Below are positions 1 to 64,000 of a stretch of 64,000 bases of DNA, one piece after another. The notes beneath the pieces were generated by a model. That model saw nothing but the letters and a program-made list of their open reading frames with translations, was not told the origin of the DNA and searched no databases. This DNA comes from Segetibacter koreensis DSM 18137 (GTDB lineage Bacteria > Bacteroidota > Bacteroidia > Chitinophagales > Chitinophagaceae): positions 1 to 64,000 of the forward strand of contig NZ_KB893359.1 of NCBI RefSeq assembly GCF_000374045.1, in the 5' to 3' direction. The position numbers and the translations under genes are program-made. Within the stretch, counting starts at the first letter, position 1; each line of letters begins with the position of its first letter.

Positions 1-602
1 GGTAGTTGTGATGTTATTATCATTGATGATTTTCCATGTCTGTCTTCAATAATTTCCATAAGTGATTGTCGGCTTTGTGCATCGAAGGGTTGTATACCAA
101 AGTCGTCAAGTATTAGCAGGTGTTGACGTTCTATTTTGGTTATCTCTTTAATGTAGGAAGCATCGGCTTTCGCCATTTTGAGCTTGGCAAAGAGTTTTGG
201 GGTATTAGCATAGAGTACGCGATAGCCTAACATGCATGCCTGGTGACCTAAAGCAGATGCGATATAGCTTTTACCAATACCTGTGCTACCTGTTATAAGC
301 AAGTTTTCGTTTCGGTTAATGAAGTTGCATTCTGCCAGGCGCATCATCTGGTTACGGTCGATGTTGCGATTAGCATGATAATAGAGGTCTTCTATCGAAG
401 CTTTATAGCGGAAGCGTGCATTAAGAAGTTGCCGCTCAATACGCCTGTTCTGTCGGTCATCCCATTCAGCATCAACAAGATGAGCCAGTAACTCATCAGC
501 GGTGTAATCAATTGTCTGCCCGGTTTCCAGGCTGCTTTTAAAAGCGTGGAACATGTCAAAGAACTTCATCTTGCGCATTTTGTCCAGAGTGTTTGTGTTC
601 AT
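1..602 (-). CDS. istB: IS21-family transposition helper ATPase IstB, partial
   Basis: The reading frame is open from an ATG at 602 to the left edge, giving about 200 codons and no stop, so the C-terminus lies outside the window. Known family role: IstB is the AAA+ ATPase that helps the IS21 transposase IstA capture target DNA. Visible motifs are a Walker A segment (GSTGIGKSYIA, about residue 103) and a Walker B segment (LLILDDFGI, about residue 165). The N-terminal helical part, with MRKMKFFDMF and a long basic stretch, is typical of IstB. The istA remnant lies just upstream (625-825). IstB alone should not mobilise the element. Confidence 0.9.
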   Translation of the reverse strand, partial: MNTNTLDKMRKMKFFDMFHAFKSSLETGQTIDYTADELLAHLVDAEWDDRQNRRIERQLLNARFRYKASIEDLYYHANRNIDRNQMMRLAECNFINRNENLLITGSTGIGKSYIASALGHQACMLGYRVLYANTPKLFAKLKMAKADASYIKEITKIERQHLLILDDFGIQPFDAQSRQSLMEIIEDRHGKSSMIITSQL

Positions 603-624
603 ATAGTTGTTGTTTTTAGAAAGT

Positions 625-825
625 TCATTTGTAGTAATCTTCTCCCCTTATATTATCATGAATGGGCATTGAGAGTTCCTCGGCAAAGAGGCTGTCCTGA
701 TAACTGTCCATCTTATTTTCAAGGATTGACTGAATGGTTTTATAATTATACACCCCATAGTCCAAAGCCCTTCTGCAGGCAATTACGAGCCGCTCGTTAC
801 CGGCTTTACGAGAAAAACCAGATAG
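625..825 (-). pseudogene. istA transposase, C-terminal fragment
   Basis: On the minus strand the frame ending at the TGA at 625-627 encodes a tail with AGNERLVIACRRALDYGV and YNYKTIQSIL, which I recognise as the C-terminal end of IS21 IstA. Upstream this frame meets a TAA at 826-828. No IstA sequence is visible beyond it, so the N-terminal catalytic DDE core is missing. The 22-nt gap to istB is normal for IS21 elements. I infer a truncated, immobile IS remnant. A longer fragment in another frame was not recognised. Confidence 0.75.
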
Positions 826-1354
826 TTATCAGTGAAACACAACGGCAATAGATGAATGTAGCGACTATCATTGTGATATGCTGCTTGCAGTGGTTTCAAT
901 TTTAAAACCCTTTCGCATGGCAACCTCCAACTAATACATCAATTTTTTATTTTTGTTTCTACTAGATCTTGTGCTTTAAAATGGGGGATAAAAAAAAGAA
1001 AGTAACAGTAGAAAGAATAAGTACATTCTATTTCTGCTACAGTTTGATCAGCTATTAAAGATATATATTTTATTTTATATTTGAAATAGTAAAGGACGTT
1101 TCAGATTTCTCTTGCATCTATTGAAATAATCTCTAAAAAAGCTTTTTGAAATGCAGTGTAGTCAAGAAGAACAAGATATTATGTAATAAATTGCTAATGG
1201 AGAGGTTGTCGATTCCTTCTTAGGCATCCTTTTTGAGTTTCTCAAAAAATAAGATTCTTTTACCTTCGACAATACCTGCAGGTGCTTACCGAGCTCTGTG
1301 TGTTACAATTAATTGCATCGATCTTCAGCCTCCCAGACCTTTCAAACAATTACG
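826..1354. other. Intergenic region beside the IS remnant
   Basis: About 530 bases between the truncated istA and the end of the lanthipeptide exporter gene. It is AT-rich, and no open frame with recognisable protein character was seen on either strand. It probably holds the 3' border of the lanthipeptide operon and the lost end of the IS element. I could not identify the terminal inverted repeat of the IS here. Confidence 0.5.
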
Positions 1355-3589
1355 TTAATCACCTAATTCCAACTGGTTTTTTACAAGCTCGTAATAAGCT
1401 CCTTTGTTATGTGTTAATTGAAGATGAGAACCTCTTTCAACAATTTCGCCATCTTCAAGTACTATCAATTGGTCTGCATTTTTGACCGTACTTAAACGAT
1501 GCGCCACCACTACTACTGTTCTTCCCTTGAAATATTCACTAAGATTTTCAATTACAGTTTTTTCATTATTTGCATCAAGGGCGCTCGTAGCTTCATCGAG
1601 AAAAAGGTAAGATGGATTTTTATAAATAGCACGGGCGAGAATAATTCTTTGTGTTTGTCCTGAACTGAGTGATACCCCTTCATCGCCAATTTCTGTCATG
1701 TAGCCTTTAGGCAAACCAATAATAAACTCATGGATGTTTGCAATTTCTGCTGCTTTAACAATAGCTTCAAAATTTTTCTCATGGCCCATTGCTATATTGT
1801 CAGCAATTGTAGCACTGAATAGCCTGCTATCCTGCAACACTACGCCGCACTTTTCTCTCCACCTACCGTGATGCAAATCTCTAAAGTTGCGGTTGGATAA
1901 TGAGACTGATCCGTTAATCGGATCATAAAAGCGAAGGAGTAATTTCATGAGAGTTGTTTTTCCACTGCCACTTGAACCTACAATAGCCGTTATTTTGCCT
2001 GCAAAAATTCGGAGGGAAATATCTTTTAATACCGGCTCGCATTGTTCACCGTAACCAAATGTTACATTCGACAAAACAACATCTCCTTTATCTGGAATTT
2101 CCTCTGCAAGCCCTCGTTCTTCAGTATCTTCGTCTTCCTGTTTCATAACATCACAGATGCGCTCCATTCCCATCTTTGCGTCCTGCCACGAAGTTAAAAG
2201 TTCTTGCAACTGCTGAAGAGGACTGCTCAACTGGCCAATAATCATAGTTATAGCAAACATAGTTCCAAGGCTAATATTTCCATCCATAACGCTTTTTGCA
2301 GTAATGAAAGTAATGGTGATGGTTGTCCCCTGCTTAAAAATATCTGATCCTATTTTTTGCAATTGGGCGAGAGTTAGAGATTTGATTTTCAGTTTATATA
2401 ACCCCGACTTGATTTTTTGCCACTCCCACCTTTTATGCCACATGCTGTTACTGATTTTGATATCCTGTATCCCGGTCATAATCTCTATTACTTTACTATT
2501 CTCCTTTGAATAGTATCCAAAAAGCTTGTAATCAATACTTCTTCTTTTACGCATGAACAAAAATGCCCAGGCAAAGCCGAGCAAAGACCCTGATATAAAT
2601 ATGGAGAAAACTAAGGTGCTATAGACTTCGAGAACAATACTTAGCACTACAAAATTTAAAAACGAAAAAATAGTATTTAGCGAGGCGACAGTTAGCAAAT
2701 TTTCAATCTTGTGATGATCTGCGATGCGTTGTATCAGGTCGCCTGTAACGTGTTTATCAAAAAAAGAAACAGGCAGTTTCAGAATCTTGGTAAGAAAGTC
2801 AGACACCATAGCGATATTGATACGAGATCCCATGTGTAATAATAAGTTACTACGAAGAATATCAGTTATACTGTTTCCGATAAACAAGACCACCTGACCG
2901 AAAAGTATTAGATAAACAAAATTGAGATTGTGGCTGTTGATTCCTTTATCAACAAGGGCCCGTGTAAAATAGGGGGTACAAAGCATAATCAAACTGCCAA
3001 TAATCATAATGAAAAGCAGTTTTATAAATATGTTCTTTTGGGGAACAAAGTATTTCCATAATGAATTTAGCTCATTTTTTTTATCATACTGTTTTGTATT
3101 TCCCTTATTAAAAAACGCCGAAGTAGGCTCCAGAAGCAGGGCGTATCCTTTTTGTTCCGGGCTTATCTCAGTAACTGAAGCAGCTTCATCGCTTTCACGT
3201 TGTCTTCCAAGCCAACTTTCCATAAATTCTTTCTCGCCAAATGTTACTAGACCACGAGCCGGATCGGCTACATAAAAAGTTCCCCTTTTGTTTGGCTTTG
3301 GTAGCTTGTACACTACTACAAAATGGTTTTCATTCCAATGCAATATAATGGGCGCCTCCTGCCCAGCCTCTTTTAGCTGTTCCAAATGCATTTTCATCCC
3401 AATGCAATGTAATCCTATTGCTTCAGCGGCTTTGCTTAGTCCTAAAAGCGAAACTCCAACCTTCGTCACCTCACACTTCTTTTTAATATAATCTAAAGAG
3501 TACTCCTGCCCATAGTATTCTGCCATCATTTTCAAACATGCCGGGCCACAATCTCTTGCCCCTAATTGAGTGGTAAAAGGAAATCTCAT
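1355..3589 (-). CDS. Peptidase-containing ABC exporter of the lanthipeptide (C39 peptidase, TMD and NBD)
   Basis: A 744-residue bifunctional exporter at the inner membrane. It should cut the leader from the precursor after a double glycine and pump out the core peptide. Residues 1-130 form a C39 cysteine peptidase with the full catalytic set: Cys14 (in RDCGPACL), His89 (in NENHFVVVY) and Asp109 (in VADPARG). A six-helix transmembrane domain follows (about 185-470). The nucleotide-binding domain carries Walker A GSSGSGKTTLMK, signature LSSGQTQRI, Walker B YLFLDEATSALD and an H-loop VAHRLSTV. It is the last gene of the lan operon, 99 nt after lanB. The substrate has a matching FGG leader end (see 8302-8490). 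No separate HlyD-type adaptor or LanP protease was found. Confidence 0.93.
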   Translation of the reverse strand: MRFPFTTQLGARDCGPACLKMMAEYYGQEYSLDYIKKKCEVTKVGVSLLGLSKAAEAIGLHCIGMKMHLEQLKEAGQEAPIILHWNENHFVVVYKLPKPNKRGTFYVADPARGLVTFGEKEFMESWLGRQRESDEAASVTEISPEQKGYALLLEPTSAFFNKGNTKQYDKKNELNSLWKYFVPQKNIFIKLLFIMIIGSLIMLCTPYFTRALVDKGINSHNLNFVYLILFGQVVLFIGNSITDILRSNLLLHMGSRINIAMVSDFLTKILKLPVSFFDKHVTGDLIQRIADHHKIENLLTVASLNTIFSFLNFVVLSIVLEVYSTLVFSIFISGSLLGFAWAFLFMRKRRSIDYKLFGYYSKENSKVIEIMTGIQDIKISNSMWHKRWEWQKIKSGLYKLKIKSLTLAQLQKIGSDIFKQGTTITITFITAKSVMDGNISLGTMFAITMIIGQLSSPLQQLQELLTSWQDAKMGMERICDVMKQEDEDTEERGLAEEIPDKGDVVLSNVTFGYGEQCEPVLKDISLRIFAGKITAIVGSSGSGKTTLMKLLLRFYDPINGSVSLSNRNFRDLHHGRWREKCGVVLQDSRLFSATIADNIAMGHEKNFEAIVKAAEIANIHEFIIGLPKGYMTEIGDEGVSLSSGQTQRIILARAIYKNPSYLFLDEATSALDANNEKTVIENLSEYFKGRTVVVVAHRLSTVKNADQLIVLEDGEIVERGSHLQLTHNKGAYYELVKNQLELGD

Positions 3590-3688
3590 AACTTCTCATT
3601 TTTGCGGTTAAAGGCTGTATTGGGAAATTGTTTAAATTTCTACAAGCCGTTGGAATTAAAGAAAGAAGACCAAAAAGAGATGAATACG

Positions 3689-6600
3689 TCAGAAAACTTC
3701 TAAGGTCTTCTTTTTTTCGCGTGCTATTCTTGACTCGTAATATTTGAGGAGGTAATCATATATGACTAGTTCTACCATTCGCTGCTTGCTTAAAAACATT
3801 CGGTTAACGAACATGTGAAGGTAGCTTGACATTAATCTCAGTAGTTGAGATTTATCGTAACAAACAGATGAGGAAGACAAAATTTGTTCAATCGTATTTC
3901 TGTAATTATCGCTATTAATGCGAAATGCATCTATCGCTGTTTTTAAATCCTTGTTGTCATCTAAATTTTCACTCATTAATTGATGAATGAGTTGTTTGTT
4001 GCTGCTAAAACGTTCCGAAATTTTTTTCTGCTCTTGGGGACCTATTTTAAATTCACTTGAAAAATTATTATGGAGTATTTTTATAAGATCACGTTTTTGT
4101 TCTGTATTGTAATAAAAATCATCCAGAATAATATCAATCGCCTTCAACGCCACTTGCCATCGATACTGCTCTCCAGCATCGCCGTCAAGCATAGATATAA
4201 AGTTCAAAATAGCTACTGAATGATGATAAAAAATGCTTTCGCTCAATTCCATCGTATCGAGTCCATAACGTTCTATCTCGCGCTTATATGTTTCAAATTG
4301 AAGGTTATGTACTGCATGGTTATTCACGTAAGGCTGCAAAACAACTCGAAGCATATACACCACATGTTTCCAAAAGTCTTTCTTATTAGAATGATGAAAA
4401 CGAATTCTTATGTGCTGCCCATGATCATAATACCTTATAAAAAAATAAGAGTCGATATATTTCTCAGAAATCAACTTTTCTGTTAGAGGTTTCAAAACAT
4501 CCGATAAAATTTTTTCAGCGGTCTTTGTGCCGCAATATATTTTTGCGTAAAGCCATTCTGAGCCTACCGGAAAATATCGTTTAATTACATGTTTAACTTC
4601 GCTGTTAAATTCTTTATTTCTTGTTTCAGAATCAATCCTTTTATTCTTGTCAAAGGCAACAATAATTTCGCCTGCATAGTGTCCTTCTGAGCTTTCAATC
4701 CAGCAATCACCAGGAAGATCAAGCGTTTCTGTAAGTGTTATGTAACCCCTTTTAGTAATTTCTGCTAATAACAGCTTAACGCAAAATATATTTTCAAGGT
4801 GCAGCAATAGTGCGTTATCACCGTTAGACAGAAGCACATATGGCGGAAGGTTTTTCTTTTTCACAATTTTGGAAAATGCCAAAAACAGGTCATTATCATT
4901 TTTCTCATCACAACCTTTTATGTCCTCTTTTGTTACAATCCAGCGTGCCTTGGAAAGAATGTATTTTCCGTAACTCACGCGTGGAAGAAATGGACTGCTT
5001 TCAAGCGCACCCCAGTTCCAGCCCACGGTACGGATTTGCTGATACTGGAGATCGCAAAGAAACTGGTAAATAGGAAGGGTACTCATCGAAAAATTGTGCG
5101 CGGTGGTCATTCTTGGAATAACCTGCTTATTCAAGCGTTGAGAACGAAGTATTACTTTGCCGTTTTCAATTCCAACGACGAGGTCAGTTACAGGGATTTG
5201 ATGTTTGTCATCTAAGGTTGAGCCACTTAAATAAGGAATTTCGTAATTACGTAAGACAGGACGCATTAGTATGTTGCCAATTCGAGATTCAGGCAGATGA
5301 ACAATTTCAGCAAAAAGGCAGTCCTTTTGATGCGCTTCCTCTTTTTGCAAAATAGTTTTTGTAAAGTTTTCAATTTCAGGATGAAGATGACAAAATCTTC
5401 CAAGCAAGTTCCCTCCTGAAGGACCGGACGGGGACTGAAGAGTTATTTTATAATTTCCCTGGTTAATGTCTTCTGCTGATTTTGCATTGATCCGTACCAT
5501 TGTACACATTGCATCGGGAAGCCTTGTCGGTTTAATTTCTTTTTTTGATAATTTTTCAAGCAGTTGATCAGTAAGTACTATTTCAGTTTTCCCTTCTGCG
5601 ACTGCGTCATAGTAGAGCTGCAATTTAAAACCATCTGTTTCCGCGCGTTGCGTTGAATTTGCTTTTGCAGACCCGTTTCCAATGGGAAGGCCGTCAATCA
5701 GGGGAGATTCTTCCATTCCATTAGTTGCAAATTTTCCATAGCCAATGCCAGACTCCGTATCAAGTACTTCTACCAGCGGAATCCACTGGCTATCATAGCG
5801 GGTCAGAAAGGCATTTTTAAAATCAGCAAATGAATCTTGTTGTGCTACACTAGGTGAAACGAGTTGCATTAGTGTGCAACCAAATAATATCTCGTCCATC
5901 ACCTTTTTATGTATAACCGCCGACGAAGCAGGACGGTAGCTATCCACCTGAACGAGTGTTTTTAAATGAACCGGAATTTCCAATTGTTTAAGATGATGAA
6001 TAATTTCTAAATATAAATTATGATTATTTTTATTTTTTGGATTTGCCTTCAAGTGAGCAAATACTTTACTAACTTCTTCAAGGTGAGTAGAGTAATTATT
6101 TAGATGCTGCAGAGTTTTAAGTTTTTGCAGAAGAACAGTAAAATATTCCTCTCCTGTTACACTTGGCTCCATCTCGCTTACAAGTAACTGTCCAAAAATT
6201 AATTCATAAATATATTCAATAGCTTCATCGTGTGAAGTTGTAACATCAATAATCGCAGTTGCAAGTTCTAGCGGTGTAGCTCCTTGCCTGGCTACCAATA
6301 ATACTTTTTCCAGGTAAGGTGATTTTTCTACCTGCACAAGATGATAACTGCGTCCGCTTTGCTCAGTAAACCGATGTTCTATATATCTTAAATTGTTGCC
6401 TAAAGGGTACATCGAAGAATTTGGATAAAACTTTAGCTGGTTACATACCTCTTTCTGTTTTAGCAAATGCGAATATAGCTGGCACACATAATCCATGTCG
6501 AGGCGTCCGAAACGTTGCAGGCTCTCTTTTTCTTCAAGTTTAATTGAGGTTGTGTCGGAAATTTTTCCCAAAGTACAGGAAGCAAACAAACCATAAGGTG

Positions 6601-6925
6601 TGCACCGGGTACACATACGGATCATATATTTTGCAAGTGCCAATTCGGTTTTCTCCCTCTTATCAGACTTCTCAATTTTGTTCTCAAGCCAGAGTAATAG
6701 TTGTTCGTACAAATCTGGAGAGCCAATATATAACGCTTCCGTTGCGATCGGTTGCTGATAAAATTTGCGCAGTGCCTCCCTTAGGATTTCTTTTGAAGAC
6801 TCTGTATTTATTCCATTTGGACTTTTCCATTTAAAAAATACTTCTATCGGAAATAACGGGTTGCGAACTACAAATGAGGTATGGGGTGTGTACCATTCTC
6901 CAAAGTGATTTTTTATTTTAAACAT
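3689..6925 (-). CDS. lanB: Lantibiotic dehydratase LanB, full length with SpaB_C domain
   Basis: 1078 residues, the usual size of a complete class I LanB. In the family, the enzyme uses glutamyl-tRNA to glutamylate Ser and Thr of the precursor and then eliminates glutamate, giving Dha and Dhb. The N-terminus has the family-typical start (VRNPLFPIEVF). The large N-terminal glutamylation region spans about residues 1-760. The C-terminal elimination domain (SpaB_C/thiopeptide type) is visible from about 765 (PGDCWIESSEGHYAGEIIV, then a W-Y-KIYCGT stretch and FFIRYYDHGQHIRIRFH). Pinensin loci carry the two halves as separate genes, so the fusion is a point of difference. Its ATG overlaps the lanC stop by 8 nt, indicating translational coupling. 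Confidence 0.93.
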   Translation of the reverse strand: MFKIKNHFGEWYTPHTSFVVRNPLFPIEVFFKWKSPNGINTESSKEILREALRKFYQQPIATEALYIGSPDLYEQLLLWLENKIEKSDKREKTELALAKYMIRMCTRCTPYGLFASCTLGKISDTTSIKLEEKESLQRFGRLDMDYVCQLYSHLLKQKEVCNQLKFYPNSSMYPLGNNLRYIEHRFTEQSGRSYHLVQVEKSPYLEKVLLVARQGATPLELATAIIDVTTSHDEAIEYIYELIFGQLLVSEMEPSVTGEEYFTVLLQKLKTLQHLNNYSTHLEEVSKVFAHLKANPKNKNNHNLYLEIIHHLKQLEIPVHLKTLVQVDSYRPASSAVIHKKVMDEILFGCTLMQLVSPSVAQQDSFADFKNAFLTRYDSQWIPLVEVLDTESGIGYGKFATNGMEESPLIDGLPIGNGSAKANSTQRAETDGFKLQLYYDAVAEGKTEIVLTDQLLEKLSKKEIKPTRLPDAMCTMVRINAKSAEDINQGNYKITLQSPSGPSGGNLLGRFCHLHPEIENFTKTILQKEEAHQKDCLFAEIVHLPESRIGNILMRPVLRNYEIPYLSGSTLDDKHQIPVTDLVVGIENGKVILRSQRLNKQVIPRMTTAHNFSMSTLPIYQFLCDLQYQQIRTVGWNWGALESSPFLPRVSYGKYILSKARWIVTKEDIKGCDEKNDNDLFLAFSKIVKKKNLPPYVLLSNGDNALLLHLENIFCVKLLLAEITKRGYITLTETLDLPGDCWIESSEGHYAGEIIVAFDKNKRIDSETRNKEFNSEVKHVIKRYFPVGSEWLYAKIYCGTKTAEKILSDVLKPLTEKLISEKYIDSYFFIRYYDHGQHIRIRFHHSNKKDFWKHVVYMLRVVLQPYVNNHAVHNLQFETYKREIERYGLDTMELSESIFYHHSVAILNFISMLDGDAGEQYRWQVALKAIDIILDDFYYNTEQKRDLIKILHNNFSSEFKIGPQEQKKISERFSSNKQLIHQLMSENLDDNKDLKTAIDAFRINSDNYRNTIEQILSSSSVCYDKSQLLRLMSSYLHMFVNRMFLSKQRMVELVIYDYLLKYYESRIAREKKKTLEVF

Positions 6926-8123
6926 TAGTCAGAAATATTAAGTCCCAATCGGGGTTTATGTTGAAGAAATACGATAAGTAAACCAAGGCAATGCCTGCAC
7001 TTCCGTCAAGAAGGCCATATTGAGAGGTTAATTCAAAACCTTTTTTCTCTTCCTTAAACAGGGCCGAATAATAACCTCCTACATATTCTCCAGGCTTGTA
7101 GAACTGGTTCATTGTAATGTCAAGCCATCGTTGAGTTGCACTTTCAAAAGCATCATGTTTTGTAAGTTTATAAAGCTGGTGATATTGATGGATGATACCA
7201 GTGGAACCATGACAGAACGGTGCATCTGAACATGAAGAATTTTTAAAAGTTCGCAGGGTGGTTTTCAAAGCAATTTCAATTCCTTTATTCTTCCACTTAT
7301 CGTTTTCTAAAGCTCTGCCGGAATGAATAAGAGCATTAGCCATACCCAAATCTCCATAACACCATGCAAGTCGCGTTTCAGTTCTGCTATCCCATCTTCT
7401 TCCCACTTCAACTGAGCCAGGAAAGCAATAAACAGGGTCATCAATAATTTCATATTGCAATAAAAATGGAATGCATGACATCAATATTGTCTCAATTTGA
7501 CCTTGACGTATTCCAAGTCGGTGCACCTGTGCAAGAAATGAAATAACGCCAGGCATACCGTGAGCCATTCCAAAATTAAAATTGTCTTTATGGTAATTTT
7601 TGTAAGCCGGAGTAATCCAAACCCAGTGGTTGCCAATGGGGACGCTCATATCAGCAAGAAGATCTACAACCTTTTCAAGATACTTTTTTTCACCAGTCTC
7701 TTTATTGCGTTCAAGAAAATAAATACCAAGCCCGACGATGCCATGTAAAGGGTCCCAGTTGCCAGACTTAAAATCATAGTCCAACCCACAATCAATAAAG
7801 CTATCTAGTTGCGAAAGGTTTAAATCATCATCAGCATCAAGTAAGCCCATATTTCTCAGATGCTGAAAGACAAATGCAATGCCGGCGACGCCCCAGGACA
7901 TGTTATAATGTAGCCCATCGTTTGCCAGACAATCAGCCAACTCATCTAAATAATCCATTGTGATTTGCCCGTACTCCTCCCGTGGAAATACTTTAGATAA
8001 ATAAGCAAACAATAATGTTATTCCGGCTTTTCCGCTAAGCAACCCTACATTATGTGTTTTGTTTTTTCCCTTTTGTATTTCAGTTGCTATTATTTTAACC
8101 TGTTGAAGCAATGATGCACACAC
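6918..8123 (-). CDS. lanC: Lanthionine synthetase C family cyclase LanC
   Basis: 401 residues, a typical LanC length. The family folds as an alpha/alpha toroid around a zinc ion and adds Cys thiols to Dha/Dhb to make lanthionine and methyllanthionine rings. The zinc ligands are present: Cys255 (WCYGDLG), then Cys304 and His305 (FCHGSTG). The repeated Gly-rich turns of the family are also seen (GLLSGKAGI, SWGVAGIAF, LHGIVGLGI, AHGMPGVIS, GLLDGSAGIAL). It is the first enzyme gene after lanA, separated by 178 nt that hold a hairpin, and it overlaps lanB by 8 nt. Confidence 0.94.
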   Translation of the reverse strand: MCASLLQQVKIIATEIQKGKNKTHNVGLLSGKAGITLLFAYLSKVFPREEYGQITMDYLDELADCLANDGLHYNMSWGVAGIAFVFQHLRNMGLLDADDDLNLSQLDSFIDCGLDYDFKSGNWDPLHGIVGLGIYFLERNKETGEKKYLEKVVDLLADMSVPIGNHWVWITPAYKNYHKDNFNFGMAHGMPGVISFLAQVHRLGIRQGQIETILMSCIPFLLQYEIIDDPVYCFPGSVEVGRRWDSRTETRLAWCYGDLGMANALIHSGRALENDKWKNKGIEIALKTTLRTFKNSSCSDAPFCHGSTGIIHQYHQLYKLTKHDAFESATQRWLDITMNQFYKPGEYVGGYYSALFKEEKKGFELTSQYGLLDGSAGIALVYLSYFFNINPDWDLIFLTNV

Positions 8124-8213
8124 AACTGTAAATTTTATTTTATAAATTATTATTTAAAATTTCATTACCGGTTTTGGTAAATTCTGAAAAATTCTATGCT
8201 TGTACATATTAAG

Positions 8214-8268
8214 AAAAGCACCGGCATTATTTCAATTTTTATGATAGGGAATAATAACCGATGCTTTT
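8214..8268 (-). terminator. Hairpin between lanA and lanC, probable attenuator
   Basis: On the transcribed (minus) strand, AAAAGCATCGGTTATTATT is followed 17 nt later by its near-perfect complement ending GCCGGTGCTTTT, then CTTAATA. The stem is about 18 bp with one mismatch and one bulge. Its place, just after the precursor gene and before the enzymes, is where lantibiotic operons often hold a leaky terminator or processing site that keeps precursor mRNA in excess. The attenuator role is inferred. The U-tract is short. Confidence 0.6.
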
Positions 8269-8301
8269 GGCGATAAAAGATCGAAGTGCAATCTTATTAT
8301 C

Positions 8302-8490
8302 TTAATAGTTTATCGGACAGCATATAGAGCCGAAAGTGCCTGGACAAGTGCAAAGCGTATTAAGTGTTACGCTACAGTCCAGGTTTTGGGTATTAGGCTT
8401 TGCTCCACCAAAGCGTTGGTTCATTTCAGATGCATCAAGGTTAGAGATTGTCATTTTGTTCAATCTTAGCTTTTTTACTTCTTTTTTCAT
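8302..8490 (-). CDS. lanA: Class I lanthipeptide precursor peptide LanA
   Basis: 62 residues. The leader (about 1-29) is charged, starts MKKEVKKLRLNKMTISNLDA and ends in RFGG, a double-glycine site suited to the C39 peptidase of the exporter at 1355. SNLD at residues 16-19 resembles the FNLD box read by LanB. The predicted 33-residue core (30-62) has five Cys (39, 47, 49, 57, 58) and seven Ser/Thr (34, 40, 42, 45, 48, 52, 55), enough for up to five (methyl)lanthionine rings. The end is Cys-Cys-Pro-Ile-Asn-Tyr. It is the first gene of the lan operon. The leader is of the type seen in Bacteroidota pinensin-like precursors. The core itself is not one I recognise. No second precursor was found nearby. 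Confidence 0.93.
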   Translation of the reverse strand: MKKEVKKLRLNKMTISNLDASEMNQRFGGAKPNTQNLDCSVTLNTLCTCPGTFGSICCPINY

Positions 8491-9146
8491 TTTATTTGTT
8501 TTTTTATTTTTTGCGCCTACTCTGGTAAAGGATTTTCGGCTTCCTCCTTTCTTTAGTAAAAATAGTAGGGCGGAATAGCTTGTAAAATCGCTAATGATTA
8601 ACTGGCAGGAATTACCTATTTGACGGTGGAGAGCAAATGATATTTGGACCCTATAAAAAAGTGCTACAACAGCAATTAGAAATCGTAGAATTATCTGTAG
8701 GAAGAGATTTGACTAAACCATAAAGCAGAATTTTTCAAGTAGATATATGGACGACAATAATATTATTATTGTAATAATGTTTGTGAAAAACAAAGAAATA
8801 GTAGCATGGTCTTTTTTAAAAAAGGTTAGACATCTGATGATTATCTAAAGCAAGATAATTGATAGAGCAAAAGCTTAAGTGATTGAAACCTGTTTAAAAA
8901 AAGTGAAGATATCGATATAGGTAATGTTATGATAAGAAAAAGAACACCAAATAAGTATACAAACCTAACCTGAAAAACTAATCGCATTTGCAGAAGCTGA
9001 ATTGACTTAAGGAGTTTAAGGATAGCTACATCTTTACAAAACTCTTCTTTAAAAAAGATAATAATTAGCTGCTGTATTCCATTACACCTATGTCGGGTGA
9101 AACCCTCTGCATTCAAATATTTTTTATTGTCATCTTCTTTATATCG
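8491..9146. other. Intergenic region upstream of lanA
   Basis: 656 bases that must hold the lan promoter on the minus strand and the 3' end of the GH116 transcript. A loose -7-like string (TATCATTTG, minus strand, near 8627-8635) has the wrong internal spacing, so I do not call it. A 91-codon minus frame at 8841-9116 is Leu/Ile/Phe-rich with no recognisable domain and reads like translated AT-rich DNA. No regulator or immunity gene is present. Confidence 0.5.
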
Positions 9147-11798
9147 TCACACATTACTTTCCTTTCCGCTTACTATAGTTTTGTTTACCTCAATACTTCC
9201 ATACGCAACTTTTAAAGTGGGTTTTCCTGCTTTCAGGCTGACAGTTCCAAAACCTGTTGCTGTAGAGATAAAGCTTGTAAAGTCTCCGATTTTAGAATCT
9301 ATATACAATGTTTTGTCTACTGCATCATATCTAACACCTGTCAGTCCTTCTATCATTCCGTAGCTTGACATAGCACGAGCATACCAATGTCCACATTCGT
9401 ACTCATTAAATGGATTTCTTGTTCTTCCGTCGTAACGGTCACGACAGGCACGAATTATATCAAGTGCTTCCTGCACTTTTCCCATCAGCATCAAGTGCGA
9501 TGCTACCTGGTATTCGATGCCTGTCCATACTTCGTCACTATATACAAACGGCAGTGATAACTTCCCTCCTTTCGGCCATGTGCATAGTAACAGCCCGCCT
9601 TCGTTTCCTAAAGCATATGATGGTCTTTGCGGATTAGGATGGTCTGTAAGGTCTTTCTTCAAATTGTATTTATGCACTGATAGTAAATGGCTTTGAACTT
9701 TTTGCCTGTCAATAAAATTTTCTAACCCGCACATTTTTCCAATCCATGCACCTAATACACCATCGCTGAGGCAGCCGATTCCATATTGATATTTTGGTCC
9801 TTCTTTTTGCAAAATCGTTTTTGCTTCTGCTGAGTATTCACCACCAAAAGATTTTGCTGTAGCCGGGTCGGGCGCATTTAAATTCTTGTATTCAATATCC
9901 TGGATAAAATATTCGCCATTATACAATTTTGTTTCGATGTACTGTTTGCCCTTGTCGTACAATGCCTGGTATTTTCTTACATCTTTTTGTAGAAAAGTTC
10001 CCATTTTAATCACCGCAGTCAAAGCGCCGAGGTAAAAGCTGGTACACATACCATCAGGCCCCCAAAATTCAATATCATAAGTATTGTGATGTGGCTCTTC
10101 TACCACTCCTTTGCTTTTAGGATCCCAGATACCAATACAATAGTCCATACTTTTTACAACCATTGGATAAATGTTAGAAAGCCATTTGCTGTCTCCACCT
10201 ATCCGCCATTCGCGGTGTACTTTCATTATGCCGCCTAACTGCCCATCTGCTGCTGCATGAAAATCATGTTTTAGAGGACTAATAGGGAGATTTGCTCTGA
10301 AGCCCTGGTGACCTTCCTTATTCTGGTTTTCGCAAAACTCTGTGTTGCGTAAAGTTCTTTCCAGTGTTGGAAACAAATGAGGTATTGCTTGCGCATAATT
10401 CCATACATGGGTACAGTTGCCGTGGCAACAGCCATTATCATCACCACAACCTTCCCAACTCCATAACCGGCCATCATATTGCCTTAGGACTGTCGGAGAT
10501 TTAATGATAGTGAGGTTGGCAGCAACAGCTTCTATTATTTCTGCAGGTAACGTGCTTGCATAAAAGGCTTCTTTAAAAAGATTGGATTTTCTTTGTAGCT
10601 CTTTATAATTTTTCGCCCAGTAATCAACAACTTCGTAAATGCTGCTGAACTTGCTGCTATACCAAGGCTTGTAATTAGGTGAGGAATTTTGTTTGCCTGT
10701 TGCAACACCAAGGTCTGCCGGACCACCGCAACAACCTGAAGCAGGGTCGCAACTTTTCTTTTCGTCTTTTACTACTTCGCCTATATGCATGTCAGTTTCC
10801 GGAACATACCACGCCATCATTACCCGTATTGTTTTGCTCGCTCCTGCCGCTAATGTAAATGGTACGTACAATGAAGCTCCCGGTGCATTTTTTTCTACAG
10901 GCTCAACTGCCTGTACAATGCCATCTCTTACATTGTTCCATGCCATTGTTAAAGGGTCCCACCAACCACCGCGGAACCAGCAATAATCAACAACCGTTTT
11001 TGCATCGTCTGTAAATATTGCAAACTCACCTTTGTATTGTGGCTTATCTTTTGTTTCATCCTGGCTAACAACAAAACCATTATCTATTTTTTTTATGCTG
11101 TTCGTTGCTCCTTCATTAGCAGCTAAAAAATTTTTTGAATTGTATGAAAATACAGCATTTACACTGGCGGTACGGTTGTTTACAAACTTGTATTCAATCG
11201 CTCCGACAGGCAGGCTGGAGTTATCTTCATCTGTTGGTACAAACGGACTCCAGCCCTTAATTTGCACTTTAAGCGGCACATCAGAATCATGAAGATTGAT
11301 GGTGCAAAAAGGAAATTCTGTAATAAATTCCGCAGTCTTAAATCTCGGCAGTCCAAAGGTTGTACCTGCTGCACCATTACCTGTTCCGCGTTGACCAAAA
11401 AATTTCCATTCAGGAACCTGTCCCTCCAAAACCTTTGCACCATTTTTCATTCCTTTTACAGAAATAGCAGCAAACATTGCAGGCTCATTAAAAATCTCAG
11501 GTTTGTTTCTAACGCTCATGTGAGATATCGCCCCAGTACCTTCCAGACAAAACATGCCCGCACCAATGCCTCCTATCGGGAAAGCAACCCGGTTAAGATA
11601 TTCATCTTTATACGCCGTGTTATACTTTCTTTTGTGCGAAGTTTTTCCGGGATTATCTGCAGTTTCATCTTTCTTTTCTTCTGCTTTGATTTGTTCAGAA
11701 TCGTTGGCTTGTAACAAAGAAGTTGGCGCTACGGCAGCGCCTACAGAACCTATTGCAATATTTTTTAAAAACGAACGTCGATTGTTATTGTCTTCCAT
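9147..11798 (-). CDS. GH116-like glycoside hydrolase (GBA2-type, DUF608), Tat-exported
   Basis: 883 residues. The N-terminus has a twin-arginine signal (NRRSFLKNIAIGSVGAA) and a low-complexity Lys/Glu linker. The beta-sandwich N-domain characteristic of GH116 begins near residue 70 (VAFPIGGIGAGMFCLEGTGA). The C-terminal (alpha/alpha)6 catalytic region contains CTHVWNYAQAIPHLFPTLER, HNTYDIEFWGPDGMCTSFYL and DEVWTGIEYQVASHLM. GH116 enzymes are retaining beta-glucosidases, beta-xylosidases or glucosylceramidases. The second acidic region (NTYD...GP) is clear, but I could not place the nucleophile Glu with confidence, so the exact specificity is open. It is the last gene of a sugar operon, 60 nt after fucP. 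Confidence 0.82.
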   Translation of the reverse strand: MEDNNNRRSFLKNIAIGSVGAAVAPTSLLQANDSEQIKAEEKKDETADNPGKTSHKRKYNTAYKDEYLNRVAFPIGGIGAGMFCLEGTGAISHMSVRNKPEIFNEPAMFAAISVKGMKNGAKVLEGQVPEWKFFGQRGTGNGAAGTTFGLPRFKTAEFITEFPFCTINLHDSDVPLKVQIKGWSPFVPTDEDNSSLPVGAIEYKFVNNRTASVNAVFSYNSKNFLAANEGATNSIKKIDNGFVVSQDETKDKPQYKGEFAIFTDDAKTVVDYCWFRGGWWDPLTMAWNNVRDGIVQAVEPVEKNAPGASLYVPFTLAAGASKTIRVMMAWYVPETDMHIGEVVKDEKKSCDPASGCCGGPADLGVATGKQNSSPNYKPWYSSKFSSIYEVVDYWAKNYKELQRKSNLFKEAFYASTLPAEIIEAVAANLTIIKSPTVLRQYDGRLWSWEGCGDDNGCCHGNCTHVWNYAQAIPHLFPTLERTLRNTEFCENQNKEGHQGFRANLPISPLKHDFHAAADGQLGGIMKVHREWRIGGDSKWLSNIYPMVVKSMDYCIGIWDPKSKGVVEEPHHNTYDIEFWGPDGMCTSFYLGALTAVIKMGTFLQKDVRKYQALYDKGKQYIETKLYNGEYFIQDIEYKNLNAPDPATAKSFGGEYSAEAKTILQKEGPKYQYGIGCLSDGVLGAWIGKMCGLENFIDRQKVQSHLLSVHKYNLKKDLTDHPNPQRPSYALGNEGGLLLCTWPKGGKLSLPFVYSDEVWTGIEYQVASHLMLMGKVQEALDIIRACRDRYDGRTRNPFNEYECGHWYARAMSSYGMIEGLTGVRYDAVDKTLYIDSKIGDFTSFISTATGFGTVSLKAGKPTLKVAYGSIEVNKTIVSGKESNV

Positions 11799-11858
11799 AA
11801 TATTCTTAATTATTCTATTAAAATAATGCAGCTAAATCCTCTCTTAACAAATAACCAT

Positions 11859-13199
11859 TTAATGAACTGCATATATTGGTTCCTCTGTTGCATACTGTCC
11901 CTTGTGTTTTTTCACGCCCCATATTGCATAAAAACCAATGAAAGCAAAGCAGAAAAGAGGAAGTAAAAAAGCTATAGACATGCCTGAATGGTCAGCGATG
12001 GCACCCATTACCGGAGGACAAAACGCTCCCCCTGCAACTGCCATAACAAGGAATGATGCTGCCTTTTTTGTTAATGGTCCGAGCCCCTTAATCCCTAAAG
12101 CAAAAATGGTCGGAAACATAACTGACATAAAGAAATAAGTTGAAAAAAGTGCTATTACGCTTACCCATCCCAAGCCCATAACTACGATGCCTGTTAAGAC
12201 TGTATTGATGATGGCATAAACCGCAAGTAACCGCTTCGGCGATATAAACTTCATTATATAAGACCCTGTTAAACGGCCTATCCAAAAGGAACCCATACCA
12301 CCTATTGCAAGAATCAGTGAAGCCGCCTGTTCAGGATTTTTAGGCATGAAGACCTGGCCAAAAAGACCTAAGTGCAGCATCATACCTGCTATAGTTTCTT
12401 GTAAACCGGTAACAGTTTCGGTGACAAAATTGATAAAAAAAGAATTTACACCCGTTTGTGCTGCCACGTATAAAAACTGGGCGATTACTGCAAGTATAAA
12501 GGATGGATGCTTAAGTAACTCGCGGGTGGGTGCATTTGTTGCTATACCCTCTTCATTATCCTCTTGTATCGCCGGTAGCCGGGTGAAGGAAAATATAAGC
12601 GCTACAAAAACTACTATACTGCCAACATACATATAAGGTTGAATCAGTGAATCAAAGGTGCCTGAATTGCCCGACTTCTCTACGCCAAAAATAAAAAGCC
12701 CGCCCATTAAAGGTCCGAGTATCCATCCAAGTCCATTAAAGGACTGAGCAATATTAATGCGTCGGGCGGCGCCATACTTTGGACCAAGAACAGTAGTATA
12801 AGGGTTAGCAGCCGTTTCAAGACAAGATAAGCCACAGGCTATAATAAACAGTGCAACCAAAAAAGGAACAAAGGCAGCGAATTTAGCAGCGGGATAAAAT
12901 AAAAAAGCGCCTAAAGCAAATAAAGATAGACCAAGTATAATCCCTTTTTTGTACCCGAACCGTTTCATAAACAATCCGGCGGGATAAGCCATTACCAGGT
13001 AACCTATATAAAGAGAAAACTGTACAAAACCGGATTCTGCTTTAGATACGTGAAGTGTGTTCTGAAAATGTTTGTCAAGTACATCCAGCAATCCATGAGC
13101 AAATCCCCATAGTAGAAACAAGATCGTTATCATTGCAAATGGCTTTCGATAACTTGTGCCATCAGCAGCCTTAAAAAGGCTCTTAGTTGTATTTTTCAT
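11859..13199 (-). CDS. fucP: MFS sugar:H+ symporter of the FucP family
   Basis: 446 residues with about twelve hydrophobic segments. Family-typical pieces are the first helix (FLLWGFAHGLLDVLDKHFQ), the cytosolic loop motif YPAGLFMKRFGYKKGIILG and the TM5 region CLETAANPYTTVLGP. FucP proteins import L-fucose, and relatives take glucose, galactose or N-acetylglucosamine, driven by protons across the inner membrane. The position next to an L-fucose isomerase (97 nt) supports L-fucose or D-arabinose as substrate, which is an inference from context. Confidence 0.9.
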   Translation of the reverse strand: MKNTTKSLFKAADGTSYRKPFAMITILFLLWGFAHGLLDVLDKHFQNTLHVSKAESGFVQFSLYIGYLVMAYPAGLFMKRFGYKKGIILGLSLFALGAFLFYPAAKFAAFVPFLVALFIIACGLSCLETAANPYTTVLGPKYGAARRINIAQSFNGLGWILGPLMGGLFIFGVEKSGNSGTFDSLIQPYMYVGSIVVFVALIFSFTRLPAIQEDNEEGIATNAPTRELLKHPSFILAVIAQFLYVAAQTGVNSFFINFVTETVTGLQETIAGMMLHLGLFGQVFMPKNPEQAASLILAIGGMGSFWIGRLTGSYIMKFISPKRLLAVYAIINTVLTGIVVMGLGWVSVIALFSTYFFMSVMFPTIFALGIKGLGPLTKKAASFLVMAVAGGAFCPPVMGAIADHSGMSIAFLLPLFCFAFIGFYAIWGVKKHKGQYATEEPIYAVH

Positions 13200-13296
13200 A
13201 TGTCAGTCGTTTTAAAAAATCATTTTACCCCCATCCTAAAGGGAGAGAAACAACAAGCGTTAAAATATTAAATTTTGTTCATAGCTCGGCAGCAAT

Positions 13297-15069
13297 TTAT
13301 TTGTATAATGCACCGTAGGTAGCACAGGCACGATAATCTGCACCTTCAGTATCTGAACCAAAGGCATTCCATGAAGATGGACGGAATATCTTTTCTTCCT
13401 GCACGTTGTGCATACAAACGGGTATGCGTAACATAGATGCTAAAGAAATCAGCAAGTGACCAATATGTCCATAGCTGATCGCACCATGGTTTGCTCCCCA
13501 GTGAGACATTACGTTGTATACATCTGTAAATGCTCCTTTGCCTGTCAGACGCGGAACAAACCATGTGGTTGGCCAGGTTCTGTCTGTTCTTTCGTCTAAT
13601 ATATTATGAACATTTTCAGGCACTTCAATCGTTTCACCTTCTGCAATCTGTAGTACGGGACCAATACCTTTTACGAGATTTAGACGACACATTGTTACCG
13701 GCATTCCGCCTTTGGTTACAAACTTTGATGAATAACCTCCTCCTCTAAAGTATCCGTTGTTTGCAGGATACCAGGTCGTTGACTGTAAACATGCATCAGC
13801 TTCTTCTTTTTGAATTTCCCAGAAAGGTTTCATTGCAGGTTTGCCATCGATGGTTTGCTGACCACTTCCATCGAGTGTAGCTGAACCGGAATTGATCAGA
13901 TGGATAAAACCATTGGCAGCAGCTCCTTCAGGTCTCCAATTGGCAACTCTTTCAACAGCAGCCGGACTCCAGTAAGTTCGAACATCGGCAAAAATCTGGG
14001 CCGTGTTAGTAAGAAGATAATTAAACAACATGCTTACACCGTTGAGTGAATCGTTTTCGGTTGCAACCATAAATGGAGCACGAATGCCATTCCAGTCGAA
14101 AGATGAGTTAAGAATGGCTTCAGCAAAATCTCCGTTAGGTAAAAAATCTGTCCACTGCCTTTGCCCCTGGAAACCGGAAACAATAGCATCATGCCCAAAA
14201 GCTTCTTCACCAAAACCTTTTTCTTTCAGTTTAGGATTGCCAACCATTAGGTCACGTATAATAATGGTCATTTTGACTACAAATTCCCAGTCTTTGTCTT
14301 TTTGTTCGCGCGAAAATTGCTTTTCCTGCGGATTGAAGTCTTCGCCTTCTTTACAATTTTCTTTTACCCACGCCAGGCCTTTCTGAAACTCATCTTCATC
14401 ATAAATATTCTTTTCTATTCGCCTGTATACTTCTGAAGAATCTACATACTCATTTCGCATTCCAAGATACTCTCTAAACATATCAGGAATAACAATAGAG
14501 CCGGCAATACCCATAGAAACGGAACCTATAGCGAGATAAGATTTACCACGCATAATAGCAACGGCAAGTCCTGCCCTCGCAAAATTTAATAGTTTTTCTT
14601 TTACATCTTCGGGTATAATCTCATCTCCTAAATCCTGCACGTCTCTGCCATAAATACCAAAAGCAGGTAGTCCAAACTGGTTATGAGCAGCTAAAGTCGC
14701 AGCGAGGTATACTGCCCCCGGTCTTTGTGTTCCATTAAAACCCCAGATTGCTTTTGGCAAAGTGGGATTCATATCCATTGTTTCACTTCCGTAGGCCCAA
14801 CAAGGCGTAACCGATAAGGAAACACCAACATTACTTGTTTCAAACTTTTTTGCACACAAATTTGCTTCATGCACACCTCCTATACATTGGTCTGCGATTA
14901 CACATTGTACAGGCTCTCCATTGGGATAGCGTAATTCGTTTTGATATAAGGCTGCTACATTCTGAGCCATCTTCATAGTCGTTTCTTCCAACGACTCTCT
15001 TACACCGCCAAGACGACCATCAATAATAGGTCTTATACCAATTTTTGGATAATCTGTTTGTTGAATCAT
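13297..15069 (-). CDS. fucI: L-fucose isomerase (also likely D-arabinose isomerase)
   Basis: 590 residues, against 591 for the E. coli enzyme. FucI converts L-fucose to L-fuculose in the cytoplasm using Mn2+, and the same enzymes take D-arabinose to D-ribulose. The metal and catalytic residues fall at matching positions: Glu338 (in [10 protein letters not shown]), Asp362 (in [10 protein letters not shown]) and His528 (in [11 protein letters not shown]). The N-terminus is also typical ([20 protein letters not shown]). It lies between fucP and the DUF6786 lipoprotein gene (20 nt). No fuculokinase or aldolase gene is in the window, so the downstream pathway must be elsewhere. Confidence 0.96.
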
Positions 15070-15089
15070 ATGACAAGTTGAAAATGAAT

Positions 15090-16331
15090 TTAAAATGCTT
15101 TTATAATGTCATCGAGAGATACGCCAAACAGCTTTTTGGCAATACCATCTAATGCCTGCTCGCTTCCGGTAAAATGGAAAACCGAATGTTTGTGAGAAAG
15201 GGTTTCATTAGGCTTTAAAAATGCAGCTGGAGACACACTCTCTATTTCATAAAAGGGGCCCATTTGAGAACCATCGGCTAATGGACCATCATTATAGGCA
15301 TTCACAGCGTCACCAGAAAAAGGTGGCTTGGTTGTATTCCATTCCTGGTTTAAATATTTAGCACCCGGTTCTACATCAAACATGATGGCAGTTAATACTT
15401 TGTTTTCTGAATCATAACTGCCTGCAAACGGCTTTGCTTTGCCAGGTACAACGCCAAGTTTTCCCCTGCTTTTTCCATCTGCTTTAAAGTAAAGAACATC
15501 ATCAGTATGTTTTATTCTATCTGCAGGTATTTCACCAAAATAATTTGTTGTAGCCACTTTACTAAATGGCTGACCGGCGGCATTTTTAAAAGGAACGACA
15601 ATAACCGTTGCAGGTGTTGGTTTAAACATATCCAACAACCACATACAGGGCATACCTGTTGATTCTGTCCATGCATTAGTACCTTTGTTTGTAAGTACAT
15701 TTACGGTCTCATAACCTACTACTTTTACGGATGTATCTAATGTAGTTCCAAGGTCATTATTAATTTGCTTGCTGTCTAACATTTTAATGGTCCGATCAAC
15801 CATCAACTGCATTTCGGTGCCTTTGTAGTTCGTCAGTTTCATTTCTTTTTGCATAGAAACCGAATTATTACTTTTATTGGTCACGTTCCATGTTTCCGTA
15901 TCTATTGGAGCAGGTGTTTTCCAATTGTCAAAAACCATTTTAGAACCTGGCTTGAAATACAGTGAAAACCTTCCACCTTCAGGGCCAAGCCAAAAACGAT
16001 TTTCGCCACCGTAAGCATTCATGTGTGCATCAACGGGCCCGCTAAATGCTTTATAATTGACCCATCCAAAACTTAATCCTTCGTTACCATCTGCGGTTGA
16101 CGTAAATACTTTTGCCTGGTACTTAGGTGAGACAATGATCTGCGAATTATCACCCTCTTTTAAAACAACAACACTGTCATGCTGCTTTAAAAAATGCAGG
16201 TCGTAACCAAAAGTCCCTTCTTTATATAAAGTCGAGTCTTTGTTTTCACCCTGCTCATTTGGAGCAGAATTATTGCATGAAGAATTTATCATGGTAAAAA
16301 GTAAAAGAATGTGAAACCAGCTTTTTCTCAT
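15090..16331 (-). CDS. DUF6786-like lipoprotein of the sugar operon
   Basis: 413 residues. It begins with a lipoprotein signal ([13 protein letters not shown], with Cys19 as the likely lipidated residue). The body is rich in beta-strand pattern with segments such as [16 protein letters not shown] and [12 protein letters not shown] associate this with the DUF6786 family, which looks like a galactose-mutarotase/beta-sandwich fold, but no enzymatic function is established to my knowledge. Its place between fucI and the GH172 enzyme suggests binding or processing of the oligosaccharide at the periplasmic face. That role is inferred from context only. Confidence 0.6.
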
Positions 16332-16377
16332 TGAGAAATTTTTGTTTAAATGTTTTTTACAAGTCTTTTGAATAATG

Positions 16378-17538
16378 CTAATTCACTTCGAGATGATCCT
16401 TATCTGTCAGCTTCGGAAAACTATTGTGAGGCTCCGACTGGTACCAAAAAGCTGTGGTTGCAATATCATCCTGCAGAGGCAAATAACGCCCGTCATGTCG
16501 CCATCCTAAAGCCTGGATAGTTACTTTTAAATTCTTTTCAAATCTTATAGGATCCATAATGTGCCAGCGGTACATGCCAAAACGTTGTGCAATTTCATAA
16601 TGACCATCTCCTTTGATAACCTGGTGAAGGCCGACATACGGTGTTGAATATTCAGTGTAATTCACTTCGTCAACTCCTGCTGCATTTTTTTTCCGGGTAT
16701 CAAAATCATAAGCGCCATTAAAATAATCTTCTGTGCCGGTACCGTTAATAGTTGGGTAATCAGTATCTCCGTCCATAAAAAATTTAATTTCCCCTTCGCC
16801 CCACCAGCCGTTGTTGTGTGAGCCGTAGGCCATGTATGTTCCTACATATTGACCTTTACCTACAATACTATCTACGATTACAAAATCTTTTTTATAAGGC
16901 AAAGGGTTTACTCTTCTAAACTGGGCATGAAAATAAGCAGCATCTTTAGGAACATCGGTTAGTGTATAATCGACCTGGTAATACAAAACCATGTCCTCAT
17001 TATTAATGTTTTCCATGGTAATTCTGCATTTTCTTCTAAACGGCATCGGCCAGTAGCAATTAAAACCACTGCCGGGATTTACATTAACTGCCAGTGAATT
17101 AAGATGCGAAAATTTGCCCCAGCCCATTCCAAAAAAATCACCTACAGGCACTTCTACCGAAGGTTTGGTTTCGTCATCCCAATAAAAACGGAGTATAGAA
17201 TAACGCCAGTTTCCGGTGGGAGTCATCCAGATGTGTTGAATAGATCCGGGACCCGTAATTTCCGCAACGTTAAAAGTGGTATGTGCTTTTATAACGACGC
17301 TTGGGCTTACTTTCCATCCTTTACCTAAATCTCGCGAAGCGTTTTTTCCTGTGCCTTCCGTAGCCATACCTCCTTTACCTTTTTCACCGGTAAAGTTTTC
17401 AGGACTTATAGAACGCGTTTTTGCATCCGACATCATGTAGATGTTGCCCATATTCATATTGAGACCATTAAAACCTGTTTGACTAAAAACTGTGAGAGAT
17501 AAAAAACTTGAGGCAAGAATTAGTATTCTTCTTTTCAT
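16378..17538 (-). CDS. GH172 (DUF2961) family glycoside hydrolase, secreted
   Basis: 386 residues with an N-terminal signal peptide (ILILASSFLSLTVFSQ). The core carries strings typical of DUF2961: SPSVVIKAHTTFNVAEITGP, GSIQHIWMT, GEIKFFMDGD and INGTGTEDYFNGAYDF. GH172 is known to contain difructose-anhydride/alpha-fructofuranosidase-type enzymes and exo-acting alpha-D-arabinofuranosidases. The acidic residues in the GDTDYPTINGTGTEDYF stretch fit the catalytic region. It is the first gene of the minus-strand operon, which suits release of a D-arabinose-like or L-fucose-like sugar for the isomerase. That link is inferred. Confidence 0.85.
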   Translation of the reverse strand: MKRRILILASSFLSLTVFSQTGFNGLNMNMGNIYMMSDAKTRSISPENFTGEKGKGGMATEGTGKNASRDLGKGWKVSPSVVIKAHTTFNVAEITGPGSIQHIWMTPTGNWRYSILRFYWDDETKPSVEVPVGDFFGMGWGKFSHLNSLAVNVNPGSGFNCYWPMPFRRKCRITMENINNEDMVLYYQVDYTLTDVPKDAAYFHAQFRRVNPLPYKKDFVIVDSIVGKGQYVGTYMAYGSHNNGWWGEGEIKFFMDGDTDYPTINGTGTEDYFNGAYDFDTRKKNAAGVDEVNYTEYSTPYVGLHQVIKGDGHYEIAQRFGMYRWHIMDPIRFEKNLKVTIQALGWRHDGRYLPLQDDIATTAFWYQSEPHNSFPKLTDKDHLEVN

Positions 17539-18119
17539 ATGGAGTTGTTATGGGTTAATAATTATTTTGATAATGGATAATTAAAAATCTTTCATTTGTT
17601 TTTACAAAAGCTTTCAAGCAATTTTTAGTTCATTTCAACAATAGTTAGTTTATAAAGAATCCGGGCAGGATCTATGCTATAACTGTTTATAATGCCCAAG
17701 ATAAAAATATTGTTGGCAAGTACATTAAAAATTATATAAAATGAATATTCAAGCTGTTACAGTAAAACATTTTTTTTGACAGCCCGAATATACTGGAAAA
17801 GACATTGTTATGTTGATGATATTATTAACAGTTTTGTCCTTTGTTGAAAAGCCAATACAGGAAAACCTCTTGCTACTAATGTAAGTAATATAGACTTTCC
17901 CCAACATCAATTTTTGAATTAAAAAAAGAATAAAAGACTATTCGATTATTTCGTTAAGCGTTTACGCGAGTAAATAAAAATATTTGTTGAAATATCAGGT
18001 CATTGTCGAAGAAAAACACTTATAAAAATGATGCAAGTAAAGGGTACTGAATTTGAGTTTGAATAAACTGGGTACGCATATAATTTTGCGGAAGAGTTAA
18101 ATATGATTTTCTTTTCTTG
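17539..18119. other. Intergenic region upstream of the sugar operon
   Basis: 581 bases, AT-rich, with no convincing frame on either strand. It should hold the promoter of the fuc/GH172 operon. A GCGTTTACGC string near 17957 is a partial palindrome that could suggest a LacI-type operator, but it is a single weak copy and is not called. Confidence 0.4.
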
Positions 18120-19007
18120 TTACTTCAATTTCTCGTTGAAAAAATCAATTGTTCTCTTCCAGGCTAGTTCTGCAGCCGCTTTATCGTAACGAGGTGTTGT
18201 ATCATTATGAAAGCCGTGGTTTACGTTAGGATATATGTAAGCCGTATATTCTTTGCCATTCTCTTTTAATGCAGCTTCATACGCCGGCCATCCCTCGTTT
18301 ATCCTTGTATCCAATGCCGCATAGTGTAAGAGAAGCGGCGCCTTTATTTTCGGAACGTCTTCTTTCGCAGGCTGGCCTCCGTAAAACGGTACAGCTGCAG
18401 CAAGATCCGGAATTTTCACTGCCATCTGATTTGCAATTCCCCCGCCAAAGCAAAAACCTACAACACCCACTTTGCCATTACAATCCTGGTGATTTCTCAT
18501 GTAGTTGTAAGCAGCAATAAAGTCTTCCAACATCTCATTTTGGTTGCGTTTACTTTGCAATTCACGACCTGCGTCGTCATTACCAGGATAGCCACCTAAC
18601 GGAGTTAATGCATCAGGAGCGATCGAGATAAACCCTGCTAGAGCAGCTCTCCTGGCAACATCTTCAATGTGGGGATTCAAACCCCTGTTTTCATGAACAA
18701 CTACGATGCTACCAAGTTTGCGTTTGGCATCAGCAGGCTTTGACAACAACGCTTTAATCATTCCGCCACCTTTTGGTGACTCATAATTAATGTATTCTGA
18801 TTTTAAACGAGGATCATCGCGTTTAATTTGAATCGCGTCCTGATAATCGGGCATCAAAAAACTCATAAGCGCCGGCACTGTAAGACCTCCTACTGCGTAT
18901 GTAGACAGCTTTTGCATAAAATCGCGCCTGTTGACCCGGTTGTGAGCATAGTCATCATAAAGATCAAACACTTCTTGTTTAATGTCTTCTTTTTTTATTT
19001 TGTTCAT
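18120..19007 (-). CDS. Dienelactone hydrolase family protein, Tat-type signal
   Basis: 295 residues. A twin-arginine signal ([19 protein letters not shown]) starts near residue 26, placing the mature protein outside the inner membrane. The alpha/beta-hydrolase core follows with the DLH triad Cys186 ([10 protein letters not shown]), Asp233 (YAALDTRIN) and His264 (NVNHGFHND). Typical family members hydrolyse dienelactone, but Tat-exported Bacteroidota homologues have no proven substrate. It is a single gene, divergent from the YVTN gene at 19468. Confidence 0.88.
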
Positions 19008-19467
19008 TTTAGTCTAAATGTATTTACCTTAAAAATAGGTAATTCCGCATCATTGGGTTTCTTTAATGCACTTTATATTTCAATATTTTTCCACCAACAT
19101 TCAAATTGAACTTGTATAAAAGAAAAGGAGAAAAACAGGTAATAATAGTCGAAGAGTGAATGAAATCTTTATTAACGTAAAAGGGAAATAAATGTATGTA
19201 AATAGAAATCGTGCTTCAACATTATATAAACCCTAACAATTCGAATTGGCTGCTAAGAGATTGGTTATTCATGCAGAAAAAGATAATTAGATTTTGGAAG
19301 ACATCTTCTAAACAGATTTTTGTTGTAATTTTCATCGTACTAAATAAATGGTATTAATTTTCTCAGCTTATTTGTTTGTAAGTTATTTTGTTCAAAGCCA
19401 ATTCTCTTGTATGATCCAACACAAATTGCAACAAGAAGAAATCATAATTACAATAAATATTTAAGAT
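19008..19467. other. Divergent intergenic region
   Basis: 460 bases between the divergent dienelactone hydrolase and YVTN-repeat genes. It must hold both promoters. I saw no clear TAnnTTTG element, palindrome or small gene. Confidence 0.4.
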
Positions 19468-20517
19468 ATGAAAAATTTAAAATACTATATGATGCGGCTC
19501 ATTGCGGTAGATATTTTCCTTTTGACACTTATATGTTGGACAAATAATTGCAATGCTCAGTCCACTCCTAAGCGATCATTACTTGCACTTTCTAAAACCA
19601 ATCATACGCTGGCAATTGTAGACCCCGTTACATTAAATATTATCGCTCGCATTCCTGTTGGCGAAGATCCGCACGAAGTTGTCGCTTCTTCAGACGGACG
19701 AACTGCATATGTTTGCATTTACGGAGGCGGTGCCTTACATGAAATAAACATAATTGACCTTGTTGCTCAAAAACCTTTATTAAACCTCGATACAAGACCA
19801 CTCTTCGGGCCACATGATATAACATTTGTTAATGGGAAGGCATGGTTTACCGCAGAAGGTTCTAAATCGGTCGGTCGCTATGACCCCGCCACAGGAAAGC
19901 TCGATTGGAGCATGGGAACAGGTCAGGACAGGACACACATGATCCACGTTACCGAGGATGGGAAAAGGATCTACACGACAAACGTCTCTTCCGGAACTGT
20001 CAGTATTCTTACAGATACACTAATCCAGCCCGGAAAAATGGCGCCTCCTAACGCTAAACCGCGGGAGGGTTGGGTTCAGACCATTGTTTCTACTGCCAAG
20101 GGCTCCGAAGGATTTGATGTGTCACCAGACGGCAATGAGTTATGGACCGCATCAAGTGAGGATGGAACCATTTCCATTATTGATCTCACAACAAAAAAAT
20201 CAGCAGCGAAAATTGATGGAAAGGTTGTAGGTGCTAACCGACTCAAATTTACGCCCGATGGTAAGTTAGTATTTATTTCGAGTCTTCAAACAGGCGACCT
20301 GACCATTTTTGATGCTAAATCACATACTGAAAGGAAACGACTGAAACTTGGTCATGGCGCTGCAGGAATTCTTATGGATCGCGATGCATCACGTGCTTTT
20401 GTTGCTTGCTCGGCTGATAATTATGTGGCTATCGTAGATCTCAAAACTTTAGAAGTTACCCGTCATATTGATGTTGGCGGAGTACCTGATGGTCTTGCAT
20501 GGGCAGTTCAGCCTTAA
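19468..20517 (+). CDS. YncE/YVTN-type beta-propeller protein, secreted
   Basis: 349 residues with a signal peptide (MRLIAVDIFLLTLICWTNNCNAQ). The mature part consists of about seven blades of the 40-residue YVTN type, each with a VSPDG- or TPDGK-like turn: SSDGRTAYVCIYGGGALHEI, TEDGKRIYTTNVSSGTVSIL, SPDGNELWTASSEDGTISII, TPDGKLVFISSLQTGDLTIF and RDASRAFVACSADNYVAIVD. Such propellers bind ligands or partners in the periplasm and are seldom catalytic. Transcription ends at a clear terminator (20553). The partner is unknown. Confidence 0.85.
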   Translation: MKNLKYYMMRLIAVDIFLLTLICWTNNCNAQSTPKRSLLALSKTNHTLAIVDPVTLNIIARIPVGEDPHEVVASSDGRTAYVCIYGGGALHEINIIDLVAQKPLLNLDTRPLFGPHDITFVNGKAWFTAEGSKSVGRYDPATGKLDWSMGTGQDRTHMIHVTEDGKRIYTTNVSSGTVSILTDTLIQPGKMAPPNAKPREGWVQTIVSTAKGSEGFDVSPDGNELWTASSEDGTISIIDLTTKKSAAKIDGKVVGANRLKFTPDGKLVFISSLQTGDLTIFDAKSHTERKRLKLGHGAAGILMDRDASRAFVACSADNYVAIVDLKTLEVTRHIDVGGVPDGLAWAVQP

Positions 20518-20552
20518 GTTCTTTAAGGAATTACACATTGCATTTGGCACCC

Positions 20553-20575
20553 TCGGTTTCCAAACCGATTTTTTT
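20553..20575 (+). terminator. Rho-independent terminator after the YVTN gene
   Basis: TCGGTT, loop TCCA, AACCGA, followed by seven T. It lies 36 nt after the stop of the propeller gene, in the right orientation. Confidence 0.8.
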
Positions 20576-20902
20576 CGCTAATAGAGCGTGCACTTATCTA
20601 TAAAAATCTAAAGTGTACGGTATTAATTGAAATGCTGTAAAAGTACGCTCAAAATAAAATTTAGTCCCATCTACCCTTGTTATTGTATTGCGAGTATTAA
20701 TACGAAATGAAAAATTTTTTGGTGAATAAAGAAAATGTTTCTACTATTGTCTCCTGTATGATACAATGAAAATACCTGCAACATTTATTTCTTCAAAGTT
20801 TTCGTATTCTAAGATCACCAATGGGTTGAGTTTTTATGATACATATTTTATAGTCATTCCTTCTAAATATAATTTATACAATAACACATTAAAAAAGCTC
20901 CG
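20576..20902. other. Intergenic region upstream of the carboxylesterase gene
   Basis: 327 AT-rich bases with no recognised gene. It should contain the carboxylesterase promoter, but no confident -7 element was found. Confidence 0.4.
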
Positions 20903-22504
20903 ATGAAAAAAATAACGATTTGCTTTCTCAACCTTATTTTAATATGTTTTTTTGCGTCAGCTCAGTTAGAGACAGGAGAAAATGTAGCTGTAACAAGCAC
21001 CGACGCGGGTAAAGTACGCGGATATATACACAACCGTATTTATACTTACAAAGGCATACCATATGCAGAGGCAAAACGCTTCGAAGCACCACAAAAGCCA
21101 GAACCCTGGACAGGTATACGCAGTTCAATGACTTATGGTCCGGTTGCACCATTAATGGATCCAACCACCTCTGTACAGGACGAAAGCGAGTTTGTTTATC
21201 ATCACGATTGGGGCTACACAAATGAAGATTGTATGCGTGTTAATGTTTGGACACCCGGTATAAACGATGGAAAGAAAAGACCTGTAATGTTCTGGATACA
21301 TGGTGGTGGTTACACATCCGGTTCCTCGCAGGAGTTACCTTCTTACGATGGTGAAAACCTTTCTAAAACAGGTGATGTTGTAGTGGTCTCTATCAATCAC
21401 CGTTTGAATATTCTTGGCTTTTTAGATCTTTCGGCGTACGGCGAAAAATACAGGCATTCTGCAAATGTCAGCATGCTCGATATTAAGGCTGCGCTGGAAT
21501 GGGTAAAAACGAACATAGCCAATTTTGGAGGTGATCCAGGCAACGTCACGATTTTTGGTCAATCGGGCGGTGGAGCTAAAGTAAACACATTGATGGCTAT
21601 GCCTTCGGCAAAAGGTCTCTTTCAAAAAGCCATTAACGAAAGCGGCTCGTTTAGGATGAATATGCTGGATAAAGCTACTACGAAAGCCATTAGCGCAGAA
21701 GTATTAAAAGAATTGAATCTCGGCGCTGACCAGGTGGATAGCCTGCAGACCATACCCTTTGCGCAATTGAGTGCGGCGGGTAAAAAGGCACTGAGAGTCA
21801 TTGAAGATAAATTTAAGGCGCAAGGAAAGCCTGTAGGTGGTTTTGGTTTAAGTTGGGGACCTAGCGTCGACGGTGAGGATCTGCCCTACCAGCTTTTTTC
21901 AGCGGAAGCCTTTGAATTATCTAAAAATATCCCTTTGCTAATTGGCACTGTAAAAAACGAGTTCATGCCTTCGTTATTTGGCGGCATAAGCAATGCGCCT
22001 ATCGACACAATCATGAACTATATCAAAAAGCAACAAGGCAGTAAGGCTGATGCTTATATCGCTGCAGTGAAGAAAGCCTATCCAAATGATACAAAACCTT
22101 CTGATTTGATTGACGTGGACGTGATGTTCCGGCCTGGTGCAGTAGCGCAGGCGAATAAAAAATCGGCACTCCACATGTCACCTGTTTACATGTATCTTTT
22201 TACATGGCAATCACCGGTACTGGACGGAAAATATAAAGCGGTGCATTGCATCGAACTCCCTTTTGTTTTCAATAATATTGCCCGTTGCGAAGAGATGACA
22301 GGTGGCAAAAAAGAAGCTTATGTATTGGCGGATAAAATGAGCAAAGCCTGGATTAAATTTGCAAGAACGGGCAACCCCAACCACAAAGGTTTACCTAACT
22401 GGCCCACCTTTAATGCAACAAATACGGCAACTATGCATTTCGATAATAAATGTGAAGTAAAACCGCAAATGGATAAAGAATTATTTGATCTCCTTAGCTT
22501 ATAA
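20903..22504 (+). CDS. Type B carboxylesterase, secreted
   Basis: 533 residues with an N-terminal signal peptide (CFLNLILICFFASAQ). Alpha/beta-hydrolase landmarks of the type B/para-nitrobenzyl esterase family are present: GIPYAEAKRFEAP, CMRVNVWTP, oxyanion motif HGGGYTSG (133-140) and nucleophile elbow FGQSGGGAKV with Ser221. The elbow is GQSGGG rather than the more common GESAGG. The likely acid is Glu in TVKNEFMPS and the base His in AVHCIELPFVF. It probably hydrolyses esters in the periplasm. The substrate is unknown. It stands alone, 619 nt before the next gene. Confidence 0.92.
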   Translation: MKKITICFLNLILICFFASAQLETGENVAVTSTDAGKVRGYIHNRIYTYKGIPYAEAKRFEAPQKPEPWTGIRSSMTYGPVAPLMDPTTSVQDESEFVYHHDWGYTNEDCMRVNVWTPGINDGKKRPVMFWIHGGGYTSGSSQELPSYDGENLSKTGDVVVVSINHRLNILGFLDLSAYGEKYRHSANVSMLDIKAALEWVKTNIANFGGDPGNVTIFGQSGGGAKVNTLMAMPSAKGLFQKAINESGSFRMNMLDKATTKAISAEVLKELNLGADQVDSLQTIPFAQLSAAGKKALRVIEDKFKAQGKPVGGFGLSWGPSVDGEDLPYQLFSAEAFELSKNIPLLIGTVKNEFMPSLFGGISNAPIDTIMNYIKKQQGSKADAYIAAVKKAYPNDTKPSDLIDVDVMFRPGAVAQANKKSALHMSPVYMYLFTWQSPVLDGKYKAVHCIELPFVFNNIARCEEMTGGKKEAYVLADKMSKAWIKFARTGNPNHKGLPNWPTFNATNTATMHFDNKCEVKPQMDKELFDLLSL

Positions 22505-23123
22505 AAATTCAACATCATACTTCAAATCACATTGCTTTGCGTTTATTTCATTTTAAAAATTTTGTTCAAATAAGTTTGCATGAAGAATATATTTTTCTCG
22601 CTCTTCCAGTTGCCATCTGAATGATTATTGTCGAATACGAAAAGAGGAAATGAAGCGAGGTAGAGTACTTATTATTGGAGGAGTTGGCAGATTAACAGTT
22701 GCCTTAAGTTCACATAAAGCAGAGTTCTCCAATTTGTCTCAACATTTTTGTCGTTCATCTCTTTTTTTAACTAGTAAACTGCTGGTGCGAGTATTTTTAA
22801 TCTCAATGCTATTCTTCTACTTAAAAAAATTTTTCAGTTATGCCATATCGCACTTTCTTTCTCAATAAAAGCATTCGCAATCGTTTTGTTGCCAACTGCC
22901 TTGAATCATATACTTTTATCATTGAAATTATTCTATTAAAAACATTACAGCAAATTGATTGATCTGCTCATGAGCATGTTTTTTGATATCTTTAAAAAGA
23001 GGCAAGCAAAACGATCTTTAATGGAGGGGATAAAACTTTATTTTCAGATTCCGCTATTGCATTAAGCAAACGTAAAAAAATAATTGAGCCGATCACAATC
23101 ATTTAACTACTTAAATATTACAC
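22505..23123. other. Intergenic region between the esterase and sugar isomerase genes
   Basis: 619 bases without a convincing gene. A 72-codon plus frame at 22650-22868 has no domain and an erratic hydrophobic pattern. No terminator or operator was recognised. Confidence 0.4.
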
Positions 23124-24074
23124 ATGACAAACAGAAGAAAATTTTTACAACAAACCGGTGCTGCAGCTTTGGGTGGTTGGTTGTTGCCTCGTCTCGCCAA
23201 TGCGAGTTTGTCCAACAAGGCAGTACAACCCATCGGCCTTCAGCTATACACGCTGGGTGATTTAATGACTACTGATACAAAAGGAACGTTACAAAAGTTA
23301 GCCGCTATCGGTTATAAAGAATTAGAAAGTGCGGGGTCACAAAAAGGAAACTTTTACGGGTATAAGCCTAAAGAGTTTGCAAGCATGGTAAAAGACATGG
23401 GCATGAATTGGCGTTCTGCTCATGTAGGTGGTGCTCCTTTTACAATAGAACAGGTAATGAAAATGGCAAAGACGGCAGCAGACTCTGCAAGAATGCAGAA
23501 AATCGCCGAGCGGATTAAGAATATGCCTCCAATGTTAAACCTCAAAAATGATTATCAAAGACTGGCTGATGATGCAGCCGAAGGCGGCATAAGTTATTTG
23601 GTATGTTCGAGCATACCTGTTAATACGTTAGATGAAATCAAAACGGCAGTAGAGGTGTTTAGCAAGGCGGGTGAAGCCTGCAAGAAAGTAGGTGTGCAAT
23701 TTGCCTACCATAACCACACTACTGAATTTGACCAAGTGGAAGGGCATCGTCCTTTTGATTACATCCTTTCCAACACTGATAAAGACATGGTGAAGATGGA
23801 ATTGGATCTGGCGTGGGCCACAAAAGCCAATCAGGACCCCGTTGAACTATTCAAACTGCACCCTGGTCGTTTTCCATTGTGGCACGTTAAAGACCTGGAT
23901 AAGACCAACAAAAATCCAGCAGAAGTAGGAACAGGATTAGTTGATTTCAAACGGATTTTTGACAACGCGAAAGAGTCGGGCATGAAGTATTTTTTTGTAG
24001 AGCAGGATCAAGCCCCGCAGCCACTACAAAATGTTACTAATAGTTTTAATTATTTAAATAAATTGTTGGGCTAA
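23124..24074 (+). CDS. Sugar phosphate isomerase/epimerase-like TIM-barrel protein, Tat-exported
   Basis: 316 residues. A twin-arginine signal (NRRKFLQQTGAAALGGWLLP) leads into an AP-endonuclease-2/xylose-isomerase-like TIM barrel beginning IGLQLYTLGDLM. Metal-site pieces typical of the family are visible: FAYHNHTTEFDQVEG, MVKMELDLAWATKANQDP, LWHVKDLDK and FFVEQD. Many exported Bacteroidota homologues sit with glycoside-degrading genes, and some act as 3-keto-sugar epimerases or lyases. Here there is no close partner, so the substrate is open. Confidence 0.88.
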   Translation: MTNRRKFLQQTGAAALGGWLLPRLANASLSNKAVQPIGLQLYTLGDLMTTDTKGTLQKLAAIGYKELESAGSQKGNFYGYKPKEFASMVKDMGMNWRSAHVGGAPFTIEQVMKMAKTAADSARMQKIAERIKNMPPMLNLKNDYQRLADDAAEGGISYLVCSSIPVNTLDEIKTAVEVFSKAGEACKKVGVQFAYHNHTTEFDQVEGHRPFDYILSNTDKDMVKMELDLAWATKANQDPVELFKLHPGRFPLWHVKDLDKTNKNPAEVGTGLVDFKRIFDNAKESGMKYFFVEQDQAPQPLQNVTNSFNYLNKLLG

Positions 24075-24219
24075 TTACTGGCTCGAACGTTTTATAAATA
24101 TTTAATCCTTTAATGTCGGCCCGGCATTTCGTATAATCGTTATTTTTTGTACTTCATCTAAGTAACCCTCAAGTGCAAAACCAACGGTTGATCAAAATAA
24201 AAAGTCAATCAGTACTAAC

Positions 24220-24257
24220 TATGCCCGGTAGTGTTTCTCAAAACACTACCGGGCATA
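24220..24257. repeat. Perfect 17-bp inverted repeat with 4-nt loop
   Basis: TATGCCCGGTAGTGTTT, loop CTCA, then its exact complement. It lies 146 nt after the TIM-barrel gene and 180 nt after the window's next convergent gene end. There is no T-tract on either side, so it is an unusually strong hairpin for a terminator of the standard type. The rest of the 365-base gap (24075-24439) shows nothing else. Confidence 0.9.
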
Positions 24258-24439
24258 AATGAAACGCCCTCATTGACCAGCAACTTAACCTGTGTGCTAC
24301 GACCAGTAGTCATTGTTCCATCCCTGCCCGTCAGCAAGTGTTTATTTACAATTAGAGATTCGTCATGCAATTGGCGAATGCGAGGACAGCATCAGAAATG
24401 GCTCCTTTAACAATGCTGGTCTTCGTTATAGGCATCCCG

Positions 24440-27400
24440 CTACAACTTAGAAAATTGCTTATAAACAATTTTGTCTTCACTTAGAATTTTTACAGTGTAT
24501 ACGCCACTCGAAAAAGCCGAAACATCAAGTTGTACAACTGTATTTAAAATGTTTGATTGAATAGTTTTCATTACAACTCCAGCAGAAGATATAACTGATA
24601 TTATCGCAGGCTTACCTTTATTCAATCCCGTTGTACTAATGCTTATTATATCATTTGCAGGATTAGGATATAGTTTTAAACTTATGGAATTATTTATATT
24701 GCTTTTCCCATCTCTTAAAGATGGTCTGTTGCTGACCATAGGCGTATTCTGCAAGGTTACTGTAACTGTTATTGGATCAGATGTAGATGAGAGACCTTTA
24801 TCATCAGTAGCTTTAGCTGTAACAGTGTAAGTACCAGGTTGTACATCTCTCCACCAGCATGTATAGGGATAGCTGTATTCTGTTCTTAATAATGTTTTTC
24901 CAACAAAAAATTCTACTTTACTTATTTTGTCATTGGCATCTTTTGCTTTCGCAATTAAATGAACTTTAGCATGAGCACTAAATACTGAACTATCTGCCGG
25001 AGTTACAATACTTACCACCGGTGGCACATTAGAATCAACTACTGATACTTCTATACTGTTAGAAGTAATTACGTTGCCCTTAGTATCGTATGCTTTTGCA
25101 GTAAGGTGATAAGTGCCAACTGGAACATTTGTCCATAAGAAACCGTAGGGAGAAACGACCTCTGTATGCAATAAAGTTGTATCACGGTAAAATCTTACTT
25201 TTTTTATAGCTGCATCGTCATCCGCAACAGTTGCATCTAGTTTAATTCTTGCCGGCGCGGTATATTTTACAATGTTATCAGCAATCGTAAGTTTTACTAT
25301 TGCAGGTTTATTTAATCCCAATTTGTAACTCGCTACCGCTGTTTGTGTAAAGTATGTATATGTAAAATTGTCTGGGGTTAATATATCACTTGCGCCGATC
25401 GCATAGACCCTATCCCCTCCTATAACTAATTGGTTGATACGATCACGACTTAAAGTTTGATTAGCATGATCGAAATTTGTTACCAATTTACCTCCTTTGC
25501 CAAAAGAGGAGTCAGGTGTGCCATCAGAATTATATTTCACAAGTGCAAAATCAAAATAATCGGAGCTAAAGGTTTTTATCGTATATCCTCCAACTAATAT
25601 TTTTTCATTTTCGTTGGTAACAATTGAAGTTGCATAATCATTGTTGGTATCAAAGTCAGTAATTACTGTACCCTTATTTACAAATGACTCATCAAGCTTA
25701 CCATCGGAAAGATAACGACTAACGGCAAAATCATCACTTGAAGACGCTGCACTTCCTATGTATCCCGCTGCCAAAATTCTATTATTCTTGTCTACGGTAA
25801 TTGACATAATGATTATATTGGTAATTAACTTTCCGCCAGAGCCAAACGATTTATCTATTGAACCATTAACATTGTACCGAACAATAGCTCCGTTTCCCGA
25901 AACTAATATTTTACCGTCTTTTTGGAGTACCAGGGAATAGGGGTAGTTCAAATCAAAATCTAACGAGACTTTTCCTTCAACTCCAAAAGAATTGTCAATC
26001 GTTCCATTACTGTTGTAACGCATTATAAATTTTGACCCAAATGCTACGATTTTTCCATCTGGCTGTATGGCTATCTTTTCAATTTGCCCTACACCAAAGT
26101 CAGAAACCACTTCTCCGTTTTTTCCAAACGAAGAATCTGGGTTTCCATCTGAATTATAGCAAACAAGGAAAAAAGCGCCAGATGGACCGTTAGGTATACT
26201 TGTAGATCCTCCTACTACAATTTTTCCATCCGTTTGAATAGCAACACTGGTAGCCACATCAGTGTTGTCAAAACCATATCCGAAGGGATCATAAGAACCG
26301 TCGTTGTGAAAGCCTTTCGTTCCTCCGCGAAAAGAGGTATCAAATGTGCCATTTCTATTAAAACGAGTTACTATAAAATCAACATAGTTTTCCGGAAGTT
26401 TGTAAATAGGTCTGCTGGCCCATCCAACGCAAACAATTTTACCATCTTTTTGAATAGCGCCGCTGGTGAAGTTTGAATTTAAATCAAAACTGTTTTTAGC
26501 ATAACCGTTTGTGCCAAATGAAGAGTCTAGGAAGCTATTATGAGGATCGTTAACCACAGAAAAATGGACAGCAGACGTAGTTGAAAGGCCGCGATTATCG
26601 GTGGCTTTAGCCAATAAAACATGGTTTCCAGCAGGCACATCCTTTAATATGAAGGTTTTGCCAATGGAAGGATGGTTAGCAAAAGTGAAAGTTTTTAATA
26701 ATATAGAGTCATTGTAAAATTCTAATCTACTTATTGTTCCGTCAGAGTCTGATGCAAAAGCATCCATCCTAACAACTGCGGGTGCTGCAAAACTTGCAAA
26801 TTCAACAGGATTTGTAATATTTACAATGGGCTTTTTATTAGGCACTACCGACATACTGATGGGATCACTTGTAGTAACAGCGCCACTATCATCGGTCGCC
26901 TTAGCAGAGATAGTATAATTACCTATTGGTACGTTTATCCAGGTATATTGATAAGGAGATGCTTTTTTTGTTGCTAATAATACTGACCCATTATAAAATT
27001 GTACTTTTTTAATTCTTCCGTCGGCATCAAAAGCCTCAGCTTCTAAATGGATAGTTATAGGTGCCAGGAAAACCTGGTTATTTGTTGGCCCTATAAGTCG
27101 TACGACCGGCGGCAGATTGGTTACAACCGATATCAAAACCTGAGATGAAGATGTAGATAAGCCACTATTATCTATAGCTTTAGCAGTAATAATATAAGAG
27201 CCTGCTTTTAAATTCTTCCAGCTAAAAGAGTAAGGGCTGGTATCATCAGTAGCCAGCAATGTTTTTCCATTATAAAATTCTACTTTAATTATTGTGCCGT
27301 CAGTATCGGACGCAGTAACATCAATTACAATAGTTGCAGAAGTGCTGTGAACCGAATTGTTTATTGGGCTGGTGATAATTACAGATGGCGGAATTGCAGT

Positions 27401-28834
27401 AACGGTAGCGGTAAATTCACAACTTTTTAGTGGCTGAGCGGCTAACGCATAATGAACAACAGTCGTTCCTTTATTAAAAATTTTACCACTGGCACTTCCC
27501 GTTCCGGTGCCGATTGTAGCACCTGTAAAAGTATAATTAACCAGAGAATTACCACCCGTCAAAATAGGATCTATACCGTTGATTATGGCAGTATTTTTCC
27601 CTTTATCTACAGGTACATTTTTAGAAGAAGGGCAGGCAAGATTTGGGGTCTCATCCAGCAGATAAGCTGCAATTACTCCATTACTATCCGCCACGCCTAC
27701 TACATACAATCTCTGCCCAGAGATAACTGTGCCCTTTATTATATCAGAACCTGTGCTTACTTCTGTTATTTGTTTCCCGCCGGTTGAAAAATTGGTATCC
27801 AGACTACCGTCAGGAAAATAACATGCAATAGCAAAATCAGAAGTATTTTCTGCCTTATAACTACCGCAAATAATTATATTGCCATTTGGTTGAATAGCCA
27901 TTGAGTATGCTGTAGCCTGACCTGGGCCAAACTGGGTATTTTGTATCCCGGTAGAATTAAATGTATTATCCAAACTCCAATCAGAATTATACCTGGCAAT
28001 AGAGAACCCGTTTTCAGAAGATCCGGAAGTAACTATTTTCCCATCATTTTGTATAACTAAAGAAGAAATATTGAAAGGAGATCCTACCGTCCCATAATAC
28101 TCTTCCGGAGGCGTTCCATCAGCATTAAATATAAAAATCTCGTGGGCCGACGAACTCGTGACTATTATTTTCCCATCGTCTTTAACAGCTATGAAAGAAG
28201 TATGGAATGGAAATTCATAATATGATACATCTAAAACTCTTTTTCCATTACCTGCAAAAGTAGAATCCGGTCTCCCATCCGATTTGAACCGGTATACAAA
28301 AAGGGCGTTAAGATTTAGCGGCCATCCTGCTGCTACACCCGCTGTTGCTGCTACAATTTTACCATCAGTTTGAATTGCTAAAGAGGATCCCGCCCCTTCA
28401 TAAAACAATTCTCCGTTAGTCCCAAAACTATTGTCAATAGTTCCATCAGTATTATATCTTATTGTGAAAGATCGAGTTCCGTCATTTGTATTAACATTTC
28501 CCGATACTAATATTTTACCATCTGGCTGAATGACTAATGATAAAGCTTCGGAAGCATACTGAAAATTAGATAATACTGTGCCATCATTTGAAAAAGTACT
28601 GTCCAAATTACCATCAGCATTATACCTTGCTAATGCGAAGTGTTCTTTTACAGAACCAACTACAACGATTTTTTTGTCATTTTGAACAGCAATACTTGTA
28701 TAAGAAGAATTGGCAGGAAAGCCGGCTTTAGCAATACCCATAACGCCAAAAGAAGAATCGATCTCTCCCCCTTGAGAAAAAATATTTGCAGAAAAGAAAA
28801 AAGATACCGTAATAAGTAAAATTATTTTTTTCAT
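24440..28834 (-). CDS. Large secreted delta-60/Ig-like repeat protein with type IX sorting domain
   Basis: 1464 residues. A signal peptide (IILLITVSFFFSANIFSQ) is followed by a first block of delta-60 repeats (about 25-395; repeated patterns IQPDGKILVSGN, RYNTDGTIDNSFGTNG). Then come a HYR-like domain, three Ig-like repeats (each with VEFYNGKTLLAT..SPY.F.W..., about 480-765), a second delta-60 block (about 770-1175), two more Ig-like repeats, and a C-terminal type A sorting domain of the Por secretion system (LKLYPNPANDIISIS ... VYTVKI, end KQFSKL). The last part predicts export across the outer membrane and cell-surface attachment. Function is unknown, and the delta-60 blocks may form propellers. 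It is monocistronic. Confidence 0.9.
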   Translation of the reverse strand: MKKIILLITVSFFFSANIFSQGGEIDSSFGVMGIAKAGFPANSSYTSIAVQNDKKIVVVGSVKEHFALARYNADGNLDSTFSNDGTVLSNFQYASEALSLVIQPDGKILVSGNVNTNDGTRSFTIRYNTDGTIDNSFGTNGELFYEGAGSSLAIQTDGKIVAATAGVAAGWPLNLNALFVYRFKSDGRPDSTFAGNGKRVLDVSYYEFPFHTSFIAVKDDGKIIVTSSSAHEIFIFNADGTPPEEYYGTVGSPFNISSLVIQNDGKIVTSGSSENGFSIARYNSDWSLDNTFNSTGIQNTQFGPGQATAYSMAIQPNGNIIICGSYKAENTSDFAIACYFPDGSLDTNFSTGGKQITEVSTGSDIIKGTVISGQRLYVVGVADSNGVIAAYLLDETPNLACPSSKNVPVDKGKNTAIINGIDPILTGGNSLVNYTFTGATIGTGTGSASGKIFNKGTTVVHYALAAQPLKSCEFTATVTAIPPSVIITSPINNSVHSTSATIVIDVTASDTDGTIIKVEFYNGKTLLATDDTSPYSFSWKNLKAGSYIITAKAIDNSGLSTSSSQVLISVVTNLPPVVRLIGPTNNQVFLAPITIHLEAEAFDADGRIKKVQFYNGSVLLATKKASPYQYTWINVPIGNYTISAKATDDSGAVTTSDPISMSVVPNKKPIVNITNPVEFASFAAPAVVRMDAFASDSDGTISRLEFYNDSILLKTFTFANHPSIGKTFILKDVPAGNHVLLAKATDNRGLSTTSAVHFSVVNDPHNSFLDSSFGTNGYAKNSFDLNSNFTSGAIQKDGKIVCVGWASRPIYKLPENYVDFIVTRFNRNGTFDTSFRGGTKGFHNDGSYDPFGYGFDNTDVATSVAIQTDGKIVVGGSTSIPNGPSGAFFLVCYNSDGNPDSSFGKNGEVVSDFGVGQIEKIAIQPDGKIVAFGSKFIMRYNSNGTIDNSFGVEGKVSLDFDLNYPYSLVLQKDGKILVSGNGAIVRYNVNGSIDKSFGSGGKLITNIIIMSITVDKNNRILAAGYIGSAASSSDDFAVSRYLSDGKLDESFVNKGTVITDFDTNNDYATSIVTNENEKILVGGYTIKTFSSDYFDFALVKYNSDGTPDSSFGKGGKLVTNFDHANQTLSRDRINQLVIGGDRVYAIGASDILTPDNFTYTYFTQTAVASYKLGLNKPAIVKLTIADNIVKYTAPARIKLDATVADDDAAIKKVRFYRDTTLLHTEVVSPYGFLWTNVPVGTYHLTAKAYDTKGNVITSNSIEVSVVDSNVPPVVSIVTPADSSVFSAHAKVHLIAKAKDANDKISKVEFFVGKTLLRTEYSYPYTCWWRDVQPGTYTVTAKATDDKGLSSTSDPITVTVTLQNTPMVSNRPSLRDGKSNINNSISLKLYPNPANDIISISTTGLNKGKPAIISVISSAGVVMKTIQSNILNTVVQLDVSAFSSGVYTVKILSEDKIVYKQFSKL

Positions 28835-29239
28835 GTTTCAAAATTTATCATGGTCAGCAAATAACTACTCTAAAAAAACCTTCTTTTCTTAAGGTTATTT
28901 TTAACATCAGCAGGTATTGAATTACTTATTGAAGTGAGGAAGTAAAATATTCAACAGGCAAATAAAGATGGAAAGTTAAAAGCAGCATTTTTATGATGAA
29001 AGGCAGAATAAATTATGATACTGATCCACAAAAACTAATTATGGAAGCTATAGGATTGTGGAAAGTTTTGCAACTTTCAATACATGTTGTGGTAAAACAA
29101 AGTTTAATACCAGGCGCGGCAGCAGAGTAAGGGCTAATAGAGTTCGGAATGATTTCAAAACCTTTTTAAAATAATAACTTCAAAGGGTTAGCCTCTATAC
29201 AATAGGTACATTTTTTTATAAAAATTTTAAAATTCGTTT
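28835..29239. other. Intergenic region upstream of the delta-60 gene
   Basis: 405 AT-rich bases. It should contain the promoter of the minus-strand delta-60 gene. I saw no small gene, repeat or confident promoter element. Confidence 0.4.
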
Positions 29240-29599
29240 CTATTCATTCACGTTTTCCGCCGCCTGGCTTTTTATCAGATTCAATTCTTCCTCAGTTTTA
29301 TCTTCTATGCTTCTAAAATCGTTGCTTGCCTCTTTTTGAGCCCTCAAAATTTCATCAAGTTTTATATGAATTGCTAAAGTATCTTTATTTGAAGATTGTT
29401 GAATGACAAACACCATTAAAAAAGTAATAATTGTAGTTCCAGTGTTTATTACAAGTTGCCAGTTTTCAGAATAATGAAATATTGGGCCACATATTCCCCA
29501 TATAATTACAATCAAACATGCTGCTATAAAAGCCCAATAGCTACCAGCAGCTTTGGTTATTTTCTTTGAAAATTTATCAAAGGTTTGAGAGAGCGTCAT
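29240..29599 (-). CDS. Low-affinity iron permease family small membrane protein
   Basis: About 119 residues from the ATG at 29599. An upstream ATG at 29653 would add an 18-residue N-terminal extension of no family character. The family pattern is clear: an N-terminal MTLSQTFDKFSKKITKAAGS, a first membrane span (WAFIAACLIVIIWGICGPIF), a second span (VINTGTTIITFLMVFVIQQS), then SNKDTLAIHIKLDEILRAQK and an acidic tail. The name comes from fungal Fet4. In bacteria the short two-span proteins have no demonstrated iron transport. The 246 bases upstream show nothing else. Confidence 0.82.
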   Translation of the reverse strand: MTLSQTFDKFSKKITKAAGSYWAFIAACLIVIIWGICGPIFHYSENWQLVINTGTTIITFLMVFVIQQSSNKDTLAIHIKLDEILRAQKEASNDFRSIEDKTEEELNLIKSQAAENVNE

Positions 29600-29845
29600 T
29601 TTTTTATTTTTTGAGATTAAAGATACCGTTAATAGGAATGTTTTTATGTTCATTTTCTTAAAAAACTACTTCAAGTTCTTGTTTTTAGATTGCTTTCTAA
29701 ATTGATAAATGTTGCAATTTTTAGAAAAAACCACCTGAAGGAAAAGATGCCTGATTTATTATTACAAAGAAGGAAATGCTAACAGAAATAATATTCGACT
29801 GAGAAGTTGCAAAAATTATTCAAGCCAATATATTTTATCTAATTA

Positions 29846-30451
29846 TCAAATTTCATTTTTCAAAGAAGTGCTTTTTATAGTTCTTCTTTTCTTCAATATC
29901 CAATATACTCCCTTTACATCCGTTTGCCATTTTGGTAGCACTATAACAAGTATTATCTCTTCTATAATATCAGCGATAGTAACAAGGGCCGTTGTATAAA
30001 ACAATAATGAAACGGGTTGTGGCAGAAAAAACATCAATATAAAAAACACGCCCTGCAATATGGCTGCAATTTTTGCTAAGTATGTATGAAAACTACTTAA
30101 TTTTCCATACTGCCGAAGTGATAAAGAAACTTGAAGTATATACAAAACCAGCATTACAGAAATAACGACATAATTGCTTTTTATAAATAGTGGCTTGAGC
30201 ATAAATAAGCCGATAATGGCAAGTAAAACAGTAAGGTCATCGGCAATAGAATCTAATCTTGAGCCCAATACACTTGTCACTTTATATCTGCGGGCAAGAA
30301 AACCATCAATAAAATCAGTAAAGAAACTTAGGCTTAACAGCCAACTAAATGTATGGATCTGTTTATCTACAAGCAGGAGTAACAGGACCGGGGCCGCAAT
30401 TAAGCGGTAAAGGGTAATGGCATTAATGATATAATAGGCAGGCTTATTCAT
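29846..30451 (-). CDS. CDP-alcohol phosphatidyltransferase
   Basis: 201 residues with about six membrane spans. The complete family signature is present: D-G-x2-A-R-x8-G-x3-D-x3-D, read as DGFLARRYKVTSVLGSRLDS followed by IADD, near residues 48-71. Enzymes of this family move a phosphatidyl group from CDP-diacylglycerol to an alcohol such as glycerol-3-phosphate, inositol, serine or another lipid. Its start overlaps the end of cdsA by 4 nt (ATGA), so CDP-DAG producer and consumer are co-translated. Which head group is used cannot be told from sequence. Confidence 0.92.
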   Translation of the reverse strand: MNKPAYYIINAITLYRLIAAPVLLLLLVDKQIHTFSWLLSLSFFTDFIDGFLARRYKVTSVLGSRLDSIADDLTVLLAIIGLFMLKPLFIKSNYVVISVMLVLYILQVSLSLRQYGKLSSFHTYLAKIAAILQGVFFILMFFLPQPVSLLFYTTALVTIADIIEEIILVIVLPKWQTDVKGVYWILKKRRTIKSTSLKNEI

Positions 30452-31275
30452 TCTTTAAAGAGAATCAAATAAGCAAAAACAAAAGGAGCGGAACCGAGCA
30501 ATGAATCAAAACGGTCGAGCATACCGCCATGACCAGGCAAAATAGTACCGGCATCTTTAATGTTAAGACTTCTTTTCATTAAAGATTTTGTAAGATCTCC
30601 AACTGTACCGAAAACTACAATAAGTAGTGTAATAATGACCCAATCGACGGTATCGGTATCTAAAAGAAAATGAGTAGCAAAATATGAAACCAGAAGAGCA
30701 AGAATAGCTCCCCCTATACTTCCTTCCCACGTTTTGTTTGGAGAAATGCGCTCAAACAATTTGTGTTTACCAATGGCCTTTCCAACAACGTAAGCCCCCG
30801 AATCGCTTGTCCATAAAACTAAAAAATAGCAAAGCATCATGTAAGGATGATACCTGGATTGAGGAAACGGAAAAAAAGCTATAGCAATAAAGAAAATAAC
30901 TGGAATCGTTATATAAATTATACCGAGAAAAGTGATTGCTATGTTTTGAAAAGGATTTGCTGATCTGAAGTAAAGTTCTTCTGCAAAAATTAAAAAGGCA
31001 AACGGAATAGAAACAAGCAAAATCTTCCAATTATAAAAATGACATACAACTAATGAGAACGTGATTAACATGACTAATGATAGAAGCATTCCTGAAATGT
31101 TTCGGGGAGTAAGAAACTTGGAATGAAACAAATGATAAAACTCCAGCAAGGCAAGGCAGTTGATCAGGATTAAGAGTGCAATGAAACTATAAGTACCTTC
31201 AATTATAGATGCTGTAATTACAAGTATTAAAAAAGCTCCGGTAATTAGTCTTTTTGATAAATTATTCATAAGCAT
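30448..31275 (-). CDS. cdsA: Phosphatidate cytidylyltransferase
   Basis: 275 residues with about seven to eight membrane spans. The C-terminal signature S-x3-R-x5-KD-x5-PGHGG-x2-DR-D is complete (SLMKRSLNIKDAGTILPGHG, then GMLDRFDS). CdsA joins CTP and phosphatidic acid to make CDP-diacylglycerol at the inner membrane. WTSDSGAYVVGKAIGKHKLF and SPNKTWEGSIGGA are other conserved pieces. It is the first gene of a two-gene operon with the phosphatidyltransferase. The start at 31275 (MLMNNLSKRL) could also be the second Met (31269). Confidence 0.94.
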   Translation of the reverse strand: MLMNNLSKRLITGAFLILVITASIIEGTYSFIALLILINCLALLEFYHLFHSKFLTPRNISGMLLSLVMLITFSLVVCHFYNWKILLVSIPFAFLIFAEELYFRSANPFQNIAITFLGIIYITIPVIFFIAIAFFPFPQSRYHPYMMLCYFLVLWTSDSGAYVVGKAIGKHKLFERISPNKTWEGSIGGAILALLVSYFATHFLLDTDTVDWVIITLLIVVFGTVGDLTKSLMKRSLNIKDAGTILPGHGGMLDRFDSLLGSAPFVFAYLILFKE

Positions 31276-31478
31276 TTCTAAAAAGCAACCGCAGCTTAAT
31301 TTTTAAAAATTAAAGGACCTATATGATGTAGCTTTTACAACTTTTGGCGTTTTATCATTAATTTTTTCGGTATTTATGCTTCTATCATTTTTGCACTTTA
31401 CATTCATCTTATTACAGCAATTCAGTTTGCTTTCGGGAAGATAGAAACTTCTTCTTAGGCTCCATTTTACGCTAATTT

Positions 31479-31973
31479 TTATAACACCAGTCGACCTTCA
31501 CCCAGTGTTTCACGAATAAATTTCTGAATCTCTTCAGGAAGCACAGCGATCATATTATTTGTCTCACTTTCGCTTACAAAATAATGTAGGGTTCGTAAAA
31601 CTGCTTTTAGCGCCTGCATTGCAGTCTCATCATTGCCAAAATCATAACTCGCTGTTTTACCGTCTTCCATTCGTATTTCGTCGAGAAAATCTTTTAAATG
31701 TTTTATACGGGTAAAGGAATTAGAAGGACTCCAACCATCTACGTATACACTTTTTAATGCCATTGGTAATTGTGATAGTAACTGAAGTGATTCTTCGACT
31801 GTAAGCCTGTTACGCAAGGCATGCAACACTGCACGTAATATACGGCCAGCCTTATCCCGCGACACCTTCAAGTCGTCTGCAAGCATTTTGACTACCTCAT
31901 TTCCTTTCGCTGCATATTTTTCAAAATCTAGTGACATATACTTATCATTTATTGTGTTTATAATCTCTGTCAA
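31479..31973 (-). CDS. DUF2267 domain protein
   Basis: 164 residues, all alpha. Two DUF2267-like halves are visible: VSRDKAGRILRAVLHALRNR with LTVEESLQLLSQLPMALKSV, then ETAMQALKAVLRTLHYFVSE with IAVLPEEIQKFIRETLGEG. The family is common next to stress genes in Bacteroidota and Proteobacteria, and its function is unknown. The gene stands alone, with a gap of 143 nt to its upstream neighbour. Confidence 0.85.
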   Translation of the reverse strand: MTEIINTINDKYMSLDFEKYAAKGNEVVKMLADDLKVSRDKAGRILRAVLHALRNRLTVEESLQLLSQLPMALKSVYVDGWSPSNSFTRIKHLKDFLDEIRMEDGKTASYDFGNDETAMQALKAVLRTLHYFVSESETNNMIAVLPEEIQKFIRETLGEGRLVL

Positions 31974-32116
31974 TTTCGAAAGTCCGTTTTAATATAAATA
32001 ATGATACTTATCTAAGGGTCTTTAAAATAATGACAAATGTTTTTAAATGACTTGTTATAAGCATACGGACTTTGCCTTACATCTTGTATTGTAATAATTA
32101 TATTTACAGTTTTATA

Positions 32117-32383
32117 TTATGCTTTTACTTTTTGCCAGCGTTTTAAATACGGAAGAATATTAAGTGACTTTTCAATAATATCAGCTTGAATGTTCATTTT
32201 CGGCATTTGAGCAGCAAGAAATGACTTCATTTGTTCCATCGTCATATCCGGATTTATAAATGCACCATTCTGGTAACAATACTTGCAATACTCGCTGCTT
32301 TTTGAACCATCTTTTTCGGTACCCCTGTCATTAATATTGTCAATGGGCATTGTACAGCTCTGGCAAAACATTTGAGGATCCAT
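32117..32383 (-). CDS. Small zinc-ribbon protein
   Basis: 88 residues. The four-cysteine treble-clef/ribbon is clear: FCQSCTMPI near the start and YCKYCYQNG about 25 residues later, followed by FINPDMTMEQMKSFLAAQMP. This arrangement belongs to the putative zinc-ribbon family often annotated as DUF or zinc_ribbon_6-like. The role is unknown. The 201 bases upstream show no promoter of the tandem-palindrome type found for its neighbours. Confidence 0.8.
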   Translation of the reverse strand: MDPQMFCQSCTMPIDNINDRGTEKDGSKSSEYCKYCYQNGAFINPDMTMEQMKSFLAAQMPKMNIQADIIEKSLNILPYLKRWQKVKA

Positions 32384-32557
32384 GTTATAAATATTTTAGG
32401 GTGAATATTTTAATAAAATTGATTTTCGCCAATACAGATCCTTTAGATTGTACTTAGAGGCTAGTCCTCTTCTTTGGCTTTGATCGCTATTTTGTTTACA
32501 GCTTTCATTTGCTGTTGTTTCTTTTAGGAGAGAGACACTCATTTTTTAAGAAGCTTT

Positions 32558-32591
32558 GTATTAATGAATTGCGAATGCAAATCATTAATAC
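32558..32591 (-). repeat. AT-rich 10-bp hairpin at the end of the first hsp20 gene
   Basis: GTATTAATGA and TCATTAATAC are perfect complements across a 14-nt loop, and the right arm overlaps the hsp20 stop codon. It may serve as a weak terminator or mRNA-end stabiliser. There is no T-run. Confidence 0.5.
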
Positions 32592-33031
32592 ACTACAATT
32601 GTTTTGTGTATGTTTTTTGCAGGCCGCCTTGTTTTAGGTACAAGCAAACGCAGTATTCCTTCTCTGTACTCCGCACCCGCAAATTCCGCATCCACATTTT
32701 TTGGTAGCGTAATTTGCCTTTTAAAACAGTCATAATTAAATTCATGTAAGTGAAAATTTTCAGGTTCACTTACATCGCATTCTATATGCATCACACAAAC
32801 AGACAAAATATTTTCATCTGCTTGTATAAGAAATTCCTCTCTTTTTACGCCCGGTATGGCCACTTCCACTTTAAATGCGTTGTCTAATTCTGCTACGTTT
32901 ACGGCCGGGAGAAATGTGTCAGCTTTATCCAGCCGTTTTAATTCTTCCTTTATTTGCTCCTCTTTCAGCAAGGGCACGTATTCTCCCGGATAAATAAGAT
33001 CGTCAGAGTGATGGGATATTGAATTTTCCAT
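32585..33031 (-). CDS. Hsp20/alpha-crystallin family small heat-shock protein (copy 1)
   Basis: 148 residues. The alpha-crystallin domain (about 42-140) begins FLPAVNVAELDNAFKVEVAI and contains PGVKREEFLIQADENILSV, FKRQITLPKNVDAEFAGAEY and GILRLLVPK, the usual G-I/V-L-x-V/I/L end of the domain. Small Hsp20 chaperones hold unfolding proteins without ATP. This copy is more divergent than the one at 40708 (extra Cys in VCVMHIECDVSEPE). It is driven by a tandem-palindrome promoter at 33060-33124 with a predicted leader of about 25 nt. Confidence 0.93.
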   Translation of the reverse strand: MENSISHHSDDLIYPGEYVPLLKEEQIKEELKRLDKADTFLPAVNVAELDNAFKVEVAIPGVKREEFLIQADENILSVCVMHIECDVSEPENFHLHEFNYDCFKRQITLPKNVDAEFAGAEYREGILRLLVPKTRRPAKNIHKTIVVY

Positions 33032-33059
33032 TTTCGTAGTTTTAGTTGAGAAGAAACAA

Positions 33060-33124
33060 CAAAACTACCTCCTCTGCAAGCTAATTTAATTGACCGTAAT
33101 AATACAATTAAGTGATTCTGGTCA
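33060..33124 (-). promoter_or_regulatory. Tandem-palindrome activator promoter of hsp20 copy 1
   Basis: Distal palindrome TGATTCTGGTCA (33113-33124) and proximal TGACCGTAATAA (33091-33102), centres 22 bp apart. The -7 box TAGTTTTG (minus strand, 33060-33067) matches Bacteroidota TAnnTTTG exactly and is centred 33 bp below the proximal site. It is one of nine promoters with this geometry. Confidence 0.75.
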
Positions 33125-33145
33125 TATTAAAGCTCCCTTTAAAAA

Positions 33146-35134
33146 CTACTGCAAGGCAGCAGTTGGCACTTTTTGTATTGTTTGTGCCGCAGTCGTTTTC
33201 TCAGCGGCTCGTTTACCTAAAATATTTTCAAGGTCTTCTTTAAAAAGAACTTCTTTTTTTATTAAAAGCTCTGCCAGTTCAACTAGAAGGTCTTTGTTTT
33301 GCTGTAATATTTCTTTTGACCTGTCATATGCTCCTTCCACCAGTTTTCGAACTTCTTCATCAATTAGCTTTGCTGTTTCTTCACTGTATGGTTTTTGAAA
33401 ACCAGTATCCCGCTGACCAGTAGAATCATAGAAACTGATGTTGCCAATTTTTTTATTGAAGCCATAATACACTACCATCATGTATGCTTCCTTTGTTACT
33501 TTTTCCAGGTCATCCAAAGCTCCGGATGACACTTCGCCAAACATAACTTCTTCCGATGCCCGGCCGCCTAATGTGGCACACAAATGCTCTACGAAAGCAG
33601 ACTCAGTCCTTAATTGTTTTTCCTCTGGTAAATACCATGATGCACCTAAAGATTTACCTCTCGGAATGATGGATACTTTTACCAATGGATCAACCTGTTT
33701 CAATAACCAGCTAACGACAGCATGTCCGGCTTCGTGATAAGCAATTATTTTCTTTTCTTCAGGCGAAATGATTTTACTTTTCCTTTCAGCTCCCGCGACC
33801 ACTCTGTCAATTGCATCAAAAAAGTCCTGTTTTCCAATTTTCGCTTTTTTATTTCGCGCTGCAATTAAAGCAGCTTCGTTACAAATGTTGGCAATATCAG
33901 CACCTGAAAAACCAGGAGTTTGGGATGCAAGAAGTTCGACATCTATTGTTTCATCCAGTACAAGTGGGCGCAGATGAACTTTAAAAATCTCTTCCCGTTC
34001 TTTCAGGTTTGGAAGCTCCAGATAAATGTGCCTGTCAAACCTTCCGGGCCTTAGCAATGCCGGATCAAGCATGTCAGCACGGTTTGTAGCTGCCAACACA
34101 ATTACTCCACTATTGGTACCAAAACCATCCATTTCTGTAAGCAACTGATTTAAAGTACTTTCTCTTTCATCATTGTCACCTCCTATAAAAGCACCTTTAC
34201 CTCTCGACCTACCAATGGCGTCTATCTCATCAATAAAAATAATACACGGCGCCTTTTCCTTCGCTTTCTTAAATAAATCACGAACCCTTGATGCACCAAC
34301 CCCTACAAACATTTCGATAAATTCTGAACCTGAAATGGAAAAGAAAGGCACCTGGGCCTCTCCCGCAACAGCTTTTGCCAGTAATGTTTTCCCTGTCCCC
34401 GGCAACCCAACCAGTATCACACCCTTTGGAATTTTCGCCCCTAACTTTGTAAAAAACTCAGGTTTTTTTAAAAAATCGACAATCTCCTTCACTTCCATCT
34501 CAGCTTCTTCAAGCCCTGCTACATCATCAAAAGTTATGTTGCTTTTTTCCTTTTCAATTAAAGTAGCCGTAGATTTTCCAAAATTGAAAATAGAAGAGCC
34601 ACCACCGGTTCCCATACCACTTGCCCTGCCAAGTAAAAAATTCCATAGTACAAAAAGCAGGATGAAGGGAAGAATTGTACCCATAATATCCCAAAACCAA
34701 CTCCTCTTCTTTATATAACTCACATCAATTTTATCGTTTGCGGCAACATTTTTTTCAGCTTCATCTAATTTTCTCTCAAACGATTCGACTGATCCAATAT
34801 TAAAGGAATAATGTGGCCCCAAATTCAAGGCACTTCCAACTGGTCTTGTAAAAGCATCTTTAAATTGAGGATCATTAGCGAATTCTTTTTTAATGTACAC
34901 TTCCGCTTTTTCGTTGTTTATCACTACAATTTTCTCGACAGCCTTACGGCTTAGTATATCCTTTTGAAATTGTTGCCACGTTATTTCTTTTCCTTCTGAA
35001 GAAGGATTTAATATTGAGGGCAGCAGTATTATAGCAAGCATTAATAAATAAACCCACCAGTTAAACCACTTCTTTTTTGGTGGAACTTGCTGCTGCCTGC
35101 CTGGCTTTAAAGAGTTATTGCTGTTCTGACTCAT
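33146..35134 (-). CDS. ftsH: ATP-dependent zinc metalloprotease FtsH
   Basis: 662 residues. Two N-terminal membrane spans ([14 protein letters not shown] and [20 protein letters not shown]) flank a periplasmic domain. The AAA+ domain has Walker [14 protein letters not shown], Walker [14 protein letters not shown], the pore motif FVGVG, and second-region-of-homology Arg residues (RPGRFDRHI). The protease domain has [10 protein letters not shown] as the zinc site. FtsH degrades unstable membrane and cytosolic proteins. It ends 115 nt upstream of hsp20 copy 1. I found no tandem-palindrome promoter upstream, unlike its neighbours. It could be a stress paralogue or the only copy. Confidence 0.97.
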
Positions 35135-35269
35135 ACAATGGTGATAAAACCTATAAACTCAATTTTCATTACTACATTAAAAAAATATGTAACCGAATGT
35201 TTGGCTTAATAGAATGTCATAATTTGTTCGCTGTACCTCCAATTATTATTTCTTCAAACCTTATAACTT

Positions 35270-35320
35270 AACTATCAGTACAAAAACTATCAGTACAAAA
35301 ACCCTTTAGTACTGATAGTT
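35270..35320 (-). terminator. Terminator with a duplicated hairpin arm
   Basis: AACTATCAGTAC occurs twice (35270-35281 and 35285-35296) before its exact complement GTACTGATAGTT (35309-35320). On the minus strand the hairpin ends in TTTTTG, suiting termination of the PepSY-like gene that ends at 35362. Either left copy can pair with the right arm. Confidence 0.75.
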
Positions 35321-35361
35321 GGGTTAACCGTCAATGATTGTATGAGATAGTTTTATTGCTA

Positions 35362-35850
35362 TTATGATGCCTTTTTAAATTTGTTCACTTCTTCTAATTC
35401 ACCGTCTTCAACCCGTACCATCACGTAGTTTTTCAATCCCTCCAGGTTCACTACCCAAATATCCCGGTTAGATTCTTTTACGTTAAAAGCTCTCGTAATT
35501 TTAAATTCTTCATACGCTGATTGTATCTGTTGCCGTATTGCATCGGGAAGATTTTTTTCACTGCCGAAAGCGACGTCATATTTCAAGTAGCCATTTTTCT
35601 TAAAAAGTGCGTTATGATCCATATCATTCATAATAAATTTGGCTAGGTAATCTTTATCCTGCCTGTACCATTTGAGGTCCTGCGCGTCAGGAAATGATTT
35701 TCTAAAAGCCTTATTCACTTCTTTAGTAACCATGGCAGTAGAAGTAACTGTAACAGGTGCCAACTGAACAATTGAATCTTTTACCTGTGAAAACAATTCG
35801 GACAGGGGAAAAGCTAAAACCAACATGCAGATTAAAAGTTTCTTTTTCAT
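35362..35850 (-). CDS. Secreted PepSY-like (BLIP-fold) protein
   Basis: 162 residues with a signal peptide (KLLICMLVLAFPLSELFSQ). The mature protein looks like the putative PepSY-like/DUF2874 group: VNKAFRKSFPDAQDLKWYRQ followed by YLAKFIMNDMDHNALFKKNG, PDAIRQQIQSAYEEFKITRA and VVNLEGLKNYVMVRVEDGEL. Such proteins are periplasmic and often sit beside envelope-stress genes. Binding partners are unknown. It has its own tandem-palindrome promoter (35934-35998) and a terminator at 35270. Confidence 0.8.
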   Translation of the reverse strand: MKKKLLICMLVLAFPLSELFSQVKDSIVQLAPVTVTSTAMVTKEVNKAFRKSFPDAQDLKWYRQDKDYLAKFIMNDMDHNALFKKNGYLKYDVAFGSEKNLPDAIRQQIQSAYEEFKITRAFNVKESNRDIWVVNLEGLKNYVMVRVEDGELEEVNKFKKAS

Positions 35851-35933
35851 AAAAACATTTTTTTTTAATTAATAATAATAAACCCGTTGTTGTTGAGATA
35901 GTAAAAAACTCAATTACTTCTCTTTTACATTTA

Positions 35934-35998
35934 CAAAAAAACATCTATAAATTTTTCAAAAGAATGACGTACATCAGTATATATTATGATATAAATAA
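35934..35998 (-). promoter_or_regulatory. Tandem-palindrome activator promoter of the PepSY-like gene
   Basis: Proximal TGACGTACATCA (35965-35976), distal TGATATAAATAA (35987-35998), centres 22 bp apart. The predicted -7 position (35934-35941, minus strand TTTTTTTG) keeps the TTTG half but has TT for TA. Spacing to the proximal site is 33 bp, as in the other eight. Confidence 0.55.
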
Positions 35999-36171
35999 TA
36001 TGACTACCTATTCAAAGCCCATTGTTTCAACCTATTTTAAATAAAAAGCATACTTATATCTATTTTAGATGTTAAAAAATAGTGGTTAATATCAGTAAGT
36101 TTAATAACAAACCGCTTTTTGTTAGATACTATCGCTCTCTTTAGGCACAACCTATATCATGCTTTATGTAC

Positions 36172-36236
36172 TGCGTTACATCATACATCTTGATGATCAC
36201 GATCATTACGGAAAAGCCCAAGAAATCGTTGCTTTA
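36172..36236 (+). promoter_or_regulatory. Tandem-palindrome activator promoter of the outer-membrane protein gene
   Basis: Proximal TGATCACGATCA (36194-36205), flanked so that the palindrome extends to 5+4+5. The distal site TGCGTTACATCA (36172-36183) has one good half. The -7 box is TTGCTTTA (36229-36236). Spacings are 22 and 33 bp. The predicted RNA start near 36240 lies about 60 nt before the reading frame. Confidence 0.6.
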
Positions 36237-36298
36237 ACTTTTTTAGACTTAATTTTTTTTCCTCGAGATAAAGCGTCACAACGCACGCAACGAAATCA

Positions 36299-37057
36299 AT
36301 AAGAAAAAGAGCCAGTATCAAAATTTTATTCATAATTATTTTTCTGCCGTTTTACTTTTCATCAAATGCGCAAGTATTCATTGGAGCAAAAGCAGGCATT
36401 AGCATCCCCGACTTAAAGGGCAACAATGAGCAAAGCAAAGGATATACATCGCGCCGGGGAATCTATGCAGGTTTAGCGGTCAACTTCAAACTAACACCAT
36501 TAATTTCCCTACAGCCTGAAATCAATTTTTCTCCGCAGGGAGGACAACGTAGAGGCTTACAACCAGTGCCATCAGAAGCATTTAGAGGCACCGGTTTACC
36601 TCCCGGTACCGATTTATACGCCCGCTTTAAAAGTGAAACTATTTTAAACTATCTGGAAATCCCTTTATTAGCCAAACTGACATTTGGTACGAAGTTGAAA
36701 TATTACGCTTGTTTTGGTCCACACATTGCTTTTTTACTTCAGGCCAAAACCAAAACCAGCGGCAACAGCCTATTATATCTTGATCCATCTGGCAGTACTG
36801 CTCTGATGCAATATGGGTATGTGCTTCCACCTGTTTCTTTCAATAATACAGTAAATATTAAGGAAAGTATCAAAACTGTAAATGCTGGCATACAAGGAGG
36901 TGGAGGGCTACAATACCCTATCGGCCACGGAAATATTTTTTTCGAAGGCAGGGCTATTATAGGTCTTACCAATATACAAACACACCCTCAAACAGATGGA
37001 GAAAATAAAACCGGTTCTCTTGCCGCAGCAGTCGGTTATTTGTTAAAACTAAAATAA
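36299..37057 (+). CDS. Outer-membrane beta-barrel protein (PorT-like), no canonical start codon
   Basis: The frame is open from a stop at 36269 to 37057. It starts with a good signal peptide (KILFIIIFLPFYFSSNAQ) and continues with beta-barrel text: VFIGAKAGISIPDLKG, YAGLAVNFKLTPLISLQPEI, YLEIPLLAKLTFGTKLKYYA, GIQGGGGLQYPIGHGNIFFE and SLAAAVGYLLKLK. This is the PorT/outer-membrane beta-barrel (OMP_b-brl) type, about 250 residues. No ATG, GTG or TTG in any frame lies between the predicted RNA start (36240) and the signal peptide. An ATA at 36299 stands where the ATG should be. A GTG at 36566 would cut off the signal peptide and is not credible. It is either a start-codon mutation (pseudogene) or initiation at ATA. 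Confidence 0.75.
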   Translation: MRKRASIKILFIIIFLPFYFSSNAQVFIGAKAGISIPDLKGNNEQSKGYTSRRGIYAGLAVNFKLTPLISLQPEINFSPQGGQRRGLQPVPSEAFRGTGLPPGTDLYARFKSETILNYLEIPLLAKLTFGTKLKYYACFGPHIAFLLQAKTKTSGNSLLYLDPSGSTALMQYGYVLPPVSFNNTVNIKESIKTVNAGIQGGGGLQYPIGHGNIFFEGRAIIGLTNIQTHPQTDGENKTGSLAAAVGYLLKLK

Positions 37058-37081
37058 GCAAAAACCATATATACCGAAGAA

Positions 37082-37146
37082 TGACGACTGTCATTCGATA
37101 AAGTAACCTTCCTCATTGCTAATGGATACTGGATGAACTTATTTTG
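37082..37146 (+). promoter_or_regulatory. Tandem-palindrome activator promoter of the beta-helix membrane protein gene
   Basis: Distal TGACGACTGTCA (37082-37093) sits in a perfect 7+4+7 palindrome. The proximal position TAACCTTCCTCA (37104-37115) is degenerate. The -7 box is TTATTTTG (37139-37146). Spacings of 22 and 33 bp are kept. The leader to 37277 would be about 125 nt. Confidence 0.55.
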
Positions 37147-37276
37147 ATGAGGGATTATAAAAAAATTGGCAAAGCGGAATACATATTTAGCCTAAGAGTT
37201 GTGCGACGCAACCAAAGAAGAATAATAGTACAGCAAACAATTCATTTTAAAATCTACCACAAAAAAACAGAAGGAT

Positions 37277-38485
37277 ATGAAACAACTAATTTCACTCCTT
37301 TTGCTGTTAACTGTAATTAGTAACGCAAAAGCTTATCAAATAAAATCAGGTGATAATGTAGTAATTAACACCCCGTTTTACGACAATCTGTATGTAGCAG
37401 GCGGAACTGTTACTATAGATGCTCCCATTTATGGAGATCTGATAATAGCAGGTGGAAATATTACCATTAATGACAGTGTGGCTAATGATGTTTTATTGGC
37501 CGGTGGCACAGCCACAATAAATGGAAATGTAGGCGATGACATACGCTGCGCAGGCGGTCAAATGTATGTACGAAAAAATGTAGGAGGAGAACTTTTTGTG
37601 ACCGGTGGAAGAATAGAAATAGATAAGGATGTTATTGTAAACAAAGGATTGATGAGCAGTGGCGGCAATATAATTGTCAACGGCACGATCAAGGGAAATG
37701 CCAATGCTTTTGGTGGCAATATTGTTTTTAACGGGATTGCAGAAAAAGGACTGGATTGCCGCGGAGGACAAATAGAAATGAATGGTACAGTAATGGGTAA
37801 AACCATTCTGGCTGCCCAGCAAATTGCAATTGGCAATAATGCTTCATTTAATAATGATGTCCGTTATTGGGACAGGCGAGGAACGTTGGATTTTAGACAG
37901 TCAGTAAAAAACGGAAGTGCTATTTTCGATCCCTCTTTAAAAGTAACAAGCGGAGAATGGTATTTTTTTGGTTTTGCAACTATAATAGGTTTATTATGGT
38001 ACGTTGGTATGGCCCTGTTGATGATAGCACTTGTACAATATCTGTTTAGCCGCACAATGCAAAAATCAGCAGAAACTGTCTTTAACACCGCCGTCAAATC
38101 TGCAGGGTATGGGTTATTGTTTTTAATAAGTGTACCTATAGCCACAATTATATTAATGGTAACCGTGATTGGAATACCTATAGCAATTATGCTTGCATCT
38201 GCCTATATCATGCTAATTCTGCTGTCAACTGTTATTACTTCTGTTGTTGCTTCTAACTGGATCAATAACCGCTACAAATCTAACTGGAAATACAGGCATT
38301 TGGTCTTTACTGCCTTCGGTGTGTTTATAGTTCTTAAAGTAGTTTCATACACTCCGTTTTTTGGTCCTTTGGTAATGCTTGCATTAGTCTGTACTGCCTT
38401 TGGTGCTATTTTATTGAACATCAACTGGAAAAGAAAACAACAAAACAATATTGTACATGAAGAACCAATAGAATATGCAACTTAA
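37277..38485 (+). CDS. Bactofilin-like beta-helix protein with C-terminal membrane domain
   Basis: 402 residues. A signal peptide (LISLLLLLTVISNAKA) precedes a right-handed beta-helix of about ten short turns. The turns repeat a G-x-V/I-x-A/C-GG-x-V/I-x-I/V pattern: YVAGGTVTIDAPIYGDLIIA, GGNITINDSVANDVLLAGG, GGQMYVRKNVGGELFVTGGR and GGNIIVNGTIKGNANAFGGN. After about residue 235 come four hydrophobic spans (FGFATIIGLLWYVGMALLMI, LLFLISVPIATIILMVTVIG, IMLASAYIMLILLSTVITSV, FGPLVMLALVCTAFGAILL). The helix resembles bactofilins but is exported, with the spans in the inner membrane. Function is unknown. It has a stress-type promoter at 37082. Confidence 0.8.
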   Translation: MKQLISLLLLLTVISNAKAYQIKSGDNVVINTPFYDNLYVAGGTVTIDAPIYGDLIIAGGNITINDSVANDVLLAGGTATINGNVGDDIRCAGGQMYVRKNVGGELFVTGGRIEIDKDVIVNKGLMSSGGNIIVNGTIKGNANAFGGNIVFNGIAEKGLDCRGGQIEMNGTVMGKTILAAQQIAIGNNASFNNDVRYWDRRGTLDFRQSVKNGSAIFDPSLKVTSGEWYFFGFATIIGLLWYVGMALLMIALVQYLFSRTMQKSAETVFNTAVKSAGYGLLFLISVPIATIILMVTVIGIPIAIMLASAYIMLILLSTVITSVVASNWINNRYKSNWKYRHLVFTAFGVFIVLKVVSYTPFFGPLVMLALVCTAFGAILLNINWKRKQQNNIVHEEPIEYAT

Positions 38486-38519
38486 TGATAGATATTTAAT
38501 ATGATTTATATTTCATCAT

Positions 38520-38552
38520 AAGAGTCGCCATAAAAAATAAGTGGCGACTTTT
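38520..38552 (+). terminator. Rho-independent terminator after the beta-helix gene
   Basis: AGTCGCCA (38523-38530), an 11-nt loop, TGGCGACT (38542-38549), then TTTCTTT. Located 38 nt after the stop. Confidence 0.85.
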
Positions 38553-38668
38553 CTTTCTCAATTTGTTAGTTCAATTAGCAATATATCATTAGGGAAAGAC
38601 ATCATCAATTAATACATATCATATAAAAAAACAGTTGAAATACTATTAATCGACCTCCGGCTATTAAT

Positions 38669-39751
38669 ATGGAAATAAGTAAAAACATATTTATCTCTTT
38701 CTTACTTAACAGAATTCACAAAAAGGTAGAATTCATTCTATTAATATTTTGCATGGGTTGTATTTATTGTAATCAACGAATAAATGTAAATACACAGAAT
38801 TTTATAAACACTAGGGGCAACTTTCAACCAACTCATATTTTAGATAGCACAGATAAAGATACAGCCAAGCTTGACACAGCTTTATACAAGAGGATAGTGG
38901 CGAGACTGGCACATAATAATCCGAATGGGGGATGGCCGGTAAAAACAGCCTATCCCCTACCCGGTGCTATACTTCCTTTTAAAAGAATTGTTGCTTATTA
39001 TGGAAACCTGTATTCTGCCGGCATGGGAATACTTGGTGCATTACCACCCGATCAAATGCTAGCGAAGCTTCAGGGTGAAGTGAAAAAATGGGAAGTAGCA
39101 GATACCTTAACACGTGTACAACCCGCTCTACATTATGTGGCTGTAACAGCACAACGAAAACCAGGAGCAAGTGGCAATTACAATTTACGTATGCCGCCTC
39201 GCCAAATAGACCGTATTTTGGAAATCGCAAAAAAAATCAACGCTATTGTCTTTCTTGATATACAAGTCGGCCATAGCACAGTGCAGCAAGAAATACCTTT
39301 GTTAAAAAAATATCTTACACTTCCGAATGTACACCTAGGTATAGATCCTGAATATTCTATGAAGTACGGAGAAGTTCCGTGTAGTGTTATCGGAACTTTT
39401 GATGCAGAAGATATCAACTATGCTTCAGATTACCTGGGGCAGTTGGTGCAGGAGTATAAGCTGCCTCCTAAAATCCTGGTAGTTCACCGTTTTACAAAAG
39501 CCATGGTTACTAATTATACAAAAATAGAAACCCGACCACAGGTGCAAATAGTAATGAATATGGATGGCTTTGGATACCCGGCAAAAAAAATTGATACGTA
39601 TAAACACTTCATTGCAGGAGAGCCTGTTCAATTTACCGGATTTAAACTATTTTATAAAAATGATGTTCAGGTTCCTAAATGGCCAGTGTTAATGAAACCA
39701 GAAGAAATATTAAAACTATATCCACAGCCTATTTATATTCAATACCAGTAA
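38669..39751 (+). CDS. Conserved hypothetical exported protein, TIM-barrel-like
   Basis: 360 residues. The N-terminal hydrophobic stretch (VEFILLIFCMGCIYCNQ) may be a lipoprotein signal, with Cys near residues 28-32. The body has alternating strand/helix segments and several conserved-looking stretches: RIVAYYGNLYSAGMGILGAL, LHYVAVTAQRKPGASGNYNL, AIVFLDIQVGHSTVQQEIPL, VHLGIDPEYSM and QIVMNMDGFGYPAKKIDTYK. The order of Asp-rich strand ends (FLDIQ, GIDPEYS, NMDGFG) is what a TIM-barrel hydrolase would show. I do not recognise the family with certainty and propose no reaction. No tandem-palindrome promoter precedes it. Confidence 0.75.
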   Translation: MEISKNIFISFLLNRIHKKVEFILLIFCMGCIYCNQRINVNTQNFINTRGNFQPTHILDSTDKDTAKLDTALYKRIVARLAHNNPNGGWPVKTAYPLPGAILPFKRIVAYYGNLYSAGMGILGALPPDQMLAKLQGEVKKWEVADTLTRVQPALHYVAVTAQRKPGASGNYNLRMPPRQIDRILEIAKKINAIVFLDIQVGHSTVQQEIPLLKKYLTLPNVHLGIDPEYSMKYGEVPCSVIGTFDAEDINYASDYLGQLVQEYKLPPKILVVHRFTKAMVTNYTKIETRPQVQIVMNMDGFGYPAKKIDTYKHFIAGEPVQFTGFKLFYKNDVQVPKWPVLMKPEEILKLYPQPIYIQYQ

Positions 39752-39791
39752 TGGCACCCTTTAAAACTTAAGAAGTTTCTTTATAAAAACT

Positions 39792-40613
39792 TTATTTAAA
39801 AGAAGTTTTAATTGCAGATAGTAACTGTTTTGTTGACCAGTTACCTGCAACAAGTATTCGCCGTATAGTGTATAATGGTTCTTTTTCGCTTTGCTTTCCT
39901 GATAATTGAAAAGCCTCTTTTATCCCACGCTTTTTTAATTCATCAATAGCTGCATCATTCCACGCGCCAAAAGGGTAAGCAAAGCTTTGTACCGGCTTGC
40001 CTATAATTTTCTCCAGGTAAAGGTTAGGTTTGTCTAATTGCACTACCCAATCCTTATCGTGTAACGTTCTCAGATCAAAGTGATCCCATGTATGACCACC
40101 TATAATATGTCCTTTTTCCGAAAGTGCTTTTAATTGCCCGGCTGTCATATATCCAGGCTTTCCTACGCATACCGTCATTATAAAAAAAACACCTTTAAAA
40201 CCATATTTTTCCAGTTCCAGCGCTGCAATTGAATAATGTTCTCTGTGAGTATCATCAAAAGTAAACATAATAGGTTTGGGAGGCAATGGTGTACCATCAA
40301 TCAAATAGGTCCATAATTGTGCCGGCAAAATCGTATGATAACCACTGTCTGCCAGTATTTTTACCTGTGCTTTAAAAGCGTTTGTACTTACTGTATAATC
40401 AGAACCGGCTCCGATGGTTACATCGTGAATGTTATGATAACATAAAACAGGCGCTTGATTTAATTTTTGTATAGCAAAAACGCTGGCAACGGAAGGGTTT
40501 ATTATTGGTTGCTGCGATATCTTTTGCTGTTGATTTCTTTTTGTTTCTCCTGCACCACAACGCTGAAGCACAGTTACTCCTATTAATAATATAATAGTGT
40601 AAATAAGTTTCAT
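39792..40613 (-). CDS. Polysaccharide deacetylase (NodB domain) lipoprotein
   Basis: 273 residues from the ATG at 40613, chosen because it begins a lipoprotein signal (KLIYTIILLIGVTVLQRC). An ATG at 40649 would add 12 residues ahead of it. The NodB domain is clear: metal-binding and catalytic Asp pair in PIMFTFDDTHREHYS, His pair in IGGHTWDHFDLRTL, and SFAYPFGAWND. Carbohydrate esterase 4 enzymes remove acetyl groups from peptidoglycan, chitin-like or exopolysaccharide chains in the periplasm. It is downstream of hsp20 copy 2 but separated by a strong terminator, so its own promoter is expected in the short gap. Confidence 0.93.
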   Translation of the reverse strand: MKLIYTIILLIGVTVLQRCGAGETKRNQQQKISQQPIINPSVASVFAIQKLNQAPVLCYHNIHDVTIGAGSDYTVSTNAFKAQVKILADSGYHTILPAQLWTYLIDGTPLPPKPIMFTFDDTHREHYSIAALELEKYGFKGVFFIMTVCVGKPGYMTAGQLKALSEKGHIIGGHTWDHFDLRTLHDKDWVVQLDKPNLYLEKIIGKPVQSFAYPFGAWNDAAIDELKKRGIKEAFQLSGKQSEKEPLYTIRRILVAGNWSTKQLLSAIKTSFK

Positions 40614-40653
40614 ACAAATAATTTTACAAGGTCTCGTAAGCAAAAGCAACTCA

Positions 40654-40694
40654 ATTAAAAACCCCTGCCAGTTTTAGTAGCAGGGGTTTTTAAT
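40654..40694 (-). terminator. Strong terminator after hsp20 copy 2
   Basis: ATTAAAAACCCCTGC (40654-40668) and GCAGGGGTTTTTAAT (40680-40694), a 15-bp perfect stem with an 11-nt loop. It has T-runs in both directions and lies 14 nt after the hsp20 stop. Confidence 0.93.
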
Positions 40695-40707
40695 CCACCA
40701 GATGCGC

Positions 40708-41154
40708 TTACTGTACAGCAATTTGTTTATTCGATGCAGTCTTTTTAACTTCTTCTTTCTTAGGCAATATAAGTTGCAATACGCCATCAGTATAAGAAGC
40801 TGCAATACTATCTTTGTTTACATCTTCAGGCAGGGTGAAGCTGCGTGAGAACGAAGAATAATTATATTCTCTACGTGTAGATTTACCCTCTTTTTCTTCT
40901 TTTTCTTCTTCCTTTTCTGAACTGATAGCAATCATATTCCCCTCGACGTCTATTTTGAAATCTTCTTTCTTTAAACCAGGTGCCGCTACTGAAACTTTGT
41001 ATTCTTTTTCATTTTCAGCAATATTTACAGCGGGTACGGTAACTGTACCGGGAAAGATGCTCTCTTTATCGAACCATTCGTTCCAGGGTTTGAAAAAATC
41101 ATCAAATACAGATGGAAATGTGCGTGTAGGTCTTGTTAATGCATTCGTTGCCAT
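40708..41154 (-). CDS. Hsp20/alpha-crystallin family small heat-shock protein (copy 2)
   Basis: 148 residues. The N-terminus (MATNALTRPTRTFPSVFDDF, FFKPWNEWF) and the alpha-crystallin domain (VPAVNIAENEKEYKVSVAAP, GLKKEDFKIDVEGNMIAIS, SFTLPEDVNKDSIAASYTDG, VLQLILPKKEE) are those of classic bacterial Hsp20. A Lys/Glu-rich loop (EKEEEKEEKEGKSTRREYNY) sits mid-domain. It is monocistronic, with a complete tandem-palindrome promoter including a -33 TTG, and a strong terminator. Together with copy 1 it gives two Hsp20 chaperones under one proposed regulator. Confidence 0.96.
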   Translation of the reverse strand: MATNALTRPTRTFPSVFDDFFKPWNEWFDKESIFPGTVTVPAVNIAENEKEYKVSVAAPGLKKEDFKIDVEGNMIAISSEKEEEKEEKEGKSTRREYNYSSFSRSFTLPEDVNKDSIAASYTDGVLQLILPKKEEVKKTASNKQIAVQ

Positions 41155-41191
41155 AACTTTTGGTTTTAAATGAAAAAATTATTTTCGATAA

Positions 41192-41256
41192 CAAATCTAT
41201 CTTTTACAACACCATAAAGCAACGTCTGAGGTCAGTATGAGGGGTGAGTTAAATCA
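41192..41256 (-). promoter_or_regulatory. Tandem-palindrome activator promoter of hsp20 copy 2
   Basis: -7 box TAGATTTG (41192-41199) and -33 TTG (41220-41222) match the Bacteroidota primary promoter with 20 nt between. The proximal site CGTCTGAGGTCA (41223-41234) has one good half and abuts the -33 element. The distal site TGAGTTAAATCA (41245-41256) is 22 bp away. The proximal centre is near -40, as for a class II activator. Confidence 0.75.
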
Positions 41257-41387
41257 GTATTTATATGATCGTTTACACAACTGCTTTAATCCTTGAAAGT
41301 TTGCTGGTAAATTTTTAGCCAAAGAAAAAAAAGGCATTACAGCTAAAAAAGGCATCATGAACTGTGGAGTAGAGGATACATTTCTAA

Positions 41388-41825
41388 TTACTTCATCAAC
41401 ATGTTATCATTCTCATTAGATAAATCGACTGATGAAGGCGTTACGTTGACATTGCTATTTTTTGTATCTAATCCTTTTTTAATGGTTATAAGAAGCTCTT
41501 CCTTTGTAAAAGGTTTTTGCAAATATTCATTCGCTCCTTTTATTAAATTTCTTTGAACCTCTGGGCAAAAAGAACCAGCAGAAAAAAAGATGAGAGGAAT
41601 ATTACGAACAGTATCATCCTCTTTAGCCAACTTCAAAAAAAAGCTACCATCTGTTTCAGGCATCATCATATCGCAAAGAATAAGGTCGGGTTGATAACTT
41701 TTTGCCAATTCAAATCCTGCCCTTCCGTTCTCTGCCACAAGCACAGTATAGTTATTTAGCAAAAGCAGCTCTTCAGTATTTTCTCTTATTTCAGCATTAT
41801 CTTCTATAATCAATATCTTTTCCAT
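41388..41825 (-). CDS. Single-domain response regulator (CheY-like)
   Basis: 145 residues. The receiver domain has acidic residues Glu8/Asp9, phospho-acceptor Asp52 (LCDMMMP), Ser82 and Lys104 (LQKPF). After about residue 118 only a Ser/Asn-rich tail follows, with no output domain, so signalling must go by protein contact. It lies 208 nt downstream of the PAS histidine kinase, on the same strand and after it in coordinate order only. Its promoter (41834-41898) is its own. The predicted RNA start is about 5 nt before the ATG, a nearly leaderless message. Confidence 0.94.
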   Translation of the reverse strand: MEKILIIEDNAEIRENTEELLLLNNYTVLVAENGRAGFELAKSYQPDLILCDMMMPETDGSFFLKLAKEDDTVRNIPLIFFSAGSFCPEVQRNLIKGANEYLQKPFTKEELLITIKKGLDTKNSNVNVTPSSVDLSNENDNMLMK

Positions 41826-41833
41826 CTATCAAA

Positions 41834-41898
41834 CAAAGCTATTTGTTAGATGAAAAAATAGATATGAGTTTAATCAGAGTGATGAATAATTATAAGCA
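41834..41898 (-). promoter_or_regulatory. Tandem-palindrome activator promoter of the response regulator gene
   Basis: -7 box TAGCTTTG (41834-41841, minus strand) matches consensus exactly. Proximal TGAGTTTAATCA (41865-41876) closely resembles a site of hsp20 copy 2. Distal TAATTATAAGCA (41887-41898) is degenerate. Spacings are 22 and 33 bp. Confidence 0.65.
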
Positions 41899-42033
41899 GG
41901 AATTAATATAGCGTTTTATACTAAGGGATGATCCTATTGTTTGATGGCTGTTTTTAAAGGCAGCATTTATTGCTAAGGAAAGAAAAGTTGTGTACTGCCT
42001 GCTTTCACCCCGTTTGTGAAGTAAACAAGCGTC

Positions 42034-43665
42034 TTAAATGTTCGAAATATCAGGATTAATAACCTGTGAAGAATCTGCATTTATACGAGCGGGAAATTCG
42101 ACCGTAAAAGTTGAACCTTCATTTTCTTTGCTCAAAAAATAGATATCTCCCTCCAGTAGTTCAACATATTTTTTTACAATGTTTAATCCGAGCCCAGTGC
42201 CTTGTATATTAATTGTATTGTTTGCCCTGAAAAATTTGGAGAACATATCCTTTTGAGCCTCTAAAGGAATACCAATACCTTCATCGCGTATAGAAATAAA
42301 AACTTTTTCGCCTTTTTTATCTACTGTAATATAAATTTCCTTTTCTTCCGGAGAATACTTGACTGCGTTTGAAAGAAGATTTAATAATACATTTCTAAGT
42401 ATTTTTTTATCCTGCAGCACTTCTTCAGGCGGGCCATTGTACATGTACCTGATTTGCTGTTTTTTCTTCTGCAACATGCCATCCATTTCTTCAATAATAT
42501 CCTCCATAAACTCATGAAGATTAAAATTGATACTTTTAACTTCAACCTTACCTTGCTCGAGCTTGTCTAATGAAAGGAAATTGTTAAGTATGTCTGTGAG
42601 GTTTCTCACCGAGGACTTAATACGTTCTATATGCTTGCGCCGTTTCTCATCGTGCTCAGGGTCTATATAATGTTCCACTAATCCGACACTTGAAAGGATA
42701 GCGCTTAAAGGTGTTCTGAATTCATGTGAGGCCATGGAAACAAAACGAGATTTCAGTTCACTTAATTCCTTTTCACGCTCCAGCGCTTCTGTCAATTCGA
42801 GTGTTCTTTCTCTTATTTTCTTCTCAAGACCTTCATTGATCCGCGTGATTTGCTCTTCGGCAAGTTTACGTTGTGTAATATCTGATCGTATGGCCAGGTA
42901 CTGGTAAGGCTGTTCGTTTTCATCTAAAAAAGGAATGATGGTAGTGTCTACCCAATAAAACGACCCATCCTTTGCCTTGTTTTTTAGTTCGCCTCTCCAT
43001 ACTTTGCCTGTAGTAATTGTTTCCCAGAGATCACGAAAAAATGCTTTAGAATGATAGCCGGAGTTGATGATGCGGTGGTCCTGCCCGATTAACTCCTCTT
43101 TGCCGTATTTAGATATTTTACAGAAATTGTCATTGACATATTTTATTACTCCTTTTTGATCAGTAATTGCTACAATTGACGCTTCATCTATTGCATGCCT
43201 ATAATCCAGCACTTCAGATTTGCTTCTCTGCAACTGCACCCTAAGTTCTGAATTAAGTCTTTTAATTTCTTCTTCCGCTTTTCTTCGTCTTGTCATATCA
43301 CGCGTCACCTTTCCAAATCCAATGAGTTTTCCCCTCGAATCTTTTAGCGCTGTGAATACAACATTTGCCCAAAACACGGAGCCGTCTTTACGAACCCGCC
43401 AACCCTCATCTTCAACCTTGCCCAATTCTTTCGCCATTTTCAAGTTCTGCTCGTGATGCCGATTTTTGAAGTCTTCCTTCGTGTAAAAAATCGAGAAATG
43501 TTTACCGATTATTTCACTTTCGGTATAGCCTTTAATTTGTTCTGCTCCTTTATTCCAGCTAATTATATAGCCATCGGGATCAATCATAAAAATTGCATAA
43601 TCCTTTACGTTTTCCACCAAAAGCCTATAACTAGCCTGATCTATTTGAGGATATTCTTTTATCAT
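42034..43665 (-). CDS. PAS-PAS hybrid-less sensor histidine kinase, soluble
   Basis: 543 residues with no membrane span, so probably cytoplasmic. PAS1 (about 10-130: YAIFMIDPDGYIISWNKGAE, then GYTESEIIGKHFSIFYTKED) and PAS2 (about 155-268: ASIVAITDQKGVIKYVNDNF, GYHSKAFFRDLWETI) are followed by a coiled coil, a HisKA domain with His314 (MASHEFRTPLSAIL) and an HATPase domain (N box NLLSNAVKYS, G boxes RDEGIGIP and GTGLGLNIV). It senses an internal cue, possibly redox or ligand, and likely signals to a receiver such as the one at 41388. No tandem-palindrome promoter was found upstream. The 286-base gap to prs shows nothing else. Confidence 0.95.
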   Translation of the reverse strand: MIKEYPQIDQASYRLLVENVKDYAIFMIDPDGYIISWNKGAEQIKGYTESEIIGKHFSIFYTKEDFKNRHHEQNLKMAKELGKVEDEGWRVRKDGSVFWANVVFTALKDSRGKLIGFGKVTRDMTRRRKAEEEIKRLNSELRVQLQRSKSEVLDYRHAIDEASIVAITDQKGVIKYVNDNFCKISKYGKEELIGQDHRIINSGYHSKAFFRDLWETITTGKVWRGELKNKAKDGSFYWVDTTIIPFLDENEQPYQYLAIRSDITQRKLAEEQITRINEGLEKKIRERTLELTEALEREKELSELKSRFVSMASHEFRTPLSAILSSVGLVEHYIDPEHDEKRRKHIERIKSSVRNLTDILNNFLSLDKLEQGKVEVKSINFNLHEFMEDIIEEMDGMLQKKKQQIRYMYNGPPEEVLQDKKILRNVLLNLLSNAVKYSPEEKEIYITVDKKGEKVFISIRDEGIGIPLEAQKDMFSKFFRANNTINIQGTGLGLNIVKKYVELLEGDIYFLSKENEGSTFTVEFPARINADSSQVINPDISNI

Positions 43666-43951
43666 AAAGTCAGTCTATTAAGAATTTGAAAAAAATAGAA
43701 CTTCAATACTCACATTGCCATTTAAAAGCAGATGATTTTACAATTGATTATAAAATTACAGAATTTAACTTTATAACAAAATTGTATTATTTGTTCGTTT
43801 TTGATTATTAACTATTCATGAGTTGTCATCGTTGTTCCATTATGGTTTCTTTTAACTGCATCTGGCTAACTAACAATACCCATTCTTCATAATGTATTTT
43901 TAAATAGTCTTTTTAAACAACTGGCATAACAATTAGCCTGGATAATATTAT

Positions 43952-44923
43952 TTAATCGTTTAGTAACGCTGTAATCGAGCCACCCTCCTGTATTCTTTCT
44001 ATAGCAGCAGAAAATAATGGTGTGACGTCTAAAACAGTGATTTTATTCATTAGCTCCCTGTTTTCGAGGTTGAGAGGAGGAATGGTATTGGTGATAACAA
44101 TGTGATCCAGACCTTCTTCATTCAATACTTCCCAAGCTCTGCCACTAAAAATGCCATGTGTAACTACTGCTATTACACCTTTCGCCCCAGCACTTTTGCA
44201 AGCGGTGACAGAGCGGGCAATAGTAGTGCCGGTACTAATCATATCATCAATAATGATAACAGTTTTACCTTTTACATCTCCTACAATTGTCTCACCTGTT
44301 ACTACACCTGCCTTTCGGTACTTTTCCTTAAAAACTAAGGAAAATTCTTTTTGTATTCTTTTGTTCAGTGCCTTTTGAAAAAGTTCAGCTCTTTTTACCC
44401 CACCTACATCTGGCGACATAATAACAATATCTTTCCCTGCAATAATAGGAACCAAGTGATCAATAAATATTTTTTTAGCCTCCAGATTTTCCGTTGCGCA
44501 TCTAAAAGCATTTTGAAAGGCGGAAATATTATGTATATCTATGGTTAAAACCTGGTCCGCGCCAACCGTTTCAAACAATGCCGCTACGTAGCGTGTTGTA
44601 ACCGGTCCCCCCGGTTCTGACTTTTGGTCTTTACGTGCATAACACAGGTAAGGGACAACTGCGATCACCTTTCTTGCTGAAGCATCTTTTAAAGCACCGA
44701 TAAAAAAAAGAAGACGGCAAAGCTTGTCATTTATGCTTAAGTGCTTATCGGCATACAAAGATTGTATTACATAAACATCTTCATTTCGTACACTCTCAAG
44801 CGGACGGCTTTCATGCTCGCCATCTTCAAATTCTGTTTCTTCATGTTTGCCAAGTGGAAGGCCCAGATGTTTGGCTACCAGTTCTCCAAATGTCTTACTG
44901 CTGTTAAGTGCAAATAGTTTCAT
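43952..44923 (-). CDS. prs: Ribose-phosphate pyrophosphokinase
   Basis: 323 residues. The PRPP-binding loop is clear (KTVIIIDDMISTGTTIARSV), as are the ATP-site stretch YLCYARKDQKSEPGGPVTTR and the metal loop DIHNISAFQNAF. The enzyme makes PRPP from ribose-5-phosphate and ATP. The catalytic region is divergent from housekeeping Prs (DIHN in place of DLHA, and an EDGEHESRPLESVRNEDVYV loop), so it may be a stress paralogue. It is next to cysQ on the same strand, 91 nt away. A degenerate tandem palindrome lies upstream but with the -7 box out by one base (see rejected list). Confidence 0.92.
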   Translation of the reverse strand: MKLFALNSSKTFGELVAKHLGLPLGKHEETEFEDGEHESRPLESVRNEDVYVIQSLYADKHLSINDKLCRLLFFIGALKDASARKVIAVVPYLCYARKDQKSEPGGPVTTRYVAALFETVGADQVLTIDIHNISAFQNAFRCATENLEAKKIFIDHLVPIIAGKDIVIMSPDVGGVKRAELFQKALNKRIQKEFSLVFKEKYRKAGVVTGETIVGDVKGKTVIIIDDMISTGTTIARSVTACKSAGAKGVIAVVTHGIFSGRAWEVLNEEGLDHIVITNTIPPLNLENRELMNKITVLDVTPLFSAAIERIQEGGSITALLND

Positions 44924-45014
44924 AAAATACTAAAGTTGGCTAAATAAATAAATGCATACTCAATTTCATCGTCATTTGCTTGTTTTACAGAGGTCCAAAA
45001 GGAATGATTACAAA

Positions 45015-45794
45015 TCAAAAAGCGATAAAAAATGGATTCTTAGGATCAGGTTTGTTATAGACTAGTTCTGTTTTTAAATCTGTATGATACACTCCCCGGT
45101 TGGAAGCATTTAAAATAGCATGGGCAGCAGCGGTATCCCATTCCATAGTTGTTCCCAATCTCGGGTATATGTCGGCCTGATTTTCAAGCAGCAACATAAA
45201 CTTAAGGGCACTGCCCATTGACTTTAGTGTAACATTTCCAAATTGATTTATAAAATCTATTGTTTCTTTTGATAGATGTGACCTGGATGCTACTGCTGTT
45301 AAATGTTCTTTTCGCAACAGCTCATCAAACTTCTTTCTTTCAGATAACGGTTTAAACTCAATTTGTTTTCCTTTTTCTTTTTTGAACACTCCTGTTTCAT
45401 TTGAACCGACGTATAGAATATCCATGCAAGACACATATATTACACCTGCTATCGGCTTGTTATTTCTTACTAATGCAATATTAATTGTAAACTCTCCATT
45501 TTTATTAATGAACTCTTTCGTTCCATCAAGTGGGTCTATTAGCCAGAAGTGCTCCCAGTTTTTTCTTTCATCAAAGTCAATACTTACCCCTTCTTCCGAA
45601 AAAACCGGCAAATTTGTTTTAGAAAGATGTTTATGTATGGTGGAATGGGATCTTTTATCAGCAATTGTTATAGGAGTTTCATCTGGCTTCAGTTCTGCTA
45701 AAAATGTCTCAGACAAGTAGACATCCATAATTACTTTACCCGCCTCAAGTGCTGCAAGTTGTGCTACATCTAATAAGTGCCGGACATCGTCCAT
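45015..45794 (-). CDS. cysQ: 3'(2'),5'-bisphosphate nucleotidase CysQ
   Basis: 259 residues of the inositol-monophosphatase fold. Metal-binding motifs are present: Glu in PVFSEEGVSI, DPLDGTKEFINKNGEFTINI, and WDTAAAHAIL in the C-terminal half. CysQ hydrolyses PAP to AMP and phosphate, relieving inhibition in sulfur assimilation and of RNases. It is transcribed away from the hpf operon. The regulatory pair at 46007-46040 lies in the shared 306-base divergent region and could affect it, but the geometry favours hpf. Confidence 0.94.
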   Translation of the reverse strand: MDDVRHLLDVAQLAALEAGKVIMDVYLSETFLAELKPDETPITIADKRSHSTIHKHLSKTNLPVFSEEGVSIDFDERKNWEHFWLIDPLDGTKEFINKNGEFTINIALVRNNKPIAGVIYVSCMDILYVGSNETGVFKKEKGKQIEFKPLSERKKFDELLRKEHLTAVASRSHLSKETIDFINQFGNVTLKSMGSALKFMLLLENQADIYPRLGTTMEWDTAAAHAILNASNRGVYHTDLKTELVYNKPDPKNPFFIAF

Positions 45795-46006
45795 TTTCGT
45801 TTTGCTTTATACACTTTGCTACTTACACAGCAGCAATAACAAGGTTTATACTAATAAAAATAAAACTATTCTGCAATACTTACTTGGGTAAAAGGCCTAT
45901 CAGGTATTTTGTAGAATAAACATAAAACTATTAGGAGTAAATAGTTATTTTGAAAACTGATCATCAGAATTTATAGGATTAACTTAAAAAATACAAAGGC
46001 GACAAG

Positions 46007-46071
46007 TGACAACGGTCAGTATTTCCTGTGATGGGTGTCATAAGAAGATGAATTAACGTATGATAGCTTTA
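46007..46071 (+). promoter_or_regulatory. Tandem-palindrome activator promoter of the hpf operon
   Basis: Two full matches to TGAY-N4-RTCA: TGACAACGGTCA (46007-46018) and TGATGGGTGTCA (46029-46040), centres 22 bp apart. The -7 box TAGCTTTA (46064-46071) is centred 33 bp below the proximal site. The leader to the ATG at 46101 would be about 26 nt. Confidence 0.8.
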
Positions 46072-46100
46072 TGATTTTATTAATAAAATCGTAAAAGAAA

Positions 46101-46403
46101 ATGATCTTACATATTGAAACTCCGCATTTCGAATCGGATACAAGCCTTGAAGAACTTATACGTTCAAAATTTGAACATTTGGACAAATTATATCAGCGAA
46201 TTGAAAATATTGATGTAGTACTGCGAAAAGTTAATGATGACCATGATAGAAACTGCGAAATAGAAGCAAAGCTATTGGTGCCTAAAAAAACACTGTTTGC
46301 CACAGAGCGCGAAGAAACATTTGAAGAAGCCTTACGAAAAGTAATAAACGATGTAGAGCATCAGTTACGAAAACATAAGGAAGAACTTAATGAAAAAAGA
46401 TAA
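46101..46403 (+). CDS. hpf: HPF/RaiA-type ribosome hibernation factor (short form)
   Basis: 100 residues. The family begins with ILHIETPHFESDTSLEELIR and has the core FEHLDKLYQRIENIDVVLRK, NCEIEAKLLVPKKTLFATER and FEEALRKVINDVEHQLRKHK. Short HPF proteins bind the 30S decoding site and help 100S dimers form, silencing ribosomes in starvation or hypoxia. It heads an operon with a 58-codon frame and a CoA-transferase gene, under a strong tandem-palindrome promoter. Confidence 0.92.
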   Translation: MILHIETPHFESDTSLEELIRSKFEHLDKLYQRIENIDVVLRKVNDDHDRNCEIEAKLLVPKKTLFATEREETFEEALRKVINDVEHQLRKHKEELNEKR

Positions 46404-46566
46404 CTATATTATCGATAGTTATTGCACACAAAAATTATTAACTTATTGTAGTCTTGGTTTTGACCGTTGGTTGAGAAGTATTAGATGGCGTATAAGTGGT
46501 AAGCTACCAGCATGGGTAGAAATTATCGATTATAAATATTTTGGCAAAAGAAGTATTAGCCGATGA
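46390..46566 (+). CDS. Small hypothetical protein between hpf and the CoA-transferase gene
   Basis: 58 codons. It starts at an ATG inside the end of hpf (14-nt overlap) and ends in TGA overlapping the ATG of the next gene in the ATGA form. This is the pattern of a translationally coupled operon gene. The product is basic (KKDNYIIDSYCTQKLLTYCS, LGFDRWLRSIRWRISGKLPA, WVEIIDYKYFGKRSISR), with two Cys and four Trp or aromatic clusters. No family was recognised. The tight overlaps at both ends are the main support. Confidence 0.55.
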   Translation: MKKDNYIIDSYCTQKLLTYCSLGFDRWLRSIRWRISGKLPAWVEIIDYKYFGKRSISR

Positions 46567-47849
46567 AAATGACTGTTAATTATACAAATGCCTGGGATGC
46601 CTTATCTATTATTCATTCCGGAAACAGGGTGTTTATACAGGGAAGTGCACAAACACCCTCTTTTTTATTGAAAGAACTTGCAAAGGGGGCAAGTCGTTTT
46701 AAAGATGTTGAATTGGTCTTCATCTCTGTGTATGGAGATCTCGAAGTGGATAAACCGGAATATGCAAACAATTTTCGTATTAACTCCCTGTTTGTATCTG
46801 CAGCAGTCCGTAATGCAGTTTGTGAGGGAAGGGCGGATTACGTGCCTGTTTTTTTAAGTGAAATACCCAATCTTTTTGCTCAAAATATTTTACCTGTAGA
46901 TGTTGCATTGGTACAGGTTTCGCCACCTGATAAACATGGCTATTGCTCTTTAGGTTTATCTGTTGACATTGCGCGATCGGCCGTCAACAATGCAAAATAT
47001 GTAATTGCACAGGTAAATCCCCATGTACCCAGAACGCATGGCGATGGTCTTATTCACTGCAGTCGCTTCTATGCGATGGTTACCTGTGATGATCCGCTTT
47101 ATGAAGCGAATCTAAGCATAGAAGAAACAAAAGAGGAATTAAGGATTGGCGAGTATGTAGCCAGCTTAATTGAAAACAGAAGCACATTGCAAACAGGCAT
47201 TGGAACGATACCTAACGCTGTACTAAAATCATTAACCAATCATAAAGACTTAGGTATTCATACAGAAATGTGCTCAGATGGGGTTATTGATTTAATTGAG
47301 AAGGAAGTAATTACGAATAAGTATAAAAAAATTCATCCTAACAAAGCAGTAACAGCTTTTGCTTTAGGTACGCGAAAGTTATACGATTATGTGGATGACA
47401 ATCCTTTTTTCCAGTTTTTAGATATTGATTATGTAAATGACCCTAATGTAATTTGCCGAAATAATAAAATGGTGGCTATAAACAGTGCTATTGAAATTGA
47501 TATAACAGGGCAAATTTGTTCTGATTCTATTGGTACTTATCAGTTTTCTGGTGTGGGCGGGCAAATGGATTTTATAAGAGGCGCTTCACTAAGCGAAGGA
47601 GGTAGGCCTATTATTGCCTTGCCATCGCGCACAGCTAAAGGCATTGCCCGCATTGTTGCTACTTTAAAGCCTGGTGCAGGAGTAGTTACAACAAGAGCTC
47701 ACGTACATTACGTAGTAACAGAATATGGCATTGCTTATTTATTTGGCAAAAACCTCAGACAGCGTGCTAAAGCCCTGATTAATATCGCCCACCCTGAAGA
47801 TAGGGAAACATTGGAAAAAGCTTGTTTTGAACGCTTTAAAGTATTTTAA
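46563..47849 (+). CDS. Acetyl-CoA hydrolase/CoA-transferase family protein
   Basis: 428 residues. The two-domain fold of butyryl-CoA:acetate or 4-hydroxybutyrate CoA-transferases and acetyl-CoA hydrolases is seen: VALVQVSPPDKHGYCSLGLS, LQTGIGTIPNAVLKSL, GIHTEMCSDGVIDLIE, GVGGQMDFIRGASLSEGGRP and TTRAHVHYVVTEYGIAYLFG. The likely catalytic Glu lies in the TEMCSDG segment. Such enzymes move CoA between acids and release acetate when respiration is limited. Third in the hpf operon, it links energy metabolism to ribosome silencing. The exact acid pair is not predictable. Confidence 0.92.
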   Translation: MKMTVNYTNAWDALSIIHSGNRVFIQGSAQTPSFLLKELAKGASRFKDVELVFISVYGDLEVDKPEYANNFRINSLFVSAAVRNAVCEGRADYVPVFLSEIPNLFAQNILPVDVALVQVSPPDKHGYCSLGLSVDIARSAVNNAKYVIAQVNPHVPRTHGDGLIHCSRFYAMVTCDDPLYEANLSIEETKEELRIGEYVASLIENRSTLQTGIGTIPNAVLKSLTNHKDLGIHTEMCSDGVIDLIEKEVITNKYKKIHPNKAVTAFALGTRKLYDYVDDNPFFQFLDIDYVNDPNVICRNNKMVAINSAIEIDITGQICSDSIGTYQFSGVGGQMDFIRGASLSEGGRPIIALPSRTAKGIARIVATLKPGAGVVTTRAHVHYVVTEYGIAYLFGKNLRQRAKALINIAHPEDRETLEKACFERFKVF

Positions 47850-48072
47850 CTGCCTTTTTGGTTATTTGTATTTACATCATTATGCAACTTAATGCTTCAA
47901 TGCTGATTAAGGACTCTCCATTCTAACTCATCCTATAAGTTTTTATAATTGATGTTCATATCGACTCCGGCATTGAAGTAAATTTATTCGTTTTTTCATT
48001 TTTCCTACATGCGCTTTTATTATCCATTTGATTGTTTTGGTTGAGATAGATTAGTGTTCCTGCAATAATTAT

Positions 48073-48137
48073 TGACCCATATCATAATCATCAGTGATTG
48101 CTATCATCATCTTAATGAAAGAACAGAAGTAGCTTTA
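48073..48137 (+). promoter_or_regulatory. Tandem-palindrome activator promoter upstream of the second hpf-type gene
   Basis: Two full matches: TGACCCATATCA (48073-48084) and TGATTGCTATCA (48095-48106), 22 bp apart. The -7 box TAGCTTTA (48130-48137) is 33 bp below and identical to that of the hpf operon. The next annotated gene begins 250 nt later, so either the leader is long or the small frame at 48175 is the first gene. Confidence 0.75.
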
Positions 48138-48174
48138 AGCAATCTGTTAACCTATGCCTTAAAATCAGGCAGCG

Positions 48175-48279
48175 ATGACCCCTTTTTCATACACGACTAA
48201 ATCAGGTCTTATAAAAAACATCAAAAGCGATTTACTTAAACAGGTTGTCATTAATGGAAGTACTTATTTTTTCTGGTAA
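48175..48279 (+). CDS. Putative 34-residue small protein after the stress promoter
   Basis: ATG at 48175, 38 nt after the -7 box, with 34 codons to TAA. It begins MTPFSYTTKSGLIKNIKSDL and ends GSTYFFW. It is a possible first gene of the transcript that reaches the hpf-type gene at 48387. No family was recognised, and support is limited to position. The rest of the 537-base gap (47850-48386) shows no other gene. Confidence 0.3.
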   Translation: MTPFSYTTKSGLIKNIKSDLLKQVVINGSTYFFW

Positions 48280-48386
48280 TGGGTAATCCTATTCTGAACC
48301 TGTTAAGTATCTTATGCGACGAGCAAGGTGACCGGAAGCAGAATAAAAATTTATTTAAAATTAGCTAACAATTTAAATCTTCAGTT

Positions 48387-48716
48387 ATGAATATTGAATT
48401 TCATACACCTCATGGAGAGGTTAAGGAATGGGTAATCAACTATGTAAAAGACGAATTAATAGAGTTGTATCACCGAGATAACGAGATTAAAAGAGCAGAG
48501 GTATATTTCAATGAGCAAACAGACGGCCTCACACGTTATCAAGTGTGCGAAATTGATCTGGCAATATATGGAGAAATGCTTATTGTGGAGCGAAAGGCTG
48601 ACAGCTATGATCAAGCAGTGCGCGATGCGCTCAAAGAGTTAAGTGAAAAAGTGGATGAACAGATAAGAATACGAAACAGACTACTTGATGAAATAACCAG
48701 CACAGTAAAGGTGTAA
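48387..48716 (+). CDS. HPF/RaiA-like protein (second copy)
   Basis: 109 residues. The fold of the HPF/RaiA (sigma-54 modulation) family is suggested by MNIEFHTPHGEVKEWVINYV, IKRAEVYFNEQTDGLTRYQV, CEIDLAIYGEMLIVERKADS and YDQAVRDALKELSEKVDEQI. The EVYF..., C.I.L.IYG....V...A..Y..AV..A..EL....... pattern matches the strand-strand-strand-helix part of RaiA. It probably binds ribosomes too, perhaps under different stress. Its terminator overlaps its own stop codon (48708). Confidence 0.85.
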   Translation: MNIEFHTPHGEVKEWVINYVKDELIELYHRDNEIKRAEVYFNEQTDGLTRYQVCEIDLAIYGEMLIVERKADSYDQAVRDALKELSEKVDEQIRIRNRLLDEITSTVKV

Positions 48717-48733
48717 GAAAAGTCTTACACCTT
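48708..48733. terminator. Bidirectional terminator between convergent genes
   Basis: AAGGTGTAAGA, loop AAAG, TCTTACACCTT: an 11-bp perfect stem between the convergent hpf-type gene and the baeRF3 gene. It includes the hpf-type stop codon and lacks long T-runs. Confidence 0.7.
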
Positions 48734-48763
48734 AAGGTCGAATTTGTTCGCGGAAATGACTTC

Positions 48764-49894
48764 TTAATACCGTGTAATAAGGGCTATGTGTTGATGAGCG
48801 GCAAGCGCGCCATTTGCTACTAGTGTTACTTCCTCATCCTTTTCTAATGCTGTTTCAATAAGTGTATTTACGGCATCAGGCAGTATTGTATAATCTTCTC
48901 TAACAGGATGCAGGTATAAATTGTAATCATCATTTTTTATTAAAAAACCAGAGAGCCTAAAATCTTTTTCTACTAACAATTTTAAACCCCTACCCTCTTT
49001 TACCGCTTTCCAGATGTCTGTAATTCCGGCAATTCCGTGTCGTTGTCCAATTTTTTCTTCAAATTCCCTGACCAGTTTCTGTTTGGCTTCATCAAGGAAT
49101 GCTCTCATTGCTTCCCATGTTAATGCCGCCAATTCTTTTAATGGCATATAAGTATAATTTCCGTGCATTTCGCCTGCAATATTTTTGTGCTTTGTTATAT
49201 TGTTGAAATAAGATACATCCTTGTTCGCTCCTGCTACTATCAGGCAAGTATTATCAGTAACATAAGTATTCAATACCTCGTCTGCCTGTTGTAAGAAATC
49301 CTCATAACGCATTTCTTCAAGTTGTGATTTATCTCTTTCAAATTCCTTTGTAAAAGCATTACCAACGTAAGATGACCCGCGTGAAGGCCGGTTATATTCA
49401 TAATCATCTTCGTGCTTCATTGGAAAATGAACATCATTAATTTCCTCAAGAGCATTCAACTTTCCCTTATACAGTTTTGCTTCTTTTTCGGTTAAAAGCA
49501 ATACCAAATAGGGTTGTAAGTAATAATCCTGGTATAACAAATCCCTGATCTCAAAGGAATCTGTAATAATTACCTTTTCTTCTACCGGAAAAAAGAACTG
49601 AACCTGTTGTTTGAAGTTGGGAGAAACAAACAACCCGATTCCTTCCGCATTGTGATCGAAATCAATTTGCCCATATAATTGATCAAGTGATTCAATCAGG
49701 GGCTTTATCTCATCTTTTTCGTATTTATATTGCAAATATTCTTTCGCCTTATTAACCATTCTTTCAACTTCTACAGGATCTGCTCTTCTTTCAGGCGACA
49801 GCCTGTGGGTGGGAACGATAATGGAAATACAGATTTTTCCTTTCTCCTTTTGCATTCCAACTAATTCTTCTCGTGTTAAATAATCGGTTTTCAT
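48764..49894 (-). CDS. baeRF3-type (bacterial eRF1 domain-like) protein
   Basis: 376 residues. The central and C-terminal parts look like the baeRF group, bacterial relatives of archaeal/eukaryotic release factor 1: CISIIVPTHRLSPERRADPV, NAEGIGLFVSPNFKQQVQFF, YLVLLLTEKEAKLYKGKLNA, CLIVAGANKDVSYFNNITKH and TLVANGALAAHQHIALITRY. Family members are predicted from their domains to act on ribosomes or nascent chains. It is second in an operon with the universal stress protein (52 nt), driven by the promoter at 50792. Confidence 0.85.
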   Translation of the reverse strand: MKTDYLTREELVGMQKEKGKICISIIVPTHRLSPERRADPVEVERMVNKAKEYLQYKYEKDEIKPLIESLDQLYGQIDFDHNAEGIGLFVSPNFKQQVQFFFPVEEKVIITDSFEIRDLLYQDYYLQPYLVLLLTEKEAKLYKGKLNALEEINDVHFPMKHEDDYEYNRPSRGSSYVGNAFTKEFERDKSQLEEMRYEDFLQQADEVLNTYVTDNTCLIVAGANKDVSYFNNITKHKNIAGEMHGNYTYMPLKELAALTWEAMRAFLDEAKQKLVREFEEKIGQRHGIAGITDIWKAVKEGRGLKLLVEKDFRLSGFLIKNDDYNLYLHPVREDYTILPDAVNTLIETALEKDEEVTLVANGALAAHQHIALITRY

Positions 49895-49946
49895 ATGAAA
49901 GTTGTTTTCAATATCTTAATATTTTTTTTCGAAGGGGATTCATTTA

Positions 49947-50777
49947 TTAATAATGGGCAACAAAAACAGGCAAGCTGGTAGTTCTTCCATTATCCTCCGC
50001 ATCATTTTCAAAAAATGACGCAAGCAATCCTCTTCCAAAAGCGCCCATCACAACAAAGTCATTTTTCTTTTTAAGCAGGTAATTAAAAAAGGCTTCGGTT
50101 ACATCTCCTTCCAGGCGGACAAATTCAACATCGTGGTAGTGGTATGTGAGCCATGCTGTAACCGTTTGCACTTCTTCAGGGCCAATTTCGCTTTCAGCGT
50201 TTAAATCAATTATCTTGACTCTTTTGTTTTTAAACTCAGGAAATAAATAGGTAAACTGTTTAATAGCAAATACTGATGATTTACTTCCACTATAACAAAA
50301 CACTATATTGTCGATACTGCTAAAAGTTTGTGGAGCGATAACTACAGGACACTCAGCATTGTTTAATATATCTTTTACAAACCGTGTGGGCAAACCTTCA
50401 TACATTCCCGAAAATGACGTTCTTGCATCAACAATCAATATATCCGCAAATCTCGTTTTGCTTATAATATCAATTTCCGGTATACCATTATCAACTTCAA
50501 CAAAAGCCTTCACGCCTTCCTGCCCGGCCATATGCTTAAACAGGCGAATATTTGCATCTCTAATAGCAATATTATCTTCAATGGATTCGGTGATCGAAAT
50601 AGATTCGACCGAGGTTGTTTCTTCCGTCTGACTAATCACTATTTCCTTTGCAATAACAATGTTTTCGAGGAAAATACCAGTAAGTTTTGAATTGGTGAGC
50701 CGCGTAAGATAACAGGCAAAGCGAACTGCATTGGCATCTACGTTCTGGCTATCGATAGCTAGTAATATCTTTTCCAT
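49947..50777 (-). CDS. Universal stress protein, tandem UspA domains
   Basis: 276 residues from the ATG at 50777 (MEKILLAIDSQNVDANAVRF). The longer frame to 50816 is rejected because its ATG lies upstream of the -7 box at 50792-50799, so it would not be in the mRNA. Two Usp-like halves are seen, the first ending ADILIVDARTSF and the second FVVMGAFGRGLLASFF. The GxxGR type ATP motif is partial. Usp proteins aid survival in growth arrest or low oxygen. It forms an operon with the baeRF3 gene. Confidence 0.92.
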   Translation of the reverse strand: MEKILLAIDSQNVDANAVRFACYLTRLTNSKLTGIFLENIVIAKEIVISQTEETTSVESISITESIEDNIAIRDANIRLFKHMAGQEGVKAFVEVDNGIPEIDIISKTRFADILIVDARTSFSGMYEGLPTRFVKDILNNAECPVVIAPQTFSSIDNIVFCYSGSKSSVFAIKQFTYLFPEFKNKRVKIIDLNAESEIGPEEVQTVTAWLTYHYHDVEFVRLEGDVTEAFFNYLLKKKNDFVVMGAFGRGLLASFFENDAEDNGRTTSLPVFVAHY

Positions 50778-50791
50778 AAAAAGTGTTTCAA

Positions 50792-50856
50792 TAAAGGTAT
50801 TGTTCCACTTTTCCATTGTTTATGATTGCCATCATCATCACTACTGATTCACATTA
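50792..50856 (-). promoter_or_regulatory. Tandem-palindrome activator promoter of the usp-baeRF3 operon
   Basis: Proximal TGATTGCCATCA (50823-50834) sits in a 5+4+5 palindrome. Distal TGATTCACATTA (50845-50856) has one mismatch, 22 bp away. The -7 box TACCTTTA (minus strand, 50792-50799) is 33 bp below the proximal site. The predicted RNA start near 50788 gives an 11-nt leader. Confidence 0.75.
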
Positions 50857-51071
50857 GTGCTTTTAACTATACGCTAGTGAGTTGAATGGCTGGCTTTTAC
50901 AAAAAAATACAATCTCTGCTAATCACGGAAATGATTAAAGAAAAGTTGCTGAACTGGCAGTTAGTAGAATTATATGTATAATAAATAAATTATTTGCGTT
51001 AGGATTGGGTTAATACATAATAAAGGGAAACGTTTTTTTATAAATAGAAGTTTGTAAATTTCTTGTTACGC

Positions 51072-51350
51072 TCAACTTTCTGTACAAATCTTTCTAATCA
51101 AATCAGCTTTAGCCTCAGACTCTTTGCTCCAATACTTTATGTTATTTTCTGTATCGGTTGAATACAACGTGGTACACATTCCTTTATATCCTATTGTCCA
51201 GCAGTAACCATACTCGTTATGTTCTATCATAGCCCACTTGAAATGAGGATTGGCAGGTAATTCATACATTTTATTAACCTTCATATGCTCAACGAAGATT
51301 TCAAAACGCGAATCTGTTATTTTTGTTTCTTTTCTCATTTCTTCTTTCAT
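51072..51350 (-). CDS. Small hypothetical cytoplasmic protein
   Basis: 92 residues (or 88 from the second ATG at 51338). It has no signal or membrane span. The pattern is mixed alpha/beta with two aromatic-rich stretches (NPHFKWAMIEHNEYGYCWTI and GYKGMCTTLYSTDTE), ending in a helix (YWSKESEAKADLIRKICTES). I do not recognise it. It is isolated between the usp operon and mgtE. The 242 bases upstream hold no clear promoter of the stress type. Confidence 0.6.
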   Translation of the reverse strand: MKEEMRKETKITDSRFEIFVEHMKVNKMYELPANPHFKWAMIEHNEYGYCWTIGYKGMCTTLYSTDTENNIKYWSKESEAKADLIRKICTES

Positions 51351-51592
51351 TTAGCAAGCTTTAATTTTAGCGCCACCCATGAGAATGTTAATGGCCGCTG
51401 ATGAAGTAACTAGGGAGTAAATTATTTCTTTTTCCTGAATAAATCATTTTATCATTACATTAATAAATAATATTAATTTATTTACAAGTTCTTATACCCG
51501 TTTCTCTATAAATAAACGATTGATTTCTATTAATTTTTTGAAATAAACTTAATTACGACTAAAAATTGAAAATAAGAATTATGAAAAATAGT

Positions 51593-53011
51593 CTATAATA
51601 ATACATTCTGAAGAAAAAGATAGGCGACACTAAAGTATATAACTATACCGGTGACATCTACCAAAGTAGCGACAAAGGGCGCGGATGAAACTGCAGGGTC
51701 CGCACCCATCCTCTTTAATGCAATAGGAAGCATAGAGCCAGCCAGCGTTCCCCACAAGACAACACCTATTAAAGAGACGCCTATGGTACAGGCAATTAAC
51801 ATCCAATGTTCACCGTACAAATTCTGAATGACACCATGCTGCATTAAAAAATGCCACGCTATAATTCGGACAAATCCAATTGCTCCAAGAATACTTCCTA
51901 AGGTTAAGCCTGAAAATATTTCCCGCCTCATAACGCGCCACCAATCAGTTAAATGGTCAACATCACCCACAGCCATTGCCTGGATGACTAATGTAGAAGC
52001 CTGGGAGCCGCTGTTGCCACCGCTTGACATAATTAGTGGTATAAAAATAGCAAGCACTGTAGCCTTTGAAATTTCATCATTAAAATAAGCCATAGCTGTA
52101 GCGGTAAACAACTCGCTCAAAAACAAAACAATCAGCCATCCTGCTCTTTTCTGTATCAATTTAAAGAAAGAAATTTCCAGGTATGGTTCATTTAGTGCTT
52201 CTGTTCCACCCATCTTTTGCATGTCTTCGCTAAACTCTTCCTGTGCTACCCACAATATATCGTCAATGGTAACTATACCTAGCAGCACGTTGTTATCATC
52301 TACAACAGGCAACGCAGTACGGTTATTCATTTTAAATACCTGGTTTGCGTACTCCTGGTCATCTTTTACATTTAAAGAAATCACCCTTTCATCCATTAAT
52401 TCGCGCACTTGCCTGTCTGGAGCGGCAAGTATAAATTCCTTTATCCGCAGGTCGTCTATCAATTGTCCCTTTTCATTTATTACATAAATTACATCTATTG
52501 TTTCTGTATTCTTAGCGTACTTACGGATGATCTGAAAAACTTCTTCTACTGTATTGTGCTCGTAAACATACACATAATCGGGCAGCATTAGGCGACCGAC
52601 ACTGCCTTCGGGGTAACCTAATAACGAGAGCGTTACTAGTCTTTCCTCAGGATCGAGCAGTTTTATAAGGTCTCTTAAAACTTCTTTAGGCAAATCCTCC
52701 AAAAAATCTGTTCTGTCGTCTGCCTGCAGTTCGTTTAAAAGCTCTGCGGTTTTAAAGGAAGGAAGCTCTGAAACTATTCGTTTCTGGGTAGGGAAATCAA
52801 GAATTTTAAAAGTACTGGCAGCGCGATGTATTGATAAATTGGCAATTATCTGGGCTTCATAATCAGGATAGTCTGATAGTAGATCTGCGACATCTGCAAT
52901 ATTCTGGTCATCCAAAAACTCCCTGATGGCCAGTTTATCTTCAGTGGCAATCACTTGCTCAAACTTTTCCTGTATGCTTTGTTCTTCTATATCTTCTAAT
53001 TCTAAAGCCAT
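51593..53011 (-). CDS. mgtE: Magnesium transporter MgtE
   Basis: 472 residues. The N-terminal superhelical domain (ELPSFKTAELLNELQADDRT, DFLEDLPKEVLRDLIKLLDP), two CBS domains (about 135-260: YVYEHNTVEEVFQIIRKYAK, ALPVVDDNNVLLGIVTIDDI) and five membrane spans make up the full MgtE. The signature SSGGNSGSQASTLVIQAMAV and the pore region GADPAVSSAPFVATLVDVTG with conserved Asp are present. MgtE dimers form a Mg2+-gated channel in the inner membrane. It is divergent from the SET-domain gene, with 80 nt between. Confidence 0.96.
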   Translation of the reverse strand: MALELEDIEEQSIQEKFEQVIATEDKLAIREFLDDQNIADVADLLSDYPDYEAQIIANLSIHRAASTFKILDFPTQKRIVSELPSFKTAELLNELQADDRTDFLEDLPKEVLRDLIKLLDPEERLVTLSLLGYPEGSVGRLMLPDYVYVYEHNTVEEVFQIIRKYAKNTETIDVIYVINEKGQLIDDLRIKEFILAAPDRQVRELMDERVISLNVKDDQEYANQVFKMNNRTALPVVDDNNVLLGIVTIDDILWVAQEEFSEDMQKMGGTEALNEPYLEISFFKLIQKRAGWLIVLFLSELFTATAMAYFNDEISKATVLAIFIPLIMSSGGNSGSQASTLVIQAMAVGDVDHLTDWWRVMRREIFSGLTLGSILGAIGFVRIIAWHFLMQHGVIQNLYGEHWMLIACTIGVSLIGVVLWGTLAGSMLPIALKRMGADPAVSSAPFVATLVDVTGIVIYFSVAYLFLQNVLL

Positions 53012-53091
53012 GCTGCAAATTAAGTATTTTGATTGCTTAATTTTTATTTACTGTTTTCAATTTCTTTAACTTCGGCCGCCAACAAATATTT

Positions 53092-53475
53092 ATGCTGTTA
53101 CCAAATCTTGTTATTGCCCCTTCGGAAAATCGTGGAAGGGGAGTTTTTACTACCAAAAATATTCCCGCAGACACTGTTATAGAAATTTCCCCGGTGATAG
53201 AATTATCGCAAAAAGAAAGAAAGCAAATAGAAGGAACCAAACTATATCACTACATATTTGAGTGGGGGAAAAGCAAGCGTAAAGCTGCCATGGCTTTAGG
53301 TTATGTCTCCATGTACAATCATTCGTTTGAGCCTAATTGTGAGTATGAAATGGATTATGAAAACGCCACAATGACTATAAGAACAATTAAAAACATTAGG
53401 AAAGGAGAAGAATTATATTTCAGTTACAACGGAGACCCTACCGATAAAACGCCGCTGTGGTTTGAGACGACCTAG
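53092..53475 (+). CDS. SET-domain protein (possible protein methyltransferase)
   Basis: 127 residues consisting of almost only a SET domain. Motifs: GRGVFTTKNIPADTVIEISP (N-terminal SET strand), YVSMYNHSFEPNCEYEMDYE (the NHS.xPNC SAM and pseudoknot motif) and IRKGEELYFSYN (the GEEL.. Y motif). SET enzymes methylate lysines using S-adenosylmethionine. Bacterial examples are scattered, and the substrates are mostly unknown. Start at the first ATG, 80 nt from mgtE. Confidence 0.9.
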   Translation: MLLPNLVIAPSENRGRGVFTTKNIPADTVIEISPVIELSQKERKQIEGTKLYHYIFEWGKSKRKAAMALGYVSMYNHSFEPNCEYEMDYENATMTIRTIKNIRKGEELYFSYNGDPTDKTPLWFETT

Positions 53476-53734
53476 AGGATTTTCATTTAATTGCGAGAAT
53501 ATGCTTAAGCGAATCAGTTGAAGTAGTTTTACTATTTAAACTGAAAATTTCAGAATTAATCATTTAGTCCAAAAATCTTTTATTTTTCAATAATAGCTTT
53601 TTTTACCGACCGTACATCTCTTTTCAACATTGTTGTGTCACTCACTTGTACAATCACTTTCCTATTCAGCTTTTTTTGTGTTTTAAGTAAAAGGCAGCAA
53701 AATAAAACACGTTAGAATCTACAGGTCGAAGATT

Positions 53735-53942
53735 TAAGCTGCTTCGTCTTTTTCTTTTTTGGTAGGTGTTTTTATAATCCACACTATATATGTAACACCT
53801 GCGTAAATCAAAGCGATGCCTGCTAATGTACTGGTTATGGTAGCAGTTTTACCTTTCGTTACTGAGCTAACTATTATTAACGCAATAGTTATTATAATCA
53901 GGAATATTTTTTTTTAAAGACCTTTAAATATCGCGATAGCAT
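53735..53942 (-). pseudogene. Small two-span membrane protein, reading frame broken at two homopolymers
   Basis: From an ATG at 53942 the frame gives MLSRYLKVFKKK, then hits a stop just after a run of nine A (53907-53915, T on the plus strand). One extra base there opens a frame with two membrane spans (FLIIITIALIIVSS and TSTLAGIALIYAGVTYIVWI) and a KTPTKK tail. A second extra base in the run at 53756-53760 would give the ending EKDEAA and stop at 53735. As given, the middle frame runs on to 53713. It may be two indels in a decaying gene, assembly errors, or slippage. The rest of 53476-54200 shows nothing else. Confidence 0.5.
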
Positions 53943-54126
53943 ATTGCTGAATTTGTAAATAAATATATTAGGTGCACCGGCACTCTTGTAAACTTCGACG
54001 AATAGCGGTAAAAGTAAAATTTTAAATGGTTATCTTTTAATGATTCTTTTCTAATGATTGCACGTAATTGAAAGTGTTATTGAATAATAGTAAGAAAAAA
54101 TTATAAACGGCAAATAAGCGTATAAG

Positions 54127-54162
54127 AAAAGCCTTTACATTTTTGTGTTTGTAAAGGCTTTT
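54127..54162 (-). terminator. Terminator after the DUF1080 gene
   Basis: AAAAGCCTTTACA and TGTAAAGGCTTTT form a 13-bp perfect stem with a 10-nt loop, 39 nt after the DUF1080 stop. It ends in T-runs on both strands. Confidence 0.88.
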
Positions 54163-54200
54163 ATCCATCAATGGCAGTATAAATATTTATATCAAAATAC

Positions 54201-54977
54201 TTAAGCAGGCCTGATCCAAATATTGCGGAAGCTAATTGGTTCACTTTTATCGCCATGTGCCTGCAATTTTATAGGTGCAGGACCATGTTTTTTGCGATAA
54301 GCGGGTTGACCAATGTATTGAGTAGGGCCTTTTAGCTCTGTATTGTTTTGTACCAGAACACCATTAAAATAAACTGTCACTCGGGCAGGGCTTAGCAAAC
54401 TTCCATCTTCATTAAAACGTGGAGCTTTCCATGCAACATCATAATTTTGCCATTCTCCCGCAGGAAGATTAGGATTTACCAGTGGAGCAAACTGCTTGTA
54501 AATACTGCCCGCCTGTCCATTCACGTACGTTTTGTTTTCGTAGTTATCCAGTATTTGCAATTCATACCCCTCGTCGCCCTTGCCTATGGAAGCAAGAAAT
54601 AAACCGCTGTTGCCCCTTGCCTGGCCAGAACCGGTAATATTTTTAGGTACACGCCATTCTACATGCAATTGGTAATCCTGGAAAGACTGTTTGGTTTGTA
54701 TATTACCGCCGCTTTTATTTACCGTCATTATTCCTCCCGATACATTCCAGGTAGCAGGTTTGGTAGTGTCATCAGTAGTTACCCAATTATCAAGGTTTTT
54801 TCCATCAAATAAAATAATGGCATCTGAAGGAGGTTTCGTGCTCGTAACCGGCCCCGGAGTAACTTTTGGAGGTACGGGTGTATAAAATTCCGTATCTTCC
54901 GGCTTCCCATTTTGCTGAGCTACAGCTATGCTCATGCTTACTGCTAATGCAACTAAAGAACACAAAGATTTCTTCAT
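54201..54977 (-). CDS. DUF1080 (3-keto-disaccharide hydrolase family) secreted protein
   Basis: 258 residues with a signal peptide (CSLVALAVSMSIAVAQ). The LamG-like fold of DUF1080 is clear: DAIILFDGKNLDNWVTTDD, WNVSGGIMTVNKSGGNIQTK, YQLHVEWRVP, GNSGLFLASIGKGDEGYELQ and PIKLQAHGDKSEPISFRNIW. Some family members hydrolyse 3-keto-glycosides, and others may only bind sugars. It is monocistronic, with a terminator at 54127. Confidence 0.93.
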   Translation of the reverse strand: MKKSLCSLVALAVSMSIAVAQQNGKPEDTEFYTPVPPKVTPGPVTSTKPPSDAIILFDGKNLDNWVTTDDTTKPATWNVSGGIMTVNKSGGNIQTKQSFQDYQLHVEWRVPKNITGSGQARGNSGLFLASIGKGDEGYELQILDNYENKTYVNGQAGSIYKQFAPLVNPNLPAGEWQNYDVAWKAPRFNEDGSLLSPARVTVYFNGVLVQNNTELKGPTQYIGQPAYRKKHGPAPIKLQAHGDKSEPISFRNIWIRPA

Positions 54978-55126
54978 TCTGGCTATTTTTGTTTAAAAGA
55001 TTTATTTCATTCAAATATCAAAAAAAATATAACAATCGCGGTAAAAACTTTACCTGCTTTATTTGTTTCAGTTGTTAAAAAGGTGGTGATCGGCAGAGAG
55101 TTTGACATGTCTGCCTTCGCAAAAAT

Positions 55127-56140
55127 TTAGAACTTATAAATTATCCCCGGCATAACTGCACCATTTAAATAATTAAATGTATAAGTAAGTTCTCCTCTTT
55201 TTTTTGCAGTTGCGGCCGAACCCACCACTTGCCTGTTTCTTTTTACAACTTGTTTTGCGCACAAGTATCCCATAGCAAGAGCAAGCGGGTAATCACTTGC
55301 CCAGTGTACTTTATTATTAATCATAGCGTAGCCAACCAGTCCTGTTATAGAATACCCTACTGGTTTAATCCATTTTTTCTCGGGATAATTTTCAGAAAAA
55401 ATAGTAACTGACGACATTAATGTAGCAAGATGACCTGATGGAAACGCATCAAAATTAGGCGTATGATTCTGGTATTGTGAAAAAGAGGGTAAAAAATTCC
55501 ATTTCCCTCCTGGTGTAGTAGTTTCACTTGGGCTTTGCCTGCCTGTTACTCTTTTCACTATTTGTGTACTTACACCCATAAGTATAAACGCTTCTGCTAA
55601 TTGACTCGCTGTACTTAAAGCTCTGTAATCTTTATTTATTTTGCCATAAGTGTATAGCCCCGCGCCAATCAACAGGCTTGGGAAGCCTTGCCCTACCTGG
55701 TATAAAGCTGTGTTTACATTTGCAGGCAATCTAAAGAGACTTACATCTTTGCCACCCATTTTAAAATTTAAAAGGTTTTTATTTTTTTCTTCGGCGTGGA
55801 GGTGAATGTTATCAGAAAATTGAATAACCCCATCAGCAATGGCCTGGTCGCAAAGCAACAATAGTCCTGTACTGCCTGCTATCAGAAGCCACGGCTTTAC
55901 ACTTTCTTTTTTAAAAGCTGCGGAAGCAATACCCGCAGCATCACCCGGAAGATTTCTGATAAAACCAAATTGTCTAGGCTTGGTGTAAACAAGCGATTTA
56001 CCATTGCCTACGTTATATACCATCTCGTCATTTATCCTGGTAATTTTTTTATCCTTATTTATACTATCATTCGTCGCCTGAGAACGGACCACAGAATAGT
56101 GAATGATGATTAGAAGAAGTATCGCTATTTTTTTGAACAT
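55127..56140 (-). CDS. PAP2-type membrane phosphatase, exported
   Basis: 337 residues. An N-terminal signal (IAILLLIIIHYSVVRSQ) and several hydrophobic spans are present. The three phosphatase motifs of the PAP2/vanadium haloperoxidase superfamily are KRVTGRQSPSE, DAFPSGHLATLMS and INNKVHWASDYPLALAMGYL. Such enzymes act on lipid phosphates (undecaprenyl-PP, phosphatidic acid or lipid A phosphates) at the envelope. The substrate is not predictable. Confidence 0.92.
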   Translation of the reverse strand: MFKKIAILLLIIIHYSVVRSQATNDSINKDKKITRINDEMVYNVGNGKSLVYTKPRQFGFIRNLPGDAAGIASAAFKKESVKPWLLIAGSTGLLLLCDQAIADGVIQFSDNIHLHAEEKNKNLLNFKMGGKDVSLFRLPANVNTALYQVGQGFPSLLIGAGLYTYGKINKDYRALSTASQLAEAFILMGVSTQIVKRVTGRQSPSETTTPGGKWNFLPSFSQYQNHTPNFDAFPSGHLATLMSSVTIFSENYPEKKWIKPVGYSITGLVGYAMINNKVHWASDYPLALAMGYLCAKQVVKRNRQVVGSAATAKKRGELTYTFNYLNGAVMPGIIYKF

Positions 56141-56262
56141 AAAATACTTAGATTATTAGAACACCGGATTTTATTTTAAGAAGGAAAATTTTTTGGCAAG
56201 CTAATATATTAAGCCTAATTAATTTTTATAAAAACAGTATAAATTATTTAAAAGCACATTTT

Positions 56263-57528
56263 CTATTTAAACTGAAAGTATATTAAAGTGATTGCAGAGG
56301 CAATCATTAAAACCAGGGTTATGCCACCAAAAAGATTTGATATCAGGGAGTTTGTATGCTCTTTCATTATCTTTTTGTTATTACCAATGTGCAAAATAAT
56401 AGCAACTAAAGGAGGCGCGGTCAACCCATACAAAATAGCCGTATAGTAAAGCGCTTTTATAGGACTGATGCCAATAAAATCTAAGGACAACCCAACGAGA
56501 AGAGAAATGATAATGGAAATATAAAAAGGCTTTGCCTCAGGAAACTTTTTATTAAGTCCTGCATCCCAACCAAATGTTTCTGCCAGCATATATGATTGCG
56601 AACCTGCAAGAACGGGTATTGCCAATAACCCAGTGCCTATTACTCCGATTGCAAATACAAGATATGTCATCTTTCCTGCAATTGGCTCAAGCGCTTTGGC
56701 TGCCTGGTCTATTGTTTCAATATGCCTTACACCCGCGGTATACAAAACAGTTCCGGCGGTAAGAATAATAAAAAACATAACGATATTAGAGAAAAGCATT
56801 CCAATATTTACGTCGAGTTTCATTTCATCAAGCACACGTTTATTTACTATTATTTTTCTGTGACTTTGCTCATTACTTTCTACCTCCATCGTTGCCTGCC
56901 AGAAAAAAAGATAAGGAGAAACAGTGGTACCAAGAATAGCAACCAATATGGATAAAAACGCTTTATCAAATCTTATCGTTGGTATAATGGTACTTTTTGC
57001 AATAACTGCCCAGTCTTGTTTTACCATAAAAGGAACAGCAATATATAACAGCAATGAAATACAAAGCCACTTCAAAATCATTGCTATTTTTTGATAAGGA
57101 TACTTTATGATCACGTACAAGAGCAAAGCGGTAAACCCTACGCAAAAAACTGCTACTGGCACTTTAGGAAAAATCATATGCGCAACAGCTCCCATGCCTT
57201 GTATATCGGCCCCAATGTTGAGAGTAATTGCAGGAAATCCAAATAATAACATTGAATAAAGAACCGTTTTTGAATAATTTTTTTTTAATGTAACTGTTAG
57301 CCCCTGTGCAGTTACAAGACCAATTCTTGCACACATACCCTGTATGGCAGCCATTAACGGAAAAGTGATCAGTGAGGTCCAGAGAGTTGAATAACCAAAT
57401 TGGGAACCCGCCTGCGAATAAGTTGCAATGCCTGAAGGATCGTCATCACTGGCACCGGTTATCAATCCCGGACCTAAAATTTTAATAACTCTTTTAATTT
57501 TAGCTAAAACCTTTGTTGAATTATTCAT
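56263..57528 (-). CDS. Nramp-related divalent cation transporter with atypical metal site
   Basis: 421 residues, about eleven membrane spans. In classic Nramp proteins the TM1 motif is DPGN and the TM6 motif is MPH. Here they read DDDPSGIATYSQAG (Asp30-Pro-Ser-Gly) and GTTVSPYLFFWQA (Ser204-Pro-Tyr), so the metal-binding Asn and Met are both missing while the Asp is kept. Other conserved parts are TAQGLTVTLKKNYS and LLAIPVLAGSQSYMLAETFG. This suggests a branch with changed selectivity, such as Mg2+ or another hard cation, which is an inference. It is monocistronic. Confidence 0.85.
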   Translation of the reverse strand: MNNSTKVLAKIKRVIKILGPGLITGASDDDPSGIATYSQAGSQFGYSTLWTSLITFPLMAAIQGMCARIGLVTAQGLTVTLKKNYSKTVLYSMLLFGFPAITLNIGADIQGMGAVAHMIFPKVPVAVFCVGFTALLLYVIIKYPYQKIAMILKWLCISLLLYIAVPFMVKQDWAVIAKSTIIPTIRFDKAFLSILVAILGTTVSPYLFFWQATMEVESNEQSHRKIIVNKRVLDEMKLDVNIGMLFSNIVMFFIILTAGTVLYTAGVRHIETIDQAAKALEPIAGKMTYLVFAIGVIGTGLLAIPVLAGSQSYMLAETFGWDAGLNKKFPEAKPFYISIIISLLVGLSLDFIGISPIKALYYTAILYGLTAPPLVAIILHIGNNKKIMKEHTNSLISNLFGGITLVLMIASAITLIYFQFK

Positions 57529-57764
57529 CTATTATTACCAATGTAAATGAAACATGTAATGCAATATAAAGACATTTAGAATCTTACAATGAATATAATA
57601 AAAGAGAACTTTCTAAAGTATTTGAACATGTTTCAATAGACAGAAAGAGATTTTTACCATGTCTTTAAAAAAGAAATAGTGTTGTTAAATTATAATTGAA
57701 AAACAAAGCAAAATGAATTGGTATACTTATTGAATTACTCCTTTAACAAAAAAGCAAAAAAATT

Positions 57765-57965
57765 ATGAAAAAAGCCGTAATGACGATCATGTTATTTGCA
57801 GGTATAGCTATCGGAGCTTCTGCACAGGAAGGAACTTTACAAAAAGAAAAGGTGAAAAAAACTTCTACGATTCCACAAAAAGTACATAATACTTTTAGCA
57901 AGCACAAAAAATACAGTGGTGTGAAAGTTAAACGCAAAGTGGACAAACCGTCATCATCGCACTAA
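57765..57965 (+). CDS. Small secreted basic protein
   Basis: 66 residues. A signal peptide (VMTIMLFAGIAIGASAQ) precedes a 44-residue mature peptide rich in Lys, Thr and Ser (KEKVKKTSTIPQKVHNTFSK, HKKYSGVKVKRKVDKPSSSH) with no Cys. It resembles the small basic periplasmic proteins common in Bacteroidota, whose function is unknown. It has its own terminator at 57980. Reality is supported by the signal peptide, the terminator and a plausible start. Confidence 0.7.
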   Translation: MKKAVMTIMLFAGIAIGASAQEGTLQKEKVKKTSTIPQKVHNTFSKHKKYSGVKVKRKVDKPSSSH

Positions 57966-57979
57966 AATTAATTTATACT

Positions 57980-58012
57980 AAAAAGCCCGCTGATTTATCA
58001 ACGGGCTTTTTT
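57980..58012. terminator. Bidirectional terminator between convergent genes
   Basis: AAAAAGCCCG (57980-57989) and CGGGCTTTTT (58002-58011), with extra pairing TGAT/ATCA inside the loop. It lies between the convergent small secreted protein and alpha/beta hydrolase genes. Confidence 0.92.
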
Positions 58013-58027
58013 ATGCACACTCACACT

Positions 58028-58867
58028 TTAGGCTCCAATAAATTCAAGCAGATCTTTATTCAGCCTTTCTTTTTCTGTATACCACAGACCGTGTGGCGCT
58101 CCTTCATATTCAATAAGTTTAGCATTAGCGATCAGACGCGCAGACTGCCGGGCTGTTGGATCAATGGGTACAGTTTTATCGCTATCTCCGTGTATGATAA
58201 GTGTAGGCACATGTATAGCGGCAGCATCCTTTCTAAAGTCAGTTTTTGAAAAAGCATGAATGCAGTCGATAGTTGCTTTGGGCGACCCGGATGTGCATAT
58301 TCTCCATGACCAATGCAAAAATTCACTACTTACGGGGTGCTTTATAAAATTGACACCATAAAAAACTTTACCGAAAGTGTCAAGAAAGCTCGGCCGGTCT
58401 TCCTTTAACTTTTGTATAAATTCTTCAAACATTTCCCCCGGAACCCCATCTGGATTATCATCAGTTTTTAGCATATACGGCACTACAGCGCTTACCAATA
58501 CAACCTTAGATACTCTTGCACCTCCAAACAAACCAAAATAACGTGCGATTTCTCCACCACCCATCGAAAATCCAACTAATGTTACATCATGCAGATCCAG
58601 TTCATCAAGCAATGCTTTTAGATCGCCCGCCATCGTATTATAATCGTACCCTTGCCAGGGCTGATCAGATTTGCCAAAACCGCGGCGGTCATAGGTTATG
58701 CATCTGAGGCCCTTGTTGGCCAGTTCCATAACCTGGTATTCCCACATCTGGTGATCGAGCGGCCAGCCGTGAATAAAAACTACGGGCTTTCCGGATCCCC
58801 AGTCTTCATAATATATTTCTATAGGTGTTGCAGAATTCTGAGCAGATTTTACATAAGGCATAAACAA
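58028..58867 (-). CDS. Alpha/beta-hydrolase (non-haem peroxidase-like esterase)
   Basis: 279 residues (277 if the second ATG at 58861 is used). The fold motifs are HGWPLDHQMWEYQVMELAN, nucleophile elbow GFSMGGGE (Ser about 97), acid in HGDSDKTVPIDPTARQ and base His in GAPHGLWYTEKE. The pattern is that of cofactor-free haloperoxidases/arylesterases. It has no signal peptide, so it is cytoplasmic. The substrate is unknown. Confidence 0.92.
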   Translation of the reverse strand: MFMPYVKSAQNSATPIEIYYEDWGSGKPVVFIHGWPLDHQMWEYQVMELANKGLRCITYDRRGFGKSDQPWQGYDYNTMAGDLKALLDELDLHDVTLVGFSMGGGEIARYFGLFGGARVSKVVLVSAVVPYMLKTDDNPDGVPGEMFEEFIQKLKEDRPSFLDTFGKVFYGVNFIKHPVSSEFLHWSWRICTSGSPKATIDCIHAFSKTDFRKDAAAIHVPTLIIHGDSDKTVPIDPTARQSARLIANAKLIEYEGAPHGLWYTEKERLNKDLLEFIGA

Positions 58868-59066
58868 AAATTTATTTGTTGAATAATTGATTTATTCTTT
58901 TGAAAAGTTCCTGCCAACATTTGTAATCTATTGTCTCAAACTGTACAACTTTAATTGAACCTTTGTTGCGACGCTCCGTTTGTCTGCAACACTCTCTGCA
59001 GCTTTTTTCAAAGGCTTTTGTCAATTAAATATCCAGTTATAAAATTAAAAATACTGTGTTCGATGT

Positions 59067-60965
59067 TTATTTCAAAATGGGTAAAATAATTTTGCTTGCT
59101 TCGTTTTGATTATGATAAATACTGATATTAGATTTTTTAAAATCAGTATCCTTTGCATGATAGATATCTACAAACTGCTGAGGATTTCTGTCAACCAATG
59201 GAAACCAGGTGCTTTGAATTTGGACCATAATTCGATGACCTTTCTTAAATGCGTGTGCAATATCTCCTAACTTATATTTCACCCTTTCCGTCTTTCCGGG
59301 TGTAAAAGGCGATGGCTTTTCATAACTGTTTCTGTATCGTCCTCTCATAATCTCTCCGTGTACTAACATCTGGTATCCGCCCATAGGATACTTGACAACA
59401 GCATTAGTATCAGCATAAATATCAACTGCGTTATAAGATAAATAATCAGGAAAAACATCTATTATTTTCACAACAAAGTCTGCATCAGTAGTTGTAATGC
59501 TGGTCATAAGGTCTGCAACAACATTACCCGTTACAGTAACATCTTCAGTTAAAGTATCTGTTTGAAAAACCAAGACATCAGGCCTTCTTGCTGCAAAACG
59601 CTGGTCGTCTGTCATATAGTTCCTCGTCCTGTTAAAATGTACATCTTCCGTATACGGAACCGGTTTTGAAGGGTCACTTGTATATTCACTAAAACCTTTA
59701 TTGCCTGTTGGTTTACTCCAGTCAAGTTTGCCGTCATTTTGCAAATACAGTTCTTTCTCCGTTTTTTCCGCCGGCGGCCATTGAGAAAAAGTTTTCCATT
59801 CATTTGCTCCACTTATAAAAATGTTTGCCTCAGCAATCTTCGAAACATCATTTTTTTCCTTAAGAAAATGATCAAAGAAAGGAATTTCAATATTCTGCTG
59901 GTACCATTGGGCCGTATTGCTGCCGAACTCTACATTACCAAGGTGCGTACCATCATTACTTGTCCATTGCCCGTGATACCAGGGACCCATCACTAATTTA
60001 TTAAATTCTTTGCCCGGGTTATTTTGTTCCGCCGCTTTATAGGCGTTCCATGCGCCCCAGTTGTCTTCTGCATCAAATAAACCTCCTACCCATAACATTG
60101 CAGGTTTCAGACTCTTTGTAGCATTACGGGCATCACGTGCTCTCCACCAGCTATCGTAGTCGGGATGACTCATAATATCTTTCCAAAAAGGAACACTATC
60201 ACCTAACAGTTTGGTAAGATGAGGCAGAGAACCGGCTTCAAGGTAAAATTTATAATTATCATGAACAGAATACCCGACGGATCTTGCAGGCAGAGAAGTT
60301 GGCCGCGGATGAGGCTGGCCAAAACCAGAGCCTAGTGCCGAATAAAAATCGAAAGCATCCATTTGAAAAAAGGCTCCGTTATGATGAAAATCATCGCCGA
60401 TAAACCAGTTGGTAACAGGTGCCTGTGGACTGACTGCTTTCAATGCCGGATGGTTGCTGGCAGCAGCCATGGTAGAATAAAAGCCGGGATACGAAATCCC
60501 AAATACGCCTACATTGCCATTGTTATTGTCAAGATTTTTTATGAGCCAGTCTATCGTATCATAAGTATCGCTTGATTCATCTATATCATTTTTCGTTTTT
60601 TTGTTTGGGTTGTATGGCCTTACATTCATAAATACACCTTCACTCATCCATCTTCCACGTACATCCTGTTTCACCAAAATGTACTCGCCTTTTGCGTAAT
60701 TTTTTTTATAACTATCCCAGTACTCTCCGGCGTATTCTTTTTCTCCATAAGGTTTGCAAGAGTAAGGTGTTCTTGTCAGCAAGACAGGATGTTTTTCTTT
60801 TGTATCTTTTGGGGCATAAATGGAAGTAAAAAGTTTTATACCATCACGCATTGGAATATATACTTCCTTTTTCTCGTAATTCTGTACAAACCAAACCGAG
60901 TCTTCCTTTTGAGCAAGTAAGAGAAAGGGAAAACAAATAAGAAAAAGAGTAAAAGTGCGCTTCAT
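59067..60965 (-). CDS. CocE/NonD family (X-Pro dipeptidyl-peptidase-like) hydrolase, exported
   Basis: 632 residues with a signal peptide (TFTLFLICFPFLLLAQ). The N-terminal S15 alpha/beta-hydrolase has the nucleophile elbow GVFGISYPGFYSTMAAA, and the helical cap region and C-terminal jelly-roll (VTGNVVADLMTSITTTDADF, KGHRIMVQIQSTWFPLVDRN) follow. Such enzymes are acyl esterases, beta-lactam or amino-acid ester hydrolases. It is secreted to the periplasm or beyond. The substrate is unknown, and no operon partner is seen. Confidence 0.93.
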   Translation of the reverse strand: MKRTFTLFLICFPFLLLAQKEDSVWFVQNYEKKEVYIPMRDGIKLFTSIYAPKDTKEKHPVLLTRTPYSCKPYGEKEYAGEYWDSYKKNYAKGEYILVKQDVRGRWMSEGVFMNVRPYNPNKKTKNDIDESSDTYDTIDWLIKNLDNNNGNVGVFGISYPGFYSTMAAASNHPALKAVSPQAPVTNWFIGDDFHHNGAFFQMDAFDFYSALGSGFGQPHPRPTSLPARSVGYSVHDNYKFYLEAGSLPHLTKLLGDSVPFWKDIMSHPDYDSWWRARDARNATKSLKPAMLWVGGLFDAEDNWGAWNAYKAAEQNNPGKEFNKLVMGPWYHGQWTSNDGTHLGNVEFGSNTAQWYQQNIEIPFFDHFLKEKNDVSKIAEANIFISGANEWKTFSQWPPAEKTEKELYLQNDGKLDWSKPTGNKGFSEYTSDPSKPVPYTEDVHFNRTRNYMTDDQRFAARRPDVLVFQTDTLTEDVTVTGNVVADLMTSITTTDADFVVKIIDVFPDYLSYNAVDIYADTNAVVKYPMGGYQMLVHGEIMRGRYRNSYEKPSPFTPGKTERVKYKLGDIAHAFKKGHRIMVQIQSTWFPLVDRNPQQFVDIYHAKDTDFKKSNISIYHNQNEASKIILPILK

Positions 60966-61201
60966 AAGGTTTTATTTTTTTTTGTAGATATTCTCAAAAG
61001 GGTTAAAAATTATTGACACTTTTTTATTAAAAAAGCTTTATCTGTGAATTGTTCATTGCCAAACATTCCTCCTGCTTTAGAATCATTATTTTTTTAAAAA
61101 GTTGCTATGAAAGCACAGAGGAACTTCAAAAATAAAGGAGCTGCATTAATTGCAACTCCTAAAAAACGTATTATACATATTTCATTCAAATATAAAAGCA
61201 G

Positions 61202-62233
61202 TTACCGTAAGCTCAGTAAAAAACCTATTGTAAAGTTAGCGTCCCAGTCAAAAACGAAAGTATCACACTTTGTTGCGTCAACGATTCCCTTGTATATATT
61301 TAGTCCTGATGCCATTTTTTTATCCGCTGCTTTATACGTATTTGGAGGATTTAACACTGTATATCTTTCATCACCGTTTCGGGTTTGTTTCGCTAATGTA
61401 AATGGAACGCCACCAAGTATAAAACCAACGTTGCGTTTTCCCTCAGGTATTTTAGCTGCCTCGGCTTTTACTTCATTATAAACTGCATCATCAGATGTAC
61501 CCTTTTCATAATATTTTGCTCCGGGCAATTCGATTGCTTTCAGACTCGTACCTTCCTGCCAGGAAACTTTTGTATTACCAGAACCAATGTCTACCAAAAA
61601 TGAATTATCCTGGAAGGATGGTGGTACAGTTGCTTTAAGCGCAAATTTTCCTTCCTGTTCAGGCGTTACTAAGTTTACAACATAACCCATTTTTTTTAAT
61701 TCATTAGATATGATGGCTGTCTTCGGTTCCTTTTGTGCACCAGAAGAAATAACAAAATGCATATCATTTTTCGAAACACCTTTTTCAAACATCTGTGCAA
61801 GATATTTTTTAAGGCCTGCCCGAATATCTTCAGTGGTAGCAAGTCCTTCGTACGCCAATGACTCACCAAAATCTTTTGAAACTATTTCCCATCTTTTTTG
61901 ATTATCCATATTAATTACAAAAGAATTAAATCCGGTTGCCCCAACTTCTACTACGCCTTTGAGTTTGCCATTTACGGGCTTTTCGGCTGTATAATCAAAA
62001 GTTCTGTTTTCTGTCTTTGCAGTGGTATTATTAGACTTTGTCTGCTCATTACCCGAAGTGGAGCCGGCATCGCCTGATTTGGCCCTGCCTTCACTGTCCG
62101 CAGCAGGTGCAGTTGTTGTTGTAACCGAAGAATCCTGGTTTGTATTTTGAGGCAGATAACGTTTAAAAAGAAAAAAGGCTAATATGCCTAATATCAGAAA
62201 AATAGCAATCTTTCCACCTGGCTTTAGTTTCAT
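61202..62233 (-). CDS. Membrane-anchored Ppx/GppA-like actin-fold protein
   Basis: 343 residues. One N-terminal span (IAIFLILGILAFFLFKRYL), then a Thr/Ser/Asn-rich linker (to about residue 75), then an ASKHA-like domain. First lobe: GVVEVGATGFNSFVINMD, where Ppx/GppA has an IDxGSNS strand. Second lobe: NSFLVDIGSGNTKVSW, the counterpart of the DIGGGS motif, preceded by HFVISSGAQKEP and VVNLVTPEQEGKFAL. These features suggest an exopolyphosphatase/GppA relative facing the periplasm. Catalytic Glu and other residues were not verified. It is third in a minus-strand three-gene cluster. Confidence 0.65.
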   Translation of the reverse strand: MKLKPGGKIAIFLILGILAFFLFKRYLPQNTNQDSSVTTTTAPAADSEGRAKSGDAGSTSGNEQTKSNNTTAKTENRTFDYTAEKPVNGKLKGVVEVGATGFNSFVINMDNQKRWEIVSKDFGESLAYEGLATTEDIRAGLKKYLAQMFEKGVSKNDMHFVISSGAQKEPKTAIISNELKKMGYVVNLVTPEQEGKFALKATVPPSFQDNSFLVDIGSGNTKVSWQEGTSLKAIELPGAKYYEKGTSDDAVYNEVKAEAAKIPEGKRNVGFILGGVPFTLAKQTRNGDERYTVLNPPNTYKAADKKMASGLNIYKGIVDATKCDTFVFDWDANFTIGFLLSLR

Positions 62234-62277
62234 TTTGTTTTGTTTATTATTAATAGTTAATAGTTGGGAACTGTTTA

Positions 62278-63297
62278 TTATTTTTTATTGAAAATGTCAA
62301 GATATTTATTGCGGCTGTCCATATTAGAAGTGTTTTCAATGTTAGCTGCCGAAGATTGAATTGAATCAGAATAATTGAAGGTTCTATCAACATCTAACCG
62401 GGTTGCGGTTTGTGCCGCAATCGAAACTTTGGCAGCATCTTTCAAATCCTGCGCATTCATTGCCTGTGAAGTAATCTGAATGGCAGATCTTATGCCGCCA
62501 ATTTTGTTAGCAACATCCTGCCTTATCTTTTGTATGGCTGTATCGGCATCGGTATTTAAATCTGTATTTCCTGTAAATGCTTTCATCGCTTTTGCCATCG
62601 TTGCTGAGGCAGTTGTAACCGCATCATATTTTGCCTTTTGTATTTTAATCGTATTTTTTGAATTTAAAAGGGCCACACCTGATTTACGGTAAGCTTTATC
62701 TGCAAATACTACCAGGTTTTTTACATCATTTGCCACCGGCTTTACAGAGTCTATGAAATCTTTTGAATTATTAAAATTGGTTGAAGAAGTTTCGAGCGCA
62801 AGCTGCGTGTCAAAATCGTCGGGATTTTTCTGAAGCCGCGACTGGCATAGTCTCACTTCCTCCTGCGCCTGCCTGAGGTTTTTTTCATTTTCTTCCAACT
62901 GTAGTTGCAGAGATGACTCCTGCGCTTTCAGTTTTTCTCCATGAATCCGTAACTGTTCTCTATCTTTTTCTGCTTCCTCTACCTGCAGGTTTAAAATGTT
63001 CCAGGGGTTCATTTCTATCGCCCAACCCAACGTACCCTGTGCAATAGCTTCTGAAAAGTACCTGATTCCTCTCCAGAATTTTGGGTTCGTTAAAATCATT
63101 AATAACACAATTGCCACTGCAATACCTATTATCAATTGCACAGTTCCCCAAACCACTGATAAGAGAAAAGGAAGCACGTACATATAGAATAGCAGAGCAA
63201 GACCTCCAAGTATAATAACCGTCATTATTGTTCCCCAGGTTTTTTTCGGGTCACCTTTAGGAAGCTCGAAATTCGATGGTATTAGTTCGTTTGCCAT
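62278..63297 (-). CDS. Membrane coiled-coil protein of unknown function
   Basis: 339 residues. Two adjacent membrane spans at about 22-75 (TIMTVIILGGLALLFYMYVL and LIIGIAVAIVLLMIL). A coiled coil of heptad-rich sequence follows (EEAEKDREQLRIHGEKLKAQ, SLQLQLEENEKNLRQAQEEV), then a long helical region (LDTDADTAIQKIRQDVANKI-type pattern, DAAKVSIAAQTATRLDVDRT). The topology leaves a large soluble helical domain. No family is recognised. It is the middle gene of the cluster, 44 nt from each neighbour, so it is likely co-transcribed. Confidence 0.75.
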   Translation of the reverse strand: MANELIPSNFELPKGDPKKTWGTIMTVIILGGLALLFYMYVLPFLLSVVWGTVQLIIGIAVAIVLLMILTNPKFWRGIRYFSEAIAQGTLGWAIEMNPWNILNLQVEEAEKDREQLRIHGEKLKAQESSLQLQLEENEKNLRQAQEEVRLCQSRLQKNPDDFDTQLALETSSTNFNNSKDFIDSVKPVANDVKNLVVFADKAYRKSGVALLNSKNTIKIQKAKYDAVTTASATMAKAMKAFTGNTDLNTDADTAIQKIRQDVANKIGGIRSAIQITSQAMNAQDLKDAAKVSIAAQTATRLDVDRTFNYSDSIQSSAANIENTSNMDSRNKYLDIFNKK

Positions 63298-63340
63298 TAG
63301 TTTTGTTTTTTTAAAATAATTTGTAATGCCTGATTTTTCA

Positions 63341-64000
63341 TTAAAAGTATTGGTCGATCTTTTGCAATTCTAATTGAATTTCTTCCTTTTTTTCCTCGCC
63401 GGCATTAATAAATGCATTTTTATTGGTATCAAGCTTCTCCTTGTTTTGTACAATTTGCTGCGACAATTGCTTCATCTCCTGGTTCAAAGCAGATATTTTG
63501 TCATTTAACAGTTGTAATTCCTCAGCCTTCTTTTGCAAAAGCTGTTCCTTCAGTTCCACATCCGCCGTGTATTGCTGCTTATACGCATCGGCAAAACCTT
63601 TGAGGTCCTGGTCAATTAGTTTAATATATTCCTGCCCTGTTGTTACAAGCCGCTCTTTTGTAAACCCGGTTCTTCTCAGTACGTTAAAAGCTGTTTTGTA
63701 TCTTGTGCCTTCATCGGCTATGGCTTCAACGTCTACTTTGCTGTCTATAAATTCTTTAAAATCCGTTCCTTTGAAAATAGGGTTATTGTTATTGGCTTCT
63801 TCAAGGAGGTTTTCAAAATACCTGTGATAATCGTTTAAAGCGCCGGATTTTTTAGTGGCTGTTGTTTGCGAAGTCTTAAAAGATGCTGTATCAACTGCGT
63901 TATCAGCAGACACTACATTATCATTTGTGACCTTTTCTTTTCCCAAATTCTTTTGCTGTAGTTCACTTTCTTTTAAAGTATCCTCATTTTCTTCCTCCTG
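63341..64000 (-). CDS. Soluble coiled-coil protein, partial at the right edge
   Basis: The frame is open to the right border. Residues before a TTG at 63946 (QEEENEDTLKESELQQKN in frame) show the gene starts outside, so that TTG is not the start. The visible 220 residues have an acidic, Ser/Thr-rich N-terminal part, a helical domain (DYHRYFENLLEEANNNNPIF, AFNVLRRTGFTKERLVTTGQ) and a C-terminal coiled coil (LKEQLLQKKAEELQLLNDKI, SALNQEMKQLSQQIVQNKEK). There is no membrane span. It is first of the three-gene cluster as far as visible. No family is recognised. Confidence 0.75.
   Translation of the reverse strand, partial: QEEENEDTLKESELQQKNLGKEKVTNDNVVSADNAVDTASFKTSQTTATKKSGALNDYHRYFENLLEEANNNNPIFKGTDFKEFIDSKVDVEAIADEGTRYKTAFNVLRRTGFTKERLVTTGQEYIKLIDQDLKGFADAYKQQYTADVELKEQLLQKKAEELQLLNDKISALNQEMKQLSQQIVQNKEKLDTNKNAFINAGEEKKEEIQLELQKIDQYF

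Follow-up and report, generated by a model that had tools for sequence, protein, structure and literature searches.

Tandem palindromes at a fixed spacing precede stress and low-oxygen type genes in Segetibacter koreensis and are candidate operators of a receiver-CRP fusion protein

The window, i.e., the 64,000-nucleotide stretch of Segetibacter koreensis DSM 18137 analyzed here (contig NZ_KB893359.1, positions 1 to 64,000), contains nine promoters for which the initial annotation proposed a single layout of two palindromic 12-mers followed by a -7 box. These elements are listed below together with the genes that they precede and some adjacent features; mismatches refer to the scan pattern TGAN6TCA-N10-TGAN6TCA-N23-TANNTTTR, which was applied throughout with a limit of one, two or three mismatches, as stated for each count.

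28963..29058, both strands: weaker tandem operator upstream of 24440-28834 (minus strand), 3 mismatches and matrix score 17.5 each way
33060..33124, minus strand: tandem operator and -7 box of hsp20-1 (gene 32585-33031, Hsp20 by Pfam), 1 mismatch
35934..35998, minus strand: tandem operator and -7 box of a 162-aa protein (35362-35850; initially called PepSY-like, no Pfam match), 2 mismatches
35965..36029, plus strand: opposite-strand reading of the PepSY-like operator, a possible divergent promoter, 3 mismatches, matrix score 21.1
36172..36236, plus strand: tandem operator and -7 box of an outer-membrane beta-barrel gene ending at 37057 (PF13568), 2 mismatches
37082..37146, plus strand: tandem operator and -7 box of a 402-aa protein (37277-38485; initially called beta-helix, no Pfam match), 2 mismatches
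41192..41256, minus strand: tandem operator and -7 box of hsp20-2 (gene 40708-41154, Hsp20 by Pfam), 2 mismatches
41388..41825, minus strand: receiver-only response regulator (Pfam Response_reg)
41834..41898, minus strand: tandem operator and -7 box of the receiver-only gene, 2 mismatches
42034..43665, minus strand: PAS-PAS histidine kinase (Pfam), upstream of the receiver-only gene
46007..46071, plus strand: tandem operator and -7 box of hpf (gene 46101-46403, Ribosomal_S30AE), 0 mismatches
48073..48137, plus strand: tandem operator and -7 box of hpf-2 (gene 48387-48716), 0 mismatches
50792..50856, minus strand: tandem operator and -7 box of usp (gene 49947-50777, Usp by Pfam), 1 mismatch

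In all nine promoters the centres of the two palindromes are exactly 22 bp apart and the -7 box is centred exactly 33 bp below the proximal one, as originally reported. For the five minus-strand genes the 12-mers had been given in plus-strand letters, so that the distal 12-mer has the higher coordinate and the -7 box appears reverse-complemented; the geometry is unaffected. The operator consensus can be written as two palindromes of the form [AC]TGAY-N4-RTCA[TG], 22 bp apart. In hsp20-2, half of the proximal 12-mer is degenerate. The usp gene starts at the ATG at 50777 and not at the longest-ORF start at 50816, which places its box upstream of the gene, while the reading frame of the outer-membrane gene is open from about 36290 onwards, with a signal-peptide-like stretch and no ATG. 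The Ribosomal_S30AE match of hpf-2 falls just below the Pfam cut-off, and a window scan at up to three mismatches found no site belonging to the PAS-PAS kinase itself.

At this same limit the window yields twelve matches, i.e., the nine sites, the plus-strand reading at 35965 and the two readings of 28963-29058, versus a mean of 0.36 in 100 shuffles, the largest of which gave two. A weight matrix derived from 18 sites located elsewhere in the genome ranks the nine window sites as its top nine, with scores of 22.6-35.4, compared to a maximum of 21.2 when the window was simulated 60 times with a first-order Markov model; these training sites were chosen using the originally proposed pattern, and the matrix therefore tests the window sites rather than the pattern itself.

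The regulon extends well beyond the nine promoters to which it was first assigned: their shared layout stands, while 53 sites (up to two mismatches) were found in the whole genome, versus four for the reversed pattern, and the element recurs in many other Bacteroidota. When TGAN6TCA pairs 0-30 bases apart were counted in the S. koreensis genome, 36 were obtained (control 10), 14 of them at N10 and at most three at any other spacing. Palindromes followed by TANNTTTG at N10-36 totalled 53, compared to 45 for the reversed control, with exactly N23 in 11 of the 53. Overlap with ORF calls was seen for three of the 49 own-genome sites examined. Genes preceded by sites include those for cbb3 oxidase, FixI-like, FixH, Hsp20, Usp and Hpf proteins. 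The nosZ site has three mismatches; at that limit, 22 of the 96 matches in this genome equal the level of the control. Sites before the ccoNO, FixI-like ATPase and FixH genes predict a FixK-type regulon, the classical FixK target set including these same genes according to excerpts of PMC7888657 and PMC4999443.

The best candidate for the regulator, judged from domain composition and gene neighbourhood, is a 351-aa protein encoded outside the window (contig C73:130638-131693), in which a receiver is fused to a CRP/FNR-family part and which is termed REC-CRP here. Its single chain combines the receiver with a cNMP-type fold and a Crp helix-turn-helix (PF00027 and PF13545, both above cut-off). 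The putative phospho-acceptor Asp52, as well as Lys104 and Thr/Ser82 of the receiver, occur in 101 of 101 aligned rows, in which, as in the 81 kinase rows discussed below, the S. koreensis protein is counted twice; phosphorylation itself is a prediction. The recognition-helix residues Glu316 and Arg320 are likewise present in 101 of 101 rows and are presumed, by analogy with E. coli CRP and FNR, to read the TGA core. Control by cAMP was rejected, as the Glu/Arg positions that contact cAMP are replaced in most rows by Tyr209 (93 of 101) and Tyr218 (94 of 101), aligned via the match to M. tuberculosis CRP. The N-terminal cysteine cluster of FNR is not found: the CRP part has no cysteine in 73 of 101 rows and at most three in any. 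When a predicted structure (one model, mean pLDDT 85) was searched with Foldseek, CRP and FNR chains ranked among the best matches, with low whole-chain TM-scores, and the result added little to that of Pfam. Among the best 60 of 117 matches to sequences of solved structures none covered the two domains over their length. Literature searches limited to titles and abstract starts returned no Bacteroidota low-oxygen regulon controlled by a receiver-CRP fusion, and no paper for 'REC-CRP' together with 'response regulator'; the Galperin surveys of response-regulator outputs, which lay outside this coverage, may already list the domain pair.

In related genomes, too, the sites are linked to REC-CRP genes. 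Around 80 named REC-CRP loci (1.44 Mb) 222 sites were found at up to two mismatches, compared to none for the reversed pattern, and 73 of the 80 loci hold at least one site; the seven without a site include that of the closest relative, L110, whose locus covers only 12.4 kb. Some loci represent the same genome under two identifiers (L091/L112, L094/L144 and L096/L122). A further 307 kb around 20 additional REC-CRP genes contained 45 sites, whereas 160 kb surrounding FNR-like genes in ten of those 20 genomes, and 160 kb of arbitrary stretches, contained none. At up to one mismatch, 160 sites in the named loci have the N10/N23 spacing, with zero at N9, six at N11, nine at N22 and eight at N24. 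A gene start lies within 350 nt of 148 of these 160 sites (median 44.5), and only two are inside ORFs of more than 120 aa. The layout is thus not as common in coding or shuffled DNA as in promoters, and spacing, enrichment and position before genes together uphold the notion of one fixed architecture shared by a regulon. Kinase genes account for 16 of the 148 downstream genes, which is taken as self-control; in S. koreensis no site (up to two mismatches) directly precedes the kinase gene of REC-CRP, the nearest preceding the upstream usp gene. In a Pfam tally of 108 of the 148 downstream genes, 40 genes of more than 700 aa having been set aside, Rrf2 (7), hemerythrin (6) and ScdA_N (5) families were also represented.

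Co-occurrence was assessed in 57 of 198 genomes, i.e., 27 with at least 16 sites and 30 with zero or one, the 141 in between being left out. The fusion is present in 27 of 27 site-rich and nine of 30 site-poor genomes, these being, like the other comparisons between genomes given here, raw counts uncorrected for ancestry or genome size. The fusion was called by an open frame of at least 336 aa; for 21 of the 27 site-rich genomes (the S. koreensis genome and 20 loci) the reading covered both domains, the other six (G114, G120, G100, G195, G161 and G165) being called by frame length alone. Exceptions were encountered in both directions: G342 and G319 have the fusion without sites, G308 has it with two sites, and G220 has sites (three at zero or one mismatch) with no fusion at 1e-30. 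In a phylum-wide test of 158 genomes, the site scan was confined to genomes with a match, 113 having none; G302, G268 and G218 (11, 6 and 3 sites, respectively), which lie outside the order and have shorter-frame matches, did not enter the with/without comparison, G302 and G268 having sites alongside only shorter-frame relatives of the fusion.

The presumed sensor is a kinase encoded directly upstream of REC-CRP, which by a motif test is present in 80 of 100 REC-CRP loci and absent from 20. It possesses a FixL-like PAS domain (1.4e-18 to FixL 1d06), and its best PAS matches are FixL and DosP, each of them named as an oxygen sensor. The position of the FixL haem histidine is His in 80 of 81 kinase rows, while that of the distal arginine is Arg in only 41 of 81; a PAS domain with a conserved histidine need not bind haem.

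With respect to promoter position, the sigma-A box TAnnTTTG has been mapped at -12 to -5 in Flavobacterium psychrophilum, as reported in excerpts of PMC9723704. Calculated from that position, the palindrome centres would lie at -41.5 and -63.5. The initially suggested FNR/CRP-type dimers at about -40 and -62 are retained as to family and as to two sites two helical turns apart, and would be shifted in their positions. TTTG occurs in the -33 zone at only ten of the 160 sites.

These data lead us to propose, with moderate confidence, that these elements serve as operators at which REC-CRP, with its FixL-like kinase, activates a genome-wide regulon for low oxygen and survival. A change in oxygen, or in another haem ligand such as NO, would cause the kinase to phosphorylate Asp52 of the receiver, whereupon REC-CRP dimers would occupy the two palindromes, 22 bp apart on one helix face. 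The proximal dimer at about -41.5 would replace the missing -33 box and make a class II contact to polymerase, the distal dimer at -63.5 might contribute cooperativity or a class I contact, and polymerase would then open the DNA at TAnnTTTG. The symmetry of the operator would allow it to serve two divergent promoters.

The alternative that fares best retains REC-CRP as regulator and has its kinase respond to NO, redox state or starvation instead of oxygen. Rrf2, hemerythrin and ScdA_N, found among the downstream families, are typical of NO and redox stress, and the genes for NosZ and its cytochrome adjoin the fusion gene. Haem binding by the kinase is, moreover, a prediction, and its PAS domain does not conserve the FixL arginine. 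Against this stand the oxygen sensors FixL and DosP as best PAS matches and the presence of cbb3 oxidase and fixH among the targets, and we regard a signal other than oxygen as unlikely. It is more doubtful still that the boxes belong to another CRP-family protein, be it a standalone relative of REC-CRP, a third CRP-type gene (C57:108.7 kb, assessed by family scans only) or several paralogues sharing one box. Many site-rich genomes do encode several CRP-type proteins, single sites adjoin standalone genes in G129 and G335, and the shorter-frame relatives in G302 and G268 point the same way, but both the site density around REC-CRP genes and the presence of the fusion in all 27 site-rich genomes argue for the fusion. 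Two weak CRP-type matches below cut-off resembled, when read, GntR-type and AraC-type proteins and were dropped.

Ownership by the standalone FNR-like protein (C24:181 kb), which as a direct iron-sulphur oxygen sensor would correspond to the original supposition, appears very improbable. This protein carries an N-terminal cysteine cluster, as read from its sequence, and its orthologue is more common in site-rich (14 of 27) than in site-poor (one of 30) genomes, yet 13 of the 27 site-rich genomes lack it (E above 1e-40) and, besides the site-free FNR-like surroundings in ten genomes, the 18 kb around the S. koreensis gene hold no site. The outer T/A of the FNR/FixK box is also not preferred, with TTGA-N6-TCAA occurring in seven distal and five proximal palindromes of the 160 sites; FNR itself is consequently not the best candidate. 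That the spacing is an artefact of loose palindromes picked by eye, several half-sites being degenerate, has a negligible chance of being correct given the shuffled and reversed controls and the sharp optima at N10 and N23.

The proposed REC-CRP system resembles several known systems without coinciding with any. In E. coli class II and tandem CRP promoters a site at -41.5 replaces the upstream core element and a further site lies upstream on the same helix face; the calculated proximal position and the second site would agree with this, whereas the tyrosines at the cAMP-contact positions and the distal site at -63.5 differ. In the mycobacterial DosS/DosT-DosR dormancy regulon the output of DosR is a LuxR/NarL-type HTH, unlike the CRP/FNR output of the candidate here, while a haem-type sensor kinase, predicted here, would be shared, as are the Hsp20, Usp, nitroreductase, phosphoribosyltransferase and hibernation-factor targets. 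FNR/FnrN anaerobox regulons, for which excerpts of PMC11784457 describe an FnrN-dependent small heat-shock gene, are similar in their low-oxygen type targets including Hsp20, CRP/FNR fold and core spacing, and differ in the outer T/A and in cysteine content (by count only). Compared to rhizobial FixL-FixJ-FixK, as far as excerpts of PMC7888657 and PMC4999443 describe it, a FixL-like PAS kinase, a receiver, a CRP/FNR-type output, cco/fix targets and a TGA-N6-TCA core are held in common; here, in contrast, receiver and CRP output form one protein, and there is thus no separate FixJ step, the outer pair of TTGAT-N4-ATCAA is missing, two operators lie at a fixed distance and the promoter is of the Bacteroidota sigma-A type.

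REC-CRP would be a naturally occurring example of receiver control over a CRP/FNR activator. For the Bacteroidota, whose sigma-A promoters are unusual, the layout would provide a promoter rule in which a tandem operator substitutes for the -33 box. The analysis supplies concrete regulator, sensor, operator and target candidates for the response of this phylum to low oxygen, which could be tested in Chitinophaga species amenable to culture, such as C. filiformis and C. rupis with their REC-CRP loci L168 and L142; its scan pattern also serves to find the regulon in genomes of uncultured organisms. Provided that the sensor is FixL-like, soil bacteria would use a single switch to join high-affinity respiration, chaperones, universal stress proteins and ribosome hibernation. 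We tentatively extend this, with somewhat less than even confidence, to a master low-oxygen and dormancy switch in a large part of the Bacteroidota, in which FixL-type kinase and REC-CRP collapse the three steps of FixL-FixJ-FixK into two proteins acting through an obligatory two-dimer operator (22/33 bp) able to drive two divergent promoters. The receiver-only paralogue at 41388-41825 could then drain phosphate and reset the switch; this protein shares 48% identity with the receiver of REC-CRP over 112 residues (blastp).

The initial annotation had claimed nine promoter elements of fixed spacing, an observation that proved right: all nine exist as described, their centres exactly 22 and 33 bp apart. 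A scan with the pattern TGAN6TCA-N10-TGAN6TCA-N23-TANNTTTR, allowing up to three mismatches, returned 12 matches in the window where 0.36 would be expected by chance, and none of 100 shuffled sequences gave as many as 12. The nine sites are also the nine highest-scoring in the window by a weight matrix built from 18 sites elsewhere in the genome which, having been chosen with the annotation's own pattern, make the matrix a test of the window sites and not of the pattern. A weaker operator was indicated by pattern scan and matrix at window 28963-29058.

The S. koreensis genome (6.1 Mb in 73 contigs, the window opening contig C46) contains 53 matches with at most two mismatches versus four with the reversed pattern, and 96 versus 22 with at most three; many are clustered, e.g., at C73:116-185 kb and C46:28-51 kb. 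Among the 36 genomic TGAN6TCA pairs separated by 0-30 bases, 14 have the N10 spacing, while every other spacing occurs at most three times. Palindromes followed by TANNTTTG at N10-36 number 53 in all, barely above the control (45), but 11 of the 53 lie at exactly N23. The target survey covered the 49 of the 53 sites within fetched stretches: 41 have a called gene start within 350 nt downstream and eight have none, including the OMP site, whose frame is open from approximately 36290, while three overlap an ORF call.

Genes downstream of sites (Pfam assignments)
CcoN-CcoO fusion, own genome (ccoN and ccoO also above NCBIfam cut-offs)
FixI-like metal ATPase, own genome
FixH, own genome
Di-haem cytochrome c peroxidase, own genome
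Usp, own genome, five matches outside the window (one just below cut-off)
PLD-type cardiolipin-synthase-like protein, own genome
AMP-binding enzyme, own genome
Nitroreductase, own genome
Phosphoribosyltransferase, own genome
Pyridoxamine-oxidase-like protein, own genome
Hsp20, hpf, Usp and receiver genes, window

This target set resembles that of mycobacterial DosR. Two baeRF-family (archaeo-eukaryotic release factor-like) proteins, which may form part of the regulon's hibernation component, are encoded at:
window 48764-49894 (-), among stress genes
C73:154846-155889 (-), behind a site

Three CRP-type HTH genes score above cut-off in this genome, one of which sits inside the C73 site cluster. 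Its 351-residue product combines a receiver, a cNMP-type fold and a Crp HTH in one chain (REC-CRP). At its start the fusion gene overlaps one for a PAS histidine kinase. No own-genome site with at most two mismatches lies directly before this kinase gene. Kinases represent 16 of the 148 genes downstream of sites in the relatives' loci described below. Next to the candidate regulator gene is a NosZ gene preceded by one for a cytochrome c; the nosZ site has three mismatches, the level at which the reversed control is high.

In the REC-CRP loci of 80 named relatives (Segetibacter, Limnovirga, Lacibacter, Chitinophaga and many uncultured; 1.44 Mb), 222 sites with at most two mismatches were found versus none with the reversed pattern, and 73 loci carry at least one. 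The spacing around these genes is sharp: N10/N23 yields 222 sites, as against 1 (N9), 10 (N11), 55 (N22) and 31 (N24), or, with at most one mismatch, 160 as against 0, 6, 9 and 8, respectively. Of 20 further REC-CRP loci, 18 have sites (45 in total), while none was found in ten arbitrary control stretches or around the FNR-like gene in ten of the same 20 genomes.

At least one site occurs in 188 of 198 genomes of the order. When the 27 site-richest and 30 site-poorest were compared, the fusion (open frame of at least 336 aa) was present in 27/27 versus 9/30 (Fisher 7e-9, kinship ignored). As candidate regulator, FNR itself ranks below the fusion. The standalone FNR-like orthologue (E<1e-40), found in 14/27 versus 1/30 (kinship ignored), is thus also associated with the sites, though absent from 13 site-rich genomes. 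In S. koreensis, a neighbour of the FNR-like gene, whose product carries an N-terminal Cys cluster, reads like a uroporphyrinogen-III methyltransferase gene, and the surrounding 18 kb (C24:174001-192000, locus L050) contain no tandem site. Across the phylum, a fusion-length match at 1e-30 was found in 20 of 158 genomes, and outside the order the median site number is 5 with the fusion (n=13) versus 1 without (n=19 listed; p 0.002, kinship ignored). Counter-cases are genomes G342 and G319 (fusion, no sites), G308 (fusion, two sites), G220 (good sites, no fusion match at 1e-30), and G302 and G268 (sites, with shorter-frame relatives of the fusion).

The family proposed in the initial annotation, CRP/FNR, was right. 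Glu316 and Arg320 of the recognition helix occur in 101/101 REC-CRP rows. Ile319 (99/101) occupies the place of the FNR serine reading the outer T; tyrosine predominates at the cAMP positions, and the CRP part lacks Cys in 73/101 rows. The 160 sites yield the consensus [AC]TGAY-N4-RTCA[TG] twice, then TAnnTTTG; TTGA-N6-TCAA occurs in seven distal and five proximal palindromes, and TTTG in the -33 zone of ten sites. PMC9723704 places TAnnTTTG at -12 to -5 in Flavobacterium psychrophilum, a scale on which the palindromes would centre at -41.5 and -63.5. In the named loci (L110-L189), 39 operators are flanked by a -7 box on either side and can be read on both strands, an arrangement suggesting that a single tandem operator may drive a divergent pair of promoters. 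Two-sided operators also occur in the own genome, e.g., at C24:144224/144255 and C73:152172/152203.

Matches of the kinase PAS domain include the haem domain of FixL (1d06, 1.4e-18) and DosP. Of 81 kinase rows, 80 have His at the position aligned with the haem His, which alone is no proof of haem, and 41 have Arg at the distal Arg position. In the proposed mechanism, low oxygen would release the kinase, which would phosphorylate the fusion; two fusion dimers would then occupy the operator, bringing in sigma-A polymerase at a promoter that lacks a -33 box. The logic is that of FixL-FixJ-FixK (PMC7888657), except that receiver and FixK-like output here share one chain. No such receiver-CRP regulon was found in the titles and abstract openings of the literature searched, though two classic surveys of response-regulator outputs lay outside the search. 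The window's receiver-only protein is 48% identical to the fusion's receiver, and its own gene also lies behind a site; one might speculate that it drains phosphate.

The window also encodes (Pfam):
1355-8123 (-), lanthipeptide-type cluster: peptidase C39 ABC transporter, full-length LanB-like dehydratase, LanC-like cyclase
53092-53475 (+), 127-aa bacterial SET-domain protein
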